DNA of 64,000 nucleotides from Shewanella psychropiezotolerans (GTDB lineage: Bacteria > Pseudomonadota > Gammaproteobacteria > Enterobacterales > Shewanellaceae). Position numbers and translations under genes: made by a program. Shown here piece after piece: positions 1 through 64,000 of the stretch. The notes beneath the pieces were generated by a model. That model did no database searches. It saw only the letters and a list, made by a program, of their open reading frames with translations, and was not told the DNA's origin. Numbering within the stretch: position 1 is the stretch's first letter; every line of letters starts with the position of its first letter. The stretch spans positions 1,418,001-1,482,000 of the forward strand of contig NZ_CP041614.1 of the NCBI RefSeq assembly GCF_007197555.1, written 5' to 3'.

Positions 1-606
1 ACGGCTCAGCTCCGGGCTGTCTATCTGCTCATTTGGGCTCAATAACTGCAGCAGCTGCAATGACTGGTCGGCTGCGAGTAAATTCCCCTCATAGAGGCTG
101 AACAGCATATCTTTAGCATCGCGAGTTAAGTTTAGCGCGAAGTGTTGGATCCGACCCTCTAACCAACGCTGAAATTGTGAACCTTCGGGGGTCATACAAG
201 GAACATATATACCTTGGCTATCTAAGGTTTTGAACCATTTACTCTTTGTCTGTTCCGCTGCGAGCTTAGGTCCGGTGATGATCAATAGCACATCTGGATT
301 AGCCATCTGCATCAGGCTTTGAAATATAGTGCCGCCTTCGGCTCCAGGCTTGGCCTGAGGTAAAATTAATTCGATCACTCTACGGCTGGAAAACAGGCTC
401 ATGGCTTGCCATTGATCGACCAATTCATTCCAGTTAAATCCACTTTCCTGGGTCAGTTGGATTTTCTCCTCGAAACCTTGACTCTTGGCTTGATGATAGA
501 TCTGGCTACGACTGGTTTCGCACAGCCAAGGATCATCGCCGAAGATGAGATAACACTGCTTCAAGGGAGAGAGATTACGTAGGAGTTGATCTGGATAGAC
601 CCGCAT
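1..606 (-). CDS. holA: DNA polymerase III delta subunit, partial (C-terminus outside window)
   Basis: The delta subunit of the clamp loader opens the beta sliding clamp during replisome loading. The reading frame is open from an ATG at 606 to the window edge, so about 202 residues are visible and the C-terminal part is missing. The N-terminus reads MRVYPDQLLRNLSP and is followed by YLIFGDDPWL, the typical start of the HolA N-terminal AAA-like domain. An AGGGG ribosome site precedes the ATG. It lies directly downstream of lptE on the same strand, matching the usual leuS-lptE-holA order. The call rests on recognisable sequence plus this order. Confidence 0.93.
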   Translation of the reverse strand, partial: MRVYPDQLLRNLSPLKQCYLIFGDDPWLCETSRSQIYHQAKSQGFEEKIQLTQESGFNWNELVDQWQAMSLFSSRRVIELILPQAKPGAEGGTIFQSLMQMANPDVLLIITGPKLAAEQTKSKWFKTLDSQGIYVPCMTPEGSQFQRWLEGRIQHFALNLTRDAKDMLFSLYEGNLLAADQSLQLLQLLSPNEQIDSPELSR

Positions 607-673
607 TAATATACCCCTAGATGGGGCAAGAGATAAGCGGGGGCTCGATACAGAAATGATGCTGAAAGCAGCA

Positions 674-1168
674 TCATTTCACCTCGAGGGAAGCAAGGAT
701 TTGAATCATCTGATCCGCAGCCTGATTACGCATCTCTTTTAGCAAGATTTCCATTTCACGGCTCTTGGCTAATGCGGTTCTGGGATCGTCAAGATAATCG
801 CGATGAATATCGACGTCGAACTCCTGCGCTTCACCTTGAGGTAAACGTACGGCAAAAGTCACATGGTAAGTTAGCTCATACTCGGCCACATTACCGGTCG
901 GGTAGAGGGAAAGAGTCGTTCTGTCCAATGAGTCATGTAAAATGTGTAAGGTGGGGATGTCATCGCTTGCATCGACTAAAGTAATGCTGTGCAGACGTAG
1001 ACGTTCGCGAACCAGTCGAGTCAGCTCACTGTACTCATCTTGACTCGTTAGGTGCAGGGTCTGTAACTGCTCAGGTATCGAGTAGTTGCCCTGGAGTTTA
1101 AAGCCGCAACCGGCACTGAGCATGATACTCAGTGCCGCTATTGCGAAACATATGCGTTTAATAAGCAT
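674..1168 (-). CDS. lptE: LPS-assembly lipoprotein LptE
   Basis: LptE is the outer-membrane lipoprotein that plugs the LptD barrel and helps insert lipopolysaccharide in the outer leaflet. The 164-residue product begins with a lipoprotein signal ending in LSAGCGF, so the mature protein starts at the Cys near residue 21. The sequence KLQGNYSIPEQLQTL just after it is typical of the family. The gene sits between leuS (31 bp upstream) and holA, the conserved gammaproteobacterial order, and is probably co-transcribed with them. Confidence 0.93.
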   Translation of the reverse strand: MLIKRICFAIAALSIMLSAGCGFKLQGNYSIPEQLQTLHLTSQDEYSELTRLVRERLRLHSITLVDASDDIPTLHILHDSLDRTTLSLYPTGNVAEYELTYHVTFAVRLPQGEAQEFDVDIHRDYLDDPRTALAKSREMEILLKEMRNQAADQMIQILASLEVK

Positions 1169-1199
1169 AGGCTAGGCAGTATTTCCTTTTGGTGAATGC

Positions 1200-3791
1200 T
1201 TAGTTAGCCACTATGTTGAGCAATTTGCCCGGTACATAGATGATTTTTCGAATGGTCTTGCCTTCGGTGTGTTTAAGCACACCTTCTTCTGCAAGACCTT
1301 GCTCTTCAACAACGTCTTTCGTTGCATCGGCTGGAACCGTTATCTTTGCACGAAGCTTACCGTTGACCTGTACTATGATCAACTTGCTGTCTTCGACAAG
1401 GGCTGATTCATCGGCTTTTGGCCACAATACATCTTCGATTGCCTCTGCATTACCTAACTCATTCCATAGGCTGAAACTGGTGTGGGGAATGATTGGGTAT
1501 AGCAAACGAACTACGGCCGATAGTGCTTCATTTAACAGAGCACGATCTTGCTCTGACTCCTGAGGCGCCTTCAGTAAGCGGTTCATTAGCTCCATGATAG
1601 AGGCGATGGCTGTGTTGAACATTTGACGACGTTCGATATCGTCGGTAACCTTGACTATCGTCTTGTGCAATTCACGGCGAAGCTCTTTCTGCTTAGCATC
1701 GAGAGACTTGATATCAAGAGTGGCAGTCGGCCCCTTAGCGATATGGTCATGAGCCAGCTTCCAAAGACGCTTGATGAAACGGTGTGCGCCTTCGACACTT
1801 GATTCTTGCCACTCTAAGGTTAACTCAGGTGGCGCAGCAAACATCATGAACAAGCGAACGGTATCGGCACCAAACTTATCGACCATCTCTTGAGGGTCGA
1901 TGCCGTTGTTCTTAGACTTAGACATCTTGCTCATGCCAGTATAGACGAGTTCGTTGCCATCCTTGTCTATGGCTTTAAGGATACGGCCCTTATCGTCAGT
2001 TTCCTGAACAGTCACATCCGAAGGTGCAACCCAGACGCGAGCGCCTCTCTCATTGTTATAGTAGAAGGCATCTGCCAACACCATGCCTTGAGTGAGTAAG
2101 CGTTTTGCTGGCTCGTCAGAATCGACTAAGCCGATATCTCTGAGTAACTTGTGGAAGAAGCGGAAGTAGAGCAAGTGCATACACGCATGCTCGATGCCGC
2201 CGATATACTGATCAACTGGTAGCCAGTAGTTAGCCTTAGCCGGATCTAGCATCTGATCTGCATGGGGGCTACAGTAGCGAGCATAGTACCAAGATGACTC
2301 CATAAAGGTGTCGAAGGTATCCGTCTCTTTGAAGGCTTCCTCGCCATTATATGTGGTCTTGGCCCATTCTTTGTCAGCCTTGATTGGGCTCTGGATCCCA
2401 TCCATTACCACATCTTCTGGCAAGATAACCGGTAGTTGATCTTCCGGTGTCGCTACCACAGTACCATCAGCCAGTGTCATCATAGGGATAGGAGCACCCC
2501 AGTAGCGTTGACGGGATACGCCCCAGTCACGCAGACGGAAATTAACTTGACGTTTACCTTTGCCTTCAGCCATTAATCGAGCGTCGATGGCATCGAATGC
2601 GGCCTGGAAATCCAATCCGTCAAGCTCGGGGAAAGCGTTTCCCGAATTAAACAGCACACCTTTTTCCGTGTAGGCTACTTCGCTGATATCGAGCTCGCTA
2701 TCGCTTGGCTTAATGACGCCTTCTATGGCTAAGCCATATTTAATGGCAAATTCATAATCACGTTGATCGTGAGCCGGTACAGACATCACGGCGCCAGTGC
2801 CATAATTCATCAGCACGAAGTTAGCCGCCCAGATTGGCACTTGCTTACCAGTCAAAGGGTGAGTGGCGTAAAGGCCTGTAGCAACACCTCTCTTTTCCAT
2901 GGCTGCCATCGCGGCTTCCGTGGTGTCGGCGTTCTTACATTCTTCAATGAATGCGGCAAGCTCGGTATTATTTGCTGCTGCCTGCTCGGCGAGAGGGTGG
3001 CCAGCTGCGATAGCAACATAGGTCACACCCATAACTGTATCGGGACGCGTGGTATAGATATCGAAGCTCTCTTCGCTATCGACAACTTTGAAGGTCATCT
3101 CTATGCCTTCGCTGCGACCTATCCAGTTACGCTGCATGGTCTTGACCTGCTCAGGCCACTCATCGAGTTGGTCGAGATCGGTTAGTAGCTCATCGGCATA
3201 TTCGGTGATCTTGATAAACCACTGCGGGATCTCTTTTTGCTCAACTACAGTGTCACAGCGCCAGCAACAGCCATCGATCACTTGCTCGTTAGCCAAAACC
3301 GTTTCATCGTTGGGGCACCAGTTAACCGATGAGGTCTTCTTATAGACCAGACCTTTTTCAAATAACTTGGTGAAGAACCACTGCTCCCAACGGTAGTACT
3401 CGGGGGTGCAGGTTGCGATTTCACGGCTCCAATCGTAACCGAATCCCAGCATCTTCAGCTGGTTCTTCATGTAGTCGATATTTTCGTAAGTCCAAGGGGC
3501 TGGAGCCGTTTTATTCTTGATCGCTGCGTTTTCAGCGGGTAGGCCAAATGAATCCCAACCGATAGGCTGTAATACATTTTTTCCCTGTAATCGCTGGTAA
3601 CGGGCTATTACGTCGCCTATTGTGTAGTTACGTACATGACCCATGTGCAGCCGGCCTGAAGGGTAAGGGAACATGGCGAGACAGTAAAACTTCTCCTTGT
3701 TCTCATCTTCGGTGACTTCAAATGTTTTCTTGTCCTGCCAGTGCTGCTGCACTTTAGCTTCAATTTCTGAAGGTTGATATTGCTCTTGCAT
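1200..3791 (-). CDS. leuS: Leucyl-tRNA synthetase
   Basis: Cytoplasmic class I synthetase that charges tRNA-Leu. The HIGH motif appears as HMGH near residue 50 ([15 protein letters not shown]) and the second signature as KMSKSKNNG near residue 620. Between them lies the CP1 editing domain, with [15 protein letters not shown]. The product is 863 residues, close to the usual 860. A TTG codon at 3794 lies just before the ATG at 3791. I chose the ATG because GGGAAA is placed suitably before it. It heads the leuS-lptE-holA group and is divergent from the ybeL-like gene. Confidence 0.97.
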
Positions 3792-3910
3792 CAATATTTC
3801 CCGGCCATGGGGCCCATTATTTGATCTTGCGCACTTTATACGCGAGTTAGATCTGCATAGAATAAACTAGAAGTGAGTCATTAAAAAGGTTCGGATGAGG
3901 AGTATTTAAG

Positions 3911-4411
3911 ATGAGTAAGAGAAGTACTGAACTACTGTCGGTTTACGAGGCGCTTCTAGCGCAAGTTAAATCTGATTATTCTGAAGATAACTCTATAACT
4001 ATAAAAGAGTTATTTCATATTGTTACTAACAGTAAAGATTTTCTTTCTATCAAAGACCGAGCTAAGGATAATGAGCTGGCATTAGTTGAACAATTTTTAA
4101 AACGTGACATAGCGAATTTTTTACATGAAAAAAATGACTTAGATCTGAGCCATAGCCCGACAATGATCACGGTAGAGAATACATTATGGCATTGGTTGAG
4201 CAGTATCACAGACAGAAGCCAGATCGAGTGGCATGAAGTCTTGCAGGATTTTAAGCATCAGGGCCATTATCAAAGCGGTGAAATCGTTAATCAGGGCAAT
4301 ATGGTGTGCACTCACTGCGGCCACGAGATGAGAATCGAATTCCCCGGGATTATTCCTGACTGCCCTCAATGTGATAAGAGTGATTTTATTCGTGAGGCTC
4401 TGGCACCTTAA
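3911..4411 (+). CDS. ybeL: DUF1451 zinc-ribbon protein (YbeL-like)
   Basis: A 166-residue protein of unknown function. The N-terminal two thirds are mostly charged and helical. The C-terminus has a zinc ribbon with two Cys pairs, CTHCGHEM and CPQCDKSD. In Escherichia coli the DUF1451 gene ybeL also neighbours leuS, which supports the name. GATGAGGAGT precedes the ATG. It is divergent from leuS, with about 120 bp between the starts for both promoters. Role unknown. Confidence 0.82.
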   Translation: MSKRSTELLSVYEALLAQVKSDYSEDNSITIKELFHIVTNSKDFLSIKDRAKDNELALVEQFLKRDIANFLHEKNDLDLSHSPTMITVENTLWHWLSSITDRSQIEWHEVLQDFKHQGHYQSGEIVNQGNMVCTHCGHEMRIEFPGIIPDCPQCDKSDFIREALAP

Positions 4412-4795
4412 AATTAGGCTGGTTTTAGTCTGGCTATAGGCTAATCGATGAGCAGATATTTTCTGCTCATTTCGGTATGTTTAGCTTTGAATCTTATCTA
4501 CTCAGATAATTGGATGACTCGGAGGTTTATTTTAGGCCTAGTATCTTGCCTAGTCTGGCTGCAATAGCCGTTAGTATGGGTAAATAGAATCGTCAAATAG
4601 ATGCCTTACTCACAATTATTCACATATTTCTATCAATTATCATGTGAAATACCTGTTATTTTTTCACAGATTACTCTACAAAGGTAGTAGGCAATGAAAA
4701 TGAAGCTGTGACCTTGGAACTTGCTAAAGGTTTTCAGTTTCGATAACGGAAGCCTACTTTTTTCGAATCCACTTGTGGTTCCTGTGAGGATGTAT
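4412..4795. other. Intergenic region upstream of the chemoreceptor
   Basis: 384 bp with no convincing gene. It holds an inverted repeat around a short loop at about 4451-4471 (GAGCAGATATTTTCTGCTC), just downstream of the ybeL-like gene. It also contains the long-range stem at 4686-4763 listed separately. The middle is AT-rich and probably carries the promoter of the chemoreceptor gene. Confidence 0.6.
4686..4763 (+). promoter_or_regulatory. Candidate structured leader ending in a U-run, upstream of mcp
   Basis: AGTAGGC at 4686-4692 can pair with GCCTACT at 4752-4758. The pairing is followed at once by a run of six T, and it encloses about 59 nt. This resembles an intrinsic terminator or attenuator closing a folded leader 33 nt before the chemoreceptor start. 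I compared it by eye with the c-di-GMP-I riboswitch core and did not find the match. It is a weak, structure-only suggestion. Confidence 0.3.
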
Positions 4796-6664
4796 ATGAA
4801 GTTTGTACATAAAATAGTTATTACTGCGAGTCTCATCTTGATGTTGTCACTGGCGTGTTTATCCGGTTATCAATATTTTCAGGTGAAGCAACAAATTTAC
4901 CAACAGGTATCGGGCAGTGTTGATGAGCTGGCTAGCTCCATGAGCAATAATATTGAAGCTATCATGGCTGAAAAGAAGAGCATTACCGAATATGCAGCCT
5001 CTATGCTGGGAACCGATCTATCCGATGAACATTTTCTTGAGGTGCTGGATCAGCCGATAATCAAACAGCACTTTATCTTATCGGGTATGGGATTGGAGAG
5101 CGGACATTTCGTCGGCAATGATCCTAGCTGGAATCCTGGATCGAGTTATGATCCTAGACAACGCACGTGGTATCAGGAGACGAAAAATCAGGGTGAGTTT
5201 TTGTTTACGGCGCCCTATGCCGATGCTGGTAGTGGTGAAATATTAGTCTCTGCGGCCATGCCTTTATCTGAAAATGGTGAGTTTAAGGGGGCCTTATTCA
5301 CTGATATCAGTCTTAAGAGTCTGGCTGACATCAGTAACCGGGCTAACCTCTTCGGCGCTGGATATGCATTTATCGTTGGCAAGAAAGGTGAGTTTATTGC
5401 GTATCCGGACTCGAGTAAAAATGGACGTCCAATGAGTCAGGTTTTCGGCAGTCAGCTGGATACGTCAATGGCTAGTTCACAACTGGATATTGATGGCAAG
5501 ATGCACTTGGTCATCTTCAGGCCTCTATCTGGACTGGATTGGAGTCTGGGAATCGTACTGGATGAGGGGGTGATATTTTCTGCTGCCGATGATCTTCGCC
5601 GTGATGCAATCTTGTATTCAGTACTGGCGTTAATTGTGGCTATTCTTCTTATGAGTGGCATCATACGCCAGTTGATGAAGCCTCTGGATATATTGAATGA
5701 AGCCATGCGAGATGTGTCTACAGGTGAAGGTGATCTGACTCGTAGGTTGAGCACTGATTCAGATGTTGAGTTCGCGACTTTGGCTGGTAACTTCAATAAT
5801 TTTGTGATCAAATTGCAAGATTTGATTCAGCAGGTGAAGTCAATTGGCAGTGAAGTTAGTCAAGGTACTCAAGCGACGGCCAGAGGAGCCAGTGAAGCCT
5901 TGGAAGCCATGGGGCAGCAGACACAAGAAGTTGAGCAGCTCGCCACGGCTATGCATGAGATGTCGGTAACGGCTTCAGATGTCGCCAATAACGCGCAGAG
6001 CGCGGCCTATGCAGTCCAGCAAGCCGACAATGCGGTAAGTGAAGGAGTGACTGCCGTAGTGCAAACCACAGAGTCCATCGAGCAGCTATCAGCTCAGATA
6101 GATAATGCGGCCAATGCGGTAAAAGAGCTTGAAGCCGATACCGTGAGTATCGAGTCTATTTTAGGTGTGATTAACGCGATTGCTGGGCAAACTAATTTGT
6201 TAGCTCTCAATGCGGCAATAGAAGCCGCAAGGGCGGGAGAGTCGGGTAGGGGCTTTGCTGTTGTCGCCGATGAGGTGCGTACTTTGGCTGCGCGAACTCA
6301 GCAGTCAACTTCAGAAATTAAAGAGAAAATAGAAAAGTTACAGGTCGGTGTGGCTACTGTCGTGAGTGTGATGGATGACAGTCGACAGACAACAGTGACT
6401 ACCGTCGAGAAAGCACAGGTGGCGAATGAAACTTTAGTTAAGATCCGCAGTAGTATCGAAGAGATCACCGACATGAACCTGCAAATAGCCAGTGCCGCTG
6501 AAGAGCAGAGCCAAGTTGCTGAAGAGATGAACCGCAACACTTCTAATATCCGGGATCTGTCGACGCAGGTCGCCAACAACTCGGAGCAAGCCAATGAGGC
6601 CATGAGAAACCAACTGGAGCAAGTTAAGAGGCAGGAACAGCTGTTGAATCAATTTATCGTCTAA
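4796..6664 (+). CDS. Methyl-accepting chemotaxis protein with amino-acid-type dCache domain
   Basis: Transmembrane chemoreceptor that signals through CheA/CheW. It has an N-terminal membrane segment (residues 4-25), a periplasmic double-Cache sensor to about residue 260, a second membrane segment, HAMP, and a long coiled signalling domain with the hairpin tip [20 protein letters not shown]. The sensor carries YDPRQRTWY, then APYAD, then FTD. These residues (Y118, R123, W125, Y126, Y141, D143, D170) match the spacing of the amino-acid-binding dCache motif known from PctA-type receptors. I chose the ATG at 4796, which has GTGAGGA before it; an in-frame ATG also lies at 4790. It is monocistronic and followed by a terminator. 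Confidence 0.93.
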
Positions 6665-6686
6665 CAATTCTTTCATCATCTTCAGT

Positions 6687-6718
6687 AAAAAATACCCGCA
6701 TTCAGCGGGTATTTTTTT
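6687..6718 (+). terminator. Intrinsic terminator after the chemoreceptor
   Basis: AATACCCGC and GCGGGTATT form a 9-bp stem around a 4-nt loop, followed by a T-run. An A-run on the other side means it may also end transcripts of lnt arriving on the minus strand. Confidence 0.85.
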
Positions 6719-6754
6719 GTGTGGGACTCTAATCGCCGTACTTGGATTGGGATC

Positions 6755-8299
6755 TTACTTCTTCAAAAGCCAGCGTTGACGGAGAATCGCCAGTCCCAGT
6801 AACATAGCCGACAAGATTAATATCGGCGACTGGCCCCATTTGGAGAAGCTGGTTTGCCCCTTCACCAGAGGGATATCGGCGACCAGCACCCCTGTCTCGA
6901 ATTGAGGTAATTGGTGAGTAATATTGCCCAGCTCATCGACGACGGCGGTGACACCATTGTTGGTCGCTCTTACTAAAGGTCTGCCAAGTTCGATTGAGCG
7001 CATCTGAGCTATTTCCATGTGTTGCAGCGGCCCGTTGGAACTGCCGAACCAGGCATCGTTAGACACGGTCAGTAGAAGCTCTGTACCCTCATTGACGTTG
7101 GCTCTTAATTGTTCAGGAAAGGCTATCTCGTAGCAGATTGCCGGCGCTATCTGATGACCTAGTGCGTTGAGATTTGGCTGTTGATACGCACCTCGACTAA
7201 ACGAAGACATGGGTAAGTTAAAAAGTGGTGCCAGGGGTCTTAACAGAGACTCCATAGGAACGAACTCACCAATTGGCAATAGGTGATGTTTCTTAAATTC
7301 GTTGCTGCCGTCTCCTATGTAATCTGCCTGGCTCTGGTGCTCACTGTTGTGGTTGCCGAGCACGATCAGTGAATTGTAGAAGTTATCTTGCTGGTGGCTA
7401 ATAATGCCTGTGATGATGGCACTGTTGTTGAGATTAGCGACCTTGCTGGCATTATCGAGAAATTCTGACACCATATATTCCGGGGCAGGGATCGCGGCCT
7501 CGGGCCAGATGATGATATCTGCATCTAGCAGTGGACGAGAAAGGTCCATGTACTTGCTCATGGTAGGCCAGAGCGTTTCGGGCTCCCATTTCATACTTTG
7601 AGGAATATTTCCTTGTACCATGGCCACCTTGACTGTTTCGCCATCGGGTTCGACGCTAGATAGCATGGGAGACAGATAAGTCGCTAATCCCAGCAAGGGG
7701 AAAATAATAACAGCCGGACGCCAACGTTTTTGCAAACACAGGGCGAATACGCCAGCAATTAATGCCAAAACAAAGCTTAAGCCGAGTGCGCCTATGACGC
7801 TGGCGAGTACTTTTATCGGCCCTTCGGTCTGAGAATAGCCAGCCCAGAGCCAAGGGAAACCAGTCAACACCCAGCCCCTTAGCCATTCGGTTAAGGTCCA
7901 CAACGCAGGAAACAAGATGATGTTTCTCATAATGGATGTCGTGGGTGATATTTTTTGAAGCAGATAACCCGTCAATGCCGGATAAAGGGCAAGGTACAAG
8001 GCGAGCAGCGCCATCAAGGCCATGGAAGCGATCAGTGGTATACCGCCATAGGTGGACATGCTGACATGTATCCAACTAATTCCGACGGAAAAGCAGCCAA
8101 AGCCGAAGCTCAGCCAGTATGTTAATCCGGCTCGAGGTGATAAGCCGCTACTCTGATGTAGTGCGAAGACGGTAGCGATGAGATAGATTGGCCATAAGCC
8201 ATAGGGGGCAAAAGCGAGTGCCGTGCTGGCACCGGCAAGATATGCCAGTACCAGACGTATTTTTTCATGATGGGCAAATGCCCGAAGTTTATTCAGCAT
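6755..8299 (-). CDS. lnt: Apolipoprotein N-acyltransferase
   Basis: Inner-membrane enzyme that adds the third acyl chain to lipoproteins before Lol sorting. The 514-residue product has about six N-terminal membrane segments, a periplasmic nitrilase-type domain and a final membrane helix. The catalytic triad residues are visible: Glu in WPEAAIPAPE, Lys in KHHLLPIGEFVP and Cys in PAICYEIAFPE. It lies downstream of corC on the same strand, the usual phoH-ybeY-corC-lnt order. LptE and LolB, also encoded here, are lipoproteins that would depend on it. Confidence 0.96.
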   Translation of the reverse strand: MLNKLRAFAHHEKIRLVLAYLAGASTALAFAPYGLWPIYLIATVFALHQSSGLSPRAGLTYWLSFGFGCFSVGISWIHVSMSTYGGIPLIASMALMALLALYLALYPALTGYLLQKISPTTSIMRNIILFPALWTLTEWLRGWVLTGFPWLWAGYSQTEGPIKVLASVIGALGLSFVLALIAGVFALCLQKRWRPAVIIFPLLGLATYLSPMLSSVEPDGETVKVAMVQGNIPQSMKWEPETLWPTMSKYMDLSRPLLDADIIIWPEAAIPAPEYMVSEFLDNASKVANLNNSAIITGIISHQQDNFYNSLIVLGNHNSEHQSQADYIGDGSNEFKKHHLLPIGEFVPMESLLRPLAPLFNLPMSSFSRGAYQQPNLNALGHQIAPAICYEIAFPEQLRANVNEGTELLLTVSNDAWFGSSNGPLQHMEIAQMRSIELGRPLVRATNNGVTAVVDELGNITHQLPQFETGVLVADIPLVKGQTSFSKWGQSPILILSAMLLGLAILRQRWLLKK

Positions 8300-8349
8300 T
8301 TAAGCCTCATCATATAAAACAACCGTATTTTGAGCCGACAGCGCTTGTT

Positions 8350-9224
8350 CTAGGCTATCTTCTCTGCGGCATTAGGATCGGGGAGCTTGACTCTTAGCTG
8401 AAGTAATCGGCGTGTATCGGCGCTGATGACCTTAAACTCTATGCCATCTATGACGACCTTCTCATTACGTTCCGGCAGATGGCCAAACGCATGTGAGACC
8501 AGCCCGCCAACGGTATCAAATTCTTCATCACTGAATTGAGTCTTAAACTCATCATTGAAGTCTTCAATCGGGGTCAGAGCTTTGATCATATAGACCTGCT
8601 TACCCACCTTGCGTATCTCGGTATCTTCGGCTGAATCGTGGTCGAATTCGTCTTCGATCTCACCCACTATCTCTTCGAGAATATCTTCGATGGTGACCAA
8701 ACCCGATACTCCACCGTATTCATCGACCACTATGGCCATATGATAACGTTGGGAACGGAATTCTTTGAGGAGTACATCGACACGTTTACTTTCGGGAACA
8801 ACGACAGCGGGGCGAATAACCTGGCCGAGGGTGAAGGGCTCATCGTTGTTTTTAAAACCGTATTTGAGTAGATCTTTTGCCAGCAAGATGCCTTCGATAT
8901 GATCTTTATCTTCATTTACGACGGGGAAACGTGAATGTGCGGAACTAATAACCGTAGAGAGTAGCTCTTCTACTGTATCATCGATCTGCAGTGCGACTAT
9001 CTGAGCTCTGGGTATCATGATGTCTCGAACTCTTAGATCTGAGACTTCTAATACACCTTTGATCATTTCGCGTGTGTCTTCTGAGATGACCTCACGTTGC
9101 TCTGCATCGTGAATGACATCAACAAGATCATCGCGGCTCTGGGGCTCGCCCTGAAATAACTGACTTACTTTTTCAAACCAGCCCTTCTTCTGGGCGTTGG
9201 TACTCGGGGGATATCGTCACTCAT
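8350..9224 (-). CDS. corC: CorC/YbeX CBS-domain protein, frame broken in a G5 run
   Basis: Member of the CorC family linked to magnesium/cobalt efflux and recently to ribosome maintenance. The long uninterrupted frame starts only at 9066 (MIKGVLEVSDLRVRDIMIP), inside the expected protein. The missing N-terminus is present upstream in another frame from an ATG at 9224 (MSDDIP...). The frames join if the G run at 9206-9210 has six bases instead of five. This restores STNAQKKGWFEKVSQLFQGE and gives 291 residues, against 292 in E. coli. Two CBS domains (about residues 70-200) and a CorC/HlyC C-terminal domain follow. Most likely an assembly error rather than a pseudogene. It lies between ybeY and lnt. 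Confidence 0.88.
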
Positions 9225-9274
9225 AGTGTTTTCCTAGCCTGTAATCCTATCAAATTGATGGGTGAACAGACCAA

Positions 9275-9751
9275 TTACTGCTCCTTATATGGATTATTAA
9301 AACCTAATTTTTCAATAAGTTGAGTCTCTAGTGACTCCATTTCTTCAGCTTCAGCATCTTGGATATGATCATACCCTAGCAGATGCAGACAACCATGTAC
9401 AACCATGTGGGCCCAGTGGGCTTGTAAGCTTTTGTTTTGCTGTTTAGCCTCGCATTCAACCACCGGGGCACAGATAATGAGATCGCCTAAGAGAGGGATA
9501 TCAATCTCAGGCGGCGCCTCGAAAGGAAAAGAGAGCACATTGGTCGGCTTATCTTTTCCTCTATAACTGCTATTGAGCGTTTGACTCTCAGCTTCGTCGA
9601 CTATTCTAATGGTTAATTCGGCTTGAGTCATGGTATCTCTGAGTGCAATGCGAACCCAAAGTTCAAAATCTGTTTGAGATGGCAGAGACTCATTCTCTAT
9701 GGCGACTTGCAGATCGAGATCTAACTCGAGATGTTTATGCTTAAGATTCAT
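9275..9751 (-). CDS. ybeY: Endoribonuclease YbeY
   Basis: Zinc-dependent endoribonuclease involved in 16S rRNA 3' maturation and ribosome quality control. The metal-binding signature [11 protein letters not shown] is near residues 115-125 of a 158-residue product, normal for the family. Its start overlaps the end of phoH by 11 bp, which suggests translational coupling in the phoH-ybeY-corC-lnt operon. Confidence 0.96.
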
Positions 9752-10796
9752 TTAACGTCTTTTCCTGAAGCTTATATTGATTGTCACGTTTTTCCTTAGC
9801 TTGTTGAGCTTTCTGTTCATGCTCTTCGTAAGCTTCGACTATTCGCGCGACTACTGGATGACGAACCACATCTTTAGACTGGAAGAAGTTGAAACTAATT
9901 TCCTCAACCTTACTGAGAACCTCGATAGCGTGGCGCAGACCCGATTTCTGACTCTTGGGCAGATCGATTTGAGTGATGTCGCCTGTGATCACCGCTCGTG
10001 AGTTGAATCCGATACGGGTTAAGAACATTTTCATCTGCTCTAAGGTGGTATTTTGACTCTCATCTAAGATGATGAAAGCATCATTCAGGGTTCGACCACG
10101 CATGTAGGCGAGTGGAGCGACTTCGATGATGTTTTTTTCTATCAGGCGTTCGACCTTCTCGAATCCCATCATTTCGAAAAGGGCATCATAGAGAGGTCGC
10201 AAGTAAGGATCGACCTTCTGGCTCAGATCTCCGGGTAAGAAACCTAACTTTTCACCCGCCTCGACTGCGGGGCGGGTAAGTAGAATACGGCGAACTTCTT
10301 GACGTTCCAGGGCATCCACAGCTGCAGCAACCGCCAGATAGGTTTTACCTGTACCGGCTGGACCGACGCCGAAGGTGATATCGTGGCGCATTATGTTAGC
10401 GACATAGTCACTCTGATTCGGATTGCGGGGTTTAATCACGCCACGCTTTGTTTTGATATAGAACTCTTTATCATCCCGAGGTACTTCGGCCTCCAGAGCC
10501 ACAGCTTCCTGTATTGCCAGATGCACAGTATCGGGTTCAAGATCCTGTGTGTTGCCTCTTATGGGCTGAGTCTCGACATAGAGAGCCCTCAGCAGATTGC
10601 TGCTGGTTAAACAGTTCCTCGCTTGACCAACAATCTGGAAGTGGTTGTTTCTATAGGTTATTTCAACGCCGATCCGGCGTTCTAGTTGCTTAATATTGTC
10701 ATCGAATGGCCCACATAGTGATGCCAATCTGTGGATCTCGGATGGCTCAAGATAGAGATTAAGCGTGGTTAACTTGTTAGACAAGAATGGCTCCAA
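9741..10796 (-). CDS. ybeZ: PhoH-like ATPase (YbeZ)
   Basis: Cytoplasmic P-loop ATPase of the PhoH family, a functional partner of YbeY. The Walker A motif [11 protein letters not shown] lies near residue 143 and the Walker B region is [11 protein letters not shown]. The 351-residue length is typical. The C-terminus is a charged coiled tail rich in Lys, Glu and Gln. It is the first gene of the phoH-ybeY-corC-lnt group; a terminator separates it from the upstream miaB, so it should have its own promoter just upstream of 10796. Confidence 0.95.
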
Positions 10797-10883
10797 TTGA
10801 CAATAATTAGGGTGTCACTATAGTTTCATTTTACGAGCACAGAACAAGAAATGCTAATGGTATTTGATACCTGTTAAGCAAAT

Positions 10884-10910
10884 AAAAAAGGCGGCAATGA
10901 AGCCGCCTTA
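10884..10910 (-). terminator. Intrinsic terminator after miaB
   Basis: On the minus strand AAGGCGGC and GCCGCCTT form an 8-bp GC-rich stem around TTCATT, followed by a T-run. It lies about 20 bp after the miaB stop codon. Confidence 0.88.
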
Positions 10911-10929
10911 ATACTTTATCTTGTTATGT

Positions 10930-12354
10930 TTAAGGTATGTACTGTGTCACACCTAATTCATCGTCTTTCTTATGTTTCAAAACAATATCGGAAGGTCTTA
11001 ATGAGCGACGTAGATCCATCTCGTCTTCACCGCGAATAAAGGTGCCACGCAGTGAGTTGGCGTAGACATCCACAATTTCGACATCGACGAAGCTGCCTAT
11101 GTGTTTAGGATCGGCCTCGAAGTTAACCACACGACTGGTTTCAGTGCGTCCTCTAAGCTCCATTGGGTTCTTGACCGAAGGGCCTTCGACCAGAATGCGC
11201 TGAACTGTGCCCAACATTTGACGGCTGTAACGCATCGCCTGCTGAGTGATACGCTCTTGCAAGATGGCCAAGCGCTCTTTCTTCTCTGCCAGAGTTACAT
11301 CGTCTGGTAGATCAGCTGCGGGAGTGCCGGGGCGTGCACTATAGATAAAGCTAAAACTATGATCGAAAGCGACATCTTCAATCAACTTCATGGTGTCGGC
11401 GAAATCTTGCTTAGATTCCCCCGGGAAGCCAATGATGAAGTCTGAGCTGATCTGAATATCAGGACGCGCCTTACGCAGACGACGAATGATCGACCTATAT
11501 TCGATAGCCATATGACCACGTTTCATCTGAGTCAGAATATGATCTGAACCCGATTGTACCGGCAGGTGCAGGAAGCTAACCAGTTCGGGGGTATCTTCAT
11601 AGACATCTATGATGTCTTGAGAGAATTCGATTGGATGGCTGGTGGTAAATCTAACCCTGTCGATACCGTCGATAGCGGCGATATAACGCAGTAGCTCGGC
11701 AAAGGTACAGATATCATCATCATGGGTCGCGCCGCGAAATGCATTCACATTCTGGCCCAGTAAATTGACTTCACGAACACCTTGCTCGGCAAGCTGAGCG
11801 ACTTCCAGGATGACGTCATCCACGGGACGGCTCACCTCTTCGCCACGTGTGTATGGTACCACGCAGAAAGAGCAATATTTACTACAGCCTTCCATTATCG
11901 AAACGAAAGCCGTCGGACCATCGGCTCTAGGCTCTGGCAGTCGATCGAACTTCTCGATTTCAGGGAAGCTGATATCGATAACAGCCTTGCCGCCTTGCTT
12001 GACCTGATCGACCATCTCAGGCAAACGATGCAAGGTTTGCGGGCCAAAGATGATGTCGACGCATTGAGCACGCTCTTTGATCATCTTGCCTTCCTGAGAG
12101 GCAACGCAGCCACCGACACCTATTATTAGGTTCGGATTTTTATCTTTTAACTTCTTCCAGCGTCCAAGTTGATGGAACACTTTTTCCTGAGCCTTTTCAC
12201 GAATAGAGCAGGTGTTCAGTAACAACACATCGGCTTCTGCAGCGTCATCTGTCAGGGTGTAGCCCTTATATTCGTCCATCAGGTCGGCCATCTTGGATGA
12301 GTCATACTCATTCATCTGACAGCCCCAGGTTTTGATATGGAGTTTCTTGCTCAT
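10930..12354 (-). CDS. miaB: tRNA-2-methylthio-N6-dimethylallyladenosine synthase MiaB
   Basis: Radical-SAM methylthiotransferase that converts i6A37 to ms2i6A37 in tRNA. The N-terminal UPF0004 domain has its three cluster Cys in [21 protein letters not shown] and GGCVASQEG. The radical-SAM motif [17 protein letters not shown] follows near residue 157, and a C-terminal TRAM domain ends the 474-residue protein. It is divergent from the ubiF-like gene, as in E. coli, with a small secreted-protein gene between them. A clear terminator follows. Confidence 0.97.
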
Positions 12355-12443
12355 CAGTTTATGTCACTCTTGGAACCACGGGAAAAACAGCGCGACATTT
12401 TACCTCTTGAACAAGTCACTGGCTAGCTTTTGGGCATTTTTAT

Positions 12444-12782
12444 TCAAAAATACTGCGGACTGTAAGTGTTACCTTGCCAAGTATTGAGTGTATTTGGTGC
12501 TTTCCTGGCGGACTTGTCTGCCTGAAGTTGTCTGTGTATTGACTGAGCCATTTGCATTGAACCTGCCCGAGCCTGAGTATAAATGTCTGCCTGTATCTGT
12601 AGTCTGAAATAGGCCAAGAGTTCCGTCGTATATTGATATAGGGCATAATCTATAGGCGAGCGATAGGTTACAGTAATGACTTCCATGGCGGAGGATCTCA
12701 TCGCCGGATTCGATGGCGCTGCCAAAGCTGTGGTAGGTAACAGGCTGCTCATGACTAATATAAAGGCTGTGATAAATTTCAT
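12444..12782 (-). CDS. Small secreted protein of unknown function
   Basis: A 112-residue product beginning MKFITAFILVMSSLLPTTALA, a clear Sec signal peptide with cleavage after ALA. The mature part of about 90 residues is polar, rich in Gln, Ala and Ser, and has no Cys. I chose the ATG at 12782 because GTGAG is placed suitably before it; another in-frame ATG is at 12797. The frame is open further upstream, but that part would run into ubiF and is not credible. I do not recognise a family. Probably periplasmic. Confidence 0.68.
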   Translation of the reverse strand: MKFITAFILVMSSLLPTTALAAPSNPAMRSSAMEVITVTYRSPIDYALYQYTTELLAYFRLQIQADIYTQARAGSMQMAQSIHRQLQADKSARKAPNTLNTWQGNTYSPQYF

Positions 12783-12998
12783 AGTATTCTCACTCATTCC
12801 ATTGGTTTGATTTGCAAGACTGAGTGTAAGGCAGGAATTTGTGTGATAATTGTACGGATTGTAAGCAGGTGTGAGTAGTTCGGCTATAGAAACATTTGCA
12901 TACTCATCTGAGAATTTTGAAATGATTGTTGGGCTATCTAATGCCTGTAAATTAGAATGAGTGATTAGGGAATGGTTATTTGATGTGTAGGAGTCTTG

Positions 12999-14191
12999 GT
13001 GAGTCAATCGCAAACTGAAATTACTAAAAGAGATGTGGTTATCTTGGGGGAGGCATGATCGGTGCCGCAACGGCCATAGGTTTAGCGCAACTAGGCTTGA
13101 GTGTTACCGTGATTGAGGCGTTCAGACCCGAGGCATACTGCAGTGAGCAGGCCATAGATTTAAGAGTCTCTGCAATTAGCTTAGCTACTGAGACCTTGCT
13201 GGAGCGTCTAGGTGCGCTCGAGAGTTTGACTCAGATGCGACGAGCGCCATATTTAGGTCTGGAAACCTGGGAGCTAGAGGGATGTATCACTCGTTTTCAT
13301 GCCAATGCCATAGGTGTGTCTCATCTCGGGCATATTGTCGAGAACCGTTTGATCCAGTTGGCCTTGTGGCAAGAGTTCGAGTCTCTCGATAACCTCGAGT
13401 TACTTTGCCCCAGAAGTCTTGATAGCTTTAGTCGCTCCGAGAACGGGGTTTGTGTGACCTTAGACGATGGTCAGCGACTCGATGCCAAGTTATTAGTCGG
13501 TGCCGATGGGGCCAACTCTCAGGTTAGAACTTGGGCCGGGATCGGCTTAACGGGTTGGGATTATGCCCAGTCGGCCATGTTGATTAATATCGAGACGGCC
13601 ATAGAGCAACAAGATGTGACCTGGCAACAGTTTACCCCCAAAGGTCCCAGATCTCTGTTACCACTCCCGGGAAATAATGCTTCTCTGGTCTGGTATGATG
13701 ATGCCAGTCGAATCGCTCAGCTATCGAAATTGAGTAACACAGCTCTGGCTCAGCAGATTAAGATGCATTTTCCTGAGCGATTGGACAGGCAGTTTGAAGT
13801 CTTGAATAAAGGCAGTTTTAAGTTGACCCGACGCCATGCTCAATCTTACTTTTCCGATAATCTGGTAATTTTAGGTGATGCGGCTCACACCATTAATCCC
13901 CTAGCTGGACAAGGGGTCAATATTGGCTTTAAAGATGTCGATGCATTGATCTCGGTGATTTCGAATAAACTGAGTCAGCAAGAGGCTTGGTGGAGCAATG
14001 CTGCATTGAGTGAATACCAAACTCGTCGTTACCGAGATAATCAACTGATGATGTCGGCAATGGATCTGTTTTATGCCGGATTTAGCAATGATTTACTACC
14101 ACTAAAAGTACTGCGAAATGCTGCGCTTAAGTTTGCGAATATCGACTCGCCGATTAAGAAACAAGTGCTCAAATATGCCATGGGACTCTAA
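12999..14191 (+). CDS. ubiF: UbiF/UbiH/VisC-family FAD monooxygenase, frame broken in a G5 run
   Basis: Flavin-dependent hydroxylase of the ubiquinone pathway. Visible family motifs are the dinucleotide-binding start (LGGGMIGAATAIGLAQ), the mid-protein LVGADGANSQVR, and GDAAHTINPLAGQGVNIGFKD. The intact frame opens only at an ATG at 13055, in the middle of the GxGxxG loop. A GTG at 12999 with TAGGAG before it opens the true N-terminus (VSQSQTEITKRDVVIL). The frames join if the G run at 13046-13050 has six bases, giving about 397 residues. UbiF rather than UbiH or UbiI is inferred from its position next to miaB, as in E. coli. Confidence 0.85.
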
Positions 14192-14395
14192 CCCAATTAC
14201 GGATATTAGCGCTATTTAAACTCGGGCCTTAGGATCCGTATGGCGCATCTACGAGTTTCTCGATCAAACCAATTTTGCTTATAATTTGTTGCGCCGTGGA
14301 TTGAGTGTTAAAATGCCGCGTTTTTATTTTGCGCGTGACGTTTAGCCGGCATCATTGTACGGCGGGTGTGCGCCTCGTATTAAAGAATGGGCTAA

Positions 14396-14980
14396 ATGAG
14401 TAACATAAAACTGATTGTAGGACTCGCTAATCCTGGTGAAAAATATGCGCAGACCCGACATAACGCTGGGGCTTGGTATGTACAAGAGCTCGCCAGAATA
14501 TGCGGTGCAACTCTGATCGCCGATAGCAAGTATTATGGCTTAACCGCTAGAGTGAACCTGCATGGTAAAGATGTTCGTTTACTGATCCCGAGTACGTTTA
14601 TGAATCTCAGTGGTAAGTCAGTTGGTGCGATGGCGAATTTCTTTCGTATCCAAGCCGATGAGATCTTAGTCGCTCATGATGAACTCGATATGCCACCTGG
14701 AGTGGCCAAGTTCAAACTGGGTGGTGGGCACGGTGGTCATAACGGTTTAAAAGATATCATTGCCAGCATGGGGAATGATAAAGGTTTCTATCGATTACGA
14801 ATCGGCATAGGTCATCCTGGTGATAGAAACCAAGTCAGTAATTATGTACTGGGCAAGGCTTCGGCAGCTGAGCAGACTCAGATTGAAACTGTGCTCGATG
14901 AGGCTGTACGCTCAACCGAGTTATTGTTTACTGAAGACATGGCAAAAGCCATGAACAGGTTGCACACCTTTAAAGCTTAG
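14396..14980 (+). CDS. pth: Peptidyl-tRNA hydrolase
   Basis: Cytoplasmic enzyme that releases tRNA from prematurely dropped peptidyl-tRNA. The signature [22 protein letters not shown] at the N-terminus holds the conserved Asn and His, and [10 protein letters not shown] holds the catalytic Asp. The length of 194 residues is standard. It lies 130 bp before ychF, the usual pth-ychF order. Confidence 0.97.
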
Positions 14981-15110
14981 AGGTGTATTTGTTTAAGTCT
15001 TAAACCGCATTGGTTTATAACAAAATTTGATGAAGTGACACTTGGTGACTTCTTAAGAACTTAACTGGCAGTATTACTGTTAGTTTACTATTGATATTAA
15101 AGGTAAAGAT

Positions 15111-16202
15111 ATGGGTTTTAAATGTGGCATCGTAGGCCTGCCAAACGTAGGTAAATCAACGTTATTTAATGCGTTAACTAAAGCTGGCATCGAAGCGTCG
15201 AATTTTCCGTTTTGTACGATCGAACCCAATACTGGTGTCGTGCCTGTACCCGACTCTCGTCTCGATGCCTTAGCACAGATAGTTAACCCTGAACGTGTAA
15301 TACCGACAACGATGGAGTTTGTCGACATTGCAGGTCTGGTTGCAGGTGCATCTAAAGGTGAAGGACTGGGTAATAAGTTTCTGGCTAATATCCGTGAAAC
15401 AGATGCCATCGGTCACGTTGTGCGTTGTTTCGAAGATGAGAACATTGTGCATGTCGCTAATAAGATCTCACCAGCCGAAGATATCGAAGTGATCAACACT
15501 GAACTGGCTTTGGCGGATCTGGATTCATGTGAGCGTGCTATTCATCGTCAGGCAAAGCGTGCTAAAGGTGGCGATCAAGAGGCTAAATTTGAAGTCTCTG
15601 TGCTGGAGAAGATGCTTGCTCCTTTGAACGAAGGCACTATGTTACGTTCTTTAGATTTGTCGGTCGAAGAGAAAGCCGCTGTTGCTTATCTGAACTTCTT
15701 GACGCTAAAGCCTACCATGTATATCGCTAACGTGGCCGATGATGGTTTCGAAAACAATCCGCATCTGGATACAGTTCGTGAAATAGCAGCGAAAGAGAAT
15801 GCTGTTGTCGTGGCAGTATGCGCCTCGATTGAATCAGAGCTTGGAGAGATGGACCCTGAAGATCGCGACGAGTTCATGGCAGATCTTGGTTTGGAAGAGC
15901 CTGGTTTAGACCGTGTAATTCGTGCCGGTTACGATCTACTGACACTGCAAACATACTTCACTGCAGGTGTTAAAGAGGTTCGTGCCTGGACTGTTGCCAT
16001 AGGTGCGACAGCCCCACAAGCTGCCGGCGTGATCCACACAGATTTTGAACGTGGCTTCATTCGTGCTCAAGTTATGGCTTATGACGACTTCATTACCTAT
16101 AAAGGTGAGGCCGGCGCTAAAGAAGCTGGTAAGCTAAAAGTAGAAGGCAAATCTTATATAGTGAAAGATGGAGATGTGATGCATTTCCTCTTTAACGTAT
16201 AA
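15111..16202 (+). CDS. ychF: Redox-regulated ATPase YchF (Obg family)
   Basis: Ribosome-associated P-loop NTPase that binds ATP rather than GTP. The G1 loop [15 protein letters not shown] is at residues 8-22, the G3 motif is in [18 protein letters not shown], and a C-terminal TGS domain ends in [10 protein letters not shown]. The 363-residue length is normal. Downstream of pth and followed by its own terminator. Confidence 0.97.
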
Positions 16203-16276
16203 GGGTTTGACCCTTATGCTCATACTCATATTAGGACGTGAAGCTTAATTTCATGGCTATAAGTTGGTGATGTAAT

Positions 16277-16309
16277 AAAGGCTCAATGGTATTCATTGAG
16301 CCTTTTTGC
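16277..16309 (+). terminator. Intrinsic terminator after ychF
   Basis: AAAGGCTCAATG and CATTGAGCCTTT form a long stem around a short loop (GTATT), followed by a T-run. It is 75 bp after the ychF stop. Confidence 0.88.
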
Positions 16310-16443
16310 TTTTATGGGAGGGCTCTTTCGCGTCAGCTCTCTATCTCTATGGCGTTTAAGCGGCTATATTTGTGCATCTGCTGCTCAGTTTGGTGAAGTA
16401 ATAGCCGAACGGTAGATTTAGTTTCAATTAGCGAAAAAAGCGG

Positions 16444-16472
16444 TTGACCTCAATACGCTGAATAAGCATAAT
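16444..16472 (+). promoter_or_regulatory. Sigma-70 promoter of the tRNA array
   Basis: TTGACC at 16444-16449 and CATAAT at 16467-16472 are separated by 17 bp. They are followed by a GC-rich stretch (ACGCCCCG), the discriminator type typical of stringently controlled stable-RNA promoters. The first tRNA begins 38 bp downstream of the -10 element. Confidence 0.7.
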
Positions 16473-16479
16473 ACGCCCC

Positions 16480-16498
16480 GTTCCTCACCAAGAGGAAC
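16480..16498 (+). other. Leader hairpin before the first tRNA
   Basis: GTTCCTC and GAGGAAC form a 7-bp stem around ACCAA in the short leader between the promoter and the first tRNA-Met. It has no U-run, so it is probably a processing or stability element rather than a terminator. Confidence 0.45.
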
Positions 16499-16509
16499 AG
16501 GTGTACAGT

Positions 16510-16586
16510 GGCAATATAGCTCAGCTGGTTAGAGCACAGCATTCATAATGCTGGGGTCGCAGGTTCAAGTCCCGCTATTGCTACCA
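16510..16586 (+). tRNA. tRNA-Met (CAT), copy 1
   Basis: 77 nt with an encoded CCA end. The acceptor pairs GGCAATA with TATTGCT, the anticodon loop reads TTCATAA with CAT, and the T arm contains GGTTCAAGTCC. Elongator type, judged from the TAGCTCAG D arm and the fully paired acceptor. Confidence 0.95.
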
Positions 16587-16620
16587 TCTTTCTCAGGATG
16601 TTAAACCGAGTGCAGTGTTA

Positions 16621-16664
16621 AGTGAGGTCTAGTGCTTAGGTTCAAGTCTCATTATTCACTAGCA
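16621..16664 (+). pseudogene. 44-nt tRNA-like remnant, copy 1
   Basis: AGTGA and TCACT can pair as a short acceptor-like stem around a T-arm-like stretch (TTAGGTTCAAGTCTCA), ending TAGCA. A near copy lies at 17186-17229 with an intact ACCA end. It follows tRNA-Met copy 1 at the same distance as the other follows copy 2, so it was duplicated with it. No anticodon arm remains. Confidence 0.6.
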
Positions 16665-16724
16665 TCTTTTCTCAGGATGTTAAACCGAGTCATCTTTCCC
16701 CTAGATGTAAAACTAGAGATATGT

Positions 16725-16809
<85 letters not shown>

Positions 16810-16856
16810 TTTATATTGAATAATAGGTTTTCCTATTTTTCGAAACGTGTTTTGAT

Positions 16857-16931
16857 TGGGGTATCGCCAAGCGGTAAGGCACCGGGTTTTGATCTCGGCA
16901 TTCCCAGGTTCGAATCCTGGTACCCCAGCCA
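16857..16931 (+). tRNA. tRNA-Gln (TTG), copy 1
   Basis: 75 nt with encoded CCA. The acceptor pairs TGGGGTA with TACCCCA, and the anticodon TTG lies in TTTTGAT. This copy has CATTCCC at the 3' side of the anticodon arm and variable loop, where copies 2 and 3 have CATCCCC. Confidence 0.95.
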
Positions 16932-16963
16932 TTTTCTCACGTTTCAGTAATCTAAAAGATTAT

Positions 16964-17038
16964 TGGGGTATCGCCAAGCGGTAAGGCACCGGGTTTTGAT
17001 CTCGGCATCCCCAGGTTCGAATCCTGGTACCCCAGCCA
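16964..17038 (+). tRNA. tRNA-Gln (TTG), copy 2
   Basis: 75 nt with encoded CCA; anticodon TTG. Differs from copy 1 by one base near the variable loop (CATCCCC). It lies 32 bp after copy 1. Confidence 0.95.
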
Positions 17039-17073
17039 TTTTTATACGTGATAACGTATCGATTGGTTTATGT

Positions 17074-17150
17074 GGCAATATAGCTCAGCTGGTTAGAGCA
17101 CAGCATTCATAATGCTGGGGTCGCAGGTTCAAGTCCCGCTATTGCTACCA
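17074..17150 (+). tRNA. tRNA-Met (CAT), copy 2
   Basis: 77 nt with encoded CCA, identical to copy 1 by eye. The flank after it also resembles that after copy 1, which shows duplication of a larger unit. Confidence 0.95.
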
Positions 17151-17185
17151 TCTTCTCTCAGGATGTAAAATCGAGTGCAGTGTTA

Positions 17186-17229
17186 AGTGAGGTCTAGTGC
17201 TTAGGTTCAAGTCTCATTGTTCACTACCA
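17186..17229 (+). pseudogene. 44-nt tRNA-like remnant, copy 2
   Basis: Near-identical to the remnant at 16621-16664. The short AGTGA/TCACT stem is followed by ACCA, and the centre keeps a T-loop-like GGTTCAAGT. It is too short for a tRNA and lacks an anticodon arm. Confidence 0.6.
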
Positions 17230-17259
17230 TCTATTCAAGATGTAAAATTGGAGATCAGT

Positions 17260-17344
<85 letters not shown>

Positions 17345-17417
17345 TTATTAAAAAGGTTAAAGGCTATTTTAGCTGCGAAAGTAGTAAATAGAGTCTGTAG
17401 CTTAGTAAGAAATTTGT

Positions 17418-17492
17418 TGGGGTATCGCCAAGCGGTAAGGCACCGGGTTTTGATCTCGGCATCCCCAGGTTCGAATCCTGGTACCCCAGCCA
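17418..17492 (+). tRNA. tRNA-Gln (TTG), copy 3
   Basis: 75 nt with encoded CCA; anticodon TTG; same as copy 2 by eye. Confidence 0.95.
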
Positions 17493-17608
17493 CTTTTAAC
17501 ATCTACTCAAGATGAAAAACTAGAGCGTGAATTTGACTCGTGCTATATTTATATAGAAGCGGGATTTAATTCCAAGACATCTTAATCAAGATGTAAACTT
17601 GATGCAGT

Positions 17609-17693
<85 letters not shown>

Positions 17694-17780
17694 TTTTAAA
17701 CATAAAGGTTGGGTTAAACTGATTTTATGTCTCAGATACATTTAATGTATCTCATCCTATTCAGATGTAAAACTTATGCA

Positions 17781-17946
17781 GTGCGGGAGTGGTGGTGTTG
17801 ATATTAGACACGCCAGATTTATCTCTTAGCCTGTCATCTATTCAAGATGTAAAATTGAAGTCAGTGCGGGAGTGGTGGTGTTGATATTAGACACGCCAGA
17901 TTTATCTCTTAGCCTGTCATCTATTCAAGATGTAAAATTGAAGTCA
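17781..17946 (+). repeat. Two tandem 83-bp units with decayed tRNA-Leu
   Basis: Units at 17781-17863 and 17864-17946 are identical by eye. Each starts GTGCGGGAGTGGTGG, keeps AGACACGCCAGATTTA of tRNA-Leu, then diverges (TCTCTTAGCCTG) and ends with the spacer motif AAGATGTAAAATTGAAGTCA. The next position in register holds the intact tRNA-Leu copy 4. The D arm is changed and the anticodon stem, variable arm and T arm are lost, so no functional tRNA can form. Confidence 0.85.
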
Positions 17947-17948
17947 GT

Positions 17949-18033
<85 letters not shown>

Positions 18034-18049
18034 TTTATTGAAACAGTAA

Positions 18050-18074
18050 AGCCTGTCTTACGACGGGCTTTTTT
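18050..18074 (+). terminator. Intrinsic terminator of the tRNA array
   Basis: AGCCTGTC and GACGGGCT pair around TTAC with one G-T pair, followed by a T-run. It lies 17 bp after the last tRNA. Confidence 0.85.
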
Positions 18075-18438
18075 GTGTCTGGAATTTACAGGTCAATCTC
18101 TGCAATTTTATCAGGATGTAAACTTGATGCTGTGCGGGAGCACTCCGCTGTAAAGGTCTGTTTAAGAGATGACTGGTTTAAAGGATTTGTTCTTTTAGAG
18201 ACTGTAGGCTCGTCAGATTTAGTTTCTGGCATCATGGGTATGATAGAGGGCTTTAACTTGTTAGAACCTCAAATAGGGCTTATGAACCTAAAGGCTTGAT
18301 ACAAATAGAGGCTCCCTGTCATGAACGCGCCTATATTCTATTGCTTACCTCTTTCCTTTTGATAGCCTCCCTTGTTAGTCAGATGTAAAAACGACTCTTT
18401 TATGGCATCATCCTATTTAAACTGAAAAGGAGATTATT
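18075..18438. other. Non-coding stretch with a decayed tRNA-Leu
   Basis: Lies beyond the terminator. It contains the spacer motif at 18114 and GCGGGAG at 18134. At 18204-18243 a segment aligns closely with the D-loop to variable-arm part of tRNA-Leu (TCAGATTTAGTTTCTGGC). These pieces are separated by unrelated bases. The spacer motif recurs at 18381. A 74-codon open frame crosses this relic and is not credible as a gene. Confidence 0.65.
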
Positions 18439-18891
18439 TTGAAAGGGACATTTATAGCTTTTCTCTGCTTAATAGGGATGTCTGGTTTTTTATATGCTGC
18501 ACCAAGCGAGCTAGTTATCGACTCGAAGGTAAAACCTAAATCATATGAGCGCTATATTCGAGCGGTTCATAAAGAAATTCCAGCATCTAAAAACATCAAA
18601 TTCACCCGCTTTGCGATTATTGAAGGCATGCTAAATACTAAAGGCATTGCCTGGGTCTTTGAGGGCGAGGGAGATGGCTATATTTTAGCGCGCTTCGATT
18701 ATAGAGGTGACACCAATGTGATGCGTATCGAATATGATGACAAGCTTGTGCAGCTTAAATATCATGCTGCATTGGGTGATTACATTTGTGAAAATAACCT
18801 AGATGATATCTGCTATAAGAACAGCCGTGGTTATTATAACTATATAAAAAACCTGCGAAATAGCATTAAACGTGAATTGGCTAAGGGGTAA
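18439..18891 (+). CDS. Small secreted protein of unknown function, first of a pair
   Basis: A 150-residue product starting at TTG, with AAGGAGAT placed well before it. The first 21 residues (GTFIAFLCLIGMSGFLYAA) form a Sec signal peptide. The mature part alternates charged and hydrophobic residues as in a beta-sheet (residues 50-110), has two Cys near 117 and 125, and ends with a basic helix. I do not recognise a family. It is followed after 3 bp by another small secreted protein, so the two form an operon. Confidence 0.75.
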   Translation: MKGTFIAFLCLIGMSGFLYAAPSELVIDSKVKPKSYERYIRAVHKEIPASKNIKFTRFAIIEGMLNTKGIAWVFEGEGDGYILARFDYRGDTNVMRIEYDDKLVQLKYHAALGDYICENNLDDICYKNSRGYYNYIKNLRNSIKRELAKG

Positions 18892-18894
18892 GCG

Positions 18895-19299
18895 ATGAAG
18901 GTTAAAATATCGATCATTCTCATTTTATTATTTAGCCTCTCATCCCAAGCATATGAGCTTAAGTTTTACGCGAACCCTGTACCATTCAGTCCTTATGTCG
19001 AAGATATCGATGGCTTGCTTGAGCCTGCCGTTAGTCGTAATCATTGGACGTATCGTGTAGAGGAAGGGAGACGTTATGCTCATTTAGAATATAAGTCCTA
19101 TCGCATCGAAGTTGAGCTGCTTGTTGAAAACGGTGGGGTATCCATAGTTGAGCTTTCGGTGGCTCGTCCAGAGTGCAAAAGAAAATGCAATATAGATCAG
19201 GATAAAGTCGACGCCTGGTTAGTAGGTATGCGCAGGCACATAGCGCTTGCTGTGACTAAAGCATTCCGAGAGGATGCCTTGAAGCAGATATATCTCTAA
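18895..19299 (+). CDS. Small secreted protein of unknown function, second of a pair
   Basis: A 134-residue product with a signal peptide (VKISIILILLFSLSSQA). The mature protein shows alternating strands around HLEYKSYRIEVELLVENGG, a CKRKC Cys pair, and a C-terminal helix. The layout of strands, two Cys and terminal helix resembles the preceding protein, so the pair may be diverged duplicates; sequence identity is low. Its start is 3 bp after the previous stop. Probably periplasmic; no function assigned. Confidence 0.75.
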   Translation: MKVKISIILILLFSLSSQAYELKFYANPVPFSPYVEDIDGLLEPAVSRNHWTYRVEEGRRYAHLEYKSYRIEVELLVENGGVSIVELSVARPECKRKCNIDQDKVDAWLVGMRRHIALAVTKAFREDALKQIYL

Positions 19300-19307
19300 T
19301 TGCTAGG

Positions 19308-19340
19308 CACAAAAAAGGCACTCATCGAGTGCCTTTAATC
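19308..19340. terminator. Bidirectional intrinsic terminator
   Basis: AAAGGCACTC and GAGTGCCTTT form a 10-bp stem around ATC. The minus side runs into seven T and ends prs; the plus side has a shorter T-run and would end the small secreted-protein operon. Confidence 0.85.
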
Positions 19341-19359
19341 ATTTACAGTCAAATATTGA

Positions 19360-20307
19360 CTAGTGTTTAAACATCGCAGAGATAGACTCTTCGTTGCTAA
19401 CACGACGGATAGCTTCGGCCAAAACCGCAGACATAGACAATTGAGTCACTTTTTCAAGTGCCTCAATATCTTTTTCTAGGGGAATGGTGTCGGTAACGAT
19501 AACTTCATCGATAACAGACTCGGCGATATTCTTAGCCGCATTACCCGAAAATACTGGATGAGTCGCGTAAGCAAATACACGGTTAGCGCCATGCTCTTTC
19601 AGGGCTTCGGCAGCCTTGCATAGAGTGCCGCCGGTATCGATCATATCATCGACGATGATACAGTCACGACCTTGAACGTCACCTATGATGTGCATTACCT
19701 GAGCAACGTTAGCCTGTGGACGACGCTTATCGATAATGGCGAGATCAGAGTCATCCAGTAGTTTAGCTACTGCGCGGGCGCGAACAACACCACCGATATC
19801 CGGAGAAACAACGACTGGGTTATCAAGATTCTTTGATAGCATATCTTCTAGCAACACAGGGCTACCAAATACGTTATCGACAGGAACATCGAAGAAACCC
19901 TGGATCTGCTCAGCATGCAGGTCACAAGTTAACACGCGGTCAACACCTACGCTCGATAGGAAGTCTGCGACAACTTTGGCTGTAATAGGGACTCGAGCGC
20001 TGCGTACGCGACGGTCTTGACGAGCGTAACCGAAGTAAGGGATCACTGCGGTAATACGTCCGGCCGATGCACGACGTAATGCGTCGACCATCACGATAAG
20101 TTCCATCAAGTTATCGTTGGTCGGTGCACATGTAGATTGAATGATAAAGACATCCGCCCCACGTACATTTTCGTTTATCTGGACACTGATTTCCCCGTCG
20201 CTGAACACGCCTACTGCTGCGTTTCCGAGTTTGCAGAATAGACGATCGGCTATCTTCTTAGCGAGAGCAGGTGTTGCGTTACCAGCAAAAAGTTTAATGT
20301 CAGGCAC
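19360..20307 (-). CDS. prs: Ribose-phosphate pyrophosphokinase
   Basis: Makes PRPP from ribose 5-phosphate and ATP for nucleotide, His and Trp synthesis. The PRPP loop [14 protein letters not shown] is near residue 215, and [17 protein letters not shown] is the family signature. An ATG at 20334 would add nine unusual residues. I chose the GTG at 20307 ([12 protein letters not shown] follows), which gives exactly the family length of 315 residues and has GAGG before it. It follows ispE, 73 bp away, in the lolB-ispE-prs order. Confidence 0.96.
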
Positions 20308-20380
20308 TGTATGAACCTCAGGCGTATGCTTCATTTTTAGTGGCTGGAGTAAGATTAGGTCTACTCCAGAGCTTTAGCCT

Positions 20381-21238
20381 CTATAGTCGAGTTAAATGCG
20401 ACTCTAGGGGCGATATATTTGTCCCTTTAGCGACAAAGCCTCGCATGTCCTTCGGCAATTTAGCCAGGACCTCTAAGGCTTGATGCTGCAGTTCGAATTG
20501 ACCGAAAATACACGCTCCGGTTCCAGTCATTCTAGACGGCGCATATTCTATCAGCCAGCCCAAGGTGTTGGCAACTTGAGGGTAGCGTTTAACGACGAAA
20601 TCTTGGCAATCATTTTTCCATGGGGCACTCATCAAGGAGTCTATGTCTAACTTAGGAGTGTCGCGGGTAAGTTGTGGATTTTGGAACACAGCTGCAGTGG
20701 AAACATGTACATCGGGTATAAGGATCAAGTACCAATGCTCTTTCGGTGCAAAGGGGATGAGTTTTTCGCCGACACCTTCGGCAAATGCAGATAAACCATT
20801 AATAAAAACAGGCACATCGGCACCAAGCTCTAAGCCTAGCACCATCAGTTGATCCTTAGATAACTGAGTGTCCCAGAGTGCATTTAATGCCACTAAAGTG
20901 GTGGCTGCATCGGACGAACCTCCACCTATTCCTCCCCCCATAGGCAAGCGTTTATCCAGCCAAATTTCTGCACCTTTTTGGCAATTACAAAATTTTTGCA
21001 ATGATTTTGCGGCTAAGAGAATTAAGTTATCACAATCTGCGACAGCGTTATTCATGTTCGAGTGTAACGTTAAATCTGATGATTGGGTGACTCTAAAGTC
21101 TAAATAGTCACAATAATCGACAAATTGAAACAGAGTCTGTAATTCATGGTAGCCATCATCACGTTGATTATTGATGTGTAAAAAGAGGTTGAGTTTTGCC
21201 GGGGCTGGCCAACCTAATGATAAATTCGTGTCTGTCAT
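20381..21238 (-). CDS. ispE: 4-diphosphocytidyl-2-C-methyl-D-erythritol kinase
   Basis: GHMP kinase of the MEP isoprenoid pathway. The ATP-binding loop [20 protein letters not shown] is near residue 95, and the N-terminus [13 protein letters not shown] is typical. The product is 285 residues. Its ATG directly follows the lolB stop codon, so the two are tightly coupled. It contains a C6 run (20934-20939) that reads in frame, unlike the broken runs elsewhere. Confidence 0.96.
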
Positions 21239-21910
21239 CTAGCGTGTGCTCGCATCAATTTTCGTACTCTTGTTAATCTGGTTCGTCGAGGGGACAAGAT
21301 CATTATTAGCGAGTGCTTGCCATTGGGTCACTTGTATTTTGAGCCGCAGATCGACTCTCTTTAATTGCAATAACCTAGGTATCTGAGCACCACTCTGATG
21401 TTGCCACTTGAGAAACTCTACCTGCCATGGAGGCGTCTCTAATGGCGTAAATAAGCTTACTGGCCTATTCTTTTCATCAAATGAGCTGACTTCATCATCC
21501 GACGATACTTGGCCCGTTATCCATAGAGGTAAGGCGTCGACTGGGATAGACCAACCTGTGACATTGGTTAACAGCTGTTGCGCATCATGGTGTTCATATG
21601 TTTTTCCATCAACCTCTAAGCGTGCCATGCCATGCTCAGTGGTTAAGGACAGAAGAGTAGTGCCAAGCATAGTGGTGAGTTTGAATTCATTTTTTGTCTG
21701 TGTGTGAAGCCAGTATAAATTAGTGCTGAAACTATCCTCGGGTGTTTTGACGGCAAGTTTGCCTCGCATCTCCCAAGCGTTGGCTTGAGATACTTTATCG
21801 ACTTGTATCGGGACCAAGTTAGTTGGAGTCGTGGTACATGCCGATAGCAAACTTAGGCTCAGGAGCACCAATAAGAGAGGTGTTTTTGTGATATAGCTCA
21901 AATTATTCAT
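21239..21910 (-). CDS. lolB: Outer-membrane lipoprotein receptor LolB
   Basis: Accepts lipoproteins from LolA and inserts them in the outer membrane. The signal peptide ends in the lipobox LLSACTT with Cys near residue 25. The motif WEMRGKLAVKTPEDSFSTNLYW is typical of LolB. The product is 223 residues with a polar tail. First gene of lolB-ispE-prs and divergent from hemA, with about 270 bp between them. Confidence 0.93.
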   Translation of the reverse strand: MNNLSYITKTPLLLVLLSLSLLSACTTTPTNLVPIQVDKVSQANAWEMRGKLAVKTPEDSFSTNLYWLHTQTKNEFKLTTMLGTTLLSLTTEHGMARLEVDGKTYEHHDAQQLLTNVTGWSIPVDALPLWITGQVSSDDEVSSFDEKNRPVSLFTPLETPPWQVEFLKWQHQSGAQIPRLLQLKRVDLRLKIQVTQWQALANNDLVPSTNQINKSTKIDASTR

Positions 21911-22179
21911 CTATGGCTGATAGTGAGGTTCTCTATGATACGAAGGCTTGTTAAGAATACCAGCCCTAAATACGAAATTCGCTGCATGTCTCGTCGCACT
22001 TAGGTATCAAACTAAGCTTACAATTATTCTTTCCTGGGAAAACAGGCTGCTTAAATTGAATAAATGGATAAGAACTGAGATTATTATTCGGTTTTGTTAA
22101 GCATATTCTGTTTTTAGTTCATTCAATTAAGTAGAATGTCCGACAATAAATGAGATGCCAAGAGATCAAAACGAGTCAG

Positions 22180-23430
22180 ATGAGCCTTGTAGCAATCGGT
22201 ATTAATCACAAAACAGCCACGGTTGACCTGCGTGAAAAGGTCGCGTTTTCACCAGATAAAATTCATGAAGCCATGAAGAGTCTGGCGAGGCATACCAAGA
22301 CCGGTGAAGCTGTGATCATTTCAACCTGTAACCGTACTGAGCTGTATACCAACACCGCAGATGAAGCGGAGGTCGTGCGTTGGCTGGAAGAGTATCACCA
22401 ACTTTCCCACGAGGAGGTTGAGTCGTGCCTATACAAATACCATGGTCAAGCGGTGGTGCAGCATTTGATGCGTGTCTCATCGGGGTTAGATTCACTGATC
22501 CTTGGCGAGCCGCAAATCTTAGGTCAGGTAAAGCAATCTTTTGCTAAGGCAAGAGAAGCCGGGACTGTCGCTATCACTATGGACCGCATGTTTCAAAATA
22601 CGTTCTCGGTAGCCAAGAAAGTCAGAACTGAAACCGATATCGGTGCTGCCGCCGTGTCTGTGGCATTTGCAGCCGTTAGCATGGCTAAGCATATCTTCTC
22701 TGCACTGAGTGCGACTAAAGTCCTGCTTATCGGTGCAGGCGAGACAATTGAGCTGGTTGCCAGGCACTTAAAAGATAACGGTGTCGACTCTATGGTGGTG
22801 GCAAATCGTACACTTTCACGTGCCGAAGGCATGTGTGAGGAGTTCGGTGCAACGGCTATCACACTCGAGCAGATCCCTGATTTTCTCGCTCAGGCCGATA
22901 TCGTGATATCATCTACGGCGAGTCCTTTACCGATACTCGGTAAAGGCATGGTAGAAAAAGCGCTGAAGCAGCGTCGTCATCAGCCTATGTTATTGGTTGA
23001 TATCGCAGTTCCTCGTGATATTGAAGCCGAGGTAGCCGACCTTGACGATGCTTTCCTCTACACAGTGGATGACCTGCAAAGCATCATAGAACAGAATATG
23101 GCCTCAAGAAGAGAGGCTGCCGAGCAAGCTGAGATAATTGCAGAAGAAGAGTCACATCTTTTCATGGAGTGGATCCGCTCATTAGAGTCGGTAGACAGTA
23201 TCCGTGAGTATCGAAGCCAAAGTATGGCGATAAAAGATGAGTTAGTTGAGCGAGCGATCAAAAAATTAGCCCAAGGTGGAGATAGCGAACAACTGCTACT
23301 CGAACTCGCCAATAAGTTAACCAATAAATTGATTCATGCACCAACTCAAGCTTTGACTGCTGCTAGCCGTCAAGGCGATCTTAATAGCATTGGCCAGCTC
23401 AGAACTGCGCTCGGATTAGATAAAAACTAA
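22180..23430 (+). CDS. hemA: Glutamyl-tRNA reductase
   Basis: First enzyme of C5-pathway haem synthesis; reduces Glu-tRNA to glutamate-1-semialdehyde. The catalytic Cys is in [11 protein letters not shown] near residue 50, and the NADPH domain has [17 protein letters not shown] chose the ATG at 22180 ([13 protein letters not shown]), which gives 416 residues against 418 in E. coli; an ATG at 22150 adds ten unconserved residues. It leads hemA-prfA-prmC, a widespread operon. Confidence 0.96.
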
Positions 23431-23443
23431 GGTTAATGTTTTA

Positions 23444-24528
23444 ATGAAGGATAGTGTTATCCGCAAGCTTGAAGGCTTGCTTGAGCGTAATGAAGAAGTA
23501 TTGGCTCTGTTGAGCGATCCTGGCGTTATTGCAGATCAGACGCGCTTTCGTGCGCTCTCGAAAGAGTATTCGCAGCTTGAAGATGTCGTTGCCGCATTCA
23601 AAGCCTTTCAGCAAGCGACAGAAGATCTAGACGCTGCGAAAGAGATGTTGAGCGAAAATGATCCTGAGATCAAAGAGATGGCTCAGGAGGAGATGAAAGA
23701 AGCTAAGTCTATCATCGAGAAGCTTGAAGATGAGCTGCAGATCTTACTGCTTCCAAAAGATCCTAACGATGACAACAATGCTTTCGTTGAAATTCGTGCC
23801 GGCGCGGGTGGCGATGAAGCCGCTATTTTTGCCGGTGATCTATACCGTATGTACAGTCGATATTTCGAATCTAATCGTTGGCAGACAGAGATAATGAATG
23901 CTAACGAGGGCGAGCATGGCGGCTTTAAAGAGATCATCATTAAAGTTTCCGGTGAAGGTGTATACGGCAGACTTAAGTTTGAGTCTGGTGGACACAGAGT
24001 CCAGCGCGTGCCAGAAACTGAATCTCAAGGCCGTGTTCATACCTCTGCTTGTACTGTTGCGGTCCTTGTCGAAGTACCGGAAGCCGAGGCGATTAAGATA
24101 AATCCGGCAGACTTGAAGGTCGATACGTTCCGCGCTTCGGGTGCAGGTGGACAACACGTCAACAAAACTGATTCAGCAATCCGTCTCACTCACATACCCT
24201 CGGGTATTGTGGTTGAATGCCAAGATCAACGTTCACAACATAAGAACCGTGCACAGGCCATGAGCGTGCTCACAGCCCGTATTCAAGCGGTTGAAGATGA
24301 GAAGCGTCGTAGCGTCGAAGAGAGCACCCGCCGTAACTTAGTCGGTAGTGGCGATCGATCCGAGCGTATTCGTACCTATAACTACCCCAGGGACGCGTTA
24401 GCGATCATCGAATCAACCTGACTCTCTATCGTCTCAATGAGATCATGGAAGGTGAATTGGATGCGTTGGTCGTTCCCTTGATGCAAGAAAACCAAGCCGA
24501 TATGTTAGCGGCCTTGTCTGAAGGGTGA
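23444..24528 (+). CDS. prfA: Peptide chain release factor 1, frame broken in a C4 run
   Basis: RF1 ends translation at UAA and UAG. The GGQ motif is in [17 protein letters not shown] and the stop-codon-recognition tripeptide is PET in [10 protein letters not shown]. The frame stops early at 24421 after [13 protein letters not shown]. One extra C in the run at 24385-24388 restores [20 protein letters not shown] and continues to a stop at 24528, giving 361 residues, the normal length. RF1 is essential in most bacteria, so a real truncation is unlikely. The gene lies 13 bp after hemA and 59 bp before prmC. Confidence 0.93.
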
Positions 24529-24587
24529 TCTTTTAGATCTCCTTCCACTTAACGCGCTTGAATTAAGCATCAAACTAAGGAAATCCC

Positions 24588-25430
24588 TTGCACCAGACTC
24601 TAGCTGGAGCCCTAGATTGGGCTTCACCCCAATTGGTTGATGTCTCAGATACACCTAAGCTTGATGCAGAGGTGATGTTACTACACATCATTCATAAACA
24701 GCGTGGTTACTTATATACCTGGCCCGATGAACGTCTAACATCGGATCAGGTTGTTGATTACACCAAGATGGTCCAACGTCGTGTGCTGGGTACTCCCATC
24801 GCACACATTGTTGGTGAGAGAGAGTTTTGGTCTCTGCCTTTCATGGTTAATCCTACGACACTTATTCCGCGTCCGGACACCGAAATTCTTGTAGAAACTG
24901 CGTTAAATCTTCCACTGGCAGAAAATGCGCAGGTGTTGGATTTAGGTACAGGAACCGGTGCTATCGCACTCTCCCTAGCTTATGAGAAAAAAGAGTGGCA
25001 GATCACCGCTGTCGATAAGATCATTGAGGCGGTGGCACTGGCAAAAGCGAATAGAGAGCATCTCAAGCTGCAACAGGTTCAGATCATCCAGAGTGACTGG
25101 TTTGATTCGGTAACCTGTTATGACTTTAATCTCATCGTCTCTAATCCGCCTTATATCGACGAGACAGATGCGCATCTGGATCAAGGTGATGTCAGGTTTG
25201 AGCCTCAGAGTGCGCTGACTGCGGGTGAGGCGGGCTTTGCCGATCTTTATCATATTGCCTCGAGTGCTCGAGACTATTTAGCCCCAGGCGGCTATCTTTT
25301 GCTGGAACATGGTTATCAGCAAGCCATTCCACTCAGGAAAAAGATGATAGAGCTCGGCTACGAGAACGTCGCTACCGTTCGAGATTTTGGTAGTAATGAC
25401 AGGTGTACCTTAGGCCGATTCCCTCGTTAG
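24588..25430 (+). CDS. prmC: Release factor glutamine methyltransferase
   Basis: Methylates the Gln of the GGQ motif in RF1 and RF2. The SAM-binding loop VLDLGTGTGAIALSLA and the substrate motif VSNPPYIDE are clear. The product is 280 residues. The start is TTG, with TAAGGA 6-10 bp before it; no ATG lies in a better place. Third gene of hemA-prfA-prmC; its substrate is encoded just upstream. Confidence 0.95.
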   Translation: MHQTLAGALDWASPQLVDVSDTPKLDAEVMLLHIIHKQRGYLYTWPDERLTSDQVVDYTKMVQRRVLGTPIAHIVGEREFWSLPFMVNPTTLIPRPDTEILVETALNLPLAENAQVLDLGTGTGAIALSLAYEKKEWQITAVDKIIEAVALAKANREHLKLQQVQIIQSDWFDSVTCYDFNLIVSNPPYIDETDAHLDQGDVRFEPQSALTAGEAGFADLYHIASSARDYLAPGGYLLLEHGYQQAIPLRKKMIELGYENVATVRDFGSNDRCTLGRFPR

Positions 25431-26009
25431 CTTAGCCCCTTTAGATAAAGAGCACCGCTGAACATCAGTTCCTTCTCATAGGCTGAGTTTACAGCCTTGA
25501 GCGTGTTCTGAATAAGCTGAATTTTAATGCCATTGGTATCCATATACTGATGGCATTTTTGTTTGTAGAACAACAATATAAAAATATTTTTCTGGTGGGC
25601 TGAGTCCAACAAGCCATATGTTCAATGAAAACAGCATAGCGAATAAATACTAATATCTTGGCTATCAGCATAACCCATAATTAATTATTATAAGTAAATT
25701 AAGTAGAATGTTTATTTAATATATAAAATAATGATCGGTTAAGTGTTGGGTTTTATACTATAGGATATTATTAATATCATATATGGATCGTAGTTTAATA
25801 TTGTTTTATTTTAAGTAAAGATTGTAAAGCATCTTGAATGCATCATGAGTATATTGTAAAAGTGATTTTTAGTTTTTGGTAATTAACGTAATTGTTAATT
25901 AGTGTTACCCTCCCATATTAATTTTATCAGTTATTTATAAATATCACTTTTAAATTGTCATTGGGTGGGGGCTTATCTTTAATATTAATAATGAATGGAT
26001 TAATAGGTA
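25431..26009. other. AT-rich intergenic region after prmC
   Basis: About 580 bp, clearly richer in A and T than its surroundings, with no credible gene. It marks where the usual prmC-sirB2 junction is interrupted. AATTAAGTAGAATGT at 25697-25711 also occurs upstream of hemA at 22125-22139. It probably holds the promoter of the YD-repeat gene. Confidence 0.6.
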
Positions 26010-26960
26010 ATGAATTTCAAAATAAGCTTTACTGCTCTAGTACTATTAACTACTTTTAACGCTACAGCTTATGAACAATATTCTGTATTTCAAGATAATA
26101 TGGACATAAATACGGTTTTGTCTAACGTAGAACGCTTAACTCAAGTCAGAAAAAATGTTGCTGGTAACATATCGGTAGCTGGTACTTACCGTTATGATCA
26201 CAACGGAAGAGTTACCCAGAGAGATTATGCAGATAGCAGGTTCGATTATGTCTATAACTCGGATGGTTTATTAATAACTGCTAGCGCTTTAATGAAGCAT
26301 GGTGTGATAAATAGTTATGTTCGCCATACCAAAATCAACTTTATTTCTGAGTATACTTATAACGATCAAGGGAAAGTTATTCGAGAAAATAAGCAGGTTT
26401 TCAATGGTTTAACATCTAGCTTAGATAGTGTTCCGATCTCAACTTATCGAATAAAATACATCTACGATGAACGTGGAATGTTAATCAAAAGAACTCAGAT
26501 CACTAAAAGTGGTGATGATCTTGGAAATCTTGAATTTCATTATACGTATCACAACGATGGTAAGTTAAGAAAAATTCAAGAAATCAAAAAAATAAGACCA
26601 AGAGAGAAAAGTACATTATTATTTCAATACCATAATAATGGTGAAATAAAAAAAGCCACACAGACTATCTTCGGGAAAGGAACGAAAACCATTGAGATGG
26701 AATATATCGATGATGGCTCACTTATCTATGGTGTGTACTATGCTGATCCAGTTAAAGAATGGAAAGTCGATATGGATTTTTTCGGACTTTCTTTCTATCC
26801 AATAAAAAAATTAACACAAACGGTAGAAGATCAAGTTACCTACTATAAATATTTATATAAAAATAATGATGGAGATCTTCTACCTGATAGTCTAACGCTG
26901 GAACTAACTCTACCAACGGGTGTTATTTATGATTTGAATTATATAATGGAAAATAAATAA
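26010..26960 (+). CDS. Secreted YD-repeat (RHS-like) protein
   Basis: A 316-residue product with a signal peptide (FKISFTALVLLTTFNATAYE). The mature part has recurring YD-type units: YRYDHNGRVTQRDY, FDYVYNSDGLLITA, YTYNDQGKVIREN, IKYIYDERGMLIKR, HYTYHNDGKLRKI and FQYHNNGEIKKA. These units usually form the beta-sheet shell of RHS and teneurin proteins. It is far too short for a toxin-bearing RHS protein and has no RHS core or toxin tail. Coding DNA is AT-rich compared with its neighbours, which suggests transfer. A secreted protease gene follows. Confidence 0.78.
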   Translation: MNFKISFTALVLLTTFNATAYEQYSVFQDNMDINTVLSNVERLTQVRKNVAGNISVAGTYRYDHNGRVTQRDYADSRFDYVYNSDGLLITASALMKHGVINSYVRHTKINFISEYTYNDQGKVIRENKQVFNGLTSSLDSVPISTYRIKYIYDERGMLIKRTQITKSGDDLGNLEFHYTYHNDGKLRKIQEIKKIRPREKSTLLFQYHNNGEIKKATQTIFGKGTKTIEMEYIDDGSLIYGVYYADPVKEWKVDMDFFGLSFYPIKKLTQTVEDQVTYYKYLYKNNDGDLLPDSLTLELTLPTGVIYDLNYIMENK

Positions 26961-27072
26961 TTCCGGTCTAAAGTCCTTCACATGACGAACATTAATATCG
27001 TTGGATTTCGAATGGTATTTTATCGCATATATTAACGTTGTTCTCATGGTTATTATTTTAAAGGAAATTTCA

Positions 27073-28086
27073 ATGAAAAAAACTAATATTGGCTTACCCT
27101 CGGTTGTTTTGTTTTCAGCATTGTGCGGAATTTATTCGCCTCTGTCTCTCGCGGTTGAAGGTAACGACGTAGCGGCCAGTGATGCACCTTATATGGTTTA
27201 TTTGAAAGACGCTCACTGTAGTGGAACGATTATCGCACCCAAGACGGTGTTAACTGCGTCACACTGTGTATCTCAGGTAACGGTAGGGAGTTACGTGTAT
27301 TTATTGCATTCAAGAGGTGAGGATTTTTCACATAATGGTGTTCGAGTGAAGGTGGTTAAGGATTATACGGCTACCCATATCTATCGCATTAATGGAGAGT
27401 TTGACAGGAGTAAATTTGATGACATTGCTATTTTAGAGCTGGAAAGTATGCCAGAAGGCGTAACTTGGTTACCCGTTTCAGCAAGCCCAATTCCACTAGA
27501 AGCCGAGGTTTATCCCATCGGATATTCAACATCAAATTTAAAGCGTATGCCTATACCTGCACGAGTTGCTGCAAAGGCACATTCTCCGGACTATGAAAGA
27601 GAAGCATTTATGCGTTTTTGTCCAGATTCTATATATTTCTCTCGTGAGTATTTTACACAAGAGTATCCGTTCTCTAGCGTGTCAAATTGTAGTTGGCGAG
27701 AGACATCGCATGAAAAACTTGTAGAATCTGGTACTTATATACCCAATCAACACTCTATAACCATAGAAAACCCTCCTCTGGATCCGTCAGATACGAGATG
27801 GTCAATGAATGAGCTTGGTACGGTAGAAACGAAGTACTCTACTTTCAGAGGAGACAGTGGTGGTCCGCTGATTTTCGAGGGCAAGATCTACGGTGTTGCC
27901 AGCTCTGGAACGGATAGCTATAGCCAAATACATAACGTGGCTACATATTATGCAGGCTTCACGCGCCCTGGAATTATCCAATGGATTGTAGACACAGTTA
28001 AAGACATTCAAAGTCGTTCTGATGTATCTGCTATGAGTCATTCATTAGACCCTGAGCAGCGTGCAATCATATTTCCTGATTACTAA
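27073..28086 (+). CDS. Secreted trypsin-like serine protease (family S1)
   Basis: A 337-residue product with a signal peptide (NIGLPSVVLFSALCGIYSPLSLA). The triad is visible: H64 in LTASHCVS, D117 in FDDIAILEL and S262 in FRGDSGGPL. The mature N-terminus (VEGNDVAASDAPYMVYL) resembles the activation end of trypsins. A long insert with several Cys lies between Asp and Ser (residues about 175-250). I chose the ATG at 27073 because AAGGA precedes it; the frame extends 24 codons further up. It follows the YD-repeat gene by 112 bp, in the segment that splits prmC from sirB2. Confidence 0.88.
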   Translation: MKKTNIGLPSVVLFSALCGIYSPLSLAVEGNDVAASDAPYMVYLKDAHCSGTIIAPKTVLTASHCVSQVTVGSYVYLLHSRGEDFSHNGVRVKVVKDYTATHIYRINGEFDRSKFDDIAILELESMPEGVTWLPVSASPIPLEAEVYPIGYSTSNLKRMPIPARVAAKAHSPDYEREAFMRFCPDSIYFSREYFTQEYPFSSVSNCSWRETSHEKLVESGTYIPNQHSITIENPPLDPSDTRWSMNELGTVETKYSTFRGDSGGPLIFEGKIYGVASSGTDSYSQIHNVATYYAGFTRPGIIQWIVDTVKDIQSRSDVSAMSHSLDPEQRAIIFPDY

Positions 28087-28505
28087 GAAAATGTAAGACT
28101 CAGATTTTCTGAAAGTGAATAAATAGGACATAACTTGGTTATGTCCGCCAAGGTGTCAGTGGTTTTACCCTGACACTATCCTCTATCCTTTTTGTGTTTC
28201 CGGAGTGAATCACTAAGCCATCAGAAGTGTGATACAAAGGTCACTTCATTAAGCTTAAGTAAAAGTTGTCGAGGAAGATTTGCTATGCCAAAGTATCAGC
28301 TTAAACCATTCACTTAATAGGCTAACCCAAGTTAGCCTTGGTAATGTCTGCCAGCTAAAACTGGCGAAATTATCAGCATAAAAAAATACGGCAGAGAAAG
28401 TTCAAAATTTATGTTTAAAATACGGTCTGTAATAGCGAGTGATATTGGTGATGGGGAAGGGGATCGGGTACACTACCGCCTTTGTCAGCCTAATAAGAGT
28501 TTTAA
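28087..28505. other. Intergenic region before sirB2
   Basis: About 420 bp. It contains a hairpin at about 28155-28179 (GTGTCAG and CTGACAC) without a proper T-run, and a 10-codon frame at 28285-28317 (MPKYQLKPFT) with AGGAAGA before it. A 7-bp stem at 28319-28338 (AGGCTAA and TTAGCCT) follows. No larger gene is seen. The sirB2 promoter probably lies here. Confidence 0.5.
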
Positions 28506-28901
28506 ATGGAAACCCTAAACAGTTTTTATCCTGCTATTAAGCACGTTCATTTGACCTTCGTAGCCGCTAGCGTATTGTTTTTTTTAGTCCGTTTCGTGCT
28601 TCATATGCGTCAGTCTCCTATCATGGATAAGAAGCTGGTTAAAATCGCTCCCCATGTCATCGATACATTACTCTTATTATCTGGTTTGACCTTGTGTTTC
28701 GTCATTCAGCAATATCCCTTCGTCGACCCTTGGATCACCGAGAAGTTAGGCGCTGTTGTGGCATATATCCTTTTAGCTACTATTTCTTTAAAGGCTAACA
28801 AAGGAAAGCTATTCAAGGTGTTTGCTGCTTTCGGTGCGATTGCTTGGGTAGTATATGCCGCTAAGATAGCCATTTTTAAGCAAGCGGTGCTAATGGTCTA
28901 A
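28506..28901 (+). CDS. sirB2: SirB2-family inner-membrane protein
   Basis: A 131-residue membrane protein with about four helices, starting YPAIKHVHLTFVAASVLFFLVRF. The family is named after a Salmonella locus once linked to invasion-gene expression; its biochemical role is not established. It overlaps the next gene by one base (TAATG). The pair sirB2-sirB1 normally sits between prmC and kdsA, as it does here apart from inserted genes. Confidence 0.88.
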   Translation: METLNSFYPAIKHVHLTFVAASVLFFLVRFVLHMRQSPIMDKKLVKIAPHVIDTLLLLSGLTLCFVIQQYPFVDPWITEKLGAVVAYILLATISLKANKGKLFKVFAAFGAIAWVVYAAKIAIFKQAVLMV

Positions 28902-29689
28902 TGACAACTCTGACTCTGAAAGACAGTATTCAGTTGCCGGAAATGGCATTTGAAATTTCACAGCATCTGGGCTTCTCAAAACTCGAATCTGCCAAATGGG
29001 CTTGGTTAGAGATTGCGGGCTCAGTCTTGAGTCACTATGTAGCGGATCGTCATGAGAGATTAGATGGCCTTTTACATTGGTTTTACCACGACTTAGGTTT
29101 TTGCGCCCGTGAATCCTATTTTAGCGTTGAAGCCGCTGATTTGGGGGCTTGTGTCACCACGCGTCAGGGAAATAGTACGACTTTGGCCACAGTCTTGATG
29201 TTGCTCGCAAAGCAACTCGATCTAGAATTAGAGCCTTTGCTACTGCCTGGCACGACTGTGCTATGTAGCCGAATCGATGACAAGATCCGTTATATAGATC
29301 CGTTAACCGGTGATGACCTAACACGACATGAACTTCATGTGTTAGTGCGGGGAGAGCTCGGTAATGGCGTAGGCTTTAAACCGAGTTATCTTAAGCCTGT
29401 AAGCTTGAAGCGCCTGATCTCTAGAATGATACACGAGCTTAAAGCCGGCAGTATCGTCTCACATCAGTTTGAGCCAGCGATGGAGTGTTGTAATTTACTG
29501 CTTCAATGGCATTCAGATGATCTTAACCTTAATCGAGAACGTGCCTTTATCGCGCAACAGCTAGGTTGTATCAGTGTGGCCGCGGCGGACCTTAAACACT
29601 TTGTTGATAACAGCCCACATGATCCTGTGATTGAACTGGTTAAGATGCAACTCAAAGAGCTCAAGGGTAAACAAGAAGTTTATCATTAA
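28901..29689 (+). CDS. sirB1: SirB1-family protein (transglutaminase-like plus helical repeat)
   Basis: A 262-residue cytoplasmic protein. The N-terminal part has the SirB1 transglutaminase-like fold, around CVTTRQGNSTTLATVLMLLAKQLDLELE. In this copy Thr-rich residues replace the catalytic Cys environment. The C-terminal 90 residues form TPR-like helices (ERAFIAQQLGCISVAAADLKHFV). Its start overlaps the sirB2 stop. Function unknown. Confidence 0.87.
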   Translation: MTTLTLKDSIQLPEMAFEISQHLGFSKLESAKWAWLEIAGSVLSHYVADRHERLDGLLHWFYHDLGFCARESYFSVEAADLGACVTTRQGNSTTLATVLMLLAKQLDLELEPLLLPGTTVLCSRIDDKIRYIDPLTGDDLTRHELHVLVRGELGNGVGFKPSYLKPVSLKRLISRMIHELKAGSIVSHQFEPAMECCNLLLQWHSDDLNLNRERAFIAQQLGCISVAAADLKHFVDNSPHDPVIELVKMQLKELKGKQEVYH

Positions 29690-29907
29690 CATGTCTGTCA
29701 ATAAGCAGGCTGTTACGGTTCAGAGGACGCATCGATAAGTGATTTTCATTAAATAACGAGTGGCAGGCAAGGATTCCGGTCACTCTCATTTAGCTCTATA
29801 TTCGCCTGTATCGAGCCGTTAAACTAATCAAAAAGCAAGAAATACCAAAGCTAAACAATAACAAAAAAATAATAAGAATAATGCTATCGTAGGGGAGATA
29901 ATACAGC

Positions 29908-31170
29908 ATGAGTAGCACAGCCATAGTGACAAATGATGCCACGGCCTTGGGTCTGTTGGCAGCGGTTTTAGGTTTCGTTTTTTATACAAGTAACAGTAAA
30001 CATCCTTTCTGGACTAAGTTTTACAAATTTATTCCCGCACTTCTCATGTGCTATTTCCTTCCCTCATTGCTTAACACCTTTAACGTCATCGATGGACACA
30101 CCTCGCAGCTTTACTTCGTGGCATCAAGATACTTACTGCCGGCTTGTTTAGTCCTATTGATTTTAAGCGTCGATCTTAAAGCCATCTTCTCCCTAGGTCC
30201 AAAGGCCATAATCATGTTCCTGACTGGCACGGTGGGAATTGTGATCGGTGGACCTATCGCCTTGCTTATCATTTCAGCCATACATCCGGAAATTTTGGGT
30301 GTCACTGGGCCCGAAGCCGTTTGGCGTGGCATGACGACCTTAGCGGGAAGCTGGATCGGTGGTGGCGCGAATCAGGCTGCGATGAAAGAGATCTATGAGG
30401 CTGGTGGCGATATCTTCTCTATCATGGTCACTGTCGATGTGATTGTCGCCAACATCTGGATGGCTGTATTGCTGTTTATGGCTTCTAAGGCCAAGCAGAT
30501 CGATGCCTGGACGGGGGCCGATACCAGGGCAATCGAAGAATTGAAAGACAAGGTAGAAAAGTACCACGCCGAAAACTCCCGAATTCCCAGTCTAAACGAC
30601 TTGATGTTGATCGTGGCGGTTGGTTTTGGTGTTACGGGTCTAGCTCACGTATTTGCCGATTTCCTTGGACCCTTCTTCGAGGCTAACTATCCCTGGACCC
30701 GAGATTACAGTCTAACGTCTAAATTCTTCTGGTTGATCGTCACTGTAACGACTATTGGTCTGGCCATGTCATTCAGCCCTGTACGCCATTTGGAAGCTGC
30801 CGGGGCTTCAAAAGTTGCTTCGGTGTTCCTGTATATTCTGGTGGCAACTATTGGCTTGCATATGGATGTATCTAAGTTGGCAGATCCGGATAACTTATGG
30901 TATTTCGCCATCGGCATCATCTGGATGTTAGTTCATGCCAGCTTTATGCTCATTGTGGCTAAGCTGATTAAGGCACCGCTGTTTTATATGGCGGTGGGAA
31001 GCCAGGCCAATGTGGGCGGCGCGGCCTCTGCGCCTGTGGTCGCCGCAGCATTCCATCCTGCATTAGCACCTGTGGGTGTACTACTTGCGGTATTGGGCTA
31101 TGCTGTTGGAACATATATGGCATGGATGTGTGGACAGCTATTACAGATAATCTCAACTCAAGGCCTGTAG
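29908..31170 (+). CDS. DUF819-family membrane protein
   Basis: A 420-residue integral membrane protein with about ten helices, related to YjcL-type DUF819 proteins. It has the internal glycine-rich stretches LAGSWIGGGANQAAMKE and GSQANVGGAASAPVVAAAF, which suggest a two-fold inverted repeat as in sodium-coupled transporters. Substrate unknown. AGGGGAGAT precedes the ATG. It lies between sirB1 and kdsA with about 220 bp upstream and 119 bp downstream, so it is an insertion relative to the enterobacterial order. Confidence 0.85.
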   Translation: MSSTAIVTNDATALGLLAAVLGFVFYTSNSKHPFWTKFYKFIPALLMCYFLPSLLNTFNVIDGHTSQLYFVASRYLLPACLVLLILSVDLKAIFSLGPKAIIMFLTGTVGIVIGGPIALLIISAIHPEILGVTGPEAVWRGMTTLAGSWIGGGANQAAMKEIYEAGGDIFSIMVTVDVIVANIWMAVLLFMASKAKQIDAWTGADTRAIEELKDKVEKYHAENSRIPSLNDLMLIVAVGFGVTGLAHVFADFLGPFFEANYPWTRDYSLTSKFFWLIVTVTTIGLAMSFSPVRHLEAAGASKVASVFLYILVATIGLHMDVSKLADPDNLWYFAIGIIWMLVHASFMLIVAKLIKAPLFYMAVGSQANVGGAASAPVVAAAFHPALAPVGVLLAVLGYAVGTYMAWMCGQLLQIISTQGL

Positions 31171-31277
31171 GTTAAGAGTCGTGCTGTGAACTGGGTGAAG
31201 GTATATATAGCCTGGATATGTGGATAGCTGCTGAACTTATTTTGATTAACGCTAAGGCAATTGCCTTGGCCTTTTAG

Positions 31278-32138
<861 letters not shown>

Positions 32139-32159
32139 TACTGGCCAACGGGTTATCGT

Positions 32160-32191
32160 AAAAGCCTCGGTCATTGACCGGGGCTTTTTTG
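32160..32191 (+). terminator. Intrinsic terminator after kdsA
   Basis: AAGCCTCGGTC and GACCGGGGCTT form an 11-bp stem with one G-T pair around ATT, followed by six T. Confidence 0.9.
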
Positions 32192-32319
32192 TAGGTGGTT
32201 TTTACTCGGGATTAAGCTTGATTACAGATTGTGTCTGTATCCTACTTTAAAAAAGTCGCGTCTGTCTTTTACTGCAAAGAGCCTGAGCGCGTCAATAACA
32301 AAACAGAGGATGATGAACT

Positions 32320-33858
32320 ATGGCAAATGAACAGATTGCCTCGGGTAAGCTTGGGCGGATTTTAGATGGTATCGAAAGGGTCGGTAATAAATTACCTGAT
32401 CCGGCCATGTTATTTCTTATTTTACTTTTTGCGGTATGGGGATTATCAGCGCTACTGTCAGGAGTGAGTTTCGAGGCAATAGATCCTAGAACCAGTTCAC
32501 CGATAGAAGTAAAAAACCTACTCAGTGCAGATGCGTTAACTCATTTCTTAACTAGCATGGTAACCACATTTACCGCCTTTGCACCCTTGGGGGTTGTGCT
32601 GGTTGCTATGTTAGGTGTGGGGGTTGCTGAGAATTCAGGTTTTATCAATACCGCGCTTAAAAAGATGCTTAAAGTGACACCGCTTAAGTTTCTTACTCCT
32701 GCTGTGGTTTTAGTGGGAATTATTTCTCATACTGCAACTGATGCAGGTTATGTGGTGGTTATCCCACTGGCTGGGGTGATTTTCTTTACCGTTGGTCGTC
32801 ATCCACTAGCGGGTATTGCAGCAGCGTTCGCTGGTGTTTCTGGCGGTTTTTGCGCAAACTTTATTCCGTCAGGTATCGATCCACTGCTACAAAGCTTTAC
32901 GCAATCGGCTGCGCAAATAGTCGATCCAGATATTCAAATTAATCCGTTGAATAACTGGTTCTTCGCGGCTTCCTCATGTATTCCTATTGTCTTAGTGATC
33001 TGGTACTTAACCGATAAGGTACTAGAGCCAAGGCTGAACCGCACCCACAAGGTGAATACTGAAGAGGTCGATGTGCCTTCTATGGAAGAAAGTACGCCTA
33101 AAGAGGAGAAAGCGTTTCGCGTAGCAAGTTTAGTCATGTTAGCAGCGATTATTGGTTTTTTCTCTCTTACTATTTCTGAAACTTCAACACTTAGAGATGC
33201 CAATGGCTCGTTAACCAGTTTCAGCGCCCCCTTGATGCAATCAATCGTGCCATTGATCTTCATCTTCTTCGTTATTCCTGGTGTGGTATATGGTTATATG
33301 ACCGGTACCTTTAAAAACTCCAGTGATGTGGTTCAAGCCATGTCCAAATCTATGAGCGGTATGGCTCACTACATTGTGATGGCATTTTTCTGTGCTCAGT
33401 TTGTTGCGGCGTTTTCTGCATCCAATCTTGGGGCCTTGATTGCGGTAGAAGGAGCAAGTGGACTACAAGCGATGAACTTGCCTGCTGAGGTGACCGTTAT
33501 AGGCATGATCATGCTAGTGGCGTTTGTGAACTTGTTTGTAGGGTCGTCATCGGCTAAATGGGCCTTGATCGGTCCGGTCTTAGTGCCTATGTTGATGCAG
33601 CTAAACATTAGCCCAGATCTCTCCCAAGCAGCCTATCGAGTCGGGGATTCCAGCTCAAATATCATTACCCCATTAATGCCTTATTTCCCACTTGTGGTGG
33701 TCTATTGTCAGCGTTATGTGAAAAACATAGGAATAGGTACCTTAATATCTATGATGTTGCCGTTTAGCTTATGTTTACTGGCGCTGTGGAGTAGCTGGTT
33801 ATTGATTTACTGGTCGATCGGTCTGCCGCTAGGCTTGGGGGCCAGCTACACCTATTAA
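32320..33858 (+). CDS. AbgT-family transporter
   Basis: A 512-residue membrane protein of the AbgT (p-aminobenzoyl-glutamate transporter) family, whose members import pABA-glutamate or export sulfonamides. Visible features are GNKLPDPAMLFLILL at the start, HTATDAGYVVVIPLAG, FIPSGIDPLLQ, and the C-terminal GDSSSNIITPLMPYFPLV. About 12 membrane helices. It is alone between two terminators. The substrate cannot be read from the sequence. Confidence 0.92.
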   Translation: MANEQIASGKLGRILDGIERVGNKLPDPAMLFLILLFAVWGLSALLSGVSFEAIDPRTSSPIEVKNLLSADALTHFLTSMVTTFTAFAPLGVVLVAMLGVGVAENSGFINTALKKMLKVTPLKFLTPAVVLVGIISHTATDAGYVVVIPLAGVIFFTVGRHPLAGIAAAFAGVSGGFCANFIPSGIDPLLQSFTQSAAQIVDPDIQINPLNNWFFAASSCIPIVLVIWYLTDKVLEPRLNRTHKVNTEEVDVPSMEESTPKEEKAFRVASLVMLAAIIGFFSLTISETSTLRDANGSLTSFSAPLMQSIVPLIFIFFVIPGVVYGYMTGTFKNSSDVVQAMSKSMSGMAHYIVMAFFCAQFVAAFSASNLGALIAVEGASGLQAMNLPAEVTVIGMIMLVAFVNLFVGSSSAKWALIGPVLVPMLMQLNISPDLSQAAYRVGDSSSNIITPLMPYFPLVVVYCQRYVKNIGIGTLISMMLPFSLCLLALWSSWLLIYWSIGLPLGLGASYTY

Positions 33859-33891
33859 GCTGTGCATTCTCTGGTAAGCTAGCAATCATAT

Positions 33892-33919
33892 TAAGCCTCG
33901 AACTTTTCGGGGCTTTTTT
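33892..33919 (+). terminator. Intrinsic terminator after the AbgT-type gene
   Basis: AAGCCTCGAA and TTCGGGGCTT form a 10-bp stem around CTT, with one G-T pair, followed by a T-run. Confidence 0.88.
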
Positions 33920-34044
33920 ATGCAGATTATTCATTGTAGTCATAGTGAGTATATTTAACTTTCCCTGCTCTGATATCGCCTGTTGTTCATCTATGGGATA
34001 TGCTTAGCCCCCTTTTTATTGTTTGTAAGAAGTAGTCGTACCCT

Positions 34045-34917
34045 ATGTGGATCTTCTTTACCTTTCTCGCCGCCTGTATGCAGGCTTGGCGTAATGCATT
34101 TCAGAGTCAACTTAGCAAAGAGGTTAAGGTCGCCGGTGTCACCTTGGCACGCTTCCTGTGGGCAGGTCCCATAGCCGCACTCTATCTCGGCTGCCTGTAT
34201 TTTTGGCAACCGGTGGGTATGCCTGAAATATCGCTTCAGTTCAGCCTATACGTGCTTGGTGCTTCAGCTGTGCAGATATTGGCAACGGTATTACTGGTGC
34301 AGCTGTTTAAACTTAAAAATTTCGCTGTTGGAGCCGGGCTTGCCAAGAGTGAGGCGCTTGTCGCTGCCGTGTTAGGCGTGTTGTTTTTTGGCACTCAGCT
34401 TACCGATTTAGGCTGGCTCGGTGTGCTAATAGGCGGCGTAGCGGTATTTATGATGAGTAGTGCCAAAGGGTTCAGAGGCATCTCATTTAAGACGGCTTTC
34501 ATAGGTTTGGCCTGTGGTACTTTATTTGCACTGACTTCTCTCTGGGTTCGCCAGGCCAGTTTAATATTGGATTTACCTTTCCCTCACAGAGCTGCCTGGG
34601 TCTTACTTTTTGTCATCACTATTCAAACTCTGGTCTTGCTTGCCTATCTGTTAATCACAGACAAGCAGACATTAACGGCCTTGATAGAGCGACCCAGACT
34701 CACCTTACTCACTAGCATCACGAGTTGCCTGGGCTCTATTGGTTGGTTCAGCGCCATGTCACTTCAAGCCGTACCTTATGTGAAAACCTTAGGTCAGATT
34801 GAGGTTTTCTTCACCTTGTTAATAGCCATGTTTTGGCTCAAGCAGAAAGTAAAAATAAAAGATATGCTGGCACTGATACTCATCGCCTTGGCTGCAGTCT
34901 TAGTGATGTGGGGTTAA
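34045..34917 (+). CDS. DMT-superfamily (EamA) permease
   Basis: A 290-residue membrane protein with about ten helices in two repeated halves, as in EamA/DMT exporters. It begins MWIFFTFLAACMQAWRNAFQ and ends with a hydrophobic helix (MLALILIALAAVLVMW). The substrate is unknown. It is convergent with the PAP2 gene, with only 26 bp between the stops. Confidence 0.85.
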   Translation: MWIFFTFLAACMQAWRNAFQSQLSKEVKVAGVTLARFLWAGPIAALYLGCLYFWQPVGMPEISLQFSLYVLGASAVQILATVLLVQLFKLKNFAVGAGLAKSEALVAAVLGVLFFGTQLTDLGWLGVLIGGVAVFMMSSAKGFRGISFKTAFIGLACGTLFALTSLWVRQASLILDLPFPHRAAWVLLFVITIQTLVLLAYLLITDKQTLTALIERPRLTLLTSITSCLGSIGWFSAMSLQAVPYVKTLGQIEVFFTLLIAMFWLKQKVKIKDMLALILIALAAVLVMWG

Positions 34918-34943
34918 GACGGCGTCTAGATAATTACTTTCTA

Positions 34944-35612
34944 TTAGGCTTGTTTATGCTTTTGGCTATGAAAGTGTTGTCTCGCTTTGTTACTCACTAG
35001 GATAACCATATGCGCGATAAGCGTACCCAATGTGGCTCCGGCAAGTAAGTCACCAAGAAAATGATAATTTTGTCCAAGTTGGCCGATGAACACTCCTAGC
35101 ATACAGGCTAGCCAAACGGGTCGAAGACGCGGGAAGTGATACCAAAGCACTGTGGCTAGAGAGAAGGTAAATAGCGCATGGCCAGATGGGAATGAGTTGT
35201 AGGCAACACCCTGAGCAAAGGGATGAAATGCCTCAACGCCATCATTAATCCAAGATGGGTTGTCATTGACCCAGGTCTCTGGCCAGGTACGACCGAAAGC
35301 CATCTTGGCGGATACTCTCAATAAGCTGGCTAAGACAATAGTGGCGATGAGATTAATGATGAGTGAGCTAAAACGTTCGCGGCTGCGCTTAATTAAGACG
35401 CCTATAATGAAAATCGCCGCGATGACCTCGAGCACAGTTGGGATCTGGCTTAGTAACTTAAGTAATGTACCTGAATAGCCATGGGCATGCATGGCATCCG
35501 CAATGGGTCGGTCCCAGAAATTAATACTGACAATAGTCAAAGCCAACATAAAGCCGTAGCCAAGTAGCGCAGTCAGCACTCGATTCGATTCAAGTAAGGA
35601 GATATTTTTCAT
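34944..35612 (-). CDS. PAP2-family membrane phosphatase
   Basis: A 222-residue inner-membrane protein of the type-2 phosphatidic acid phosphatase family. Active-site pieces are visible: AKMAFGRTWPE, the central PSGHALFTFSLAT, and NYHFLGDLLAGATLG with the final catalytic His. Likely substrates are phosphatidylglycerophosphate, undecaprenyl diphosphate or another lipid phosphate; the sequence does not decide. Six helices predicted. Confidence 0.88.
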   Translation of the reverse strand: MKNISLLESNRVLTALLGYGFMLALTIVSINFWDRPIADAMHAHGYSGTLLKLLSQIPTVLEVIAAIFIIGVLIKRSRERFSSLIINLIATIVLASLLRVSAKMAFGRTWPETWVNDNPSWINDGVEAFHPFAQGVAYNSFPSGHALFTFSLATVLWYHFPRLRPVWLACMLGVFIGQLGQNYHFLGDLLAGATLGTLIAHMVILVSNKARQHFHSQKHKQA

Positions 35613-35737
35613 TGTTTTGCCGCAACGTAGAGAGTTTTCCCAGAAGATAGCCGGCTAATCTACCTGTTTGTGTGCCCAATTGCATCAAGACTTTGTTTAA
35701 GGTCTAAGAGACTGCTGTGTTGAAGTAAGAATACCGG

Positions 35738-35848
35738 TTAGCCTTGGGATTTTTTCCTCTTTTTCATTGCGATGGCTATGCATAAGGCAGCACCGCCCCA
35801 AGTAATGCACAGGGCGAAAGTCATCATGATAATGGCACCAGTTGTCAT
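35738..35848 (-). CDS. metS: MetS-type small subunit of an NSS transporter
   Basis: A 36-residue single-helix protein (TTGAIIMMTFALCITWGGAA, then a basic tail KKRKK). It has the look of the MetS small partners of neurotransmitter:sodium symporters such as MetPS. AAGGAGG lies 7 bp before the ATG. The start overlaps the stop of the large transporter gene (ATGA), which implies translational coupling. A longer frame through the same region is not a gene. Confidence 0.85.
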   Translation of the reverse strand: MTTGAIIMMTFALCITWGGAALCIAIAMKKRKKSQG

Positions 35849-37335
35849 AAAGCGTCCTCCTTGTCTGATGTGAATAGGTTGATGATTAATGAGAGTAGCA
35901 GCATGGCTGCGATTAGCCCCCAACCCAGGATGATTTGATCTTTGATTGGATAGCCGCCATAACCGTCGGTGACGGTATTGATGAGGTTTTTTACTAAGAT
36001 GATGGCGAGCATGGCGGGGCTGACAAATCGTAGACACAAGTCGAACCATAGGCCCACAGTAAATTCAGACAAGCGATTGGCATAATCCCTGATGTCGGCG
36101 ATCTTAAATAACCAGGCGAGTATGATGAGTTCGATAAAACAGCTAAAGAGCAGGGCAACATTATTAATAAAGTAATCAACAAGGTCGAGAAGCAGTAAGC
36201 CGCCGTTGGTTGCAAAAGCCATAGAGGCAAAGAAGCCTGTACCGCAGACAAGGAAAGTAGCCTTTTTACGGGCCAGGTTTAGCTTGTCCATCACTGCTGA
36301 TGTGACGGCTTCGATGATAGATATGTGAGAGCTTAACCCGGCAACCACCAATGCGAGAAAGAAGAGTGGCCCAAATATGTAGGGGGCAGGGAGTAAATTG
36401 ATGGCAGCCGGAATGGTAACAAAGGCGAGACCTACACCGGAGGAAACGACTTCGGTCAGTTCCTTACCTTGCTCCTGTGCCATATAACCCAAGACGCCAA
36501 AAATCATGATCCCCGACATGATTGAGAAGCCACAATTAATTAATACTGTCATGAAGGCATTGTTGCTTATGTCTGATTTCTCAGGCAAGTAGCTTGAATA
36601 AGCCAGCATGATGGCAAAACCGACGCTGAGAGTGAAAAATATCTGTCCGTAGGCGGCGGACCAGACCTTAGCATCGAAAATTTTACTGAAATCTGGTTCA
36701 AACAGATAATTTAAGCCTTCCAGGGCTCCGGGGAGCATGATAATGCGTCCAATAAGTGTCAGCACCATGATGAAAAGTAAGGGCATCATGATCTTGCTGG
36801 CTCGCTCTATTCCGCCTCTGACCCCGGTGAAGATGGCGAGTGAAGTAATAGACCAGGCAATGGCCATAGGGATCGCGATATGCAGCTGAAACTGACCTAG
36901 TCGGGTGGGTGAGTTGTCTTCTAACTGTAAATACTCTTTGAAGAAGAAGGCATTGGTATCCGCGCCCCAACTCTGGGTGAACGAAAAACCGAGAAATGAT
37001 ATCGCCCAGCCAATGATGGCAACATAATAGATGGCGATAATGGCGGCGATAAAAACCTGAAACCAGCCTAACCACTCTAGTCTTAGTCCATAATTCTGTC
37101 CCAGCTTGGCAAATACCTTAGGGGCTGCGCCTCTTAGCTTATGGCCCAAGCTAAATTCCATGATCATGAAGGGGATGCCGGCTGAAATCATGGCAAACAG
37201 ATAGGGAATGAAGAATGCACCACCGCCATTTTCATAGGCCATATAGGGAAATCGCCAGATATTCCCAAGGCCGATGGCGGAGCCCACAGCGGCGAGAATA
37301 AAGCCAACTCGCGAGTTCCACTGCTCTCTTTGCAT
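35845..37335 (-). CDS. Neurotransmitter:sodium symporter (NSS) family transporter
   Basis: A 496-residue membrane protein with about 12 helices. The first helix carries the NSS signature GSAIGLGNIWRFPYMAYENGGGAFFIPYLF, the sodium and substrate site. Bacterial members carry amino acids such as Met, Ala or Trp. The MetS-type partner encoded immediately downstream suggests the MetP-like class, hence Met and small neutral amino acids; this is inference. Confidence 0.93.
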   Translation of the reverse strand: MQREQWNSRVGFILAAVGSAIGLGNIWRFPYMAYENGGGAFFIPYLFAMISAGIPFMIMEFSLGHKLRGAAPKVFAKLGQNYGLRLEWLGWFQVFIAAIIAIYYVAIIGWAISFLGFSFTQSWGADTNAFFFKEYLQLEDNSPTRLGQFQLHIAIPMAIAWSITSLAIFTGVRGGIERASKIMMPLLFIMVLTLIGRIIMLPGALEGLNYLFEPDFSKIFDAKVWSAAYGQIFFTLSVGFAIMLAYSSYLPEKSDISNNAFMTVLINCGFSIMSGIMIFGVLGYMAQEQGKELTEVVSSGVGLAFVTIPAAINLLPAPYIFGPLFFLALVVAGLSSHISIIEAVTSAVMDKLNLARKKATFLVCGTGFFASMAFATNGGLLLLDLVDYFINNVALLFSCFIELIILAWLFKIADIRDYANRLSEFTVGLWFDLCLRFVSPAMLAIILVKNLINTVTDGYGGYPIKDQIILGWGLIAAMLLLSLIINLFTSDKEDAL

Positions 37336-37461
37336 AAACTAATCCATTGTTTTCAATCTACTGCCCAATGACCTAATAGTAGACTTAAAAATGAATTGCC
37401 GCATTTTGAAAATAGTTTATCAATTGGTCTGAAGGCAAAGTGATCAGCCTCCCAAATGGGA

Positions 37462-38400
37462 TCAAACTAGGTAGTCAGCCTCGATTGCTTTTATGCGGTT
37501 TAGCAGTGAAAGGTTGACCTTGGCGGTTAACCCATGTTCCTTGGCTCTTTCGACTATGTAACCGTTGATACTGTCTATCTCAGTTCGACGTTTATTCGCT
37601 ACATCTTGATGCATCGAAGAGAAGTTAGCGCTGGTGAGTTCGATAACACTGTACACTCGGTTGGTGAGTGCTAACTTGTTCAATTCAACCCCAGTGGCCA
37701 TAGCGACATCCACCAGTTCAGTGACTATATCGCAGATTCGTTGCTCATATTGAGGTGCTGCGAGGGCTCCATTTGCACAGTTATCAATTGCTGTAAGCGG
37801 ATTTATTGCCGCATTGATAGCCAGTTTCTGCCACAGAAACGGCAAAATGGGTTCGCACCACTCACCGTTGGGAATCGCGCTCAGCAACACCGGTTTCAGA
37901 TCTGAAGGCATAGATGGACCACTGAGATGGCCTATCTGGGTGATTCCTGTGCCAGTTTGTTTGATCTGCCAAGTGCTTTGTTTGAATGCGCCCTGAGAGG
38001 TGGTACCTAAACTCAAACCTCTGCCTTGGAGGAAAGGCTCAACCTCAAGATGAGAACCTAAGCCATTATGAAGCAGGAGTATGTGACAGTTTCGGGGAAG
38101 CTGTGATATGACTGCTTTTAATGCGTCTTTGACCTGATAGGACTTTACACAGACGATGAGTAACTGAGTCTTGCTTAATAGTAGGCACTCACTTTCTTGT
38201 TTGTCGGAGGTTGTTATGCTGACAGTATGTGCTCTTGATTCTGTCTCATGACCGTCTAAATGGGTCAGGGTGAGCACTTGTTTCCCTTGGGTCTTTCCCC
38301 GGGTAATAAAATAGGGGGAAAGTTCGGCCCTGACTAGCTGATGATAAATCAACTGTCCGATGGCGCCAGCGCCAAGGATGGCAATCGATGGGTTATACAT
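37462..38400 (-). CDS. panE: 2-dehydropantoate 2-reductase
   Basis: NADPH-dependent ketopantoate reductase of pantothenate synthesis. The N-terminal Rossmann motif is AILGAGAIGQLIYHQL, and the catalytic Lys region is LWQKLAINAAINPLTAIDNC. I chose the ATG at 38400, which has AAGGA before it, giving 312 residues; an ATG at 38427 adds nine residues before the Rossmann fold. It lies after a VanZ-like gene on the same strand, though no functional link is evident. Confidence 0.9.
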   Translation of the reverse strand: MYNPSIAILGAGAIGQLIYHQLVRAELSPYFITRGKTQGKQVLTLTHLDGHETESRAHTVSITTSDKQESECLLLSKTQLLIVCVKSYQVKDALKAVISQLPRNCHILLLHNGLGSHLEVEPFLQGRGLSLGTTSQGAFKQSTWQIKQTGTGITQIGHLSGPSMPSDLKPVLLSAIPNGEWCEPILPFLWQKLAINAAINPLTAIDNCANGALAAPQYEQRICDIVTELVDVAMATGVELNKLALTNRVYSVIELTSANFSSMHQDVANKRRTEIDSINGYIVERAKEHGLTAKVNLSLLNRIKAIEADYLV

Positions 38401-38479
38401 AAGTGTCCTTGCCGAGTTTAGGGCCATGATTAGCGTTTACTAAAGGCTAGCGATTACGCTAGATTAGCTATTTTCCAGA

Positions 38480-38845
38480 TTAAGGGGATTCGGTGAGCTT
38501 AGTGGCACGAAAGTAGCGCTGGTAACTCCAAAGGCAGAAATAGAAGAGAAGAATACCTGCCATATCGGCGATGAAGTCTGCCACAGAGGCTGTGCGATAG
38601 GGCAATCTGGCTTGAACGAGTTCAATGAAGATGGCATAAACCGACAGCGTCGCTGTAAGCAGATACCACTTAGGCTTAAATGCTAAATATGTCAGTAAAG
38701 ATAAACAGAAGAAGCTACCAAGATGGCCGACCTTATCCATATTTGAAAAAAGCTGAGGATAATGCGGCCTGGAAAAGACCAGGTAACTGATGACTATCAA
38801 TGCTATGACCAGAATAAGCCTAAAAATATGTCGTTTAGAGATCAA
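38480..38845 (-). CDS. VanZ-like membrane protein
   Basis: A 121-residue protein with four membrane helices. It has the VanZ-family features NMDKVGHLGSFFCLSLLTY and ASVADFIADMAGILLF. Many such proteins outside vancomycin clusters have no known role. 79 bp upstream of panE on the same strand. Confidence 0.82.
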   Translation of the reverse strand: MISKRHIFRLILVIALIVISYLVFSRPHYPQLFSNMDKVGHLGSFFCLSLLTYLAFKPKWYLLTATLSVYAIFIELVQARLPYRTASVADFIADMAGILLFYFCLWSYQRYFRATKLTESP

Positions 38846-39039
38846 AATTTCTTATGTGTCTTGTTGTTTTTTTTATCATAAAAAAATCGCGAGCCCTTGT
38901 CACTATTAAACTCTCGTTTCTAGTGGGTTATTAAGTCGAATTAATACACTGACAGGAAGAAGTCACCCAGTATAAATAACTTTAATAGCTTAAATACGGT
39001 AAACTAGCGCCACTAAATTATGCTAATAGGACACTTGAA

Positions 39040-39525
39040 ATGCCATCAATGGATATAGTTTCTGAAGTCGACGAAGTTGAACTACGTAATGCGGTCGATA
39101 ACTCGGTACGTGAACTTAAGAGTCGTTTCGACTTTCGCGGCAAAGAAGCGAGCATCGAATATAAAGATCATATCGTGACGCTATCTGCTGAAGATGACTT
39201 TCAGTGCCAACAATTGGTTGATATTTTACGCATGCAGATGAGTAAGCGTAACGTTGACCCGGCATCTATGGATGTCGATGATAAAGCGATTCATAGCGGA
39301 AAAACCTTCTCATTGAAAGTTAAATTCAAAGAAGGCATCGAAACCTTAATTGCAAAGAAGTTAGTTAAGAAGATAAAAGACAGCAAGCTTAAAGTTCAGT
39401 CTTCAATTCAAGGTGATTCGGTTCGTGTCACAGGTAAGAAACGTGACGACCTGCAGGCTGTGATGGCGCTGGCTCGCGAAGCCGATTTAGGTCAACCATT
39501 CCAGTTTAATAACTTCAGAGATTAA
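39040..39525 (+). CDS. yajQ: YajQ-family nucleotide-binding protein
   Basis: A 161-residue cytoplasmic protein. The start ([20 protein letters not shown]) and the end ([15 protein letters not shown]) are hallmarks of YajQ. Members bind c-di-GMP in some bacteria or tRNA and nucleotides in others; which applies here cannot be told. It stands alone and is followed by a terminator. Confidence 0.95.
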
Positions 39526-39552
39526 CTTTTTCTACGAGAGAAAGTTAAAATA

Positions 39553-39590
39553 AAGACGCTTAAAGAACAGCACTTTAAGCATCTTTTTTG
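39553..39590. terminator. Intrinsic terminator between yajQ and ampG
   Basis: GCTTAAAG and CTTTAAGC form an 8-bp stem around AACAGCA, extended by AAGA/TCTT across one mismatch, with T-runs on the plus side. It may serve both convergent genes. Confidence 0.75.
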
Positions 39591-39639
39591 TTTTTAGATG
39601 AAAGAGAAATACCAACAGCCAAGGCTAAGTTTTAGTCAT

Positions 39640-41058
39640 CTAAGCTTCACTTGATGCGTCAGTCATGCCGTCATTAACCTTATTCAGCTCATTATGGCGT
39701 GTGCGTTTATCGACAATATACACAAGCAGTAGAACCGGAAAGCCAATAAGACTGGCGGCGATGAAGAAGTTCACATAACCGAAGCTATCGACATAGACTC
39801 CGGAGAATCCGGCAATGAACTTAGGGAAAAGTAACATGATGGATGAGAGTAGGGCGTATTGAGTCGCACTGTATCCTGTGCTCGTTAAGCTGGATAGATA
39901 GGCGATGAAGGCTGCCGTGGCAATGCCTGCACTGAAATTATCGATAGAAATTGCCAAGGTTAAAAATGGCACGTTATAGCCTATTACAGCTTGCCAGGCG
40001 AAGAGTAAGTTAGTTACAGCCACCAACAAGGCGCCGATGAAGAGTATCTTCATGGTGCCATATCTGGCGATCAATAAACCGCCAAATCCTGCACCTACTA
40101 GCGTCATGATCAGGCCATAAACTTTACTGATTGTTGCTATCTCTGTCTTAGTGAAGCCCATATCAACATAAAATACATTTGCCATGATCCCCATGACGAT
40201 ATCTGAGATGCGGTAACAGGATATCAGTAATAAGATCAGTATGGCGTTGCGCCCATAGCGCTTGAAAAAATCCATAAATGGCAACACGCTGGCCGTGTAT
40301 AGCCAAGATAAGGTATTGGCGATGACCTTAGGGTAGCGCTGTTTCAACTCTTGCATAATGAGCTGCTCTTGCTCGTCGGCCTGTTTAACCTCTACGTCCG
40401 GCTCTTTACAAAATAGTGTGGTCAGAATGCCTACGGACATCAGGCCTGCCATGATCATATAGGCCATTTGCCAGGACAATAGGTTGTATTCATCGTTACC
40501 TGGGGTGACCCAAGCTGCAATGGTTAATGCGCCCGCGGTGGCAATGATCATCGCACTGCGATAGCCCACTTGATATGCCGCCGCGAGAGCGGCTTGCATC
40601 TTCTCCGGTGCTGACTCTATTCTAAAGGCATCGATGACGATATCTTGGGTGGCGGAGGCAAAGGCGACCATAAGCGCAAACAGTGCCAGTCTCTCAAGAT
40701 CTTTGACTGGATCGCTGAAAGACATGCCTAAAATGGCTCCCACCAAGAGTATTTGAGCAAATAGCATCCAGCCTCGTCTGCGTCCCAGTAACCTAGTGAA
40801 GATGGGTAGAGACAGTCTGTCAACCAGAGGGGACCAGGCCCACTTGAATCCGTAAGCGAGGGCAATCCAGCTAAAATATCCGATGGCAGTTCTGTCTATG
40901 CCCGACTCTCTTAACCAGAATGAGAGTGTCGAGAACACCAACATCAAGGGCAGACCGGCGGAAAAACCGAGCAGAAGCAGGACTAAGACACGTTTGTGGC
41001 AGTAAATCGAGAAAGCGTCTTTGACTTGGCCAAGCTTGGAAGAGACTGAAGAGGACAT
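39640..41058 (-). CDS. ampG: AmpG-type muropeptide permease (MFS)
   Basis: A 472-residue inner-membrane protein with 12-14 helices. AmpG imports GlcNAc-anhydro-MurNAc peptides for wall recycling and thereby controls ampC induction. Typical pieces are LGFSAGLPLMLVFSTLSFWLRESGI and FASATQDIVIDAFRIE. A yajG-like lipoprotein gene lies upstream on the same strand, as in E. coli, here with two genes between them. Confidence 0.92.
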   Translation of the reverse strand: MSSSVSSKLGQVKDAFSIYCHKRVLVLLLLGFSAGLPLMLVFSTLSFWLRESGIDRTAIGYFSWIALAYGFKWAWSPLVDRLSLPIFTRLLGRRRGWMLFAQILLVGAILGMSFSDPVKDLERLALFALMVAFASATQDIVIDAFRIESAPEKMQAALAAAYQVGYRSAMIIATAGALTIAAWVTPGNDEYNLLSWQMAYMIMAGLMSVGILTTLFCKEPDVEVKQADEQEQLIMQELKQRYPKVIANTLSWLYTASVLPFMDFFKRYGRNAILILLLISCYRISDIVMGIMANVFYVDMGFTKTEIATISKVYGLIMTLVGAGFGGLLIARYGTMKILFIGALLVAVTNLLFAWQAVIGYNVPFLTLAISIDNFSAGIATAAFIAYLSSLTSTGYSATQYALLSSIMLLFPKFIAGFSGVYVDSFGYVNFFIAASLIGFPVLLLVYIVDKRTRHNELNKVNDGMTDASSEA

Positions 41059-41132
41059 AGGGAGACTTAAGAGATACTAATCGACCTAGCTTAATACCAA
41101 ATAGTTCAAATGACTAGCTTAAGTCGGCACAA

Positions 41133-41164
41133 AAAAAGCCCAAACGCTATGGTTCGGGCTTTGA
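41133..41164 (-). terminator. Intrinsic terminator upstream of ampG
   Basis: On the minus strand AAAGCCCGAAC and GTTTGGGCTTT pair with one G-T pair around a short loop, followed by a T-run. It ends the small gene at 41205-41531 and separates it from ampG. Confidence 0.85.
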
Positions 41165-41204
41165 GTTTACGTTTGTTCAGCTCTTAGAATAAAGATAAAG
41201 AGCG

Positions 41205-41531
41205 TTAGGAGTTAGGTCTGATACCAATGCAGTTATTTGGCACTTGGCCACCGAGATTAAGATAATCACAACATTCATCAACTTGCTTACGCAGGTATTG
41301 ATTGCCGCGGATCATCCAATCGGGCCATCTGTCAAAGGCATGTAGTAGATGCCAGAACACTCTCTCCATATCTGACTGCGCGTCACCCTGATGATTGAAC
41401 TGTTGCCATTCTTCTAGGGTGTCCCATAGATATAACTGGACCTCATTAAAATCGAGCTGATCTCTCAGAAACGCTTTTCCATATTGGGCCAGCTGGGGCG
41501 CTTTATTATCGATGAACTCATTTGGGGTCAT
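41205..41531 (-). CDS. Small cytoplasmic protein of unknown function
   Basis: A 108-residue protein with no signal peptide, rich in aromatic residues (LYLWDTLEEWQQF, FWHLLHAFDRWPDWMIRG). It has a double Cys in DECCDYLNLGG. I do not recognise a named family. GGAGGCG lies before the ATG at 41531; a TTG directly precedes it. It lies between a peptidyl-prolyl isomerase gene and a terminator. Confidence 0.78.
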   Translation of the reverse strand: MTPNEFIDNKAPQLAQYGKAFLRDQLDFNEVQLYLWDTLEEWQQFNHQGDAQSDMERVFWHLLHAFDRWPDWMIRGNQYLRKQVDECCDYLNLGGQVPNNCIGIRPNS

Positions 41532-41693
41532 CAAGTCGCCTCCTTATTACAACGTAATCAGTATAGGACTAAAAATTAAACCGTGAACAATATTTGTGAA
41601 AAATATTGAACGTTTTTGAATTGAATTCATGTTTGGCTATATTTTTTAGTTACTTATTTCGATACAGATTAAGTTTAAATATCTATTTAAGCG

Positions 41694-42290
41694 CTATTTT
41701 CGAGGTAACAGCGTCGCTTTCTTTAAAATGATATCTTCAACAGGAAAGTCAGGCCAGTCTAGCTTATTGTTGTGTTCTGTCGCCACGGCGGCCATTGCAA
41801 CAAGCACCTCTTCGCCTTGGGTGACTTCACCAAAGACGGCATATCCCCAACGTCTCGATGACGGGTCTAAGCGCTCATTATCTGCAACATTGAAATAGAA
41901 TTGGCTGGTGGCCGAATGAGGATTGTTATCCCTTGCCATGGCGATAGTGCCGAAGCTGTTCGATAGTCCATTACCGGATTCGTTAACGATAGGAGCATCA
42001 TAGGGTTTCTCTTCCTGCTTAAGGTCGAGTCCACCGCCTTGAACCACAAAGTCGGCGATGACACGATGGAACAGGGTGTTGTTGTAATGACCTTTAACGA
42101 CATAAGTGAGAAAATTATCCACTGTGATAGGGGCTCGGGTTCTGTCCAGCTCCACCACAATTTTTCCCATGCTAGTGTCGAGCTCAACTTGAGGGTAAAG
42201 AGTATTAGGCTGAATATCTATGGCCAAGGCCATGGAGCTTAGACTCATGCTCAAGCCGAGCATCAATAAGGTGCAAATTCTACGAAACAT
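41694..42290 (-). CDS. ppiA: Periplasmic peptidyl-prolyl cis-trans isomerase (cyclophilin)
   Basis: A 198-residue product with a signal peptide (CTLLMLGLSMSLSSMALA) and one cyclophilin domain. Conserved residues are seen in LFHRVIADFVVQGG and in NPHSATSQFYFNVADN. It assists proline isomerisation during envelope protein folding. It lies 50 bp after the yajG-like gene. Confidence 0.93.
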   Translation of the reverse strand: MFRRICTLLMLGLSMSLSSMALAIDIQPNTLYPQVELDTSMGKIVVELDRTRAPITVDNFLTYVVKGHYNNTLFHRVIADFVVQGGGLDLKQEEKPYDAPIVNESGNGLSNSFGTIAMARDNNPHSATSQFYFNVADNERLDPSSRRWGYAVFGEVTQGEEVLVAMAAVATEHNNKLDWPDFPVEDIILKKATLLPRK

Positions 42291-42340
42291 AGGGCTTCCC
42301 TGTTTAGTTCAAAATTATTTTGGAACTGGCTTAGCGCCGA

Positions 42341-42907
42341 TTATTGTTGGATAAATTGATTGAGCTCAGGGTCGTTGAGTATGTCGCCGCTGAGTTGGCC
42401 GAGTAATTTATTCATTTCAAGCTCTAAAGTGGCAAAATCTGCACTAAACGGGCCCGATAATGTGCCCCGAGCCGAGTAACGCTTGGTCAACTCTTGACTA
42501 GAATTTTTGACGATAACATTAATGATGATATTGCTCTTGGCCTCGAAACCGAAGATCGATTCAGTCACATCGGTGAGCAGCTGTTCTAACTGTATCTGCA
42601 TATGCTTGACTGAGCTTGGATCTATTTGATAACCCGCTTGGGTAAATCCTGCACGAAAGACACTATCAATCTGCTTTCTTGGGGCCTCTGAGGGACTGAC
42701 TAATTTGGCCGCATCGTCACCATTGTTAAATCTTACGATGAAATTGGCCGAACGAGTATCTATTGTCTCGATGGCAAGTGCCTGATGAGAGTTCGTTTGT
42801 TTTTGAACCTCTGGCACTTGTGGATTCAAGGCGATATGACTCGGAGTTTGGCTGGCACAGGCCGAGAGTAAAACAGATGCAGTGAACAATAGAATGAGAC
42901 GTTTCAT
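42341..42907 (-). CDS. yajG: YajG-family lipoprotein
   Basis: A 188-residue lipoprotein. The signal peptide ends in the lipobox LLSACAS with Cys near residue 17. The mature part matches the YajG type (SVKHMQIQLEQLLTDV, FGFEAKSNIIINVIVKN). Function unknown. In E. coli yajG is next to ampG; here it lies two genes upstream on the same strand. Confidence 0.85.
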   Translation of the reverse strand: MKRLILLFTASVLLSACASQTPSHIALNPQVPEVQKQTNSHQALAIETIDTRSANFIVRFNNGDDAAKLVSPSEAPRKQIDSVFRAGFTQAGYQIDPSSVKHMQIQLEQLLTDVTESIFGFEAKSNIIINVIVKNSSQELTKRYSARGTLSGPFSADFATLELEMNKLLGQLSGDILNDPELNQFIQQ

Positions 42908-43142
42908 TTGCTGATTTTCTTATTTGAGTAATATCAAAAACTAGGTGGTGTCAGCATACCAGAAATGATTTTGGTTTCCACAGCTAGTCTACTTGCTCAG
43001 TTTGTTAAGCTAAATGAATCGAAGATTTGACTTTGATCTCGAATCCCATCAGGTTAGAGTAAAAGTTCAAATTATATACAGGATGTGTTTAATGGGATTA
43101 GCGCAGACTAGCTGCGATTGGCAAGCTAATAAAATATCAACA

Positions 43143-44168
43143 ATGGCAGCACCGAAGGAACTCATGGATGGTCAAGGTAAGCCTATTTTGGGTTATTTTG
43201 ATGGGCCAGTAACGGACTTAGCGCTAGACAAGTTTGCCTACTTCAATGAAATGGATAAGCCAGTATCATCCTTGAAGAAGCACTTTCATTTCAAACAGTT
43301 TCAATTTGTTAGTCTGGTGACCCCCAGATACATCATAGGCGTGGCCATCGCCGATATTCGCTATGTTGGCAGCGCTTTTTGCTATCTCTATGACATCAGT
43401 AAGAATCAAATAACGGAAACATCTTGGCTTAAACCCCCTGGAATGGGTTATCAGATGGAGCCTTCTCCTCTGTCTTCCAGCGCTAAGATAAGCAGCAAAA
43501 AGGGGAGCATTGAATTTAACTTGCGCGAGGGTGTGTGGCATCTGGCTATCTCAACGAAGTCTATCGAGGCCGAGCTTGAACTCGAATCACCTCCCTTGAG
43601 TCTGCCCATCTCACTCTGTACCCCGACGGGATATAGTGGCTGGACCTATACCCAGAAACATAATGGCTTAAAGCCCAAGGGAATCTTGACCATTCACGAC
43701 GAGCCTCAGCCACTGAACCAGGCACTGGCGGGATACGATTTTTCCGCTGGATATATGCGCCGTGAGACGAGCTGGCGTTGGGCGAGTATCAATGCCCATA
43801 CACAAGATGGGATCATAGGCTTGAATTTAGCCGCCGGTGTGAATGAGACCGGCGGCAGTGAAAATGTATTTTGGGTCAATGGCGAGCGACACCTTCTAGG
43901 TCCGGTACATTTCGAGTTTACCCGAGATGCTGGCAGTGCTGAACCTACGCCTGCCGCGAGTTGGCGTATCTATTCCGATAATGGTCAAATAGAGCTGAAT
44001 TTTCAGCCCAAAAACTGCCGCTCAGAGAAACTAAACCTCTGGCTGTTAAAGAGTAACTTCAGGCAGTATGTTGGTCACTATTCGGGCCAGATAATAGATA
44101 ACTTAGGCAACAAGCATACCTTGCACAATGTCATGGGCCTCACCGAAGATCATTTTGCCCGTTGGTAG
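43143..44168 (+). CDS. DUF2804-family protein
   Basis: A 341-residue product from the ATG at 43143. The family mark LMDGQGKPILGYFDGPVTD is near the start; the rest is beta-rich with many Trp and Tyr (TGYSGWTYTQKHNGL, ETSWRWASINAHTQDG, GGSENVFWVNGERH). DUF2804 proteins resemble lipocalin-like or hydrolase-like beta folds, but no function is established. The start is uncertain: the frame opens at 43014, and 43164 has GAAGGAA only 3 bp before it. It precedes a fatty-acid-hydroxylase gene on the same strand by about 160 bp. Confidence 0.8.
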   Translation: MAAPKELMDGQGKPILGYFDGPVTDLALDKFAYFNEMDKPVSSLKKHFHFKQFQFVSLVTPRYIIGVAIADIRYVGSAFCYLYDISKNQITETSWLKPPGMGYQMEPSPLSSSAKISSKKGSIEFNLREGVWHLAISTKSIEAELELESPPLSLPISLCTPTGYSGWTYTQKHNGLKPKGILTIHDEPQPLNQALAGYDFSAGYMRRETSWRWASINAHTQDGIIGLNLAAGVNETGGSENVFWVNGERHLLGPVHFEFTRDAGSAEPTPAASWRIYSDNGQIELNFQPKNCRSEKLNLWLLKSNFRQYVGHYSGQIIDNLGNKHTLHNVMGLTEDHFARW

Positions 44169-44325
44169 AGCCGAGTTTAGCTTTGGCATCACCGAGTGTC
44201 CTTAGTACTTAGATACAGAGGTTCTGATTTAATTTACTGCGAGTATTAAGAAACAGCAATAAAGAGTCAGTATCAACAATCAGTTTTAGAGAAAATAAGA
44301 ATAAAAATAACAGAAAGGAAGTCTG

Positions 44326-45186
44326 ATGGAATTTAGTTCACTGATCGCTCACCCTGAGATGCTGCTTATCGTGCTGGCACCTATCTTTTTTATCTGCATC
44401 TTGCTGGAATGGTATCTGGGCGATAGGCGAAAGAAATTACCCCATAGTGCGCGCTATCATCTTCCCGAGGTACTGTGTAACTTCGGTCTGGCGGGGATGC
44501 ATCAAGGGGCGGATATTTTAACGGGCTTGCTCATCGCTAAACTCTATCTGATGTTTTTTGGTTGGCGTTTGTTTGATATCGAGATGAATGTCATCAACTT
44601 TGTGTTACTCATGATAGCTCAGGATTTCTGTTACTACTGGTTCCATCGTGCCAGCCACAGGGTACGTTGGATGTGGTCTGCCCATGTAGCCCATCACAGT
44701 TCGGAAAGCATGAATTTCAGCACCGCATTCAGACAATCTCTGATGTACCCCTTAGCGGGCATGTGGGTGTTCTGGCTGCCGTTAGTGGTGGTCGGCTTCG
44801 ATCCAAATTGGGTGGTATTCGTGGTCTTACTCAATCTTGGGCTACAGTTTTTCGTTCATACTCAGGCGGTCAAAACCTTAGGTCCAATTGAGTGGATATT
44901 CAATACGCCGTCACATCATAGAGTTCATCACGGCCGCAACCCTCAATACATAGATAAGAATTATGCTGGCGTGTTGATCATCTGGGATCGCATGTTTGGT
45001 ACCTACGTCAAAGAGGAGGAGACGGTGGAGTATGGCATCACTAAACCTATTAATAGTTTCAACCCGCTAGTGGTCACTTTCAGTGAATGGAAGGAGATGT
45101 TTAGGGATGTATTTACGCCTGGATTGTCATTGAAGGCGCGCTTGGGTCATCTGCTATTACCTCCACGAGGCAATAATGAGCCTTAA
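44326..45186 (+). CDS. Sterol desaturase / fatty-acid hydroxylase family protein
   Basis: A 286-residue membrane di-iron enzyme. The histidine boxes HRASH, HVAHH and HRVHHG, with HTQ between, bind the two irons. About four helices. Family members hydroxylate or desaturate lipids or cleave alkyl ethers; the substrate is not evident. AGAAAGGAAG precedes the ATG. It may work with the DUF2804 protein upstream. Confidence 0.88.
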   Translation: MEFSSLIAHPEMLLIVLAPIFFICILLEWYLGDRRKKLPHSARYHLPEVLCNFGLAGMHQGADILTGLLIAKLYLMFFGWRLFDIEMNVINFVLLMIAQDFCYYWFHRASHRVRWMWSAHVAHHSSESMNFSTAFRQSLMYPLAGMWVFWLPLVVVGFDPNWVVFVVLLNLGLQFFVHTQAVKTLGPIEWIFNTPSHHRVHHGRNPQYIDKNYAGVLIIWDRMFGTYVKEEETVEYGITKPINSFNPLVVTFSEWKEMFRDVFTPGLSLKARLGHLLLPPRGNNEP

Positions 45187-45493
45187 TCATTAGTTGTACA
45201 GGCCATTGAGATATTGCTCAATGGCTTTTAACAAAATCAGCCCCCAACAGCACACCCTCCTATAAAACACATCAAGTCTACGGTGAAATTTACACTCTTC
45301 AATTTAGTAAACCAATACAAAGAGTAAAGCTGGTTTATAACACTGCTAATTTACACCTGTATGACTTATTATCCCTCGTTCAGCTTAGGCGCCTAGTATA
45401 ACGCCTGTTAAATCAGCGTTGCTGGTTTGTTTTTTGTTTGGTTTTTGTCGCGTTTTGCGGCGTTTATGACCATTTTTAGGGAAAAGGATTTGT
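45187..45493. other. Intergenic region before the outer-membrane barrel gene
   Basis: About 307 bp without a gene. AACGC at about 45401 and GCGTT at about 45417 form a small stem about 70 bp before the next start, followed by T-rich sequence. The barrel gene's promoter and leader probably lie here. Confidence 0.5.
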
Positions 45494-46057
45494 ATGAAAT
45501 TGTTATCGATAGTGATTGCATCTATTTTGAGTTTTGGTGCCATGGCTGGTGAGTCTAATCATATCATTGGCGGTAATATTGGCTATGGCGGCCAAGATTT
45601 TGAGGCCGACAATGGTGAGAAGTACGGCGGTGGAGATAGTGTTGGAATCGATGCATATTATCGATATATGCTTAATGACAACTTTGGCCTAGAGGGCAGT
45701 ATCTTCAGTGGTAGTGGTGGTATTGCAAGTGCATTTACGGGCTTGATCTCTACGGTTGATAATATCAGTTACAAAGGTGTGCGAGCGGCAATATATGGTC
45801 AAATTCCGCTGTCTGAAAGTAATAGCCTGTATGCCAAGTTAGGTGCCAGTGCTAATGAGCTTAACTATGATGTTTCAGGTGTTTTCGGTAGTGGCACTAC
45901 TGAGAGTATTGAAACAGACGGAACCGATTTCTATGGTGCGGTAGGCTGGGGAATACGCTTTCAATCCGGACTAGGGCTCAACCTGGAATACCAGTATGTG
46001 CCGATTCAAGAACTCATCGTACAAAATTTCAGCATCGGCATGAGCTATCGATTCTAA
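45494..46057 (+). CDS. Outer-membrane beta-barrel protein, porin-like
   Basis: A 187-residue product with a signal peptide (KLLSIVIASILSFGAMA) and alternating strands ending in the C-terminal aromatic signature FSIGMSYRF recognised by BamA. Length and pattern fit an eight-stranded OmpA/OmpX-like or outer_membrane_beta-barrel domain. The loops are rich in Gly and Ser. AGGGAAAAGGA precedes the ATG. No ligand or function can be assigned. Confidence 0.87.
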   Translation: MKLLSIVIASILSFGAMAGESNHIIGGNIGYGGQDFEADNGEKYGGGDSVGIDAYYRYMLNDNFGLEGSIFSGSGGIASAFTGLISTVDNISYKGVRAAIYGQIPLSESNSLYAKLGASANELNYDVSGVFGSGTTESIETDGTDFYGAVGWGIRFQSGLGLNLEYQYVPIQELIVQNFSIGMSYRF

Positions 46058-46608
46058 TGTAGCCTTTGAATGAAGTCTGAGTACATTTTCTTTGTAGGTT
46101 GTTGGTATTGGGAAGTGTGTTTAAAGATCTTGTCTTCATTGTTATCTATCGCCTATCCGGCGAGGATTGTGCCTCTTTACTTTGAGGAGGTTCTACGAGT
46201 CGCCGCAAGCACTTTCCTGTGGGCTCTGCCAAAACATCTGACTGCCACGGATGGTGGAAATGTCGACAAATGTAAGGAACATTTTTCTGCCCTGTTTTGG
46301 AAGCTCACAGCCGCATTATCTACATCGGGTTATTAGTTTCTTCGATTTGGGATTATTGGTTGGTTCGCTAACAAAATAATGCTCTAAAGGTTGTATTATT
46401 AGGCATATTTTGGCTGCTAAAAAGTAACACTGCAATTACCTGTCTTTTTTTGACGTCATGGTGCATGGCAGTTCAATGATAGAGTCGATTTTAAGGCGGA
46501 TAAAATGTTCGACGCTTAGCTGCAAGAAACGTAACATAGGCGTCATCTTTAAATTTAATAGAAAGGGTCAACAGTTGTTGACCCTTTTATATCGCAAACA
46601 GATTGGCA
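46058..46608. other. Non-coding stretch, possible dispersed repeat
   Basis: About 550 bp. An 88-codon open frame at 46070-46336 has no ribosome site or recognisable protein features and reads like translated repeat DNA. The hairpin at 46562-46588 is listed separately. Confidence 0.45.
46562..46588. terminator. Bidirectional terminator downstream of the subtilase
   Basis: AAAGGGTCAAC and GTTGACCCTTT form an 11-bp perfect stem around AGTTG, with T on both sides. It lies about 20 bp beyond the repaired stop codon of the subtilase at 46609, which supports that stop over the one at 46716. Confidence 0.85.
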
Positions 46609-49600
46609 CTAACTTTGTGTGCGACGTCTCCAAACGAATGGAAGCAGTAGCAGTAATAACCAGCCTAGTGAGCCGCCACTCTTTTTCTCTACAGTATCTG
46701 TCACCGACACAGAGATTAAGCTTGAGTCTTTGTTACCGTTGCCGTCATGAACCTCAACTTGAAAAGAGAGTGTTTGAGCACTGCCCCCACTGTTGGCGCC
46801 ACTATGCTAAGTTTGTCTGCAGAATCATTAAATGACACACTTGTTCCACCTAGTTGGGTCCATTTATAGCTTAAGGTGTCACCATTAGGATCTGAAGAGA
46901 CACTGGCATCTAACACTAAGGTTTGGCCTTCTAGGATAGAGCTTGGTGCATCGACTTTAGCGACTGGCTTAGCTTCAGCTACATCGAAGTTGTAAACTTG
47001 TTCTAGTTTTTTAGCCGTTGGATTATCGACAATATTGGACAAGGTTAAGCTGTTTTGTGTGCTGGCTTTACGGGGGATAAAATCAAATTTAACATCTTGT
47101 CTTGTCATACCGGAAGTCATCTCGACACTCCAATTGATCACATTATCAACCAACTTACCGTCGTGAGTGATGTTGGTCACCTCATGGCCTTCAGGTATCT
47201 TGGCTGCCAATTTATAGATTCGGGTCTCCTGAGTTTTATTCGCTTCAATCTTGCTGATTACTGTTTTCGCTACACCTGCCGATAAATCACCTGAAAGGGT
47301 TTCTTTTAAGGGCATAATCACATCATCAGCTTTACGCTCGAATACGATTGGTAGTGAAACATCCGCGATCTTATCATCTGAGCTCATCAGTTTAATGACC
47401 GCTAGCCCCTCATCACCCGCTAACATCTTTTCATCCCAGGCCAAGTTCAAGGCGAAATTTTTCATCTCTCCGCTTAGACTCAGCGACAGATTCTCTGATG
47501 TTTCATCATATAGCGTCAGTTGCTTGAGACCGAACGTATCCTCAGAGTCAGCTGCTGAGGCTTGATAGTTTTGCACTAGAATATAGTAATCACCGGGCTG
47601 AGGCGCGGTGATCAATACGCTTTCATTGGAGCCTGCAAAGGCGGATTTTGCTATTAAGCTGGTATTGCTGCCATCTTTTTTGTCTAACAAGACAAACATA
47701 TCGAGATCGGGCGAAGTGGTATAGCTGATTGAACTTCTGAAATAGAGCGCATTATCATCCACCGAAAATTTAAATATCTGTACACCATCCTGTAAGTCAT
47801 CCAGTGCGCTGCTGACATTTGAGTCCTGTTTTACCTTAGACTCAAAGCTGTCACTTAACTTTAACGATGTGACGCGAGCTGTGAGGCCTGGAAGGTCAAT
47901 AGCTTTAAGATCTGTGTAGTTACGTTCGTCGGCATCACGGTAGGCATCAATGGTGAGGTGAGTGGGTAAGTTGCGTTTAGCTATCTTAGTTACTATCGGC
48001 ATATTGGCATCTGGATATGCATCAGATGTCAGTGTTAGTTGGCCAAAGCCCCAATCCTCTCCGACATCGGTGACATCTGCTGTGACCGTAATCGCTTGGC
48101 TTTCACCTGTTTTTAAACTGAATGTCTCCGGAGAGACCGTCAGTTTAAAGTGGTCTGTGATGCTGGTACTTGTGGCATTCCAGTTACCGTCGCCGGTTGC
48201 GGTGACCGTTCGTATCCAGCTGCAAGTATTAACACATTTAGAGTTGGCCATGCTGGGAATATTAAGCTTGTGTGGTTCACCATTGGTTGATGGATTGGCA
48301 ATCACATAATTCAGTGCTAATTCATCCATGATAAGACCAGTCTTTGCGGCCAGATCAACACGAATACGTCCAGAACCCACATCAAAAGCATCGGCCATGG
48401 TGTTCCCGTCGGCTTTTTTCATCCCTTGGGCTGTAGTCGCGGTTAACATGAGTGCTGAGCGGATATTGTCCGGTGTCCAATCTTTATGCGCTGATTTCAG
48501 TAGTGCCCCAGCGCCGGCGACATGAGGGCTTGCCATAGAGGTGCCTGACATTAAGGTAAAGTCAGCGGGCTTTGTGCCTGATTTATCGTGACCAAACTGT
48601 TGATCAGAATAGGCTGCATAGATATCGGAACCCGGCGCTGCAACAAAGGGAACGATGACATCATTCGTGGCGTTAGGTCCGATTAATGAGCCTGGAGAGA
48701 GCACGTCTGCTTCTCTCTCAAGGATTTTTGGTTTAGGATCTATGCGGACTTCCAATACTGGGTTTTCAGCAAGCGTTGCAACTATCTCTAATCCATCAAG
48801 GTTACCAATGAAGATAGCTGGGATTGTGCTTTTTTCCAGACTTGACATGGTCAACCTGGTATTCGCTTCACCATCTTTATTGAATACGATAACGGCTGTA
48901 GCACCTGCTGCCGTAGCATTATTGACTTTATCGCTAAAGGCGCAGGTTCCTCGTTTAATGAGTGCGACTTTATTTTCGAACGCTTTCTCGGCAAAAGCAT
49001 TACAGCCTTCAACATTAGTGATATCGAGACTGCCAGCGTATAGGGGAATAGCGGATATGCTCTGTGTTTGTACTGGACCAGAGCCAGGCGTAAAGTCATA
49101 GTTGGTGTTATTGAATTCAACGGATCTTGCGACATCTCTGTTATGAGTTGAGTTTGCCACAGAGGTGTACCAAGGTGCATTTTTTTTGGTTGAGTAGGGG
49201 ACTTGAAATGGACCGCCTGTTCGGGTATTGCCTGCTGCAACGGCGACAAAAATACCTGCATTTCTTGCGCTAAGGAAAGCTTGTTCAGCAGAGCTCTGCC
49301 ATGGGTTGCCACCTCCACTGATGGAGAAGTTTATGACATCGACTCCATCTTTGATTGTATCATCCAGGGCTTTTAAGATAGCTGTGCTTGAGCAGCCAGC
49401 ATAGGTATCTTTATCGTCCCCTGGGCTACAGATCTGATAAGCGATGATATTAGCATGAGGAGCGACGCCTGAGATCTGTGAGAACTCAACGCCAGTTTCT
49501 ATGCCGTCGCCCTCAAGTTTCCCCACCGCACCTTCGACCAGAGGGACATTTAGCAGAATATTACCCGCTGCGGTACTTGCTACATGGGAACCATGACCAC

Positions 49601-50489
49601 CGTAATCCTCTCCGTTTTTGGCTGGTGGTGTATCGCCGAATACAGTTGCATCATCATAGTTATCGGTGATCTCCGAGTAACTATGTATACCGATCAGCTT
49701 ATCGTTACACATTTCGATGAAATCGGTTTTACAATCGCCAACATAGACACCTTGTCCCCATGGGTTTGTGTGGTCATAACCGTCTTGGCCAATATCGGCG
49801 AAGGAGTCATGATCTGAGTTAATTCCGGAGTCAATGACCCCAACAATGACTCCCTCGCCCATGGCTTTGGTACCGGTTGCTGAACCATCCCACACCTTTG
49901 GTGAACCGATGAGAGTTTGGCTAACATCGGTTTCTAATCGTTCCAAACGTTCACGCTCAATAAAAGCTACATCCGGAAGCGCTGCAAGTTTAATCGCCTG
50001 AGCTTGTGTCATACGAACTGACATCCCGTTAAAAGCATAGCTAAATTGTGTGATGGCCTCGATATTGTGACCTGTAGTGGCTTGGGCCTTCATTAAAAAA
50101 TGGCTTTGTTTTGATTGCAGGTAACTTCTGTAAGCTTTTACTTCTGATTTTGCTATGTTTAGTTTGCCACTTTGGTGCTTGTTAGTACCTGAGCTATTTT
50201 TGACAAACTGTGGGCTGGTTGCTTTTAGTCCGGCGATTTGGCCTTGATAATTCGCTACTGCCGGATCTTTTAATCGAATAATATACACATATTCATGCTC
50301 ACCTAACCCGGACTCAGGAATAAACTTTACGTTTTCAACAAAATCTAAGCTATTTCTTAGTTTCTGTTTAACGAGTGAGTTTGGAATATTTAGTTCAACG
50401 GTTTCTCCGTTTGCAGTTTCAAAGCTTTGAGCTTTGATGCCAGCAGACAACAAAGCCAAGGATATGGCCACTGCTAATTTTTTTTTCAT
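46609..50489 (-). CDS. Secreted subtilase (S8) with PA domain and GlyGly-CTERM tail; frame broken in a C5 run
   Basis: Large secreted serine protease. In order: signal peptide (KLAVAISLALLSAGIKA), I9-type propeptide to about residue 185, and the S8 domain with Asp near 217 (VIDSGINSDHD), His near 296 (GGHGSHVAST) and Ser near 646 (MSGTSMASPHVAG). A PA domain is inserted near 490-590 (ALIKRGTCAFSDKV). Fn3-like and PPC-like regions (PGDYYILVQNY) and a PKD-like domain (LDASVSSDPNGDTLSYKW) follow. The frame read directly ends at 46716. One extra base in the run at 46784-46788 restores the PKD end and the tail SGGSLGWLLLLLPFVWRRR, a GlyGly-CTERM sorting signal, ending at 46609 (1,293 residues). 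Confidence 0.9.
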
Positions 50490-52172
50490 TGTATCTTCCT
50501 TAATATGTCAACTTGTCATGTTTACTTTTATTTGTATTTATTATTTATGTGTTACTCACGCACAATGATGTTGGAAACTATCAGTATCATTTACAGTGCG
50601 TAAAATATTTACCATGTATTGATACAAAATGAAACAGTTATTAAACGGAGTGTTGAGCGGTATGTTTCTTTGTGTTGCTTTTTTGGTTTGAAATTTAAAT
50701 GCAAGATTAGTTAATTAGATGGAGCTCTCTTTCTATTCCTTGATCGAACAATCAGGTCTTTAACTACCTTATGTTAACATTTGCGTAACTTGAAATGATT
50801 TGATGGCTGCATAATCTGTCTTCATTGATTTTAAATTTCGTACTGGATTGATAAGCCTTTTCAATATTCCATAATCGGCTTATACCGCATTATCTAGATG
50901 GTTATTTTTTCGGCGCTTAAGCCTTTCTGGGCATTGACCTTCTTTCATTCGGTAATGGTTACCCCGTAAGAAGTAGCTTTGTCGGTATTTATAGCGGAGG
51001 TGCAGTGAAAGCTAATTAGTTTCAATGGCTTGAGGTGAAGTCGTTTGGCAGGTTTTACATTGCGCCAGTTCGATAAACCGTACTTTGGTCAACATTGATA
51101 CCAGGTTCATGGAGCACCTCTTCGAGTTATTAAAAGTCGGTCCTATATTTACGATACTAAGGTACAGCCAAAATAATAATGCCATAGGAAAATTGTCGAT
51201 ACTTAAAGAGTGTCATGATGGAGTCGACCTAAAATAAAAGAGGCGCTTAACTGAATCGACAGCCTTTGCAATAGAGGCAAATTTGGAACTAACAATGGCC
51301 TTAGCTTCTAAGAGATTACTTTTACAAAAATGATACGAAAAATAATTAAATATATTTTATATAAATATTCATTCCTCTATTCTCCTGTTGTTTGAAATAG
51401 CCCTTTTAGTTTTAAAGGTAATGAAATTAATGGTTGAACAATATACGGCACCACTTCAAGTGTTGTCTTTATGTTAAGGGTTGTGGGTCAAATGTAACGG
51501 ATGGCAGGGTTGTATAAAAATGAAATTTTAAAGTAAACACAGTAAATGGTGTATTTACTACTCATTTTTATTACACCGTAAAATGAAATGAATATGAAGT
51601 ACAATAAAAGAACTGAGACATTCATAGTTGTTAGAATGTATTAATGTCTAAAAATCGTGTCACTAGTTTCTCATATACATAAATCGAAGAGATGAATGAT
51701 CAGATATAAGTGAGTTCGAGGGCTTAGGTTTCAGGGTGAGGTATCGCGAAGTGATACTCTTCGAACGAGAGGCTGTGGCCGTTAAACTTGGACGTTGTTT
51801 GAAACCGCAGAGCGTATAGGGACCGATCTATTTATAAAGATATACAGCTCCCCGCAGAGTATCTACATGTGAGGTCACTCATTCACATCTGACCCATAAG
51901 GCCTACGATATTCCAGATATCACTCAGGTATTTCCCACGTTCGTGTGGGTCAGATGGGAAATGTCTTGAGATGAAGGGAACATCTCTGACCTTGTGATCG
52001 TGACATTCGTAAATCCATTTGCAGCACCTGCTGCAAGCAATAAACATCAATGAAGCTTTGGTATTCGATACAAAACCAAATACCAAATACCAATTCTGCC
52101 CAATGAACCCAACCCAAAAGATACTTAACCACTTGTTATCGGACAAGTGGCTAGGATTTGTGATCCTACAAG
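50490..52172. other. Long non-coding stretch between the subtilase and rlmG
   Basis: About 1.7 kb without a credible gene. The first 250 bp should contain the subtilase promoter. The rest is AT-rich with scattered stops in all frames. From about 51,700 the composition changes and short inverted repeats appear, for example CCCAC/GTGGG at about 51936-51951. A minus-strand open frame at 51883-52146 looks like repeat-derived sequence. ACCAAAT recurs at about 52073-52095. Could be the remains of decayed genes or a mobile element; I cannot identify either. Confidence 0.5.
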
Positions 52173-53438
52173 TTACTTTCTTCCACCATAAAGCCCACTC
52201 TGTGGGTGTGGCTCGCTCGGTTGAGAGCTATCTGCCGCAGCACAGCTTGGCTCTATGTGTTCATCTTCATGGTTTTCGGCTTTCTTGCTGATCTTCTGCG
52301 CCTGCAAGATAACAAACTTGCCGTTGGACTCCACAGTGGTGCAGTTCTTAAAGATGCGCTGCAGCTTGACGTGATAAGCCAGGTGACGGTTACCTACTAC
52401 ATGCAATATGCCGCCATTTTTCAGTGCGCGCCAGGACTGGAGAAACATCTGCCAGGCAATATGGTCGGTAATAGCTTCGCCTTGATGGAAAGGGGGGTTA
52501 CACAGAATTAGGTCTGGACGCACACCTTCGTTTAGGTGGGTTAAACAGTCATCCCAGCCGAAGCTGGCTTGCTCACCTACTAAACCTTCAGTGTCTAAGT
52601 TATTGAGGGCCCAGTTTTGTCTTGCCGACTCGACAGCCATCTCAGAGTCATCGATAAAATGAATATAAGCTTTGGGAAAGACTTGCTTAGCATGCAGACC
52701 CAGTACGCCATTGCCACAACCCAGATCTATGATAGAGGTGAACTCACCCTTAGGCATGTTATCCAGCATGATGCGGGCGCCGATATCCAGCTTGTTAGCG
52801 GCGAACACATTACTCAGGTTACTGATCTCTAGCTTTAACTCAGGAATCGACCAATTGACACCTTGGGGCAGGGAGCGAATCTTGCCATCACTGATGCAGG
52901 TTATTACTCGGGTTTTCTTCCAGGTAAGGCTGGCACTTGCCGGGCCTAAATTTTTGGCAAACACTTCGAGTAGTGACTTGTTGATCGATTTTGCTTTGGC
53001 GCCAATGAGTACCTGAGTTCCTTGAGGTAAAATCTGCGATAGTCGGTTAAGCTGGTGAGCGAAATAAGTCAGATTCTTAGGCAGCTTCATCAATACCAGT
53101 TCAACTGAACTGGGTAGTGCTTCACGACTATTAACCCACTGAATATTCTCGCTATTGAGTTTATTCTTGGTTAAGTTTTGCTGGGTACCCAACTGGCTGG
53201 TTTTGGCGTCAGTTTCTAATAGAAGTGGCCACTGACTGTCGATAGAAAGAAGACTAGCCGTTAGTGCGCCGAAATTATCATTGATGATAGCCGTGGTGAC
53301 TGCAGTCTGCTCAATATCAGTCAGATGCTTGATCAGGTGTTCATCTGCAGCATCCCATGCCTGTAGGTTTGATTCCTGTTCACTTGGATAACGATGTAAT
53401 TCAAGTTCGATATCTGCTACTGAAAATTGAGTTGTCAT
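52173..53438 (-). CDS. rlmG: 23S rRNA (guanine-1835-N2)-methyltransferase RlmG
   Basis: SAM-dependent rRNA methyltransferase with two related domains, the second active. The SAM loop is [15 protein letters not shown] near residue 235 and the catalytic motif is LCNPPFHQG near 305. The core ends about residue 378 ([10 protein letters not shown]), the E. coli length. A hydrophilic, low-complexity tail of about 40 residues follows ([16 protein letters not shown]). Monocistronic and divergent from the AlkB-like gene. Confidence 0.94.
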
Positions 53439-53595
53439 AAGTCAAACTGTACCAATAAAATGAGGGCGCGCATTATCGCAGATTTAATGGTTGAGGTATA
53501 TATGGTCGATAGCTCTTGATAATTGTCGATAACTCTTGATATTAGTTGATAGTAAGTCGAATGTTCCATTAACCGCTTAAGGTTTATAATAAGTG

Positions 53596-54270
53596 ATGAA
53601 ACAACAAAGTTTAGACTTAAATAGACTCACCATCTCTGACTCTGAATTAGACTCTGGCTCTGAATTGGAAGTTGAATCGGAGCCGGTACTGGACAGACGA
53701 TCAGAACCTCCGGTAACTTGGGTCAAAGGCTATCTCGCACCAGCGCAACAGATGGCCTTACTGAGAGAGGTTCAAGGCTATCCATTTGAGTCTCCCGAAA
53801 TCGAAGTCTATGGTAAACGACATCGCATACCCAGATCTCAAGTCTGGTTCGGAGATTCGGGCTGCGATACCAAGTATTCGGGTTTACTGGTCAAGGCGCT
53901 TCTCTGGCCTAAATATGCCGACAGACTGAGGCAAAAACTCAAACGGGATTTTAGTCTCGAATCCAACGGCGTGCTGGTTAACCGCTATGTCGATGGCAAG
54001 GACTCCATGGGCTGGCACTGTGATAATGAGCCGGAATTCTCAGCAGGCAGTGATATCGCTTCTATTACACTGGGTGCGACTCGAGACTTTATCATCAGAG
54101 ATAAAGTCACTCATGAGAAGCAAACCTTTGCGCTGCAATCGGGCGACCTCTTGCTCATGCATTGGCCGATGCAAGACAGGTGGGAGCATGCCTTACCTAA
54201 GCGTATGAGAGTCACCGAGCCTAGAGTTAATTATACTTTTAGGCGAGTCATAGCAGATTATTTTGGCTAA
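53596..54270 (+). CDS. AlkB-like 2-oxoglutarate/Fe(II) dioxygenase
   Basis: A 224-residue protein of the AlkB family, which reverses alkylation of nucleic acids by oxidation. Iron ligands are the HxD in MGWHCDNEPE and the His in DRWEHALPK; the 2-oxoglutarate Arg pair is in PRVNYTFRRV. The N-terminus is an acidic stretch rich in Ser, Glu and Asp. Closer in layout to the ALKBH2/3-type bacterial proteins than to E. coli AlkB. The ATG at 53596 follows a GTG codon. Confidence 0.9.
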   Translation: MKQQSLDLNRLTISDSELDSGSELEVESEPVLDRRSEPPVTWVKGYLAPAQQMALLREVQGYPFESPEIEVYGKRHRIPRSQVWFGDSGCDTKYSGLLVKALLWPKYADRLRQKLKRDFSLESNGVLVNRYVDGKDSMGWHCDNEPEFSAGSDIASITLGATRDFIIRDKVTHEKQTFALQSGDLLLMHWPMQDRWEHALPKRMRVTEPRVNYTFRRVIADYFG

Positions 54271-54470
54271 AATTCTTGATTGTTTTTGACGAGAGTGCCT
54301 GATTGTTTTGACTGAGAGTGTCTGTCACTCGACTGGATTTTTATTGTCTCATATCAATCTATATAAACTTGTCGTTAATATAGGGCTAGGAGAGTGTGGC
54401 AAACATTGATCTTTTGTGGCTAAGGTATTAACCTGCCGCCATCGTATTTTGCTTGTTTGAGAATATCCCT

Positions 54471-54770
54471 ATGTCAGTAGAGCAACTCATTACCGAAAAA
54501 CTCACCGCGGCCCTGTCGCCTAGTCACCTGGAAGTGATCAACGAGAGTAATAATCACCATGTGCCTCCGAATTCAGAGACACATTTTAAGGTCATTATTA
54601 CGAGTGCGGCTTTCGAGGGTAAACGCTTACTTGGCAGACACAGAGCGGTGAATGAGGCGTTAGCCGATGAGTTCGCTAATGGCTTGCATGCCTTATCTAT
54701 GCACACGTTCACTCCCGAAGAGTGGCTTGTAGAGTCGAATGTCCCTGACTCTCCAAAGTGTAAAGGCTAG
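54471..54770 (+). CDS. BolA-family protein
   Basis: A 99-residue protein with the BolA fold. The core HHVPPNSETHFKVIITSAAFEGKRLLGRHRAVNEAL carries the signature and the His expected for glutaredoxin/[2Fe-2S] partnership. BolA proteins affect cell shape and iron-sulfur handling. I chose the ATG at 54471 (MSVEQLITEKL) over one six codons upstream. Confidence 0.93.
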   Translation: MSVEQLITEKLTAALSPSHLEVINESNNHHVPPNSETHFKVIITSAAFEGKRLLGRHRAVNEALADEFANGLHALSMHTFTPEEWLVESNVPDSPKCKG

Positions 54771-55047
54771 AAGCTAGCCCTAGACAATAATACCAGAAGC
54801 TAAATTTGGGACTCTAATTAGAATGAGTCCCACAGGCTTTGAATCAAAAATGTAAACCCCGTGTCCACTTTCTCTGGGCCGTATCACGCTTACCGCCTAC
54901 AGCCTCGTCCCTAGAATCCTAGAATCCTAGAACCTTATCGTTTCCCAGCCTGCCTCTGTATCCCTTTATTTCTGCACAAGCTTTTGTTTATCTATCGCAA
55001 TAATTCTGTTATCAATATGTTAAGTGTGTTTTTGATGTTGAGAAGGG

Positions 55048-55584
55048 ATGAATCAACTAGAGAAGATAACCGAGCTGATTGGCAGAGGGGTGAGCTGGTG
55101 TACCCTGTTTATTGTATTGATGACACTCGCGGTAGTGATATTGCGCTATGCCTTCAATACCGGTGCCACGGCGCTGCAAGAGTCTGCCTTATATCTGCAT
55201 GGCGCCGTGTTTACTTTAGCCGCTGGCTATACACTGAAACATGATGGCCATGTCAGGGTCGATATCTTCTACCGTAAGTTTAGCGTTCGTAGCCGTCATT
55301 GGGTGGACTTTCTCGGTACGCTACTGCTATTGATGCCCGTTTGTCTCTTTATCCTCTATTCAAGTTTCGATTATGTTTTAGCATCCTGGCGAGTCGGGGA
55401 AAGCTCAGTCGAAGCTAGTGGCTTAGCCTATGTGTATCTGCAGAAGAGTCTGTTGCTCTTGTTGGTCGTCAGTCTATTACTTCAAGGGATAGTTGAACTG
55501 GTGCGCCATGGCGTTGCCCTGTTTAACAGTGATGACTGTGATTCTGCGAGTGGGAAAGACGGCAAGTGCGGGGGAGAGCAATAG
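55048..55584 (+). CDS. TRAP transporter small permease (DctQ)
   Basis: A 178-residue membrane protein with four helices. It matches DctQ proteins (ALQESALYLHGAVFTLAAGYTLKHDGHVRVDIFYRKF). It partners the large permease encoded next, whose GTG start overlaps its TAG stop by one base. First gene of a dctQ-dctM-dctP operon. Confidence 0.92.
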   Translation: MNQLEKITELIGRGVSWCTLFIVLMTLAVVILRYAFNTGATALQESALYLHGAVFTLAAGYTLKHDGHVRVDIFYRKFSVRSRHWVDFLGTLLLLMPVCLFILYSSFDYVLASWRVGESSVEASGLAYVYLQKSLLLLLVVSLLLQGIVELVRHGVALFNSDDCDSASGKDGKCGGEQ

Positions 55585-56948
55585 TGGCTATTGTGCTTTT
55601 TATTGTCGTTTGCCTGGTGTTGATGCTTGGTTACCCTGTGGCACTGACATTAGCTGGGGTCGCGCTACTCTTCGCTGGGGTCAGTTCGCTCTTCGGCGTC
55701 TTCGACACTAGCCTGCTCGGCGTCCTGCCTAATAGGCTGTATGGCGTGATAAATAATCCCATCTTGATGGCTGTCCCCTTGTTTGTGTTTATGGGCGTGG
55801 TGCTTGAGAAATCTAAAGTTGCCGAACAGCTGCTGACTAGCATGGCCGAGTTATTTGGCCAGTTTCGTGGTGGACTTATTTTTAGTGTGTTCTTTGTCGG
55901 CATGTTGTTAGCTGCCAGCACCGGGATTGTCGGCGCTACTGTGGTGACCATGGGGCTGATGTCGCTGCCCAGCTTATTAAAGCGTGGCTACGATCCCGCC
56001 TTTAGCGCCGGCGCTATCTGTGCCACTGGCACTTTAGGCCAGATAATCCCGCCCTCTATCGCCCTAGTCTTACTCGGCGACGTCCTCTCTAATGCCTATC
56101 AACAGGCACAACTACAGATGGGGATCTTCAGCCCGAAATCTGTGTCAGTTGGCGATCTCTTTGCCGGGGCTTTACTGCCGGGTCTACTATTACTCGTGCT
56201 GTATTGCCTCTATACCCTATTACTTATTCGTTTTAAGCCTGAGCAGTTTCCCGAGTCTGGGGAGGCGAGGCGAGTGGACCTTGGCTTTATATTGCAAACT
56301 CTGTGCGCGCTGGTTCCACCTTTATTACTCATTTTTATGGTATTGGGCTCGATTTTGTTTGGTGTTGCGACGCCTACAGAGGCCGCCTCTGTAGGCGCAT
56401 TCGGTGCACTGGTTATTGCCCTGATTAAGCGGCAGATGTCTGTTTCGATACTAAAAGAGGTGATGATAAACACGACTAAAGTCACCTCCATGGTATTTCT
56501 GATCTTGATCGGTGCGTCCATCTTCTCTCTGGTTTTTCGTGGATTGGGCGGAGATGAGCTCATACATCAAATTTTTAGCAATATGCCAGGGGGCGTTATC
56601 GGTGCCACCATATTGGTCATGTTGGTGATTTTTTTGCTTGGATTTATTTTGGACTTCATCGAGATCACCTTCGTTGTGGTACCTCTGGTAGCCCCGATAT
56701 TACTGAGCATGGGACTAGACCCTATCTGGCTCGGGATCATGATAGCAGTAAATTTACAGACCTCTTTCTTAACGCCTCCATTCGGTTTCGCCTTGTTTTA
56801 CCTAAGAGGAGTGACTAAAGACTTGGTGACCAGTGGTCAAATTTATCGGGGTGTGATCCCCTTCGTGATTATACAGCTGGTGCTAATGCTGATTTTGAGT
56901 GTGTGGCCAGGACTGGTTACCTGGCTACCTAGTGTCATTTATGGATGA
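55584..56948 (+). CDS. TRAP transporter large permease (DctM)
   Basis: A 454-residue membrane protein with about 12 helices that carries the sodium-driven transport path. Family motifs are GIVGATVVTMGLMSLPSLLKRGYDPAFSAGAICATGTLGQIIPPSI, and TPTEAASVGAFGAL. I chose the GTG at 55584, which has GGGGGAG before it, over a GTG at 55566. It is followed 34 bp later by the binding protein. Confidence 0.94.
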   Translation: MAIVLFIVVCLVLMLGYPVALTLAGVALLFAGVSSLFGVFDTSLLGVLPNRLYGVINNPILMAVPLFVFMGVVLEKSKVAEQLLTSMAELFGQFRGGLIFSVFFVGMLLAASTGIVGATVVTMGLMSLPSLLKRGYDPAFSAGAICATGTLGQIIPPSIALVLLGDVLSNAYQQAQLQMGIFSPKSVSVGDLFAGALLPGLLLLVLYCLYTLLLIRFKPEQFPESGEARRVDLGFILQTLCALVPPLLLIFMVLGSILFGVATPTEAASVGAFGALVIALIKRQMSVSILKEVMINTTKVTSMVFLILIGASIFSLVFRGLGGDELIHQIFSNMPGGVIGATILVMLVIFLLGFILDFIEITFVVVPLVAPILLSMGLDPIWLGIMIAVNLQTSFLTPPFGFALFYLRGVTKDLVTSGQIYRGVIPFVIIQLVLMLILSVWPGLVTWLPSVIYG

Positions 56949-56982
56949 GTGTTTATGGACTGTCAGATAAAAGGAATAAAAT

Positions 56983-58078
56983 ATGAACAGATTAAGGTTG
57001 GTCTTGATTGCAATGACGGGCTTGTTTCTCAGTGCTTGTGGGGGGAGAGTAAGCAAGAGAGTGTTAGCAATATCGATATCGATAAAGTTGCAGCAATCGA
57101 ATGGAAATTGGTGACCTCCTGGCCGAAGAACTTTCCTGGGCTGGGTATGGGGCCGGAGCGATTTTCAGTGCTGGTGGATGAGATGTCCAACGGCAGGCTC
57201 AAGATTAAGGTCTATGGTGCCGGTGAGCTGATGCCTGCGTTCGAGGTCTTCGATGCCGTCAGTCAAGGTTCGGTGCAGATGGGGCACAGTGCGGCTTATT
57301 ATTGGAAGGGCAAGGCACCCGCGGCGCAGTTTTTTACTTCGATCCCATTTGGCCTAAATGCCCAAGAGATGAATGGCTGGTTGCATTATGGCGGTGGTAT
57401 GGAACTGTGGGAAGAGGTCTATGAGCCATTTGGGATCTTACCCTTAGCCGGTGGTAATACCGGGGTGCAGATGGGAGGCTGGTTCAATAAAGAGATCAAT
57501 TCCATTAATGATCTTAAGGGCTTGAAGATGCGTCTTCCGGGTCTTGGGGGGAAGTGCTCAAGCGTGTTGGTGGGGTTCCGGTTACGCTGCCTGGGCGAGA
57601 GCTGTATACCGCGTTGCAGACTGGTGCCATAGATGCAACCGAGTGGGTCGGGCCATTTAACGACCTGGCCTTTGGTCTGCACAAGGCGGCTAAGTTTTAC
57701 TATTATCCGGGCTGGCACGAGCCGGGAACTACGCTCGAGTTTCTTATCAATAAAAAGGCTTTCGCGACTTTGCCTGCAGATCTGCAGGCCATTGTCAGGG
57801 TCGCCGCTCGGGCGATTAACCAGGATATGCTCGATGAGTATACCAGCAAGCATGTGATAGCACTGGAGTCACTTATCAATGAGCATGATGTCATCATTAA
57901 GCAATTTCCGGATGAAGTGATGAAAGAGCTCGCTAAGGTCTCTAAGCTAGTAATAAAAGAGCAGTCCGAGCAAGATGACACCATGAAAAAAGTCTATGAT
58001 GCTTATATGGAGTATCAAGTCGGGGTGAGAAAATACCACCTGATCTCGGAAGATGCTTATAGTAGGTTAAGGCAGTAG
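56983..58078 (+). CDS. TRAP transporter substrate-binding protein (DctP), frame broken twice in G6 runs
   Basis: Extracytoplasmic binding protein of the TRAP system. The ATG at 56983 has AAGGA before it and opens a lipoprotein signal (RLRLVLIAMTGLFLSACGG). The frame shifts at the G run 57040-57045 and again at 57546-57551; one extra G in each restores a single frame to 58078 of about 365 residues. The rejoined sequence has GKAPAAQFFTSIPFGL, RLPGLGGEVLKRVGGVPVTLPG and IDATEWVGPFNDLAFGLHKAAKFYYYPGWHEPG. The latter is typical of TakP-like binders of 2-oxo acids or lactate. Substrate is inferred by family only. Confidence 0.87.
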
Positions 58079-58110
58079 CTTTATTTCAGCAGCATTAGAG
58101 TTATGAAGGC

Positions 58111-58142
58111 ACGAGTCTTGTTCAGACTCATATATGTTTTTT
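58111..58142 (+). terminator. Possible weak terminator after dctP
   Basis: GAGTC and GACTC pair around TTGTTCA, followed after several bases by a T-run. The stem is short, so this is doubtful. Confidence 0.35.
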
Positions 58143-58263
58143 GGTACTATCGAGACTGGCCATAGTGATATTGGCTTATGCTAGAATACAAAAAAATAAA
58201 AATAAGGCGAATACTTTTAAATTGTTAAGCCTTACCCATGCCCTACAAATTTGGAGAGTAGAG

Positions 58264-58773
58264 ATGCCATTATTAGATAGCTTTACCGTCGATCATACTC
58301 GCATGCATGCCCCAGCGGTCCGTGTGGCGAAAACCATGAAGACGCCTAGCGGTGATTCCATCACAGTATTCGATCTGCGTTTCTGTGTGCCGAACCAAGA
58401 CATCTTGAGTGAGCGGGGCATACATACCTTAGAGCATCTTTATGCCGGATTTATGCGTGATCACCTCAATGGGGATTCTGTTGAAATCATCGACATCTCA
58501 CCTATGGGCTGTCGTACCGGTTTCTATATGAGCCTGATTGGTACGCCTGGCGAGGCGGAAGTTGCCGAGGCTTGGTTGGCGGCGATGAACGATGTACTCA
58601 AAGTCGCGGAGCAATCTGAGATCCCAGAGCTTAATGAATACCAATGTGGCACTTATGACATGCACTCTCTGGATCAGGCTAAGGGCATCGCCCGGTCGAT
58701 AATTGCTGCAGGGATAAGCGTTAACAAGAATGACGAGCTAAAGCTCAGTGATGACATCTTGAAAGGTTTGTGA
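58264..58773 (+). CDS. luxS: S-ribosylhomocysteine lyase (autoinducer-2 synthase)
   Basis: Splits S-ribosylhomocysteine to homocysteine and DPD, the AI-2 precursor. Metal ligands are in [14 protein letters not shown] and in QCGTYDMHS; the catalytic Cys is in [11 protein letters not shown] chose the ATG at 58264 ([13 protein letters not shown]), with TTTGGAGAG before it, giving 169 residues. The longer upstream frame is not conserved. Followed by a terminator. Confidence 0.96.
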
Positions 58774-58792
58774 TTCAGGAGCAGACATAAAT

Positions 58793-58814
58793 AAGCGGCT
58801 AAGCCGCTTTTTTT
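58793..58814 (+). terminator. Intrinsic terminator after luxS
   Basis: AAGCGGCT and AGCCGCTT overlap to form a compact GC-rich hairpin followed by seven T, about 20 bp after luxS. Confidence 0.85.
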
Positions 58815-59243
58815 ATGCCTAAAATTACTTTTTCAGTCTAATGTTAACTCGCTAATCTGATTATTGGTGCTCAAATAATCAGCGGTCAGGGTGCGCTAAT
58901 CTTTGGTTAAAAAAATATTGATTAGGCTTCATTTGACTATTTGAAAAAGACAATATCCTTGCTAGGTAAAGGGCTTATTTGAATTAGTAGGCGCTGAATC
59001 AAAATAATTCACTAAAATGCGAGCTAAAGCCGAATTTAAAAATTCATAATCCTATTAAAACACCCACATTTTTCATGGCGATACCGTGATATTTACTGTA
59101 AAATGCGCGCGAACAGCGTGATTGCGATCGCATTTTCGTGATAAGTCTGCGCTAGCTCATCGAGGTGAGCTTTGTTTTAAACCTGTCGTACTAAGCAGGA
59201 ACGCGGCGCATTATCTTTCCTTCATAACGTAGTGCTTGTGGAT
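58815..59243. promoter_or_regulatory. Upstream region of the nqr operon
   Basis: About 430 bp without a gene. It is AT-rich, then has TAAAAT near 59118 as a possible -10. GCGATCGC, an 8-bp perfect palindrome, lies near 59143-59150. This long leader before nqrA probably holds the operon promoter and control sites; none can be named with confidence. Confidence 0.45.
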
Positions 59244-60578
59244 ATGATTACAATAAAGAAAGGATTGGACCTGCCTATAGCAGGCGGGCCAGAGCAAGTA
59301 GTCCATGATGGCCCAGCCATTAAACGTGTGGCTATTTTGGGTGAAGAGTATATTGGCTTACGCCCCACGATGAAAATCAAAGTGGGTGATAAAGTTAAAA
59401 AAGGTCAGATTATCTTTGAAGATAAAAAGAACCTTGGTGTTAAATATACGGCTTTAGCAAGTGGCACAATTTCAGAAGTCAACCGGGGCGCACAACGCGT
59501 TCTGCAGTCAGTCGTCATAGATATCGAAGGGGAAGAGAGTGTCTCCTTTGCTAAATATGGTGCAGCAGAATTAGCGTCGTTGGATTCGCAGCTAGTTAGA
59601 GACAACCTTATTGAATCAGGGTTGTGGACAGCATTGCGAACTCGTCCTTTCAGTAAAGCCCCAGCAGTAGATTCTACCGCTGCCGGCATCTTCGTTACCG
59701 CGATAGATACTCAACCTCTTGCTGCCGATCCTGAAGTGGTTATCGGTACGCAAAAAGCTGATTTTGAGAATGGACTTAAGGTTCTGTCAAGATTGACTGA
59801 AGGTAAAGTCTTTGTGTGTAAAGCGCCTGGAGCCGATATTCCAGCCGCCAATGCTCAAGTCGAAGAGTTTGCAGGTAAACATCCTGCGGGTCTGGTCGGT
59901 ACACATATACACTTCCTACTCCCCGCATCGGTTAACAGAACGGTTTGGCATGTGGGTTACCAAGATGTCATCGCCATTGGTCAGCTATTTACTACCGGTG
60001 AATTAAACACTCAACGTGTGGTAGCCATAGCGGGCCCTAAGGCGAGTAAGCCAAGATTAGTTCGTACTCAACTCGGTGCTTCTTTCACAGAATTAACTGC
60101 AAATGAAACCTTAGACGGTGACGTTCGTGTTGTTTCTGGCTCAGTTTTGAGCGGAAGAACTGCGATTGGGCCTCATGCTTATCTGGGGCGTTTCCATCTG
60201 CAGGTATCAATGCTTGAAGAAGGCAGAGAGCAGGAATTTATCGGTTGGGCTATGCCTGGCAGTGATAAGTTCTCTATCACTCGTTCTTTCTTAGGTCACC
60301 TATCACCTTCACGTCTGTTTAATATGACGACGAGTACCGGTGGATCTGACAGAGCTATGGTGCCAATCGGTAACTATGAGCGTGTGATGCCTCTGGATAT
60401 TCTTCCTACTATGTTATTGCGTGACTTAGTGTCAGGCGATTCCGATGGTGCCGTTACCTTGGGCGCCTTGGAGTTGGATGAAGAAGATTTGGCATTGTGT
60501 ACTGTCGTATGTCCGGGTAAGTATGACTATGCGACCTACCTACGTGACTGTCTAGATACGATCGTGAGGGAAGGCTAA
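59244..60578 (+). CDS. nqrA: Na+-translocating NADH:quinone reductase subunit A
   Basis: Peripheral cytoplasmic subunit of the sodium-pumping NADH:ubiquinone reductase, involved in quinone binding. It starts [18 protein letters not shown] and carries [20 protein letters not shown]. The ATG at 59244 gives 444 residues; a GTG four codons earlier is less likely. First gene of nqrABCDEF; its stop overlaps the nqrB start. Confidence 0.97.
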
Positions 60579-61777
60579 TGGGTTTGAAAGAGTTTTTTAA
60601 GGGTATCGAACCTCAGTTTGAGAAGGGCGGTAAATACGAAAAGTTTTACGCCGTTTTCGAAGCTGCATATACGGTTTTCTATACCCCAGGTCATGTGAAC
60701 AAGGGCGCAACCCATGTTCGCGATAATTTAGACCTGAAACGTATGATGATCTTGGTGTGGGCATGTACATTCCCAGCCATGTTCGTTGGTATGTATAACG
60801 TAGGTTTGCAAGCTCAAGATGCGCTTGTAGCCGGTTTCGCGACACCAGACGTTTGGCAGGTTAGCCTGTTCGGTATGTTTGGTACTGAACTGAATGAGAA
60901 TTCAGGTATTGCAGCCCTGCTGTGGTACGGCGCTTGTTTCTTCCTGCCTATCTATGCGGTGACATTCGCCGTCGGTGGTATCTGGGAAGTCTTGTTTGCG
61001 TCGGTGCGTGGTCATGAAGTTAACGAAGGTTTCTTCGTCACTTCGGTGCTGTTTGCATTGACTCTGCCTGCTACAATTCCTTTATGGATGGTTGCACTGG
61101 GTATCACTTTCGGTGTGGTTGTGGCCAAAGAGATCTTCGGTGGTACGGGACGTAACTTCCTTAACCCAGCACTGGCTGGTCGTGCCTTCCTATTCTTCGC
61201 TTACCCGCTCAGCATGTCTGGTGACAGCTCTTGGGTTGCTGCAGACGGTTTCTCTGGTGCTACTGCACTGAGTCAAGCGGCTCAAGGCACATTAGAATAT
61301 GGATTCAACCAAAATTGGTGGGATGCCTTCCTAGGTTTCATTCCTGGTTCTGTCGGTGAAGTGTCTACCCTTGCTCTCTTGCTCGGTGGCGCGGTGATCA
61401 TATACGCACGTATCGCATCATGGCGCATCGTTGCCGGTGTGATGGTCGGTATGATTGCTGTTTCTTACCTATTGAACTTTATCGGTAGTGACACGAATCC
61501 TATGTTCGCTATGCCTTGGTACTGGCACCTTGTTTTAGGTGGTTTTGCCTTCGGTATGATGTTTATGGCGACTGACCCTGTATCGGCTTCGTTCACTAAC
61601 TCGGCAAAGTGGGGTTACGGGATCTTGATTGGTGCAATGGCAGTGTTTATCCGTGTCGTTAACCCAGCGTTCCCAGAAGGTATGATGTTGGCCATCTTAT
61701 TCGCCAACCTGTTTGCTCCACTATTTGACCATTTTGTTGTTCAGGCAAATATCAAGCGGAGGATTGCACGTGGCTAG
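60578..61777 (+). CDS. nqrB: Na+-translocating NADH:quinone reductase subunit B
   Basis: Membrane subunit with about ten helices that binds riboflavin and a covalent FMN. The FMN-attachment threonine lies in [13 protein letters not shown]. The product is 399 residues. Starts at ATG overlapping the nqrA stop (TAATG) and overlaps nqrC by 8 bp. Confidence 0.97.
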
Positions 61778-62564
61778 TAACAAAGATTCCTTTGGCAGAA
61801 CCCTCTTTGTCGTGGTTGGTTTATGTTTCATCTGTTCGATCTTCGTATCGACTGCAGCTGTAATATTAAGGCCAATCCAGATTGAGAATAAACTGCTGGA
61901 TAAGCAAAAATACATTCTTGAAGCTGCCGGCCTCACTGCTGATAGTGGAGCTCCTTTGACTAAAGCCGACGTACTTGAAAAATACAACAAGTATGTTGTG
62001 GCTAAGCTTGTCGACTTAAAGACCGGTGACTGGGTTGAAGGTGATGCAGATTCATTCGATGCCGATAAGGTTTCTCGTGATGTCGCTAATTCATTTAAGC
62101 CTGAGAACGATGTCGCCTCGGTTAAGCGTGTAGCAAACACTGCGGTTGTCTATATTGTCAGTGATGACCAAGGGCAACTAAAGACACTGATTTTACCGAT
62201 TAAAGGCTACGGTCTTTGGTCAACCATGTATGCATTCCTGGCCATCGAGCCTGATATGAATACTATTCAGAGTCTGGTTTACTATGCATTTACCGGTTCG
62301 GGTGAGACTCCGGGTCTAGGTGGTGAAGTTCAAAACCCAATCTGGATGGCGAAATGGCATGGTAAGAAGCTCTATGACGCACAAGGTAACTTAGCGATTA
62401 AGGTCACTAAGAACCCAGTTGTTGCGGCTTCTGTCCACGGTGTAGATGCGCTATCTGGTGCAACCTTGACCGGTAACGGTGTTCAAAACTCACTTGATTT
62501 TTGGTTAGGTGAGGAAGGTTTTGCTCACTTCATCGAGAAATTTCGTAATGGAGGACTGAGCTAA
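61770..62564 (+). CDS. nqrC: Na+-translocating NADH:quinone reductase subunit C
   Basis: One N-terminal helix ([21 protein letters not shown]) and a periplasmic domain that carries a covalent FMN on the threonine of [13 protein letters not shown] chose the GTG at 61770, which has GCGGAGG before it and gives 264 residues; the frame extends upstream inside nqrB. ApbE is needed to attach the flavins and should be encoded elsewhere, often just after nqrF. Confidence 0.96.
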
Positions 62565-63196
62565 TGGCTAACGCTAAAGAACTTAAGCAGGTTCTATCGG
62601 GACCAATTGTTAATAACAACCCGATCGCTCTGCAAGTACTAGGTGTATGTAGTGCACTGGCTGTAACCAGTAAGATGGAAACTGCACTGGTGATGACCAT
62701 TGCTTTGACTGCCGTTACGGCGTGTTCAAACTTGTTCATCTCTATGTTGCGTAATCACATCCCAAGCAGTGTACGTATCATAGTGCAGATGACCATCATT
62801 GCATCTTTGGTAATCGTGGTCGATCAGGTGCTGCAGGCATATGCCTACGACGTGTCTAAGCAATTGTCGGTTTTCGTTGGTCTTATCATTACTAACTGTA
62901 TTGTGATGGGCCGCGCCGAAGCTTATGCGATGAAGACACCGCCTATGATGAGCTTTATGGATGGTATAGGTAATGGCTTAGGCTATGGTGCTATTCTTCT
63001 ATCTGTAAGTTTTGTCCGTGAACTCTTTGGTAATGGTTCGCTATTTGGTGTTGAGATATTAAGCAAGATTTCAGACGGTGGTTGGTATCAGCCAAATGGT
63101 CTGCTATTGCTACCACCTAGTGCGTTCTTCTTAATCGGTACTCTGATCTGGATCATTCGTACTGTTAAGCCAGAGCAAGTAGAAGCAAAAGGGTAA
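62564..63196 (+). CDS. nqrD: Na+-translocating NADH:quinone reductase subunit D
   Basis: Six-helix membrane subunit of 210 residues. Cys29 in LGVCSALAV and the Cys in [13 protein letters not shown] are, with those of NqrE, the ligands of the intramembrane [2Fe-2S] centre. The ATG overlaps the nqrC stop. Confidence 0.97.
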
Positions 63197-63201
63197 GCGC
63201 G

Positions 63202-63810
63202 ATGGAACATTATATAAGTCTATTAATTCGTTCTATTTTTATTGAGAACATGGCTCTCTCTTTCTTCTTGGGGATGTGTACATTCTTGGCAGTATCGAAG
63301 AAAGTGACCACGGCGATGGGACTCGGTGTTGCCGTTATTGTGGTTCTGGCAATTTCAGTTCCTGTTAACCAGATCATCTATCAGGGGCTTTTGGCACCAG
63401 GTGCTCTGGCTTGGGCTGGTGCACCGGATGCTGACTTGAGCTTCTTGAAGTTCATCACTTTCATCGGTGTTATCGCGGCGCTAGTACAGATCTTAGAGAT
63501 GGTGTTAGATAAGTTCTTCCCGCCGCTCTATAACGCTCTGGGCATCTTCCTGCCACTCATCACTGTAAACTGTGCCATCTTTGGTGCAGTCTCTTTCATG
63601 GTTGAGCGTGATTACAACCTGCTTGAGAGTATGGTGTTTGGTGTGGGTTCAGGAGTGGGCTTCGCATTAGCTATCGTCTTGTTAGCAGGTATCCGTGAAA
63701 AGCTGAAATATGCTGATGTGCCTGATGGACTGCGTGGCTTAGGTATTACCTTTGTGACCGCGGGTCTAATGGCGCTTGGATTCATGTCGTTTTCTGGAGT
63801 GTCCCTATAA
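63202..63810 (+). CDS. nqrE: Na+-translocating NADH:quinone reductase subunit E
   Basis: Six-helix membrane subunit of 202 residues, homologous to NqrD in inverted orientation. Cys26 in [10 protein letters not shown] and the Cys in VNCAIFG complete the shared [2Fe-2S] centre. Starts 5 bp after nqrD. Confidence 0.97.
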
Positions 63811-63855
63811 TCGGGACCCATAGGGTTCCTGTTTCGGACTGTTAAGGATAAGTTA

Positions 63856-64000
63856 ATGGATATTCTTAAATCTACTCCACTCGAGGTTTACCTCGGTGTG
63901 AGTATGTTTACTGCTATCGTCTTAGGTTTGGTACTAATCATCTTGTTTGCCAAGTCAAAGTTGGTAAATAGCGGTGACATTACAATTAGTATCAATGATG
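63856..64000 (+). CDS. nqrF: Na+-translocating NADH:quinone reductase subunit F, partial (N-terminus)
   Basis: The first 48 codons are in the window. They read [20 protein letters not shown] and a membrane helix ([15 protein letters not shown]), then the start of the ferredoxin domain ([10 protein letters not shown]). The full subunit holds a [2Fe-2S] cluster, FAD and the NADH site. TTAAGGATAAG precedes the ATG. Confidence 0.93.

Follow-up and report, generated by a model that had tools for sequence, protein, structure and literature searches.

Frame breaks in a 64-kb stretch of a Shewanella genome are very probably consensus errors at G/C homopolymers

Bacterial genomes assembled from long reads alone carry errors in homopolymer length, as set out in excerpts of the Polypolish (PMC8812927), Homopolish (PMC8011154) and Kastor (PMC12007338) papers, and false pseudogenes are described as one product of such errors (PMC8011154, in excerpt). 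In nanopore reads, according to excerpted sources, run length is underestimated to a degree that grows with the length of the run. Indels likewise rise with run length in pyrosequencing and Ion Torrent data, the latter underestimating length, and the errors of PacBio RS are little biased by homopolymers, as stated in part of a review (PMC4719071). Further literature was drawn on (PMC8486125, PMC11232133, PMC11362102).

The assembly described here resembles the long-read-only assemblies of those excerpts in its leftover homopolymer indels, broken frames and false pseudogenes, all of which become visible against relatives, but it differs from them in that G/C runs alone are hit and 12 of 13 differences are losses. 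It shares with pyrosequencing and Ion Torrent data the rise with run length, whereas the errors of those platforms are not restricted to G/C in the excerpted review, apart from C or G deletions at specific positions in Ion Torrent data (PMC4719071). An error confined to G/C runs on a given platform is not described in the portions of the homopolymer-error literature used, and therefore no platform is named for this assembly. Programmed frameshifting and transcriptional slippage, in the excerpts of PMC5009743 and PMC1088944, also change the frame at a run; unlike those systems, the present sites include no conserved shift site and the relatives read through in one frame.

The window, by which the whole analysed stretch of 64 kb is meant (G000:C1:1418001-1482000), belongs to a single-contig genome of 6,449,204 bases (~6.45 Mb), referred to as G000. 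Its nearest named relatives by amino-acid identity of ubiF are Shewanella benthica DSM 8812 (97%), KT99 (96%) and Shewanella MAG DT_112 (95%), all three draft genomes, and these identities mark the organism, as judged from sequence, as a member of the S. benthica group, which is known from the deep sea. Six frame breaks in the window are almost certainly consensus errors of the assembly, in which G/C runs were called one base short.

Frame breaks in the window and their counterparts in relatives

All seven runs named in a first-pass annotation of the window, six at frame breaks and one in ispE, were found in place (Table 1). At the six break sites, a comparison of the three frames by eye put the expected protein in different frames before and after the run, with the change within or beside it. 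The first-pass claim that each break is one base short at a G/C run stands as regards the six breaks and their missing base and needs amendment at ubiF, where the lost base is placed beside the run. At corC, prfA and both dctP sites (4/4) the run is one base shorter than in DSM 8812. The ispE run had been taken to read correctly, and its agreement with DSM 8812 and MAG DT_112 bears this out.

Table 1. Frame breaks, gene pieces and the ispE run, in window coordinates
Feature	Position	Strand	Description
corC longer piece	8350-9066	-	238 aa; CBS and CorC_HlyC domains; NF011675, profile 57-287 of 292
corC frame loss	9206-9210	-	G5 on + strand; one base more in the run in DSM 8812 and MAG DT_112
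ubiF break	13046-13050	+	G5; relatives put the lost base just 5', around 13040-13045
ubiF longer piece	13055-14191	+	378 aa; NF006460, profile 15-386 of 386
ispE run	20934-20939	-	C6, same in DSM 8812 and MAG DT_112
prfA longer piece	23444-24421	+	325 aa; fits the prfA model up to about residue 317, off-frame beyond
prfA frame loss	24385-24388	+	C4; C5 in DSM 8812 and MAG DT_112
Subtilase C-terminal tail, off-frame	46609-46788	-	59 aa; GlyGly-CTERM sorting signal
Subtilase ORF	46716-50489	-	1257 aa; peptidase S8, PA, fn3, PPC, PKD
Subtilase frame loss	46784-46788	-	C5 on + strand
dctP pieces	56949-58078 (56949-57632, 57554-58078)	+	one 365-aa ORF in DSM 8812
dctP first break	57040-57045	+	G6; 7 in DSM 8812
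dctP second break	57546-57551	+	G6; 7 in DSM 8812; sole window break in the homology-free scan

The consequences of the breaks differ from gene to gene. The corC ORF is without the N-terminal 53 residues of the 291-aa ORF of DSM 8812, and the ubiF piece is without the N-terminal 20 residues of a 398-aa ORF of DSM 8812, among them part of the glycine-rich FAD-binding motif. At the ubiF site the three closest relatives have no G5 or G6 run and the aligner locates the single missing base 2-5 positions 5' of the window's G5. The break is one base short like the others, but the error may be adjacent to the run rather than inside it, and the earlier placement of this break in the G run is doubtful.

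The match to the prfA model is split between two frames, one covering model positions 2-317 and the other 293-359, and the gene of DSM 8812 is a single-frame ORF of 361 aa. KT99, too, carries an extra base relative to the window, but this base immediately precedes a C4 and does not make a C5. In a profile search of the genome, one prfA match passed the cut-off; the only other match falls under it and is presumably prfB. In dctP, the first break lies behind a lipoprotein-like signal peptide (recognised by eye), the two longer pieces cover adjoining parts of one Pfam profile (15-142 and 150-284 of 286), and the last piece is 98.9% identical to DSM 8812 over 174 residues. At the DNA level dctP was found in one of the three closest genomes, DSM 8812, where it is intact.

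For the subtilase gene, the GlyGly-CTERM match of the off-frame tail scores 29.5 bits with TIGR03501 (cut-off 15.5). The tail is in frame in all seven fetched Shewanella orthologues, whose alignment extends to residue 1234-1245 and then continues onward in frame, and over 56 residues it shares 84% identity with the in-frame tail of one of them (L232). Three of the seven orthologues gave DNA alignments spanning the site, and in all three the window lacks one base at 46785-46789. A DNA match to the gene was not obtained in the three closest genomes, an empty result which, these being drafts, proves nothing. By annotation, the GlyGly-CTERM signal makes this subtilase a rhombosortase target, which the broken frame conceals. 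The genome has another subtilase-like stretch, shorter than the first, at G000:C1:5359457-5361301, with an open frame of 666 aa and 35% identity to residues 2-684, and three breaks of the scan described below fall between 5361277 and 5369186.

On a broader scale, 80 loci of relatives were collected and merged by genome, and among the genomes with a match corC is in one frame in 73/73, ubiF in 75/76 and prfA in 18/18 (74/74, 76/77 and 21/21 when unmerged, some genomes then counting twice). Loci with no matching ORF numbered 6 for corC, 3 for ubiF and 59 for prfA, presumably where the fetched stretch fell short of the gene. The one exception is ubiF of Shewanella sp. KJ10-1 (L080), lying on one large contig, whose best ORF covers only residues 215-398; this apparent break is perhaps an error of the same sort. 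The comparison with close relatives upholds the first-pass warning that annotators would wrongly call five pseudogenes: the frames are single in relatives, and in the living organism all five genes (corC, ubiF, prfA, dctP and that of the subtilase) are in all likelihood intact.

Direction, base and length dependence across the genome

Breaks outside the window were sought with a homology-free scan, a coding-potential search based on a fifth-order model for frame changes badly explained by a normal gene boundary. The sample comprised 81 pieces of G000, the window among them (1.664 of 6.449 Mb), and 62 pieces of DSM 8812 (1.213 Mb). At the loosest threshold, the scan returned 47 breaks in G000, a lower bound given that both detector versions are poor near gene ends and only one of the six window breaks was found, and 1 in DSM 8812. 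Each of the 48 is one base short. Thresholds of 5, 8, 10 and 12 gave 47, 26, 21 and 15 breaks in G000 against 1, 1, 1 and 1 in DSM 8812, and an earlier codon-model detector, at a threshold of 12, gave 11 against 1, all one base short. When single-base changes were simulated in open frames of DSM 8812, the detector recovered 148/297 losses and 124/297 gains and always assigned the right kind; since both kinds are recovered, the one-sided result is not a bias of the method.

The breaks gather at G/C runs genome-wide: a G/C run of at least five bases lies within 30 bases of 27/47 scan breaks and of 3.6% of random places. In 8/47 cases no G/C run of at least four bases lies within that distance. 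An A/T run of at least five bases is near 3/47 breaks versus 15.6% of random places, which is no enrichment. The bases flanking the runs were considered as a further determinant and set aside: all six runs of the window are followed by A on the + strand, but A is the commonest right-hand neighbour anyway, a comparison made with no formal test. It follows 460/1030 G/C runs of at least five bases, and at 11 of the 27 breaks that have such a run nearby it stands to the right of the run on the coding strand.

Run lengths were then paired with those of DSM 8812 in 54 aligned blocks (mean identity 91.7% over 230,336 columns), wherever the four flanking bases on each side agree. Among the G/C runs, G000 has the shorter one in 12 cases and the longer one in 1; the window's own sites make up 4 of the 12, leaving 8 versus 1 outside it. 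A/T runs, shorter in 11 cases and longer in 15, are spared. The share of shortened G/C runs by their length in DSM 8812 is 1/1241 at three bases, 0/215 at four, 4/37 at five, 3/10 at six, 3/3 at seven and 1/1 at eight. At nine of the 12 shortened sites DSM 8812 has an open frame that spans at least 200 codons and exceeds its G000 counterpart in length; this does not hold for the other three. The sole longer G/C run, a C run with one base more (L097 11928, G000:C1:811928), lies where a 304-codon open frame of DSM 8812 is cut; not every break fits undercounting, and some have another cause.

The run spectra, which require no alignment, agree. G/C runs of at least seven bases number 29 in 1.664 Mb of G000 versus 48 in 1.213 Mb of DSM 8812 (odds ratio 0.44, P 0.0005), and A/T runs of at least six bases number 1624 versus 1229 in the same samples, showing no difference (0.96, P 0.33).

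Explanations for the missing bases

Under the undercounting explanation, the base caller or the consensus step would read G/C homopolymers of about five bases or more too short and leave A/T runs untouched, and the rate of undercounting would climb with run length. An artefact of this sort predicts losses rather than gains, and losses were found (12 versus 1 among paired G/C runs, 47/47 in the scan); it predicts a rate rising with length, as the paired runs display, and a spread over the assembly irrespective of gene function, with which the 47 breaks across the 81 pieces and the open frames at the 12 sites are consistent. Direction, base specificity, length dependence, genome-wide spread and the intact relatives are all demonstrated.

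Real one-base deletions, which would make these true pseudogenes in a mutator strain or in a strain shedding genes, are very improbable. Homopolymers are mutation hot spots in general, which speaks in their favour, but slippage mutation would be expected to produce gains and to hit the commoner long A/T runs as well, neither of which was seen. Nor was a mismatch repair defect found in the two proteins checked for a mutator, MutS and MutL, whose domain frames are open over 855 and 625 aa with no stops in the match. The apparent loss of prfA weighs in the same direction: the gene is essential, is present here in a single copy and should be indispensable. Moreover, off-frame parts are still protein-like, as the last dctP piece illustrates with its 98.9% identity. 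On the other side, S. benthica DB21MT-2 is reported with a coding density of 78.57%, below that of a compared strain, in the excerpt of PMC10059138. Taken together, the single direction, the restriction to G/C, the length dependence, the lone prfA match and the intact relatives lead to the undercounting explanation, which the first-pass annotation had preferred to six independent mutations and which gains from the rarity of long G/C runs in this assembly. The cause, we infer, is base calling or consensus building and not mutation.

It is less probable still that the short runs are real and that expression bridges the breaks, through transcriptional slippage or ribosomal frameshifting at the G/C runs. 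The breaks do lie at or beside runs, and recoding at runs exists in bacteria, as excerpts of PMC1088944 and PMC5009743 describe. The relatives, however, hold these genes in one open frame in which no shift is needed, and therefore a conserved recoding site is absent; the sites fall in unrelated genes, with flanking bases that by eye resemble those of G/C runs at large. We know of no slippery sites in C runs as short as four. That a deep-sea lineage should tolerate hundreds of one-base G/C losses by means of a slipping polymerase or ribosome has a comparably slight chance. Least probable of all is phase variation, in which run length would have turned off contingency genes in the colony that was sequenced. 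Tracts of G/C are typical of such switches, but a length of 4-6 is small for the purpose; prfA, corC and ubiF are housekeeping genes, the direction is nearly always loss, and one hit site (L105 14351) has no open frame of more than 85 codons.

The reading of the breaks as an assembly artefact is well supported by these sequence comparisons.

Extent of the effect and other features of the window

Scaled to the run spectrum of DSM 8812, the paired shares imply about 123 shortened runs in each Mb, about 8 per 64 kb and about 800 over the whole genome, a rough estimate resting on 51 paired runs of at least five bases, the window's own sites included. The six breaks of the window fit the expected figure of about eight. 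Any pseudogene tally, coding-density figure or claim of gene loss based on this assembly would consequently be inflated, and a lone release factor gene that seems truncated can serve as a ready alarm for G/C undercounting. As the genes are very probably intact, the biology of the organism is little affected, and the value of the result lies in the caution it offers to users of the genome.

Two other features of the window were recorded. Nine tRNA genes (two Met, four Leu-tag and three Gln-ttg) form an array at positions 16510-18033 on the + strand; relatives match it in several overlapping registers, and copy numbers probably differ among them. At 26010-26960 (+), an ORF of 316 aa has marginal Pfam matches only, with DUF6156 just under the cut-off and an RHS repeat just over it.
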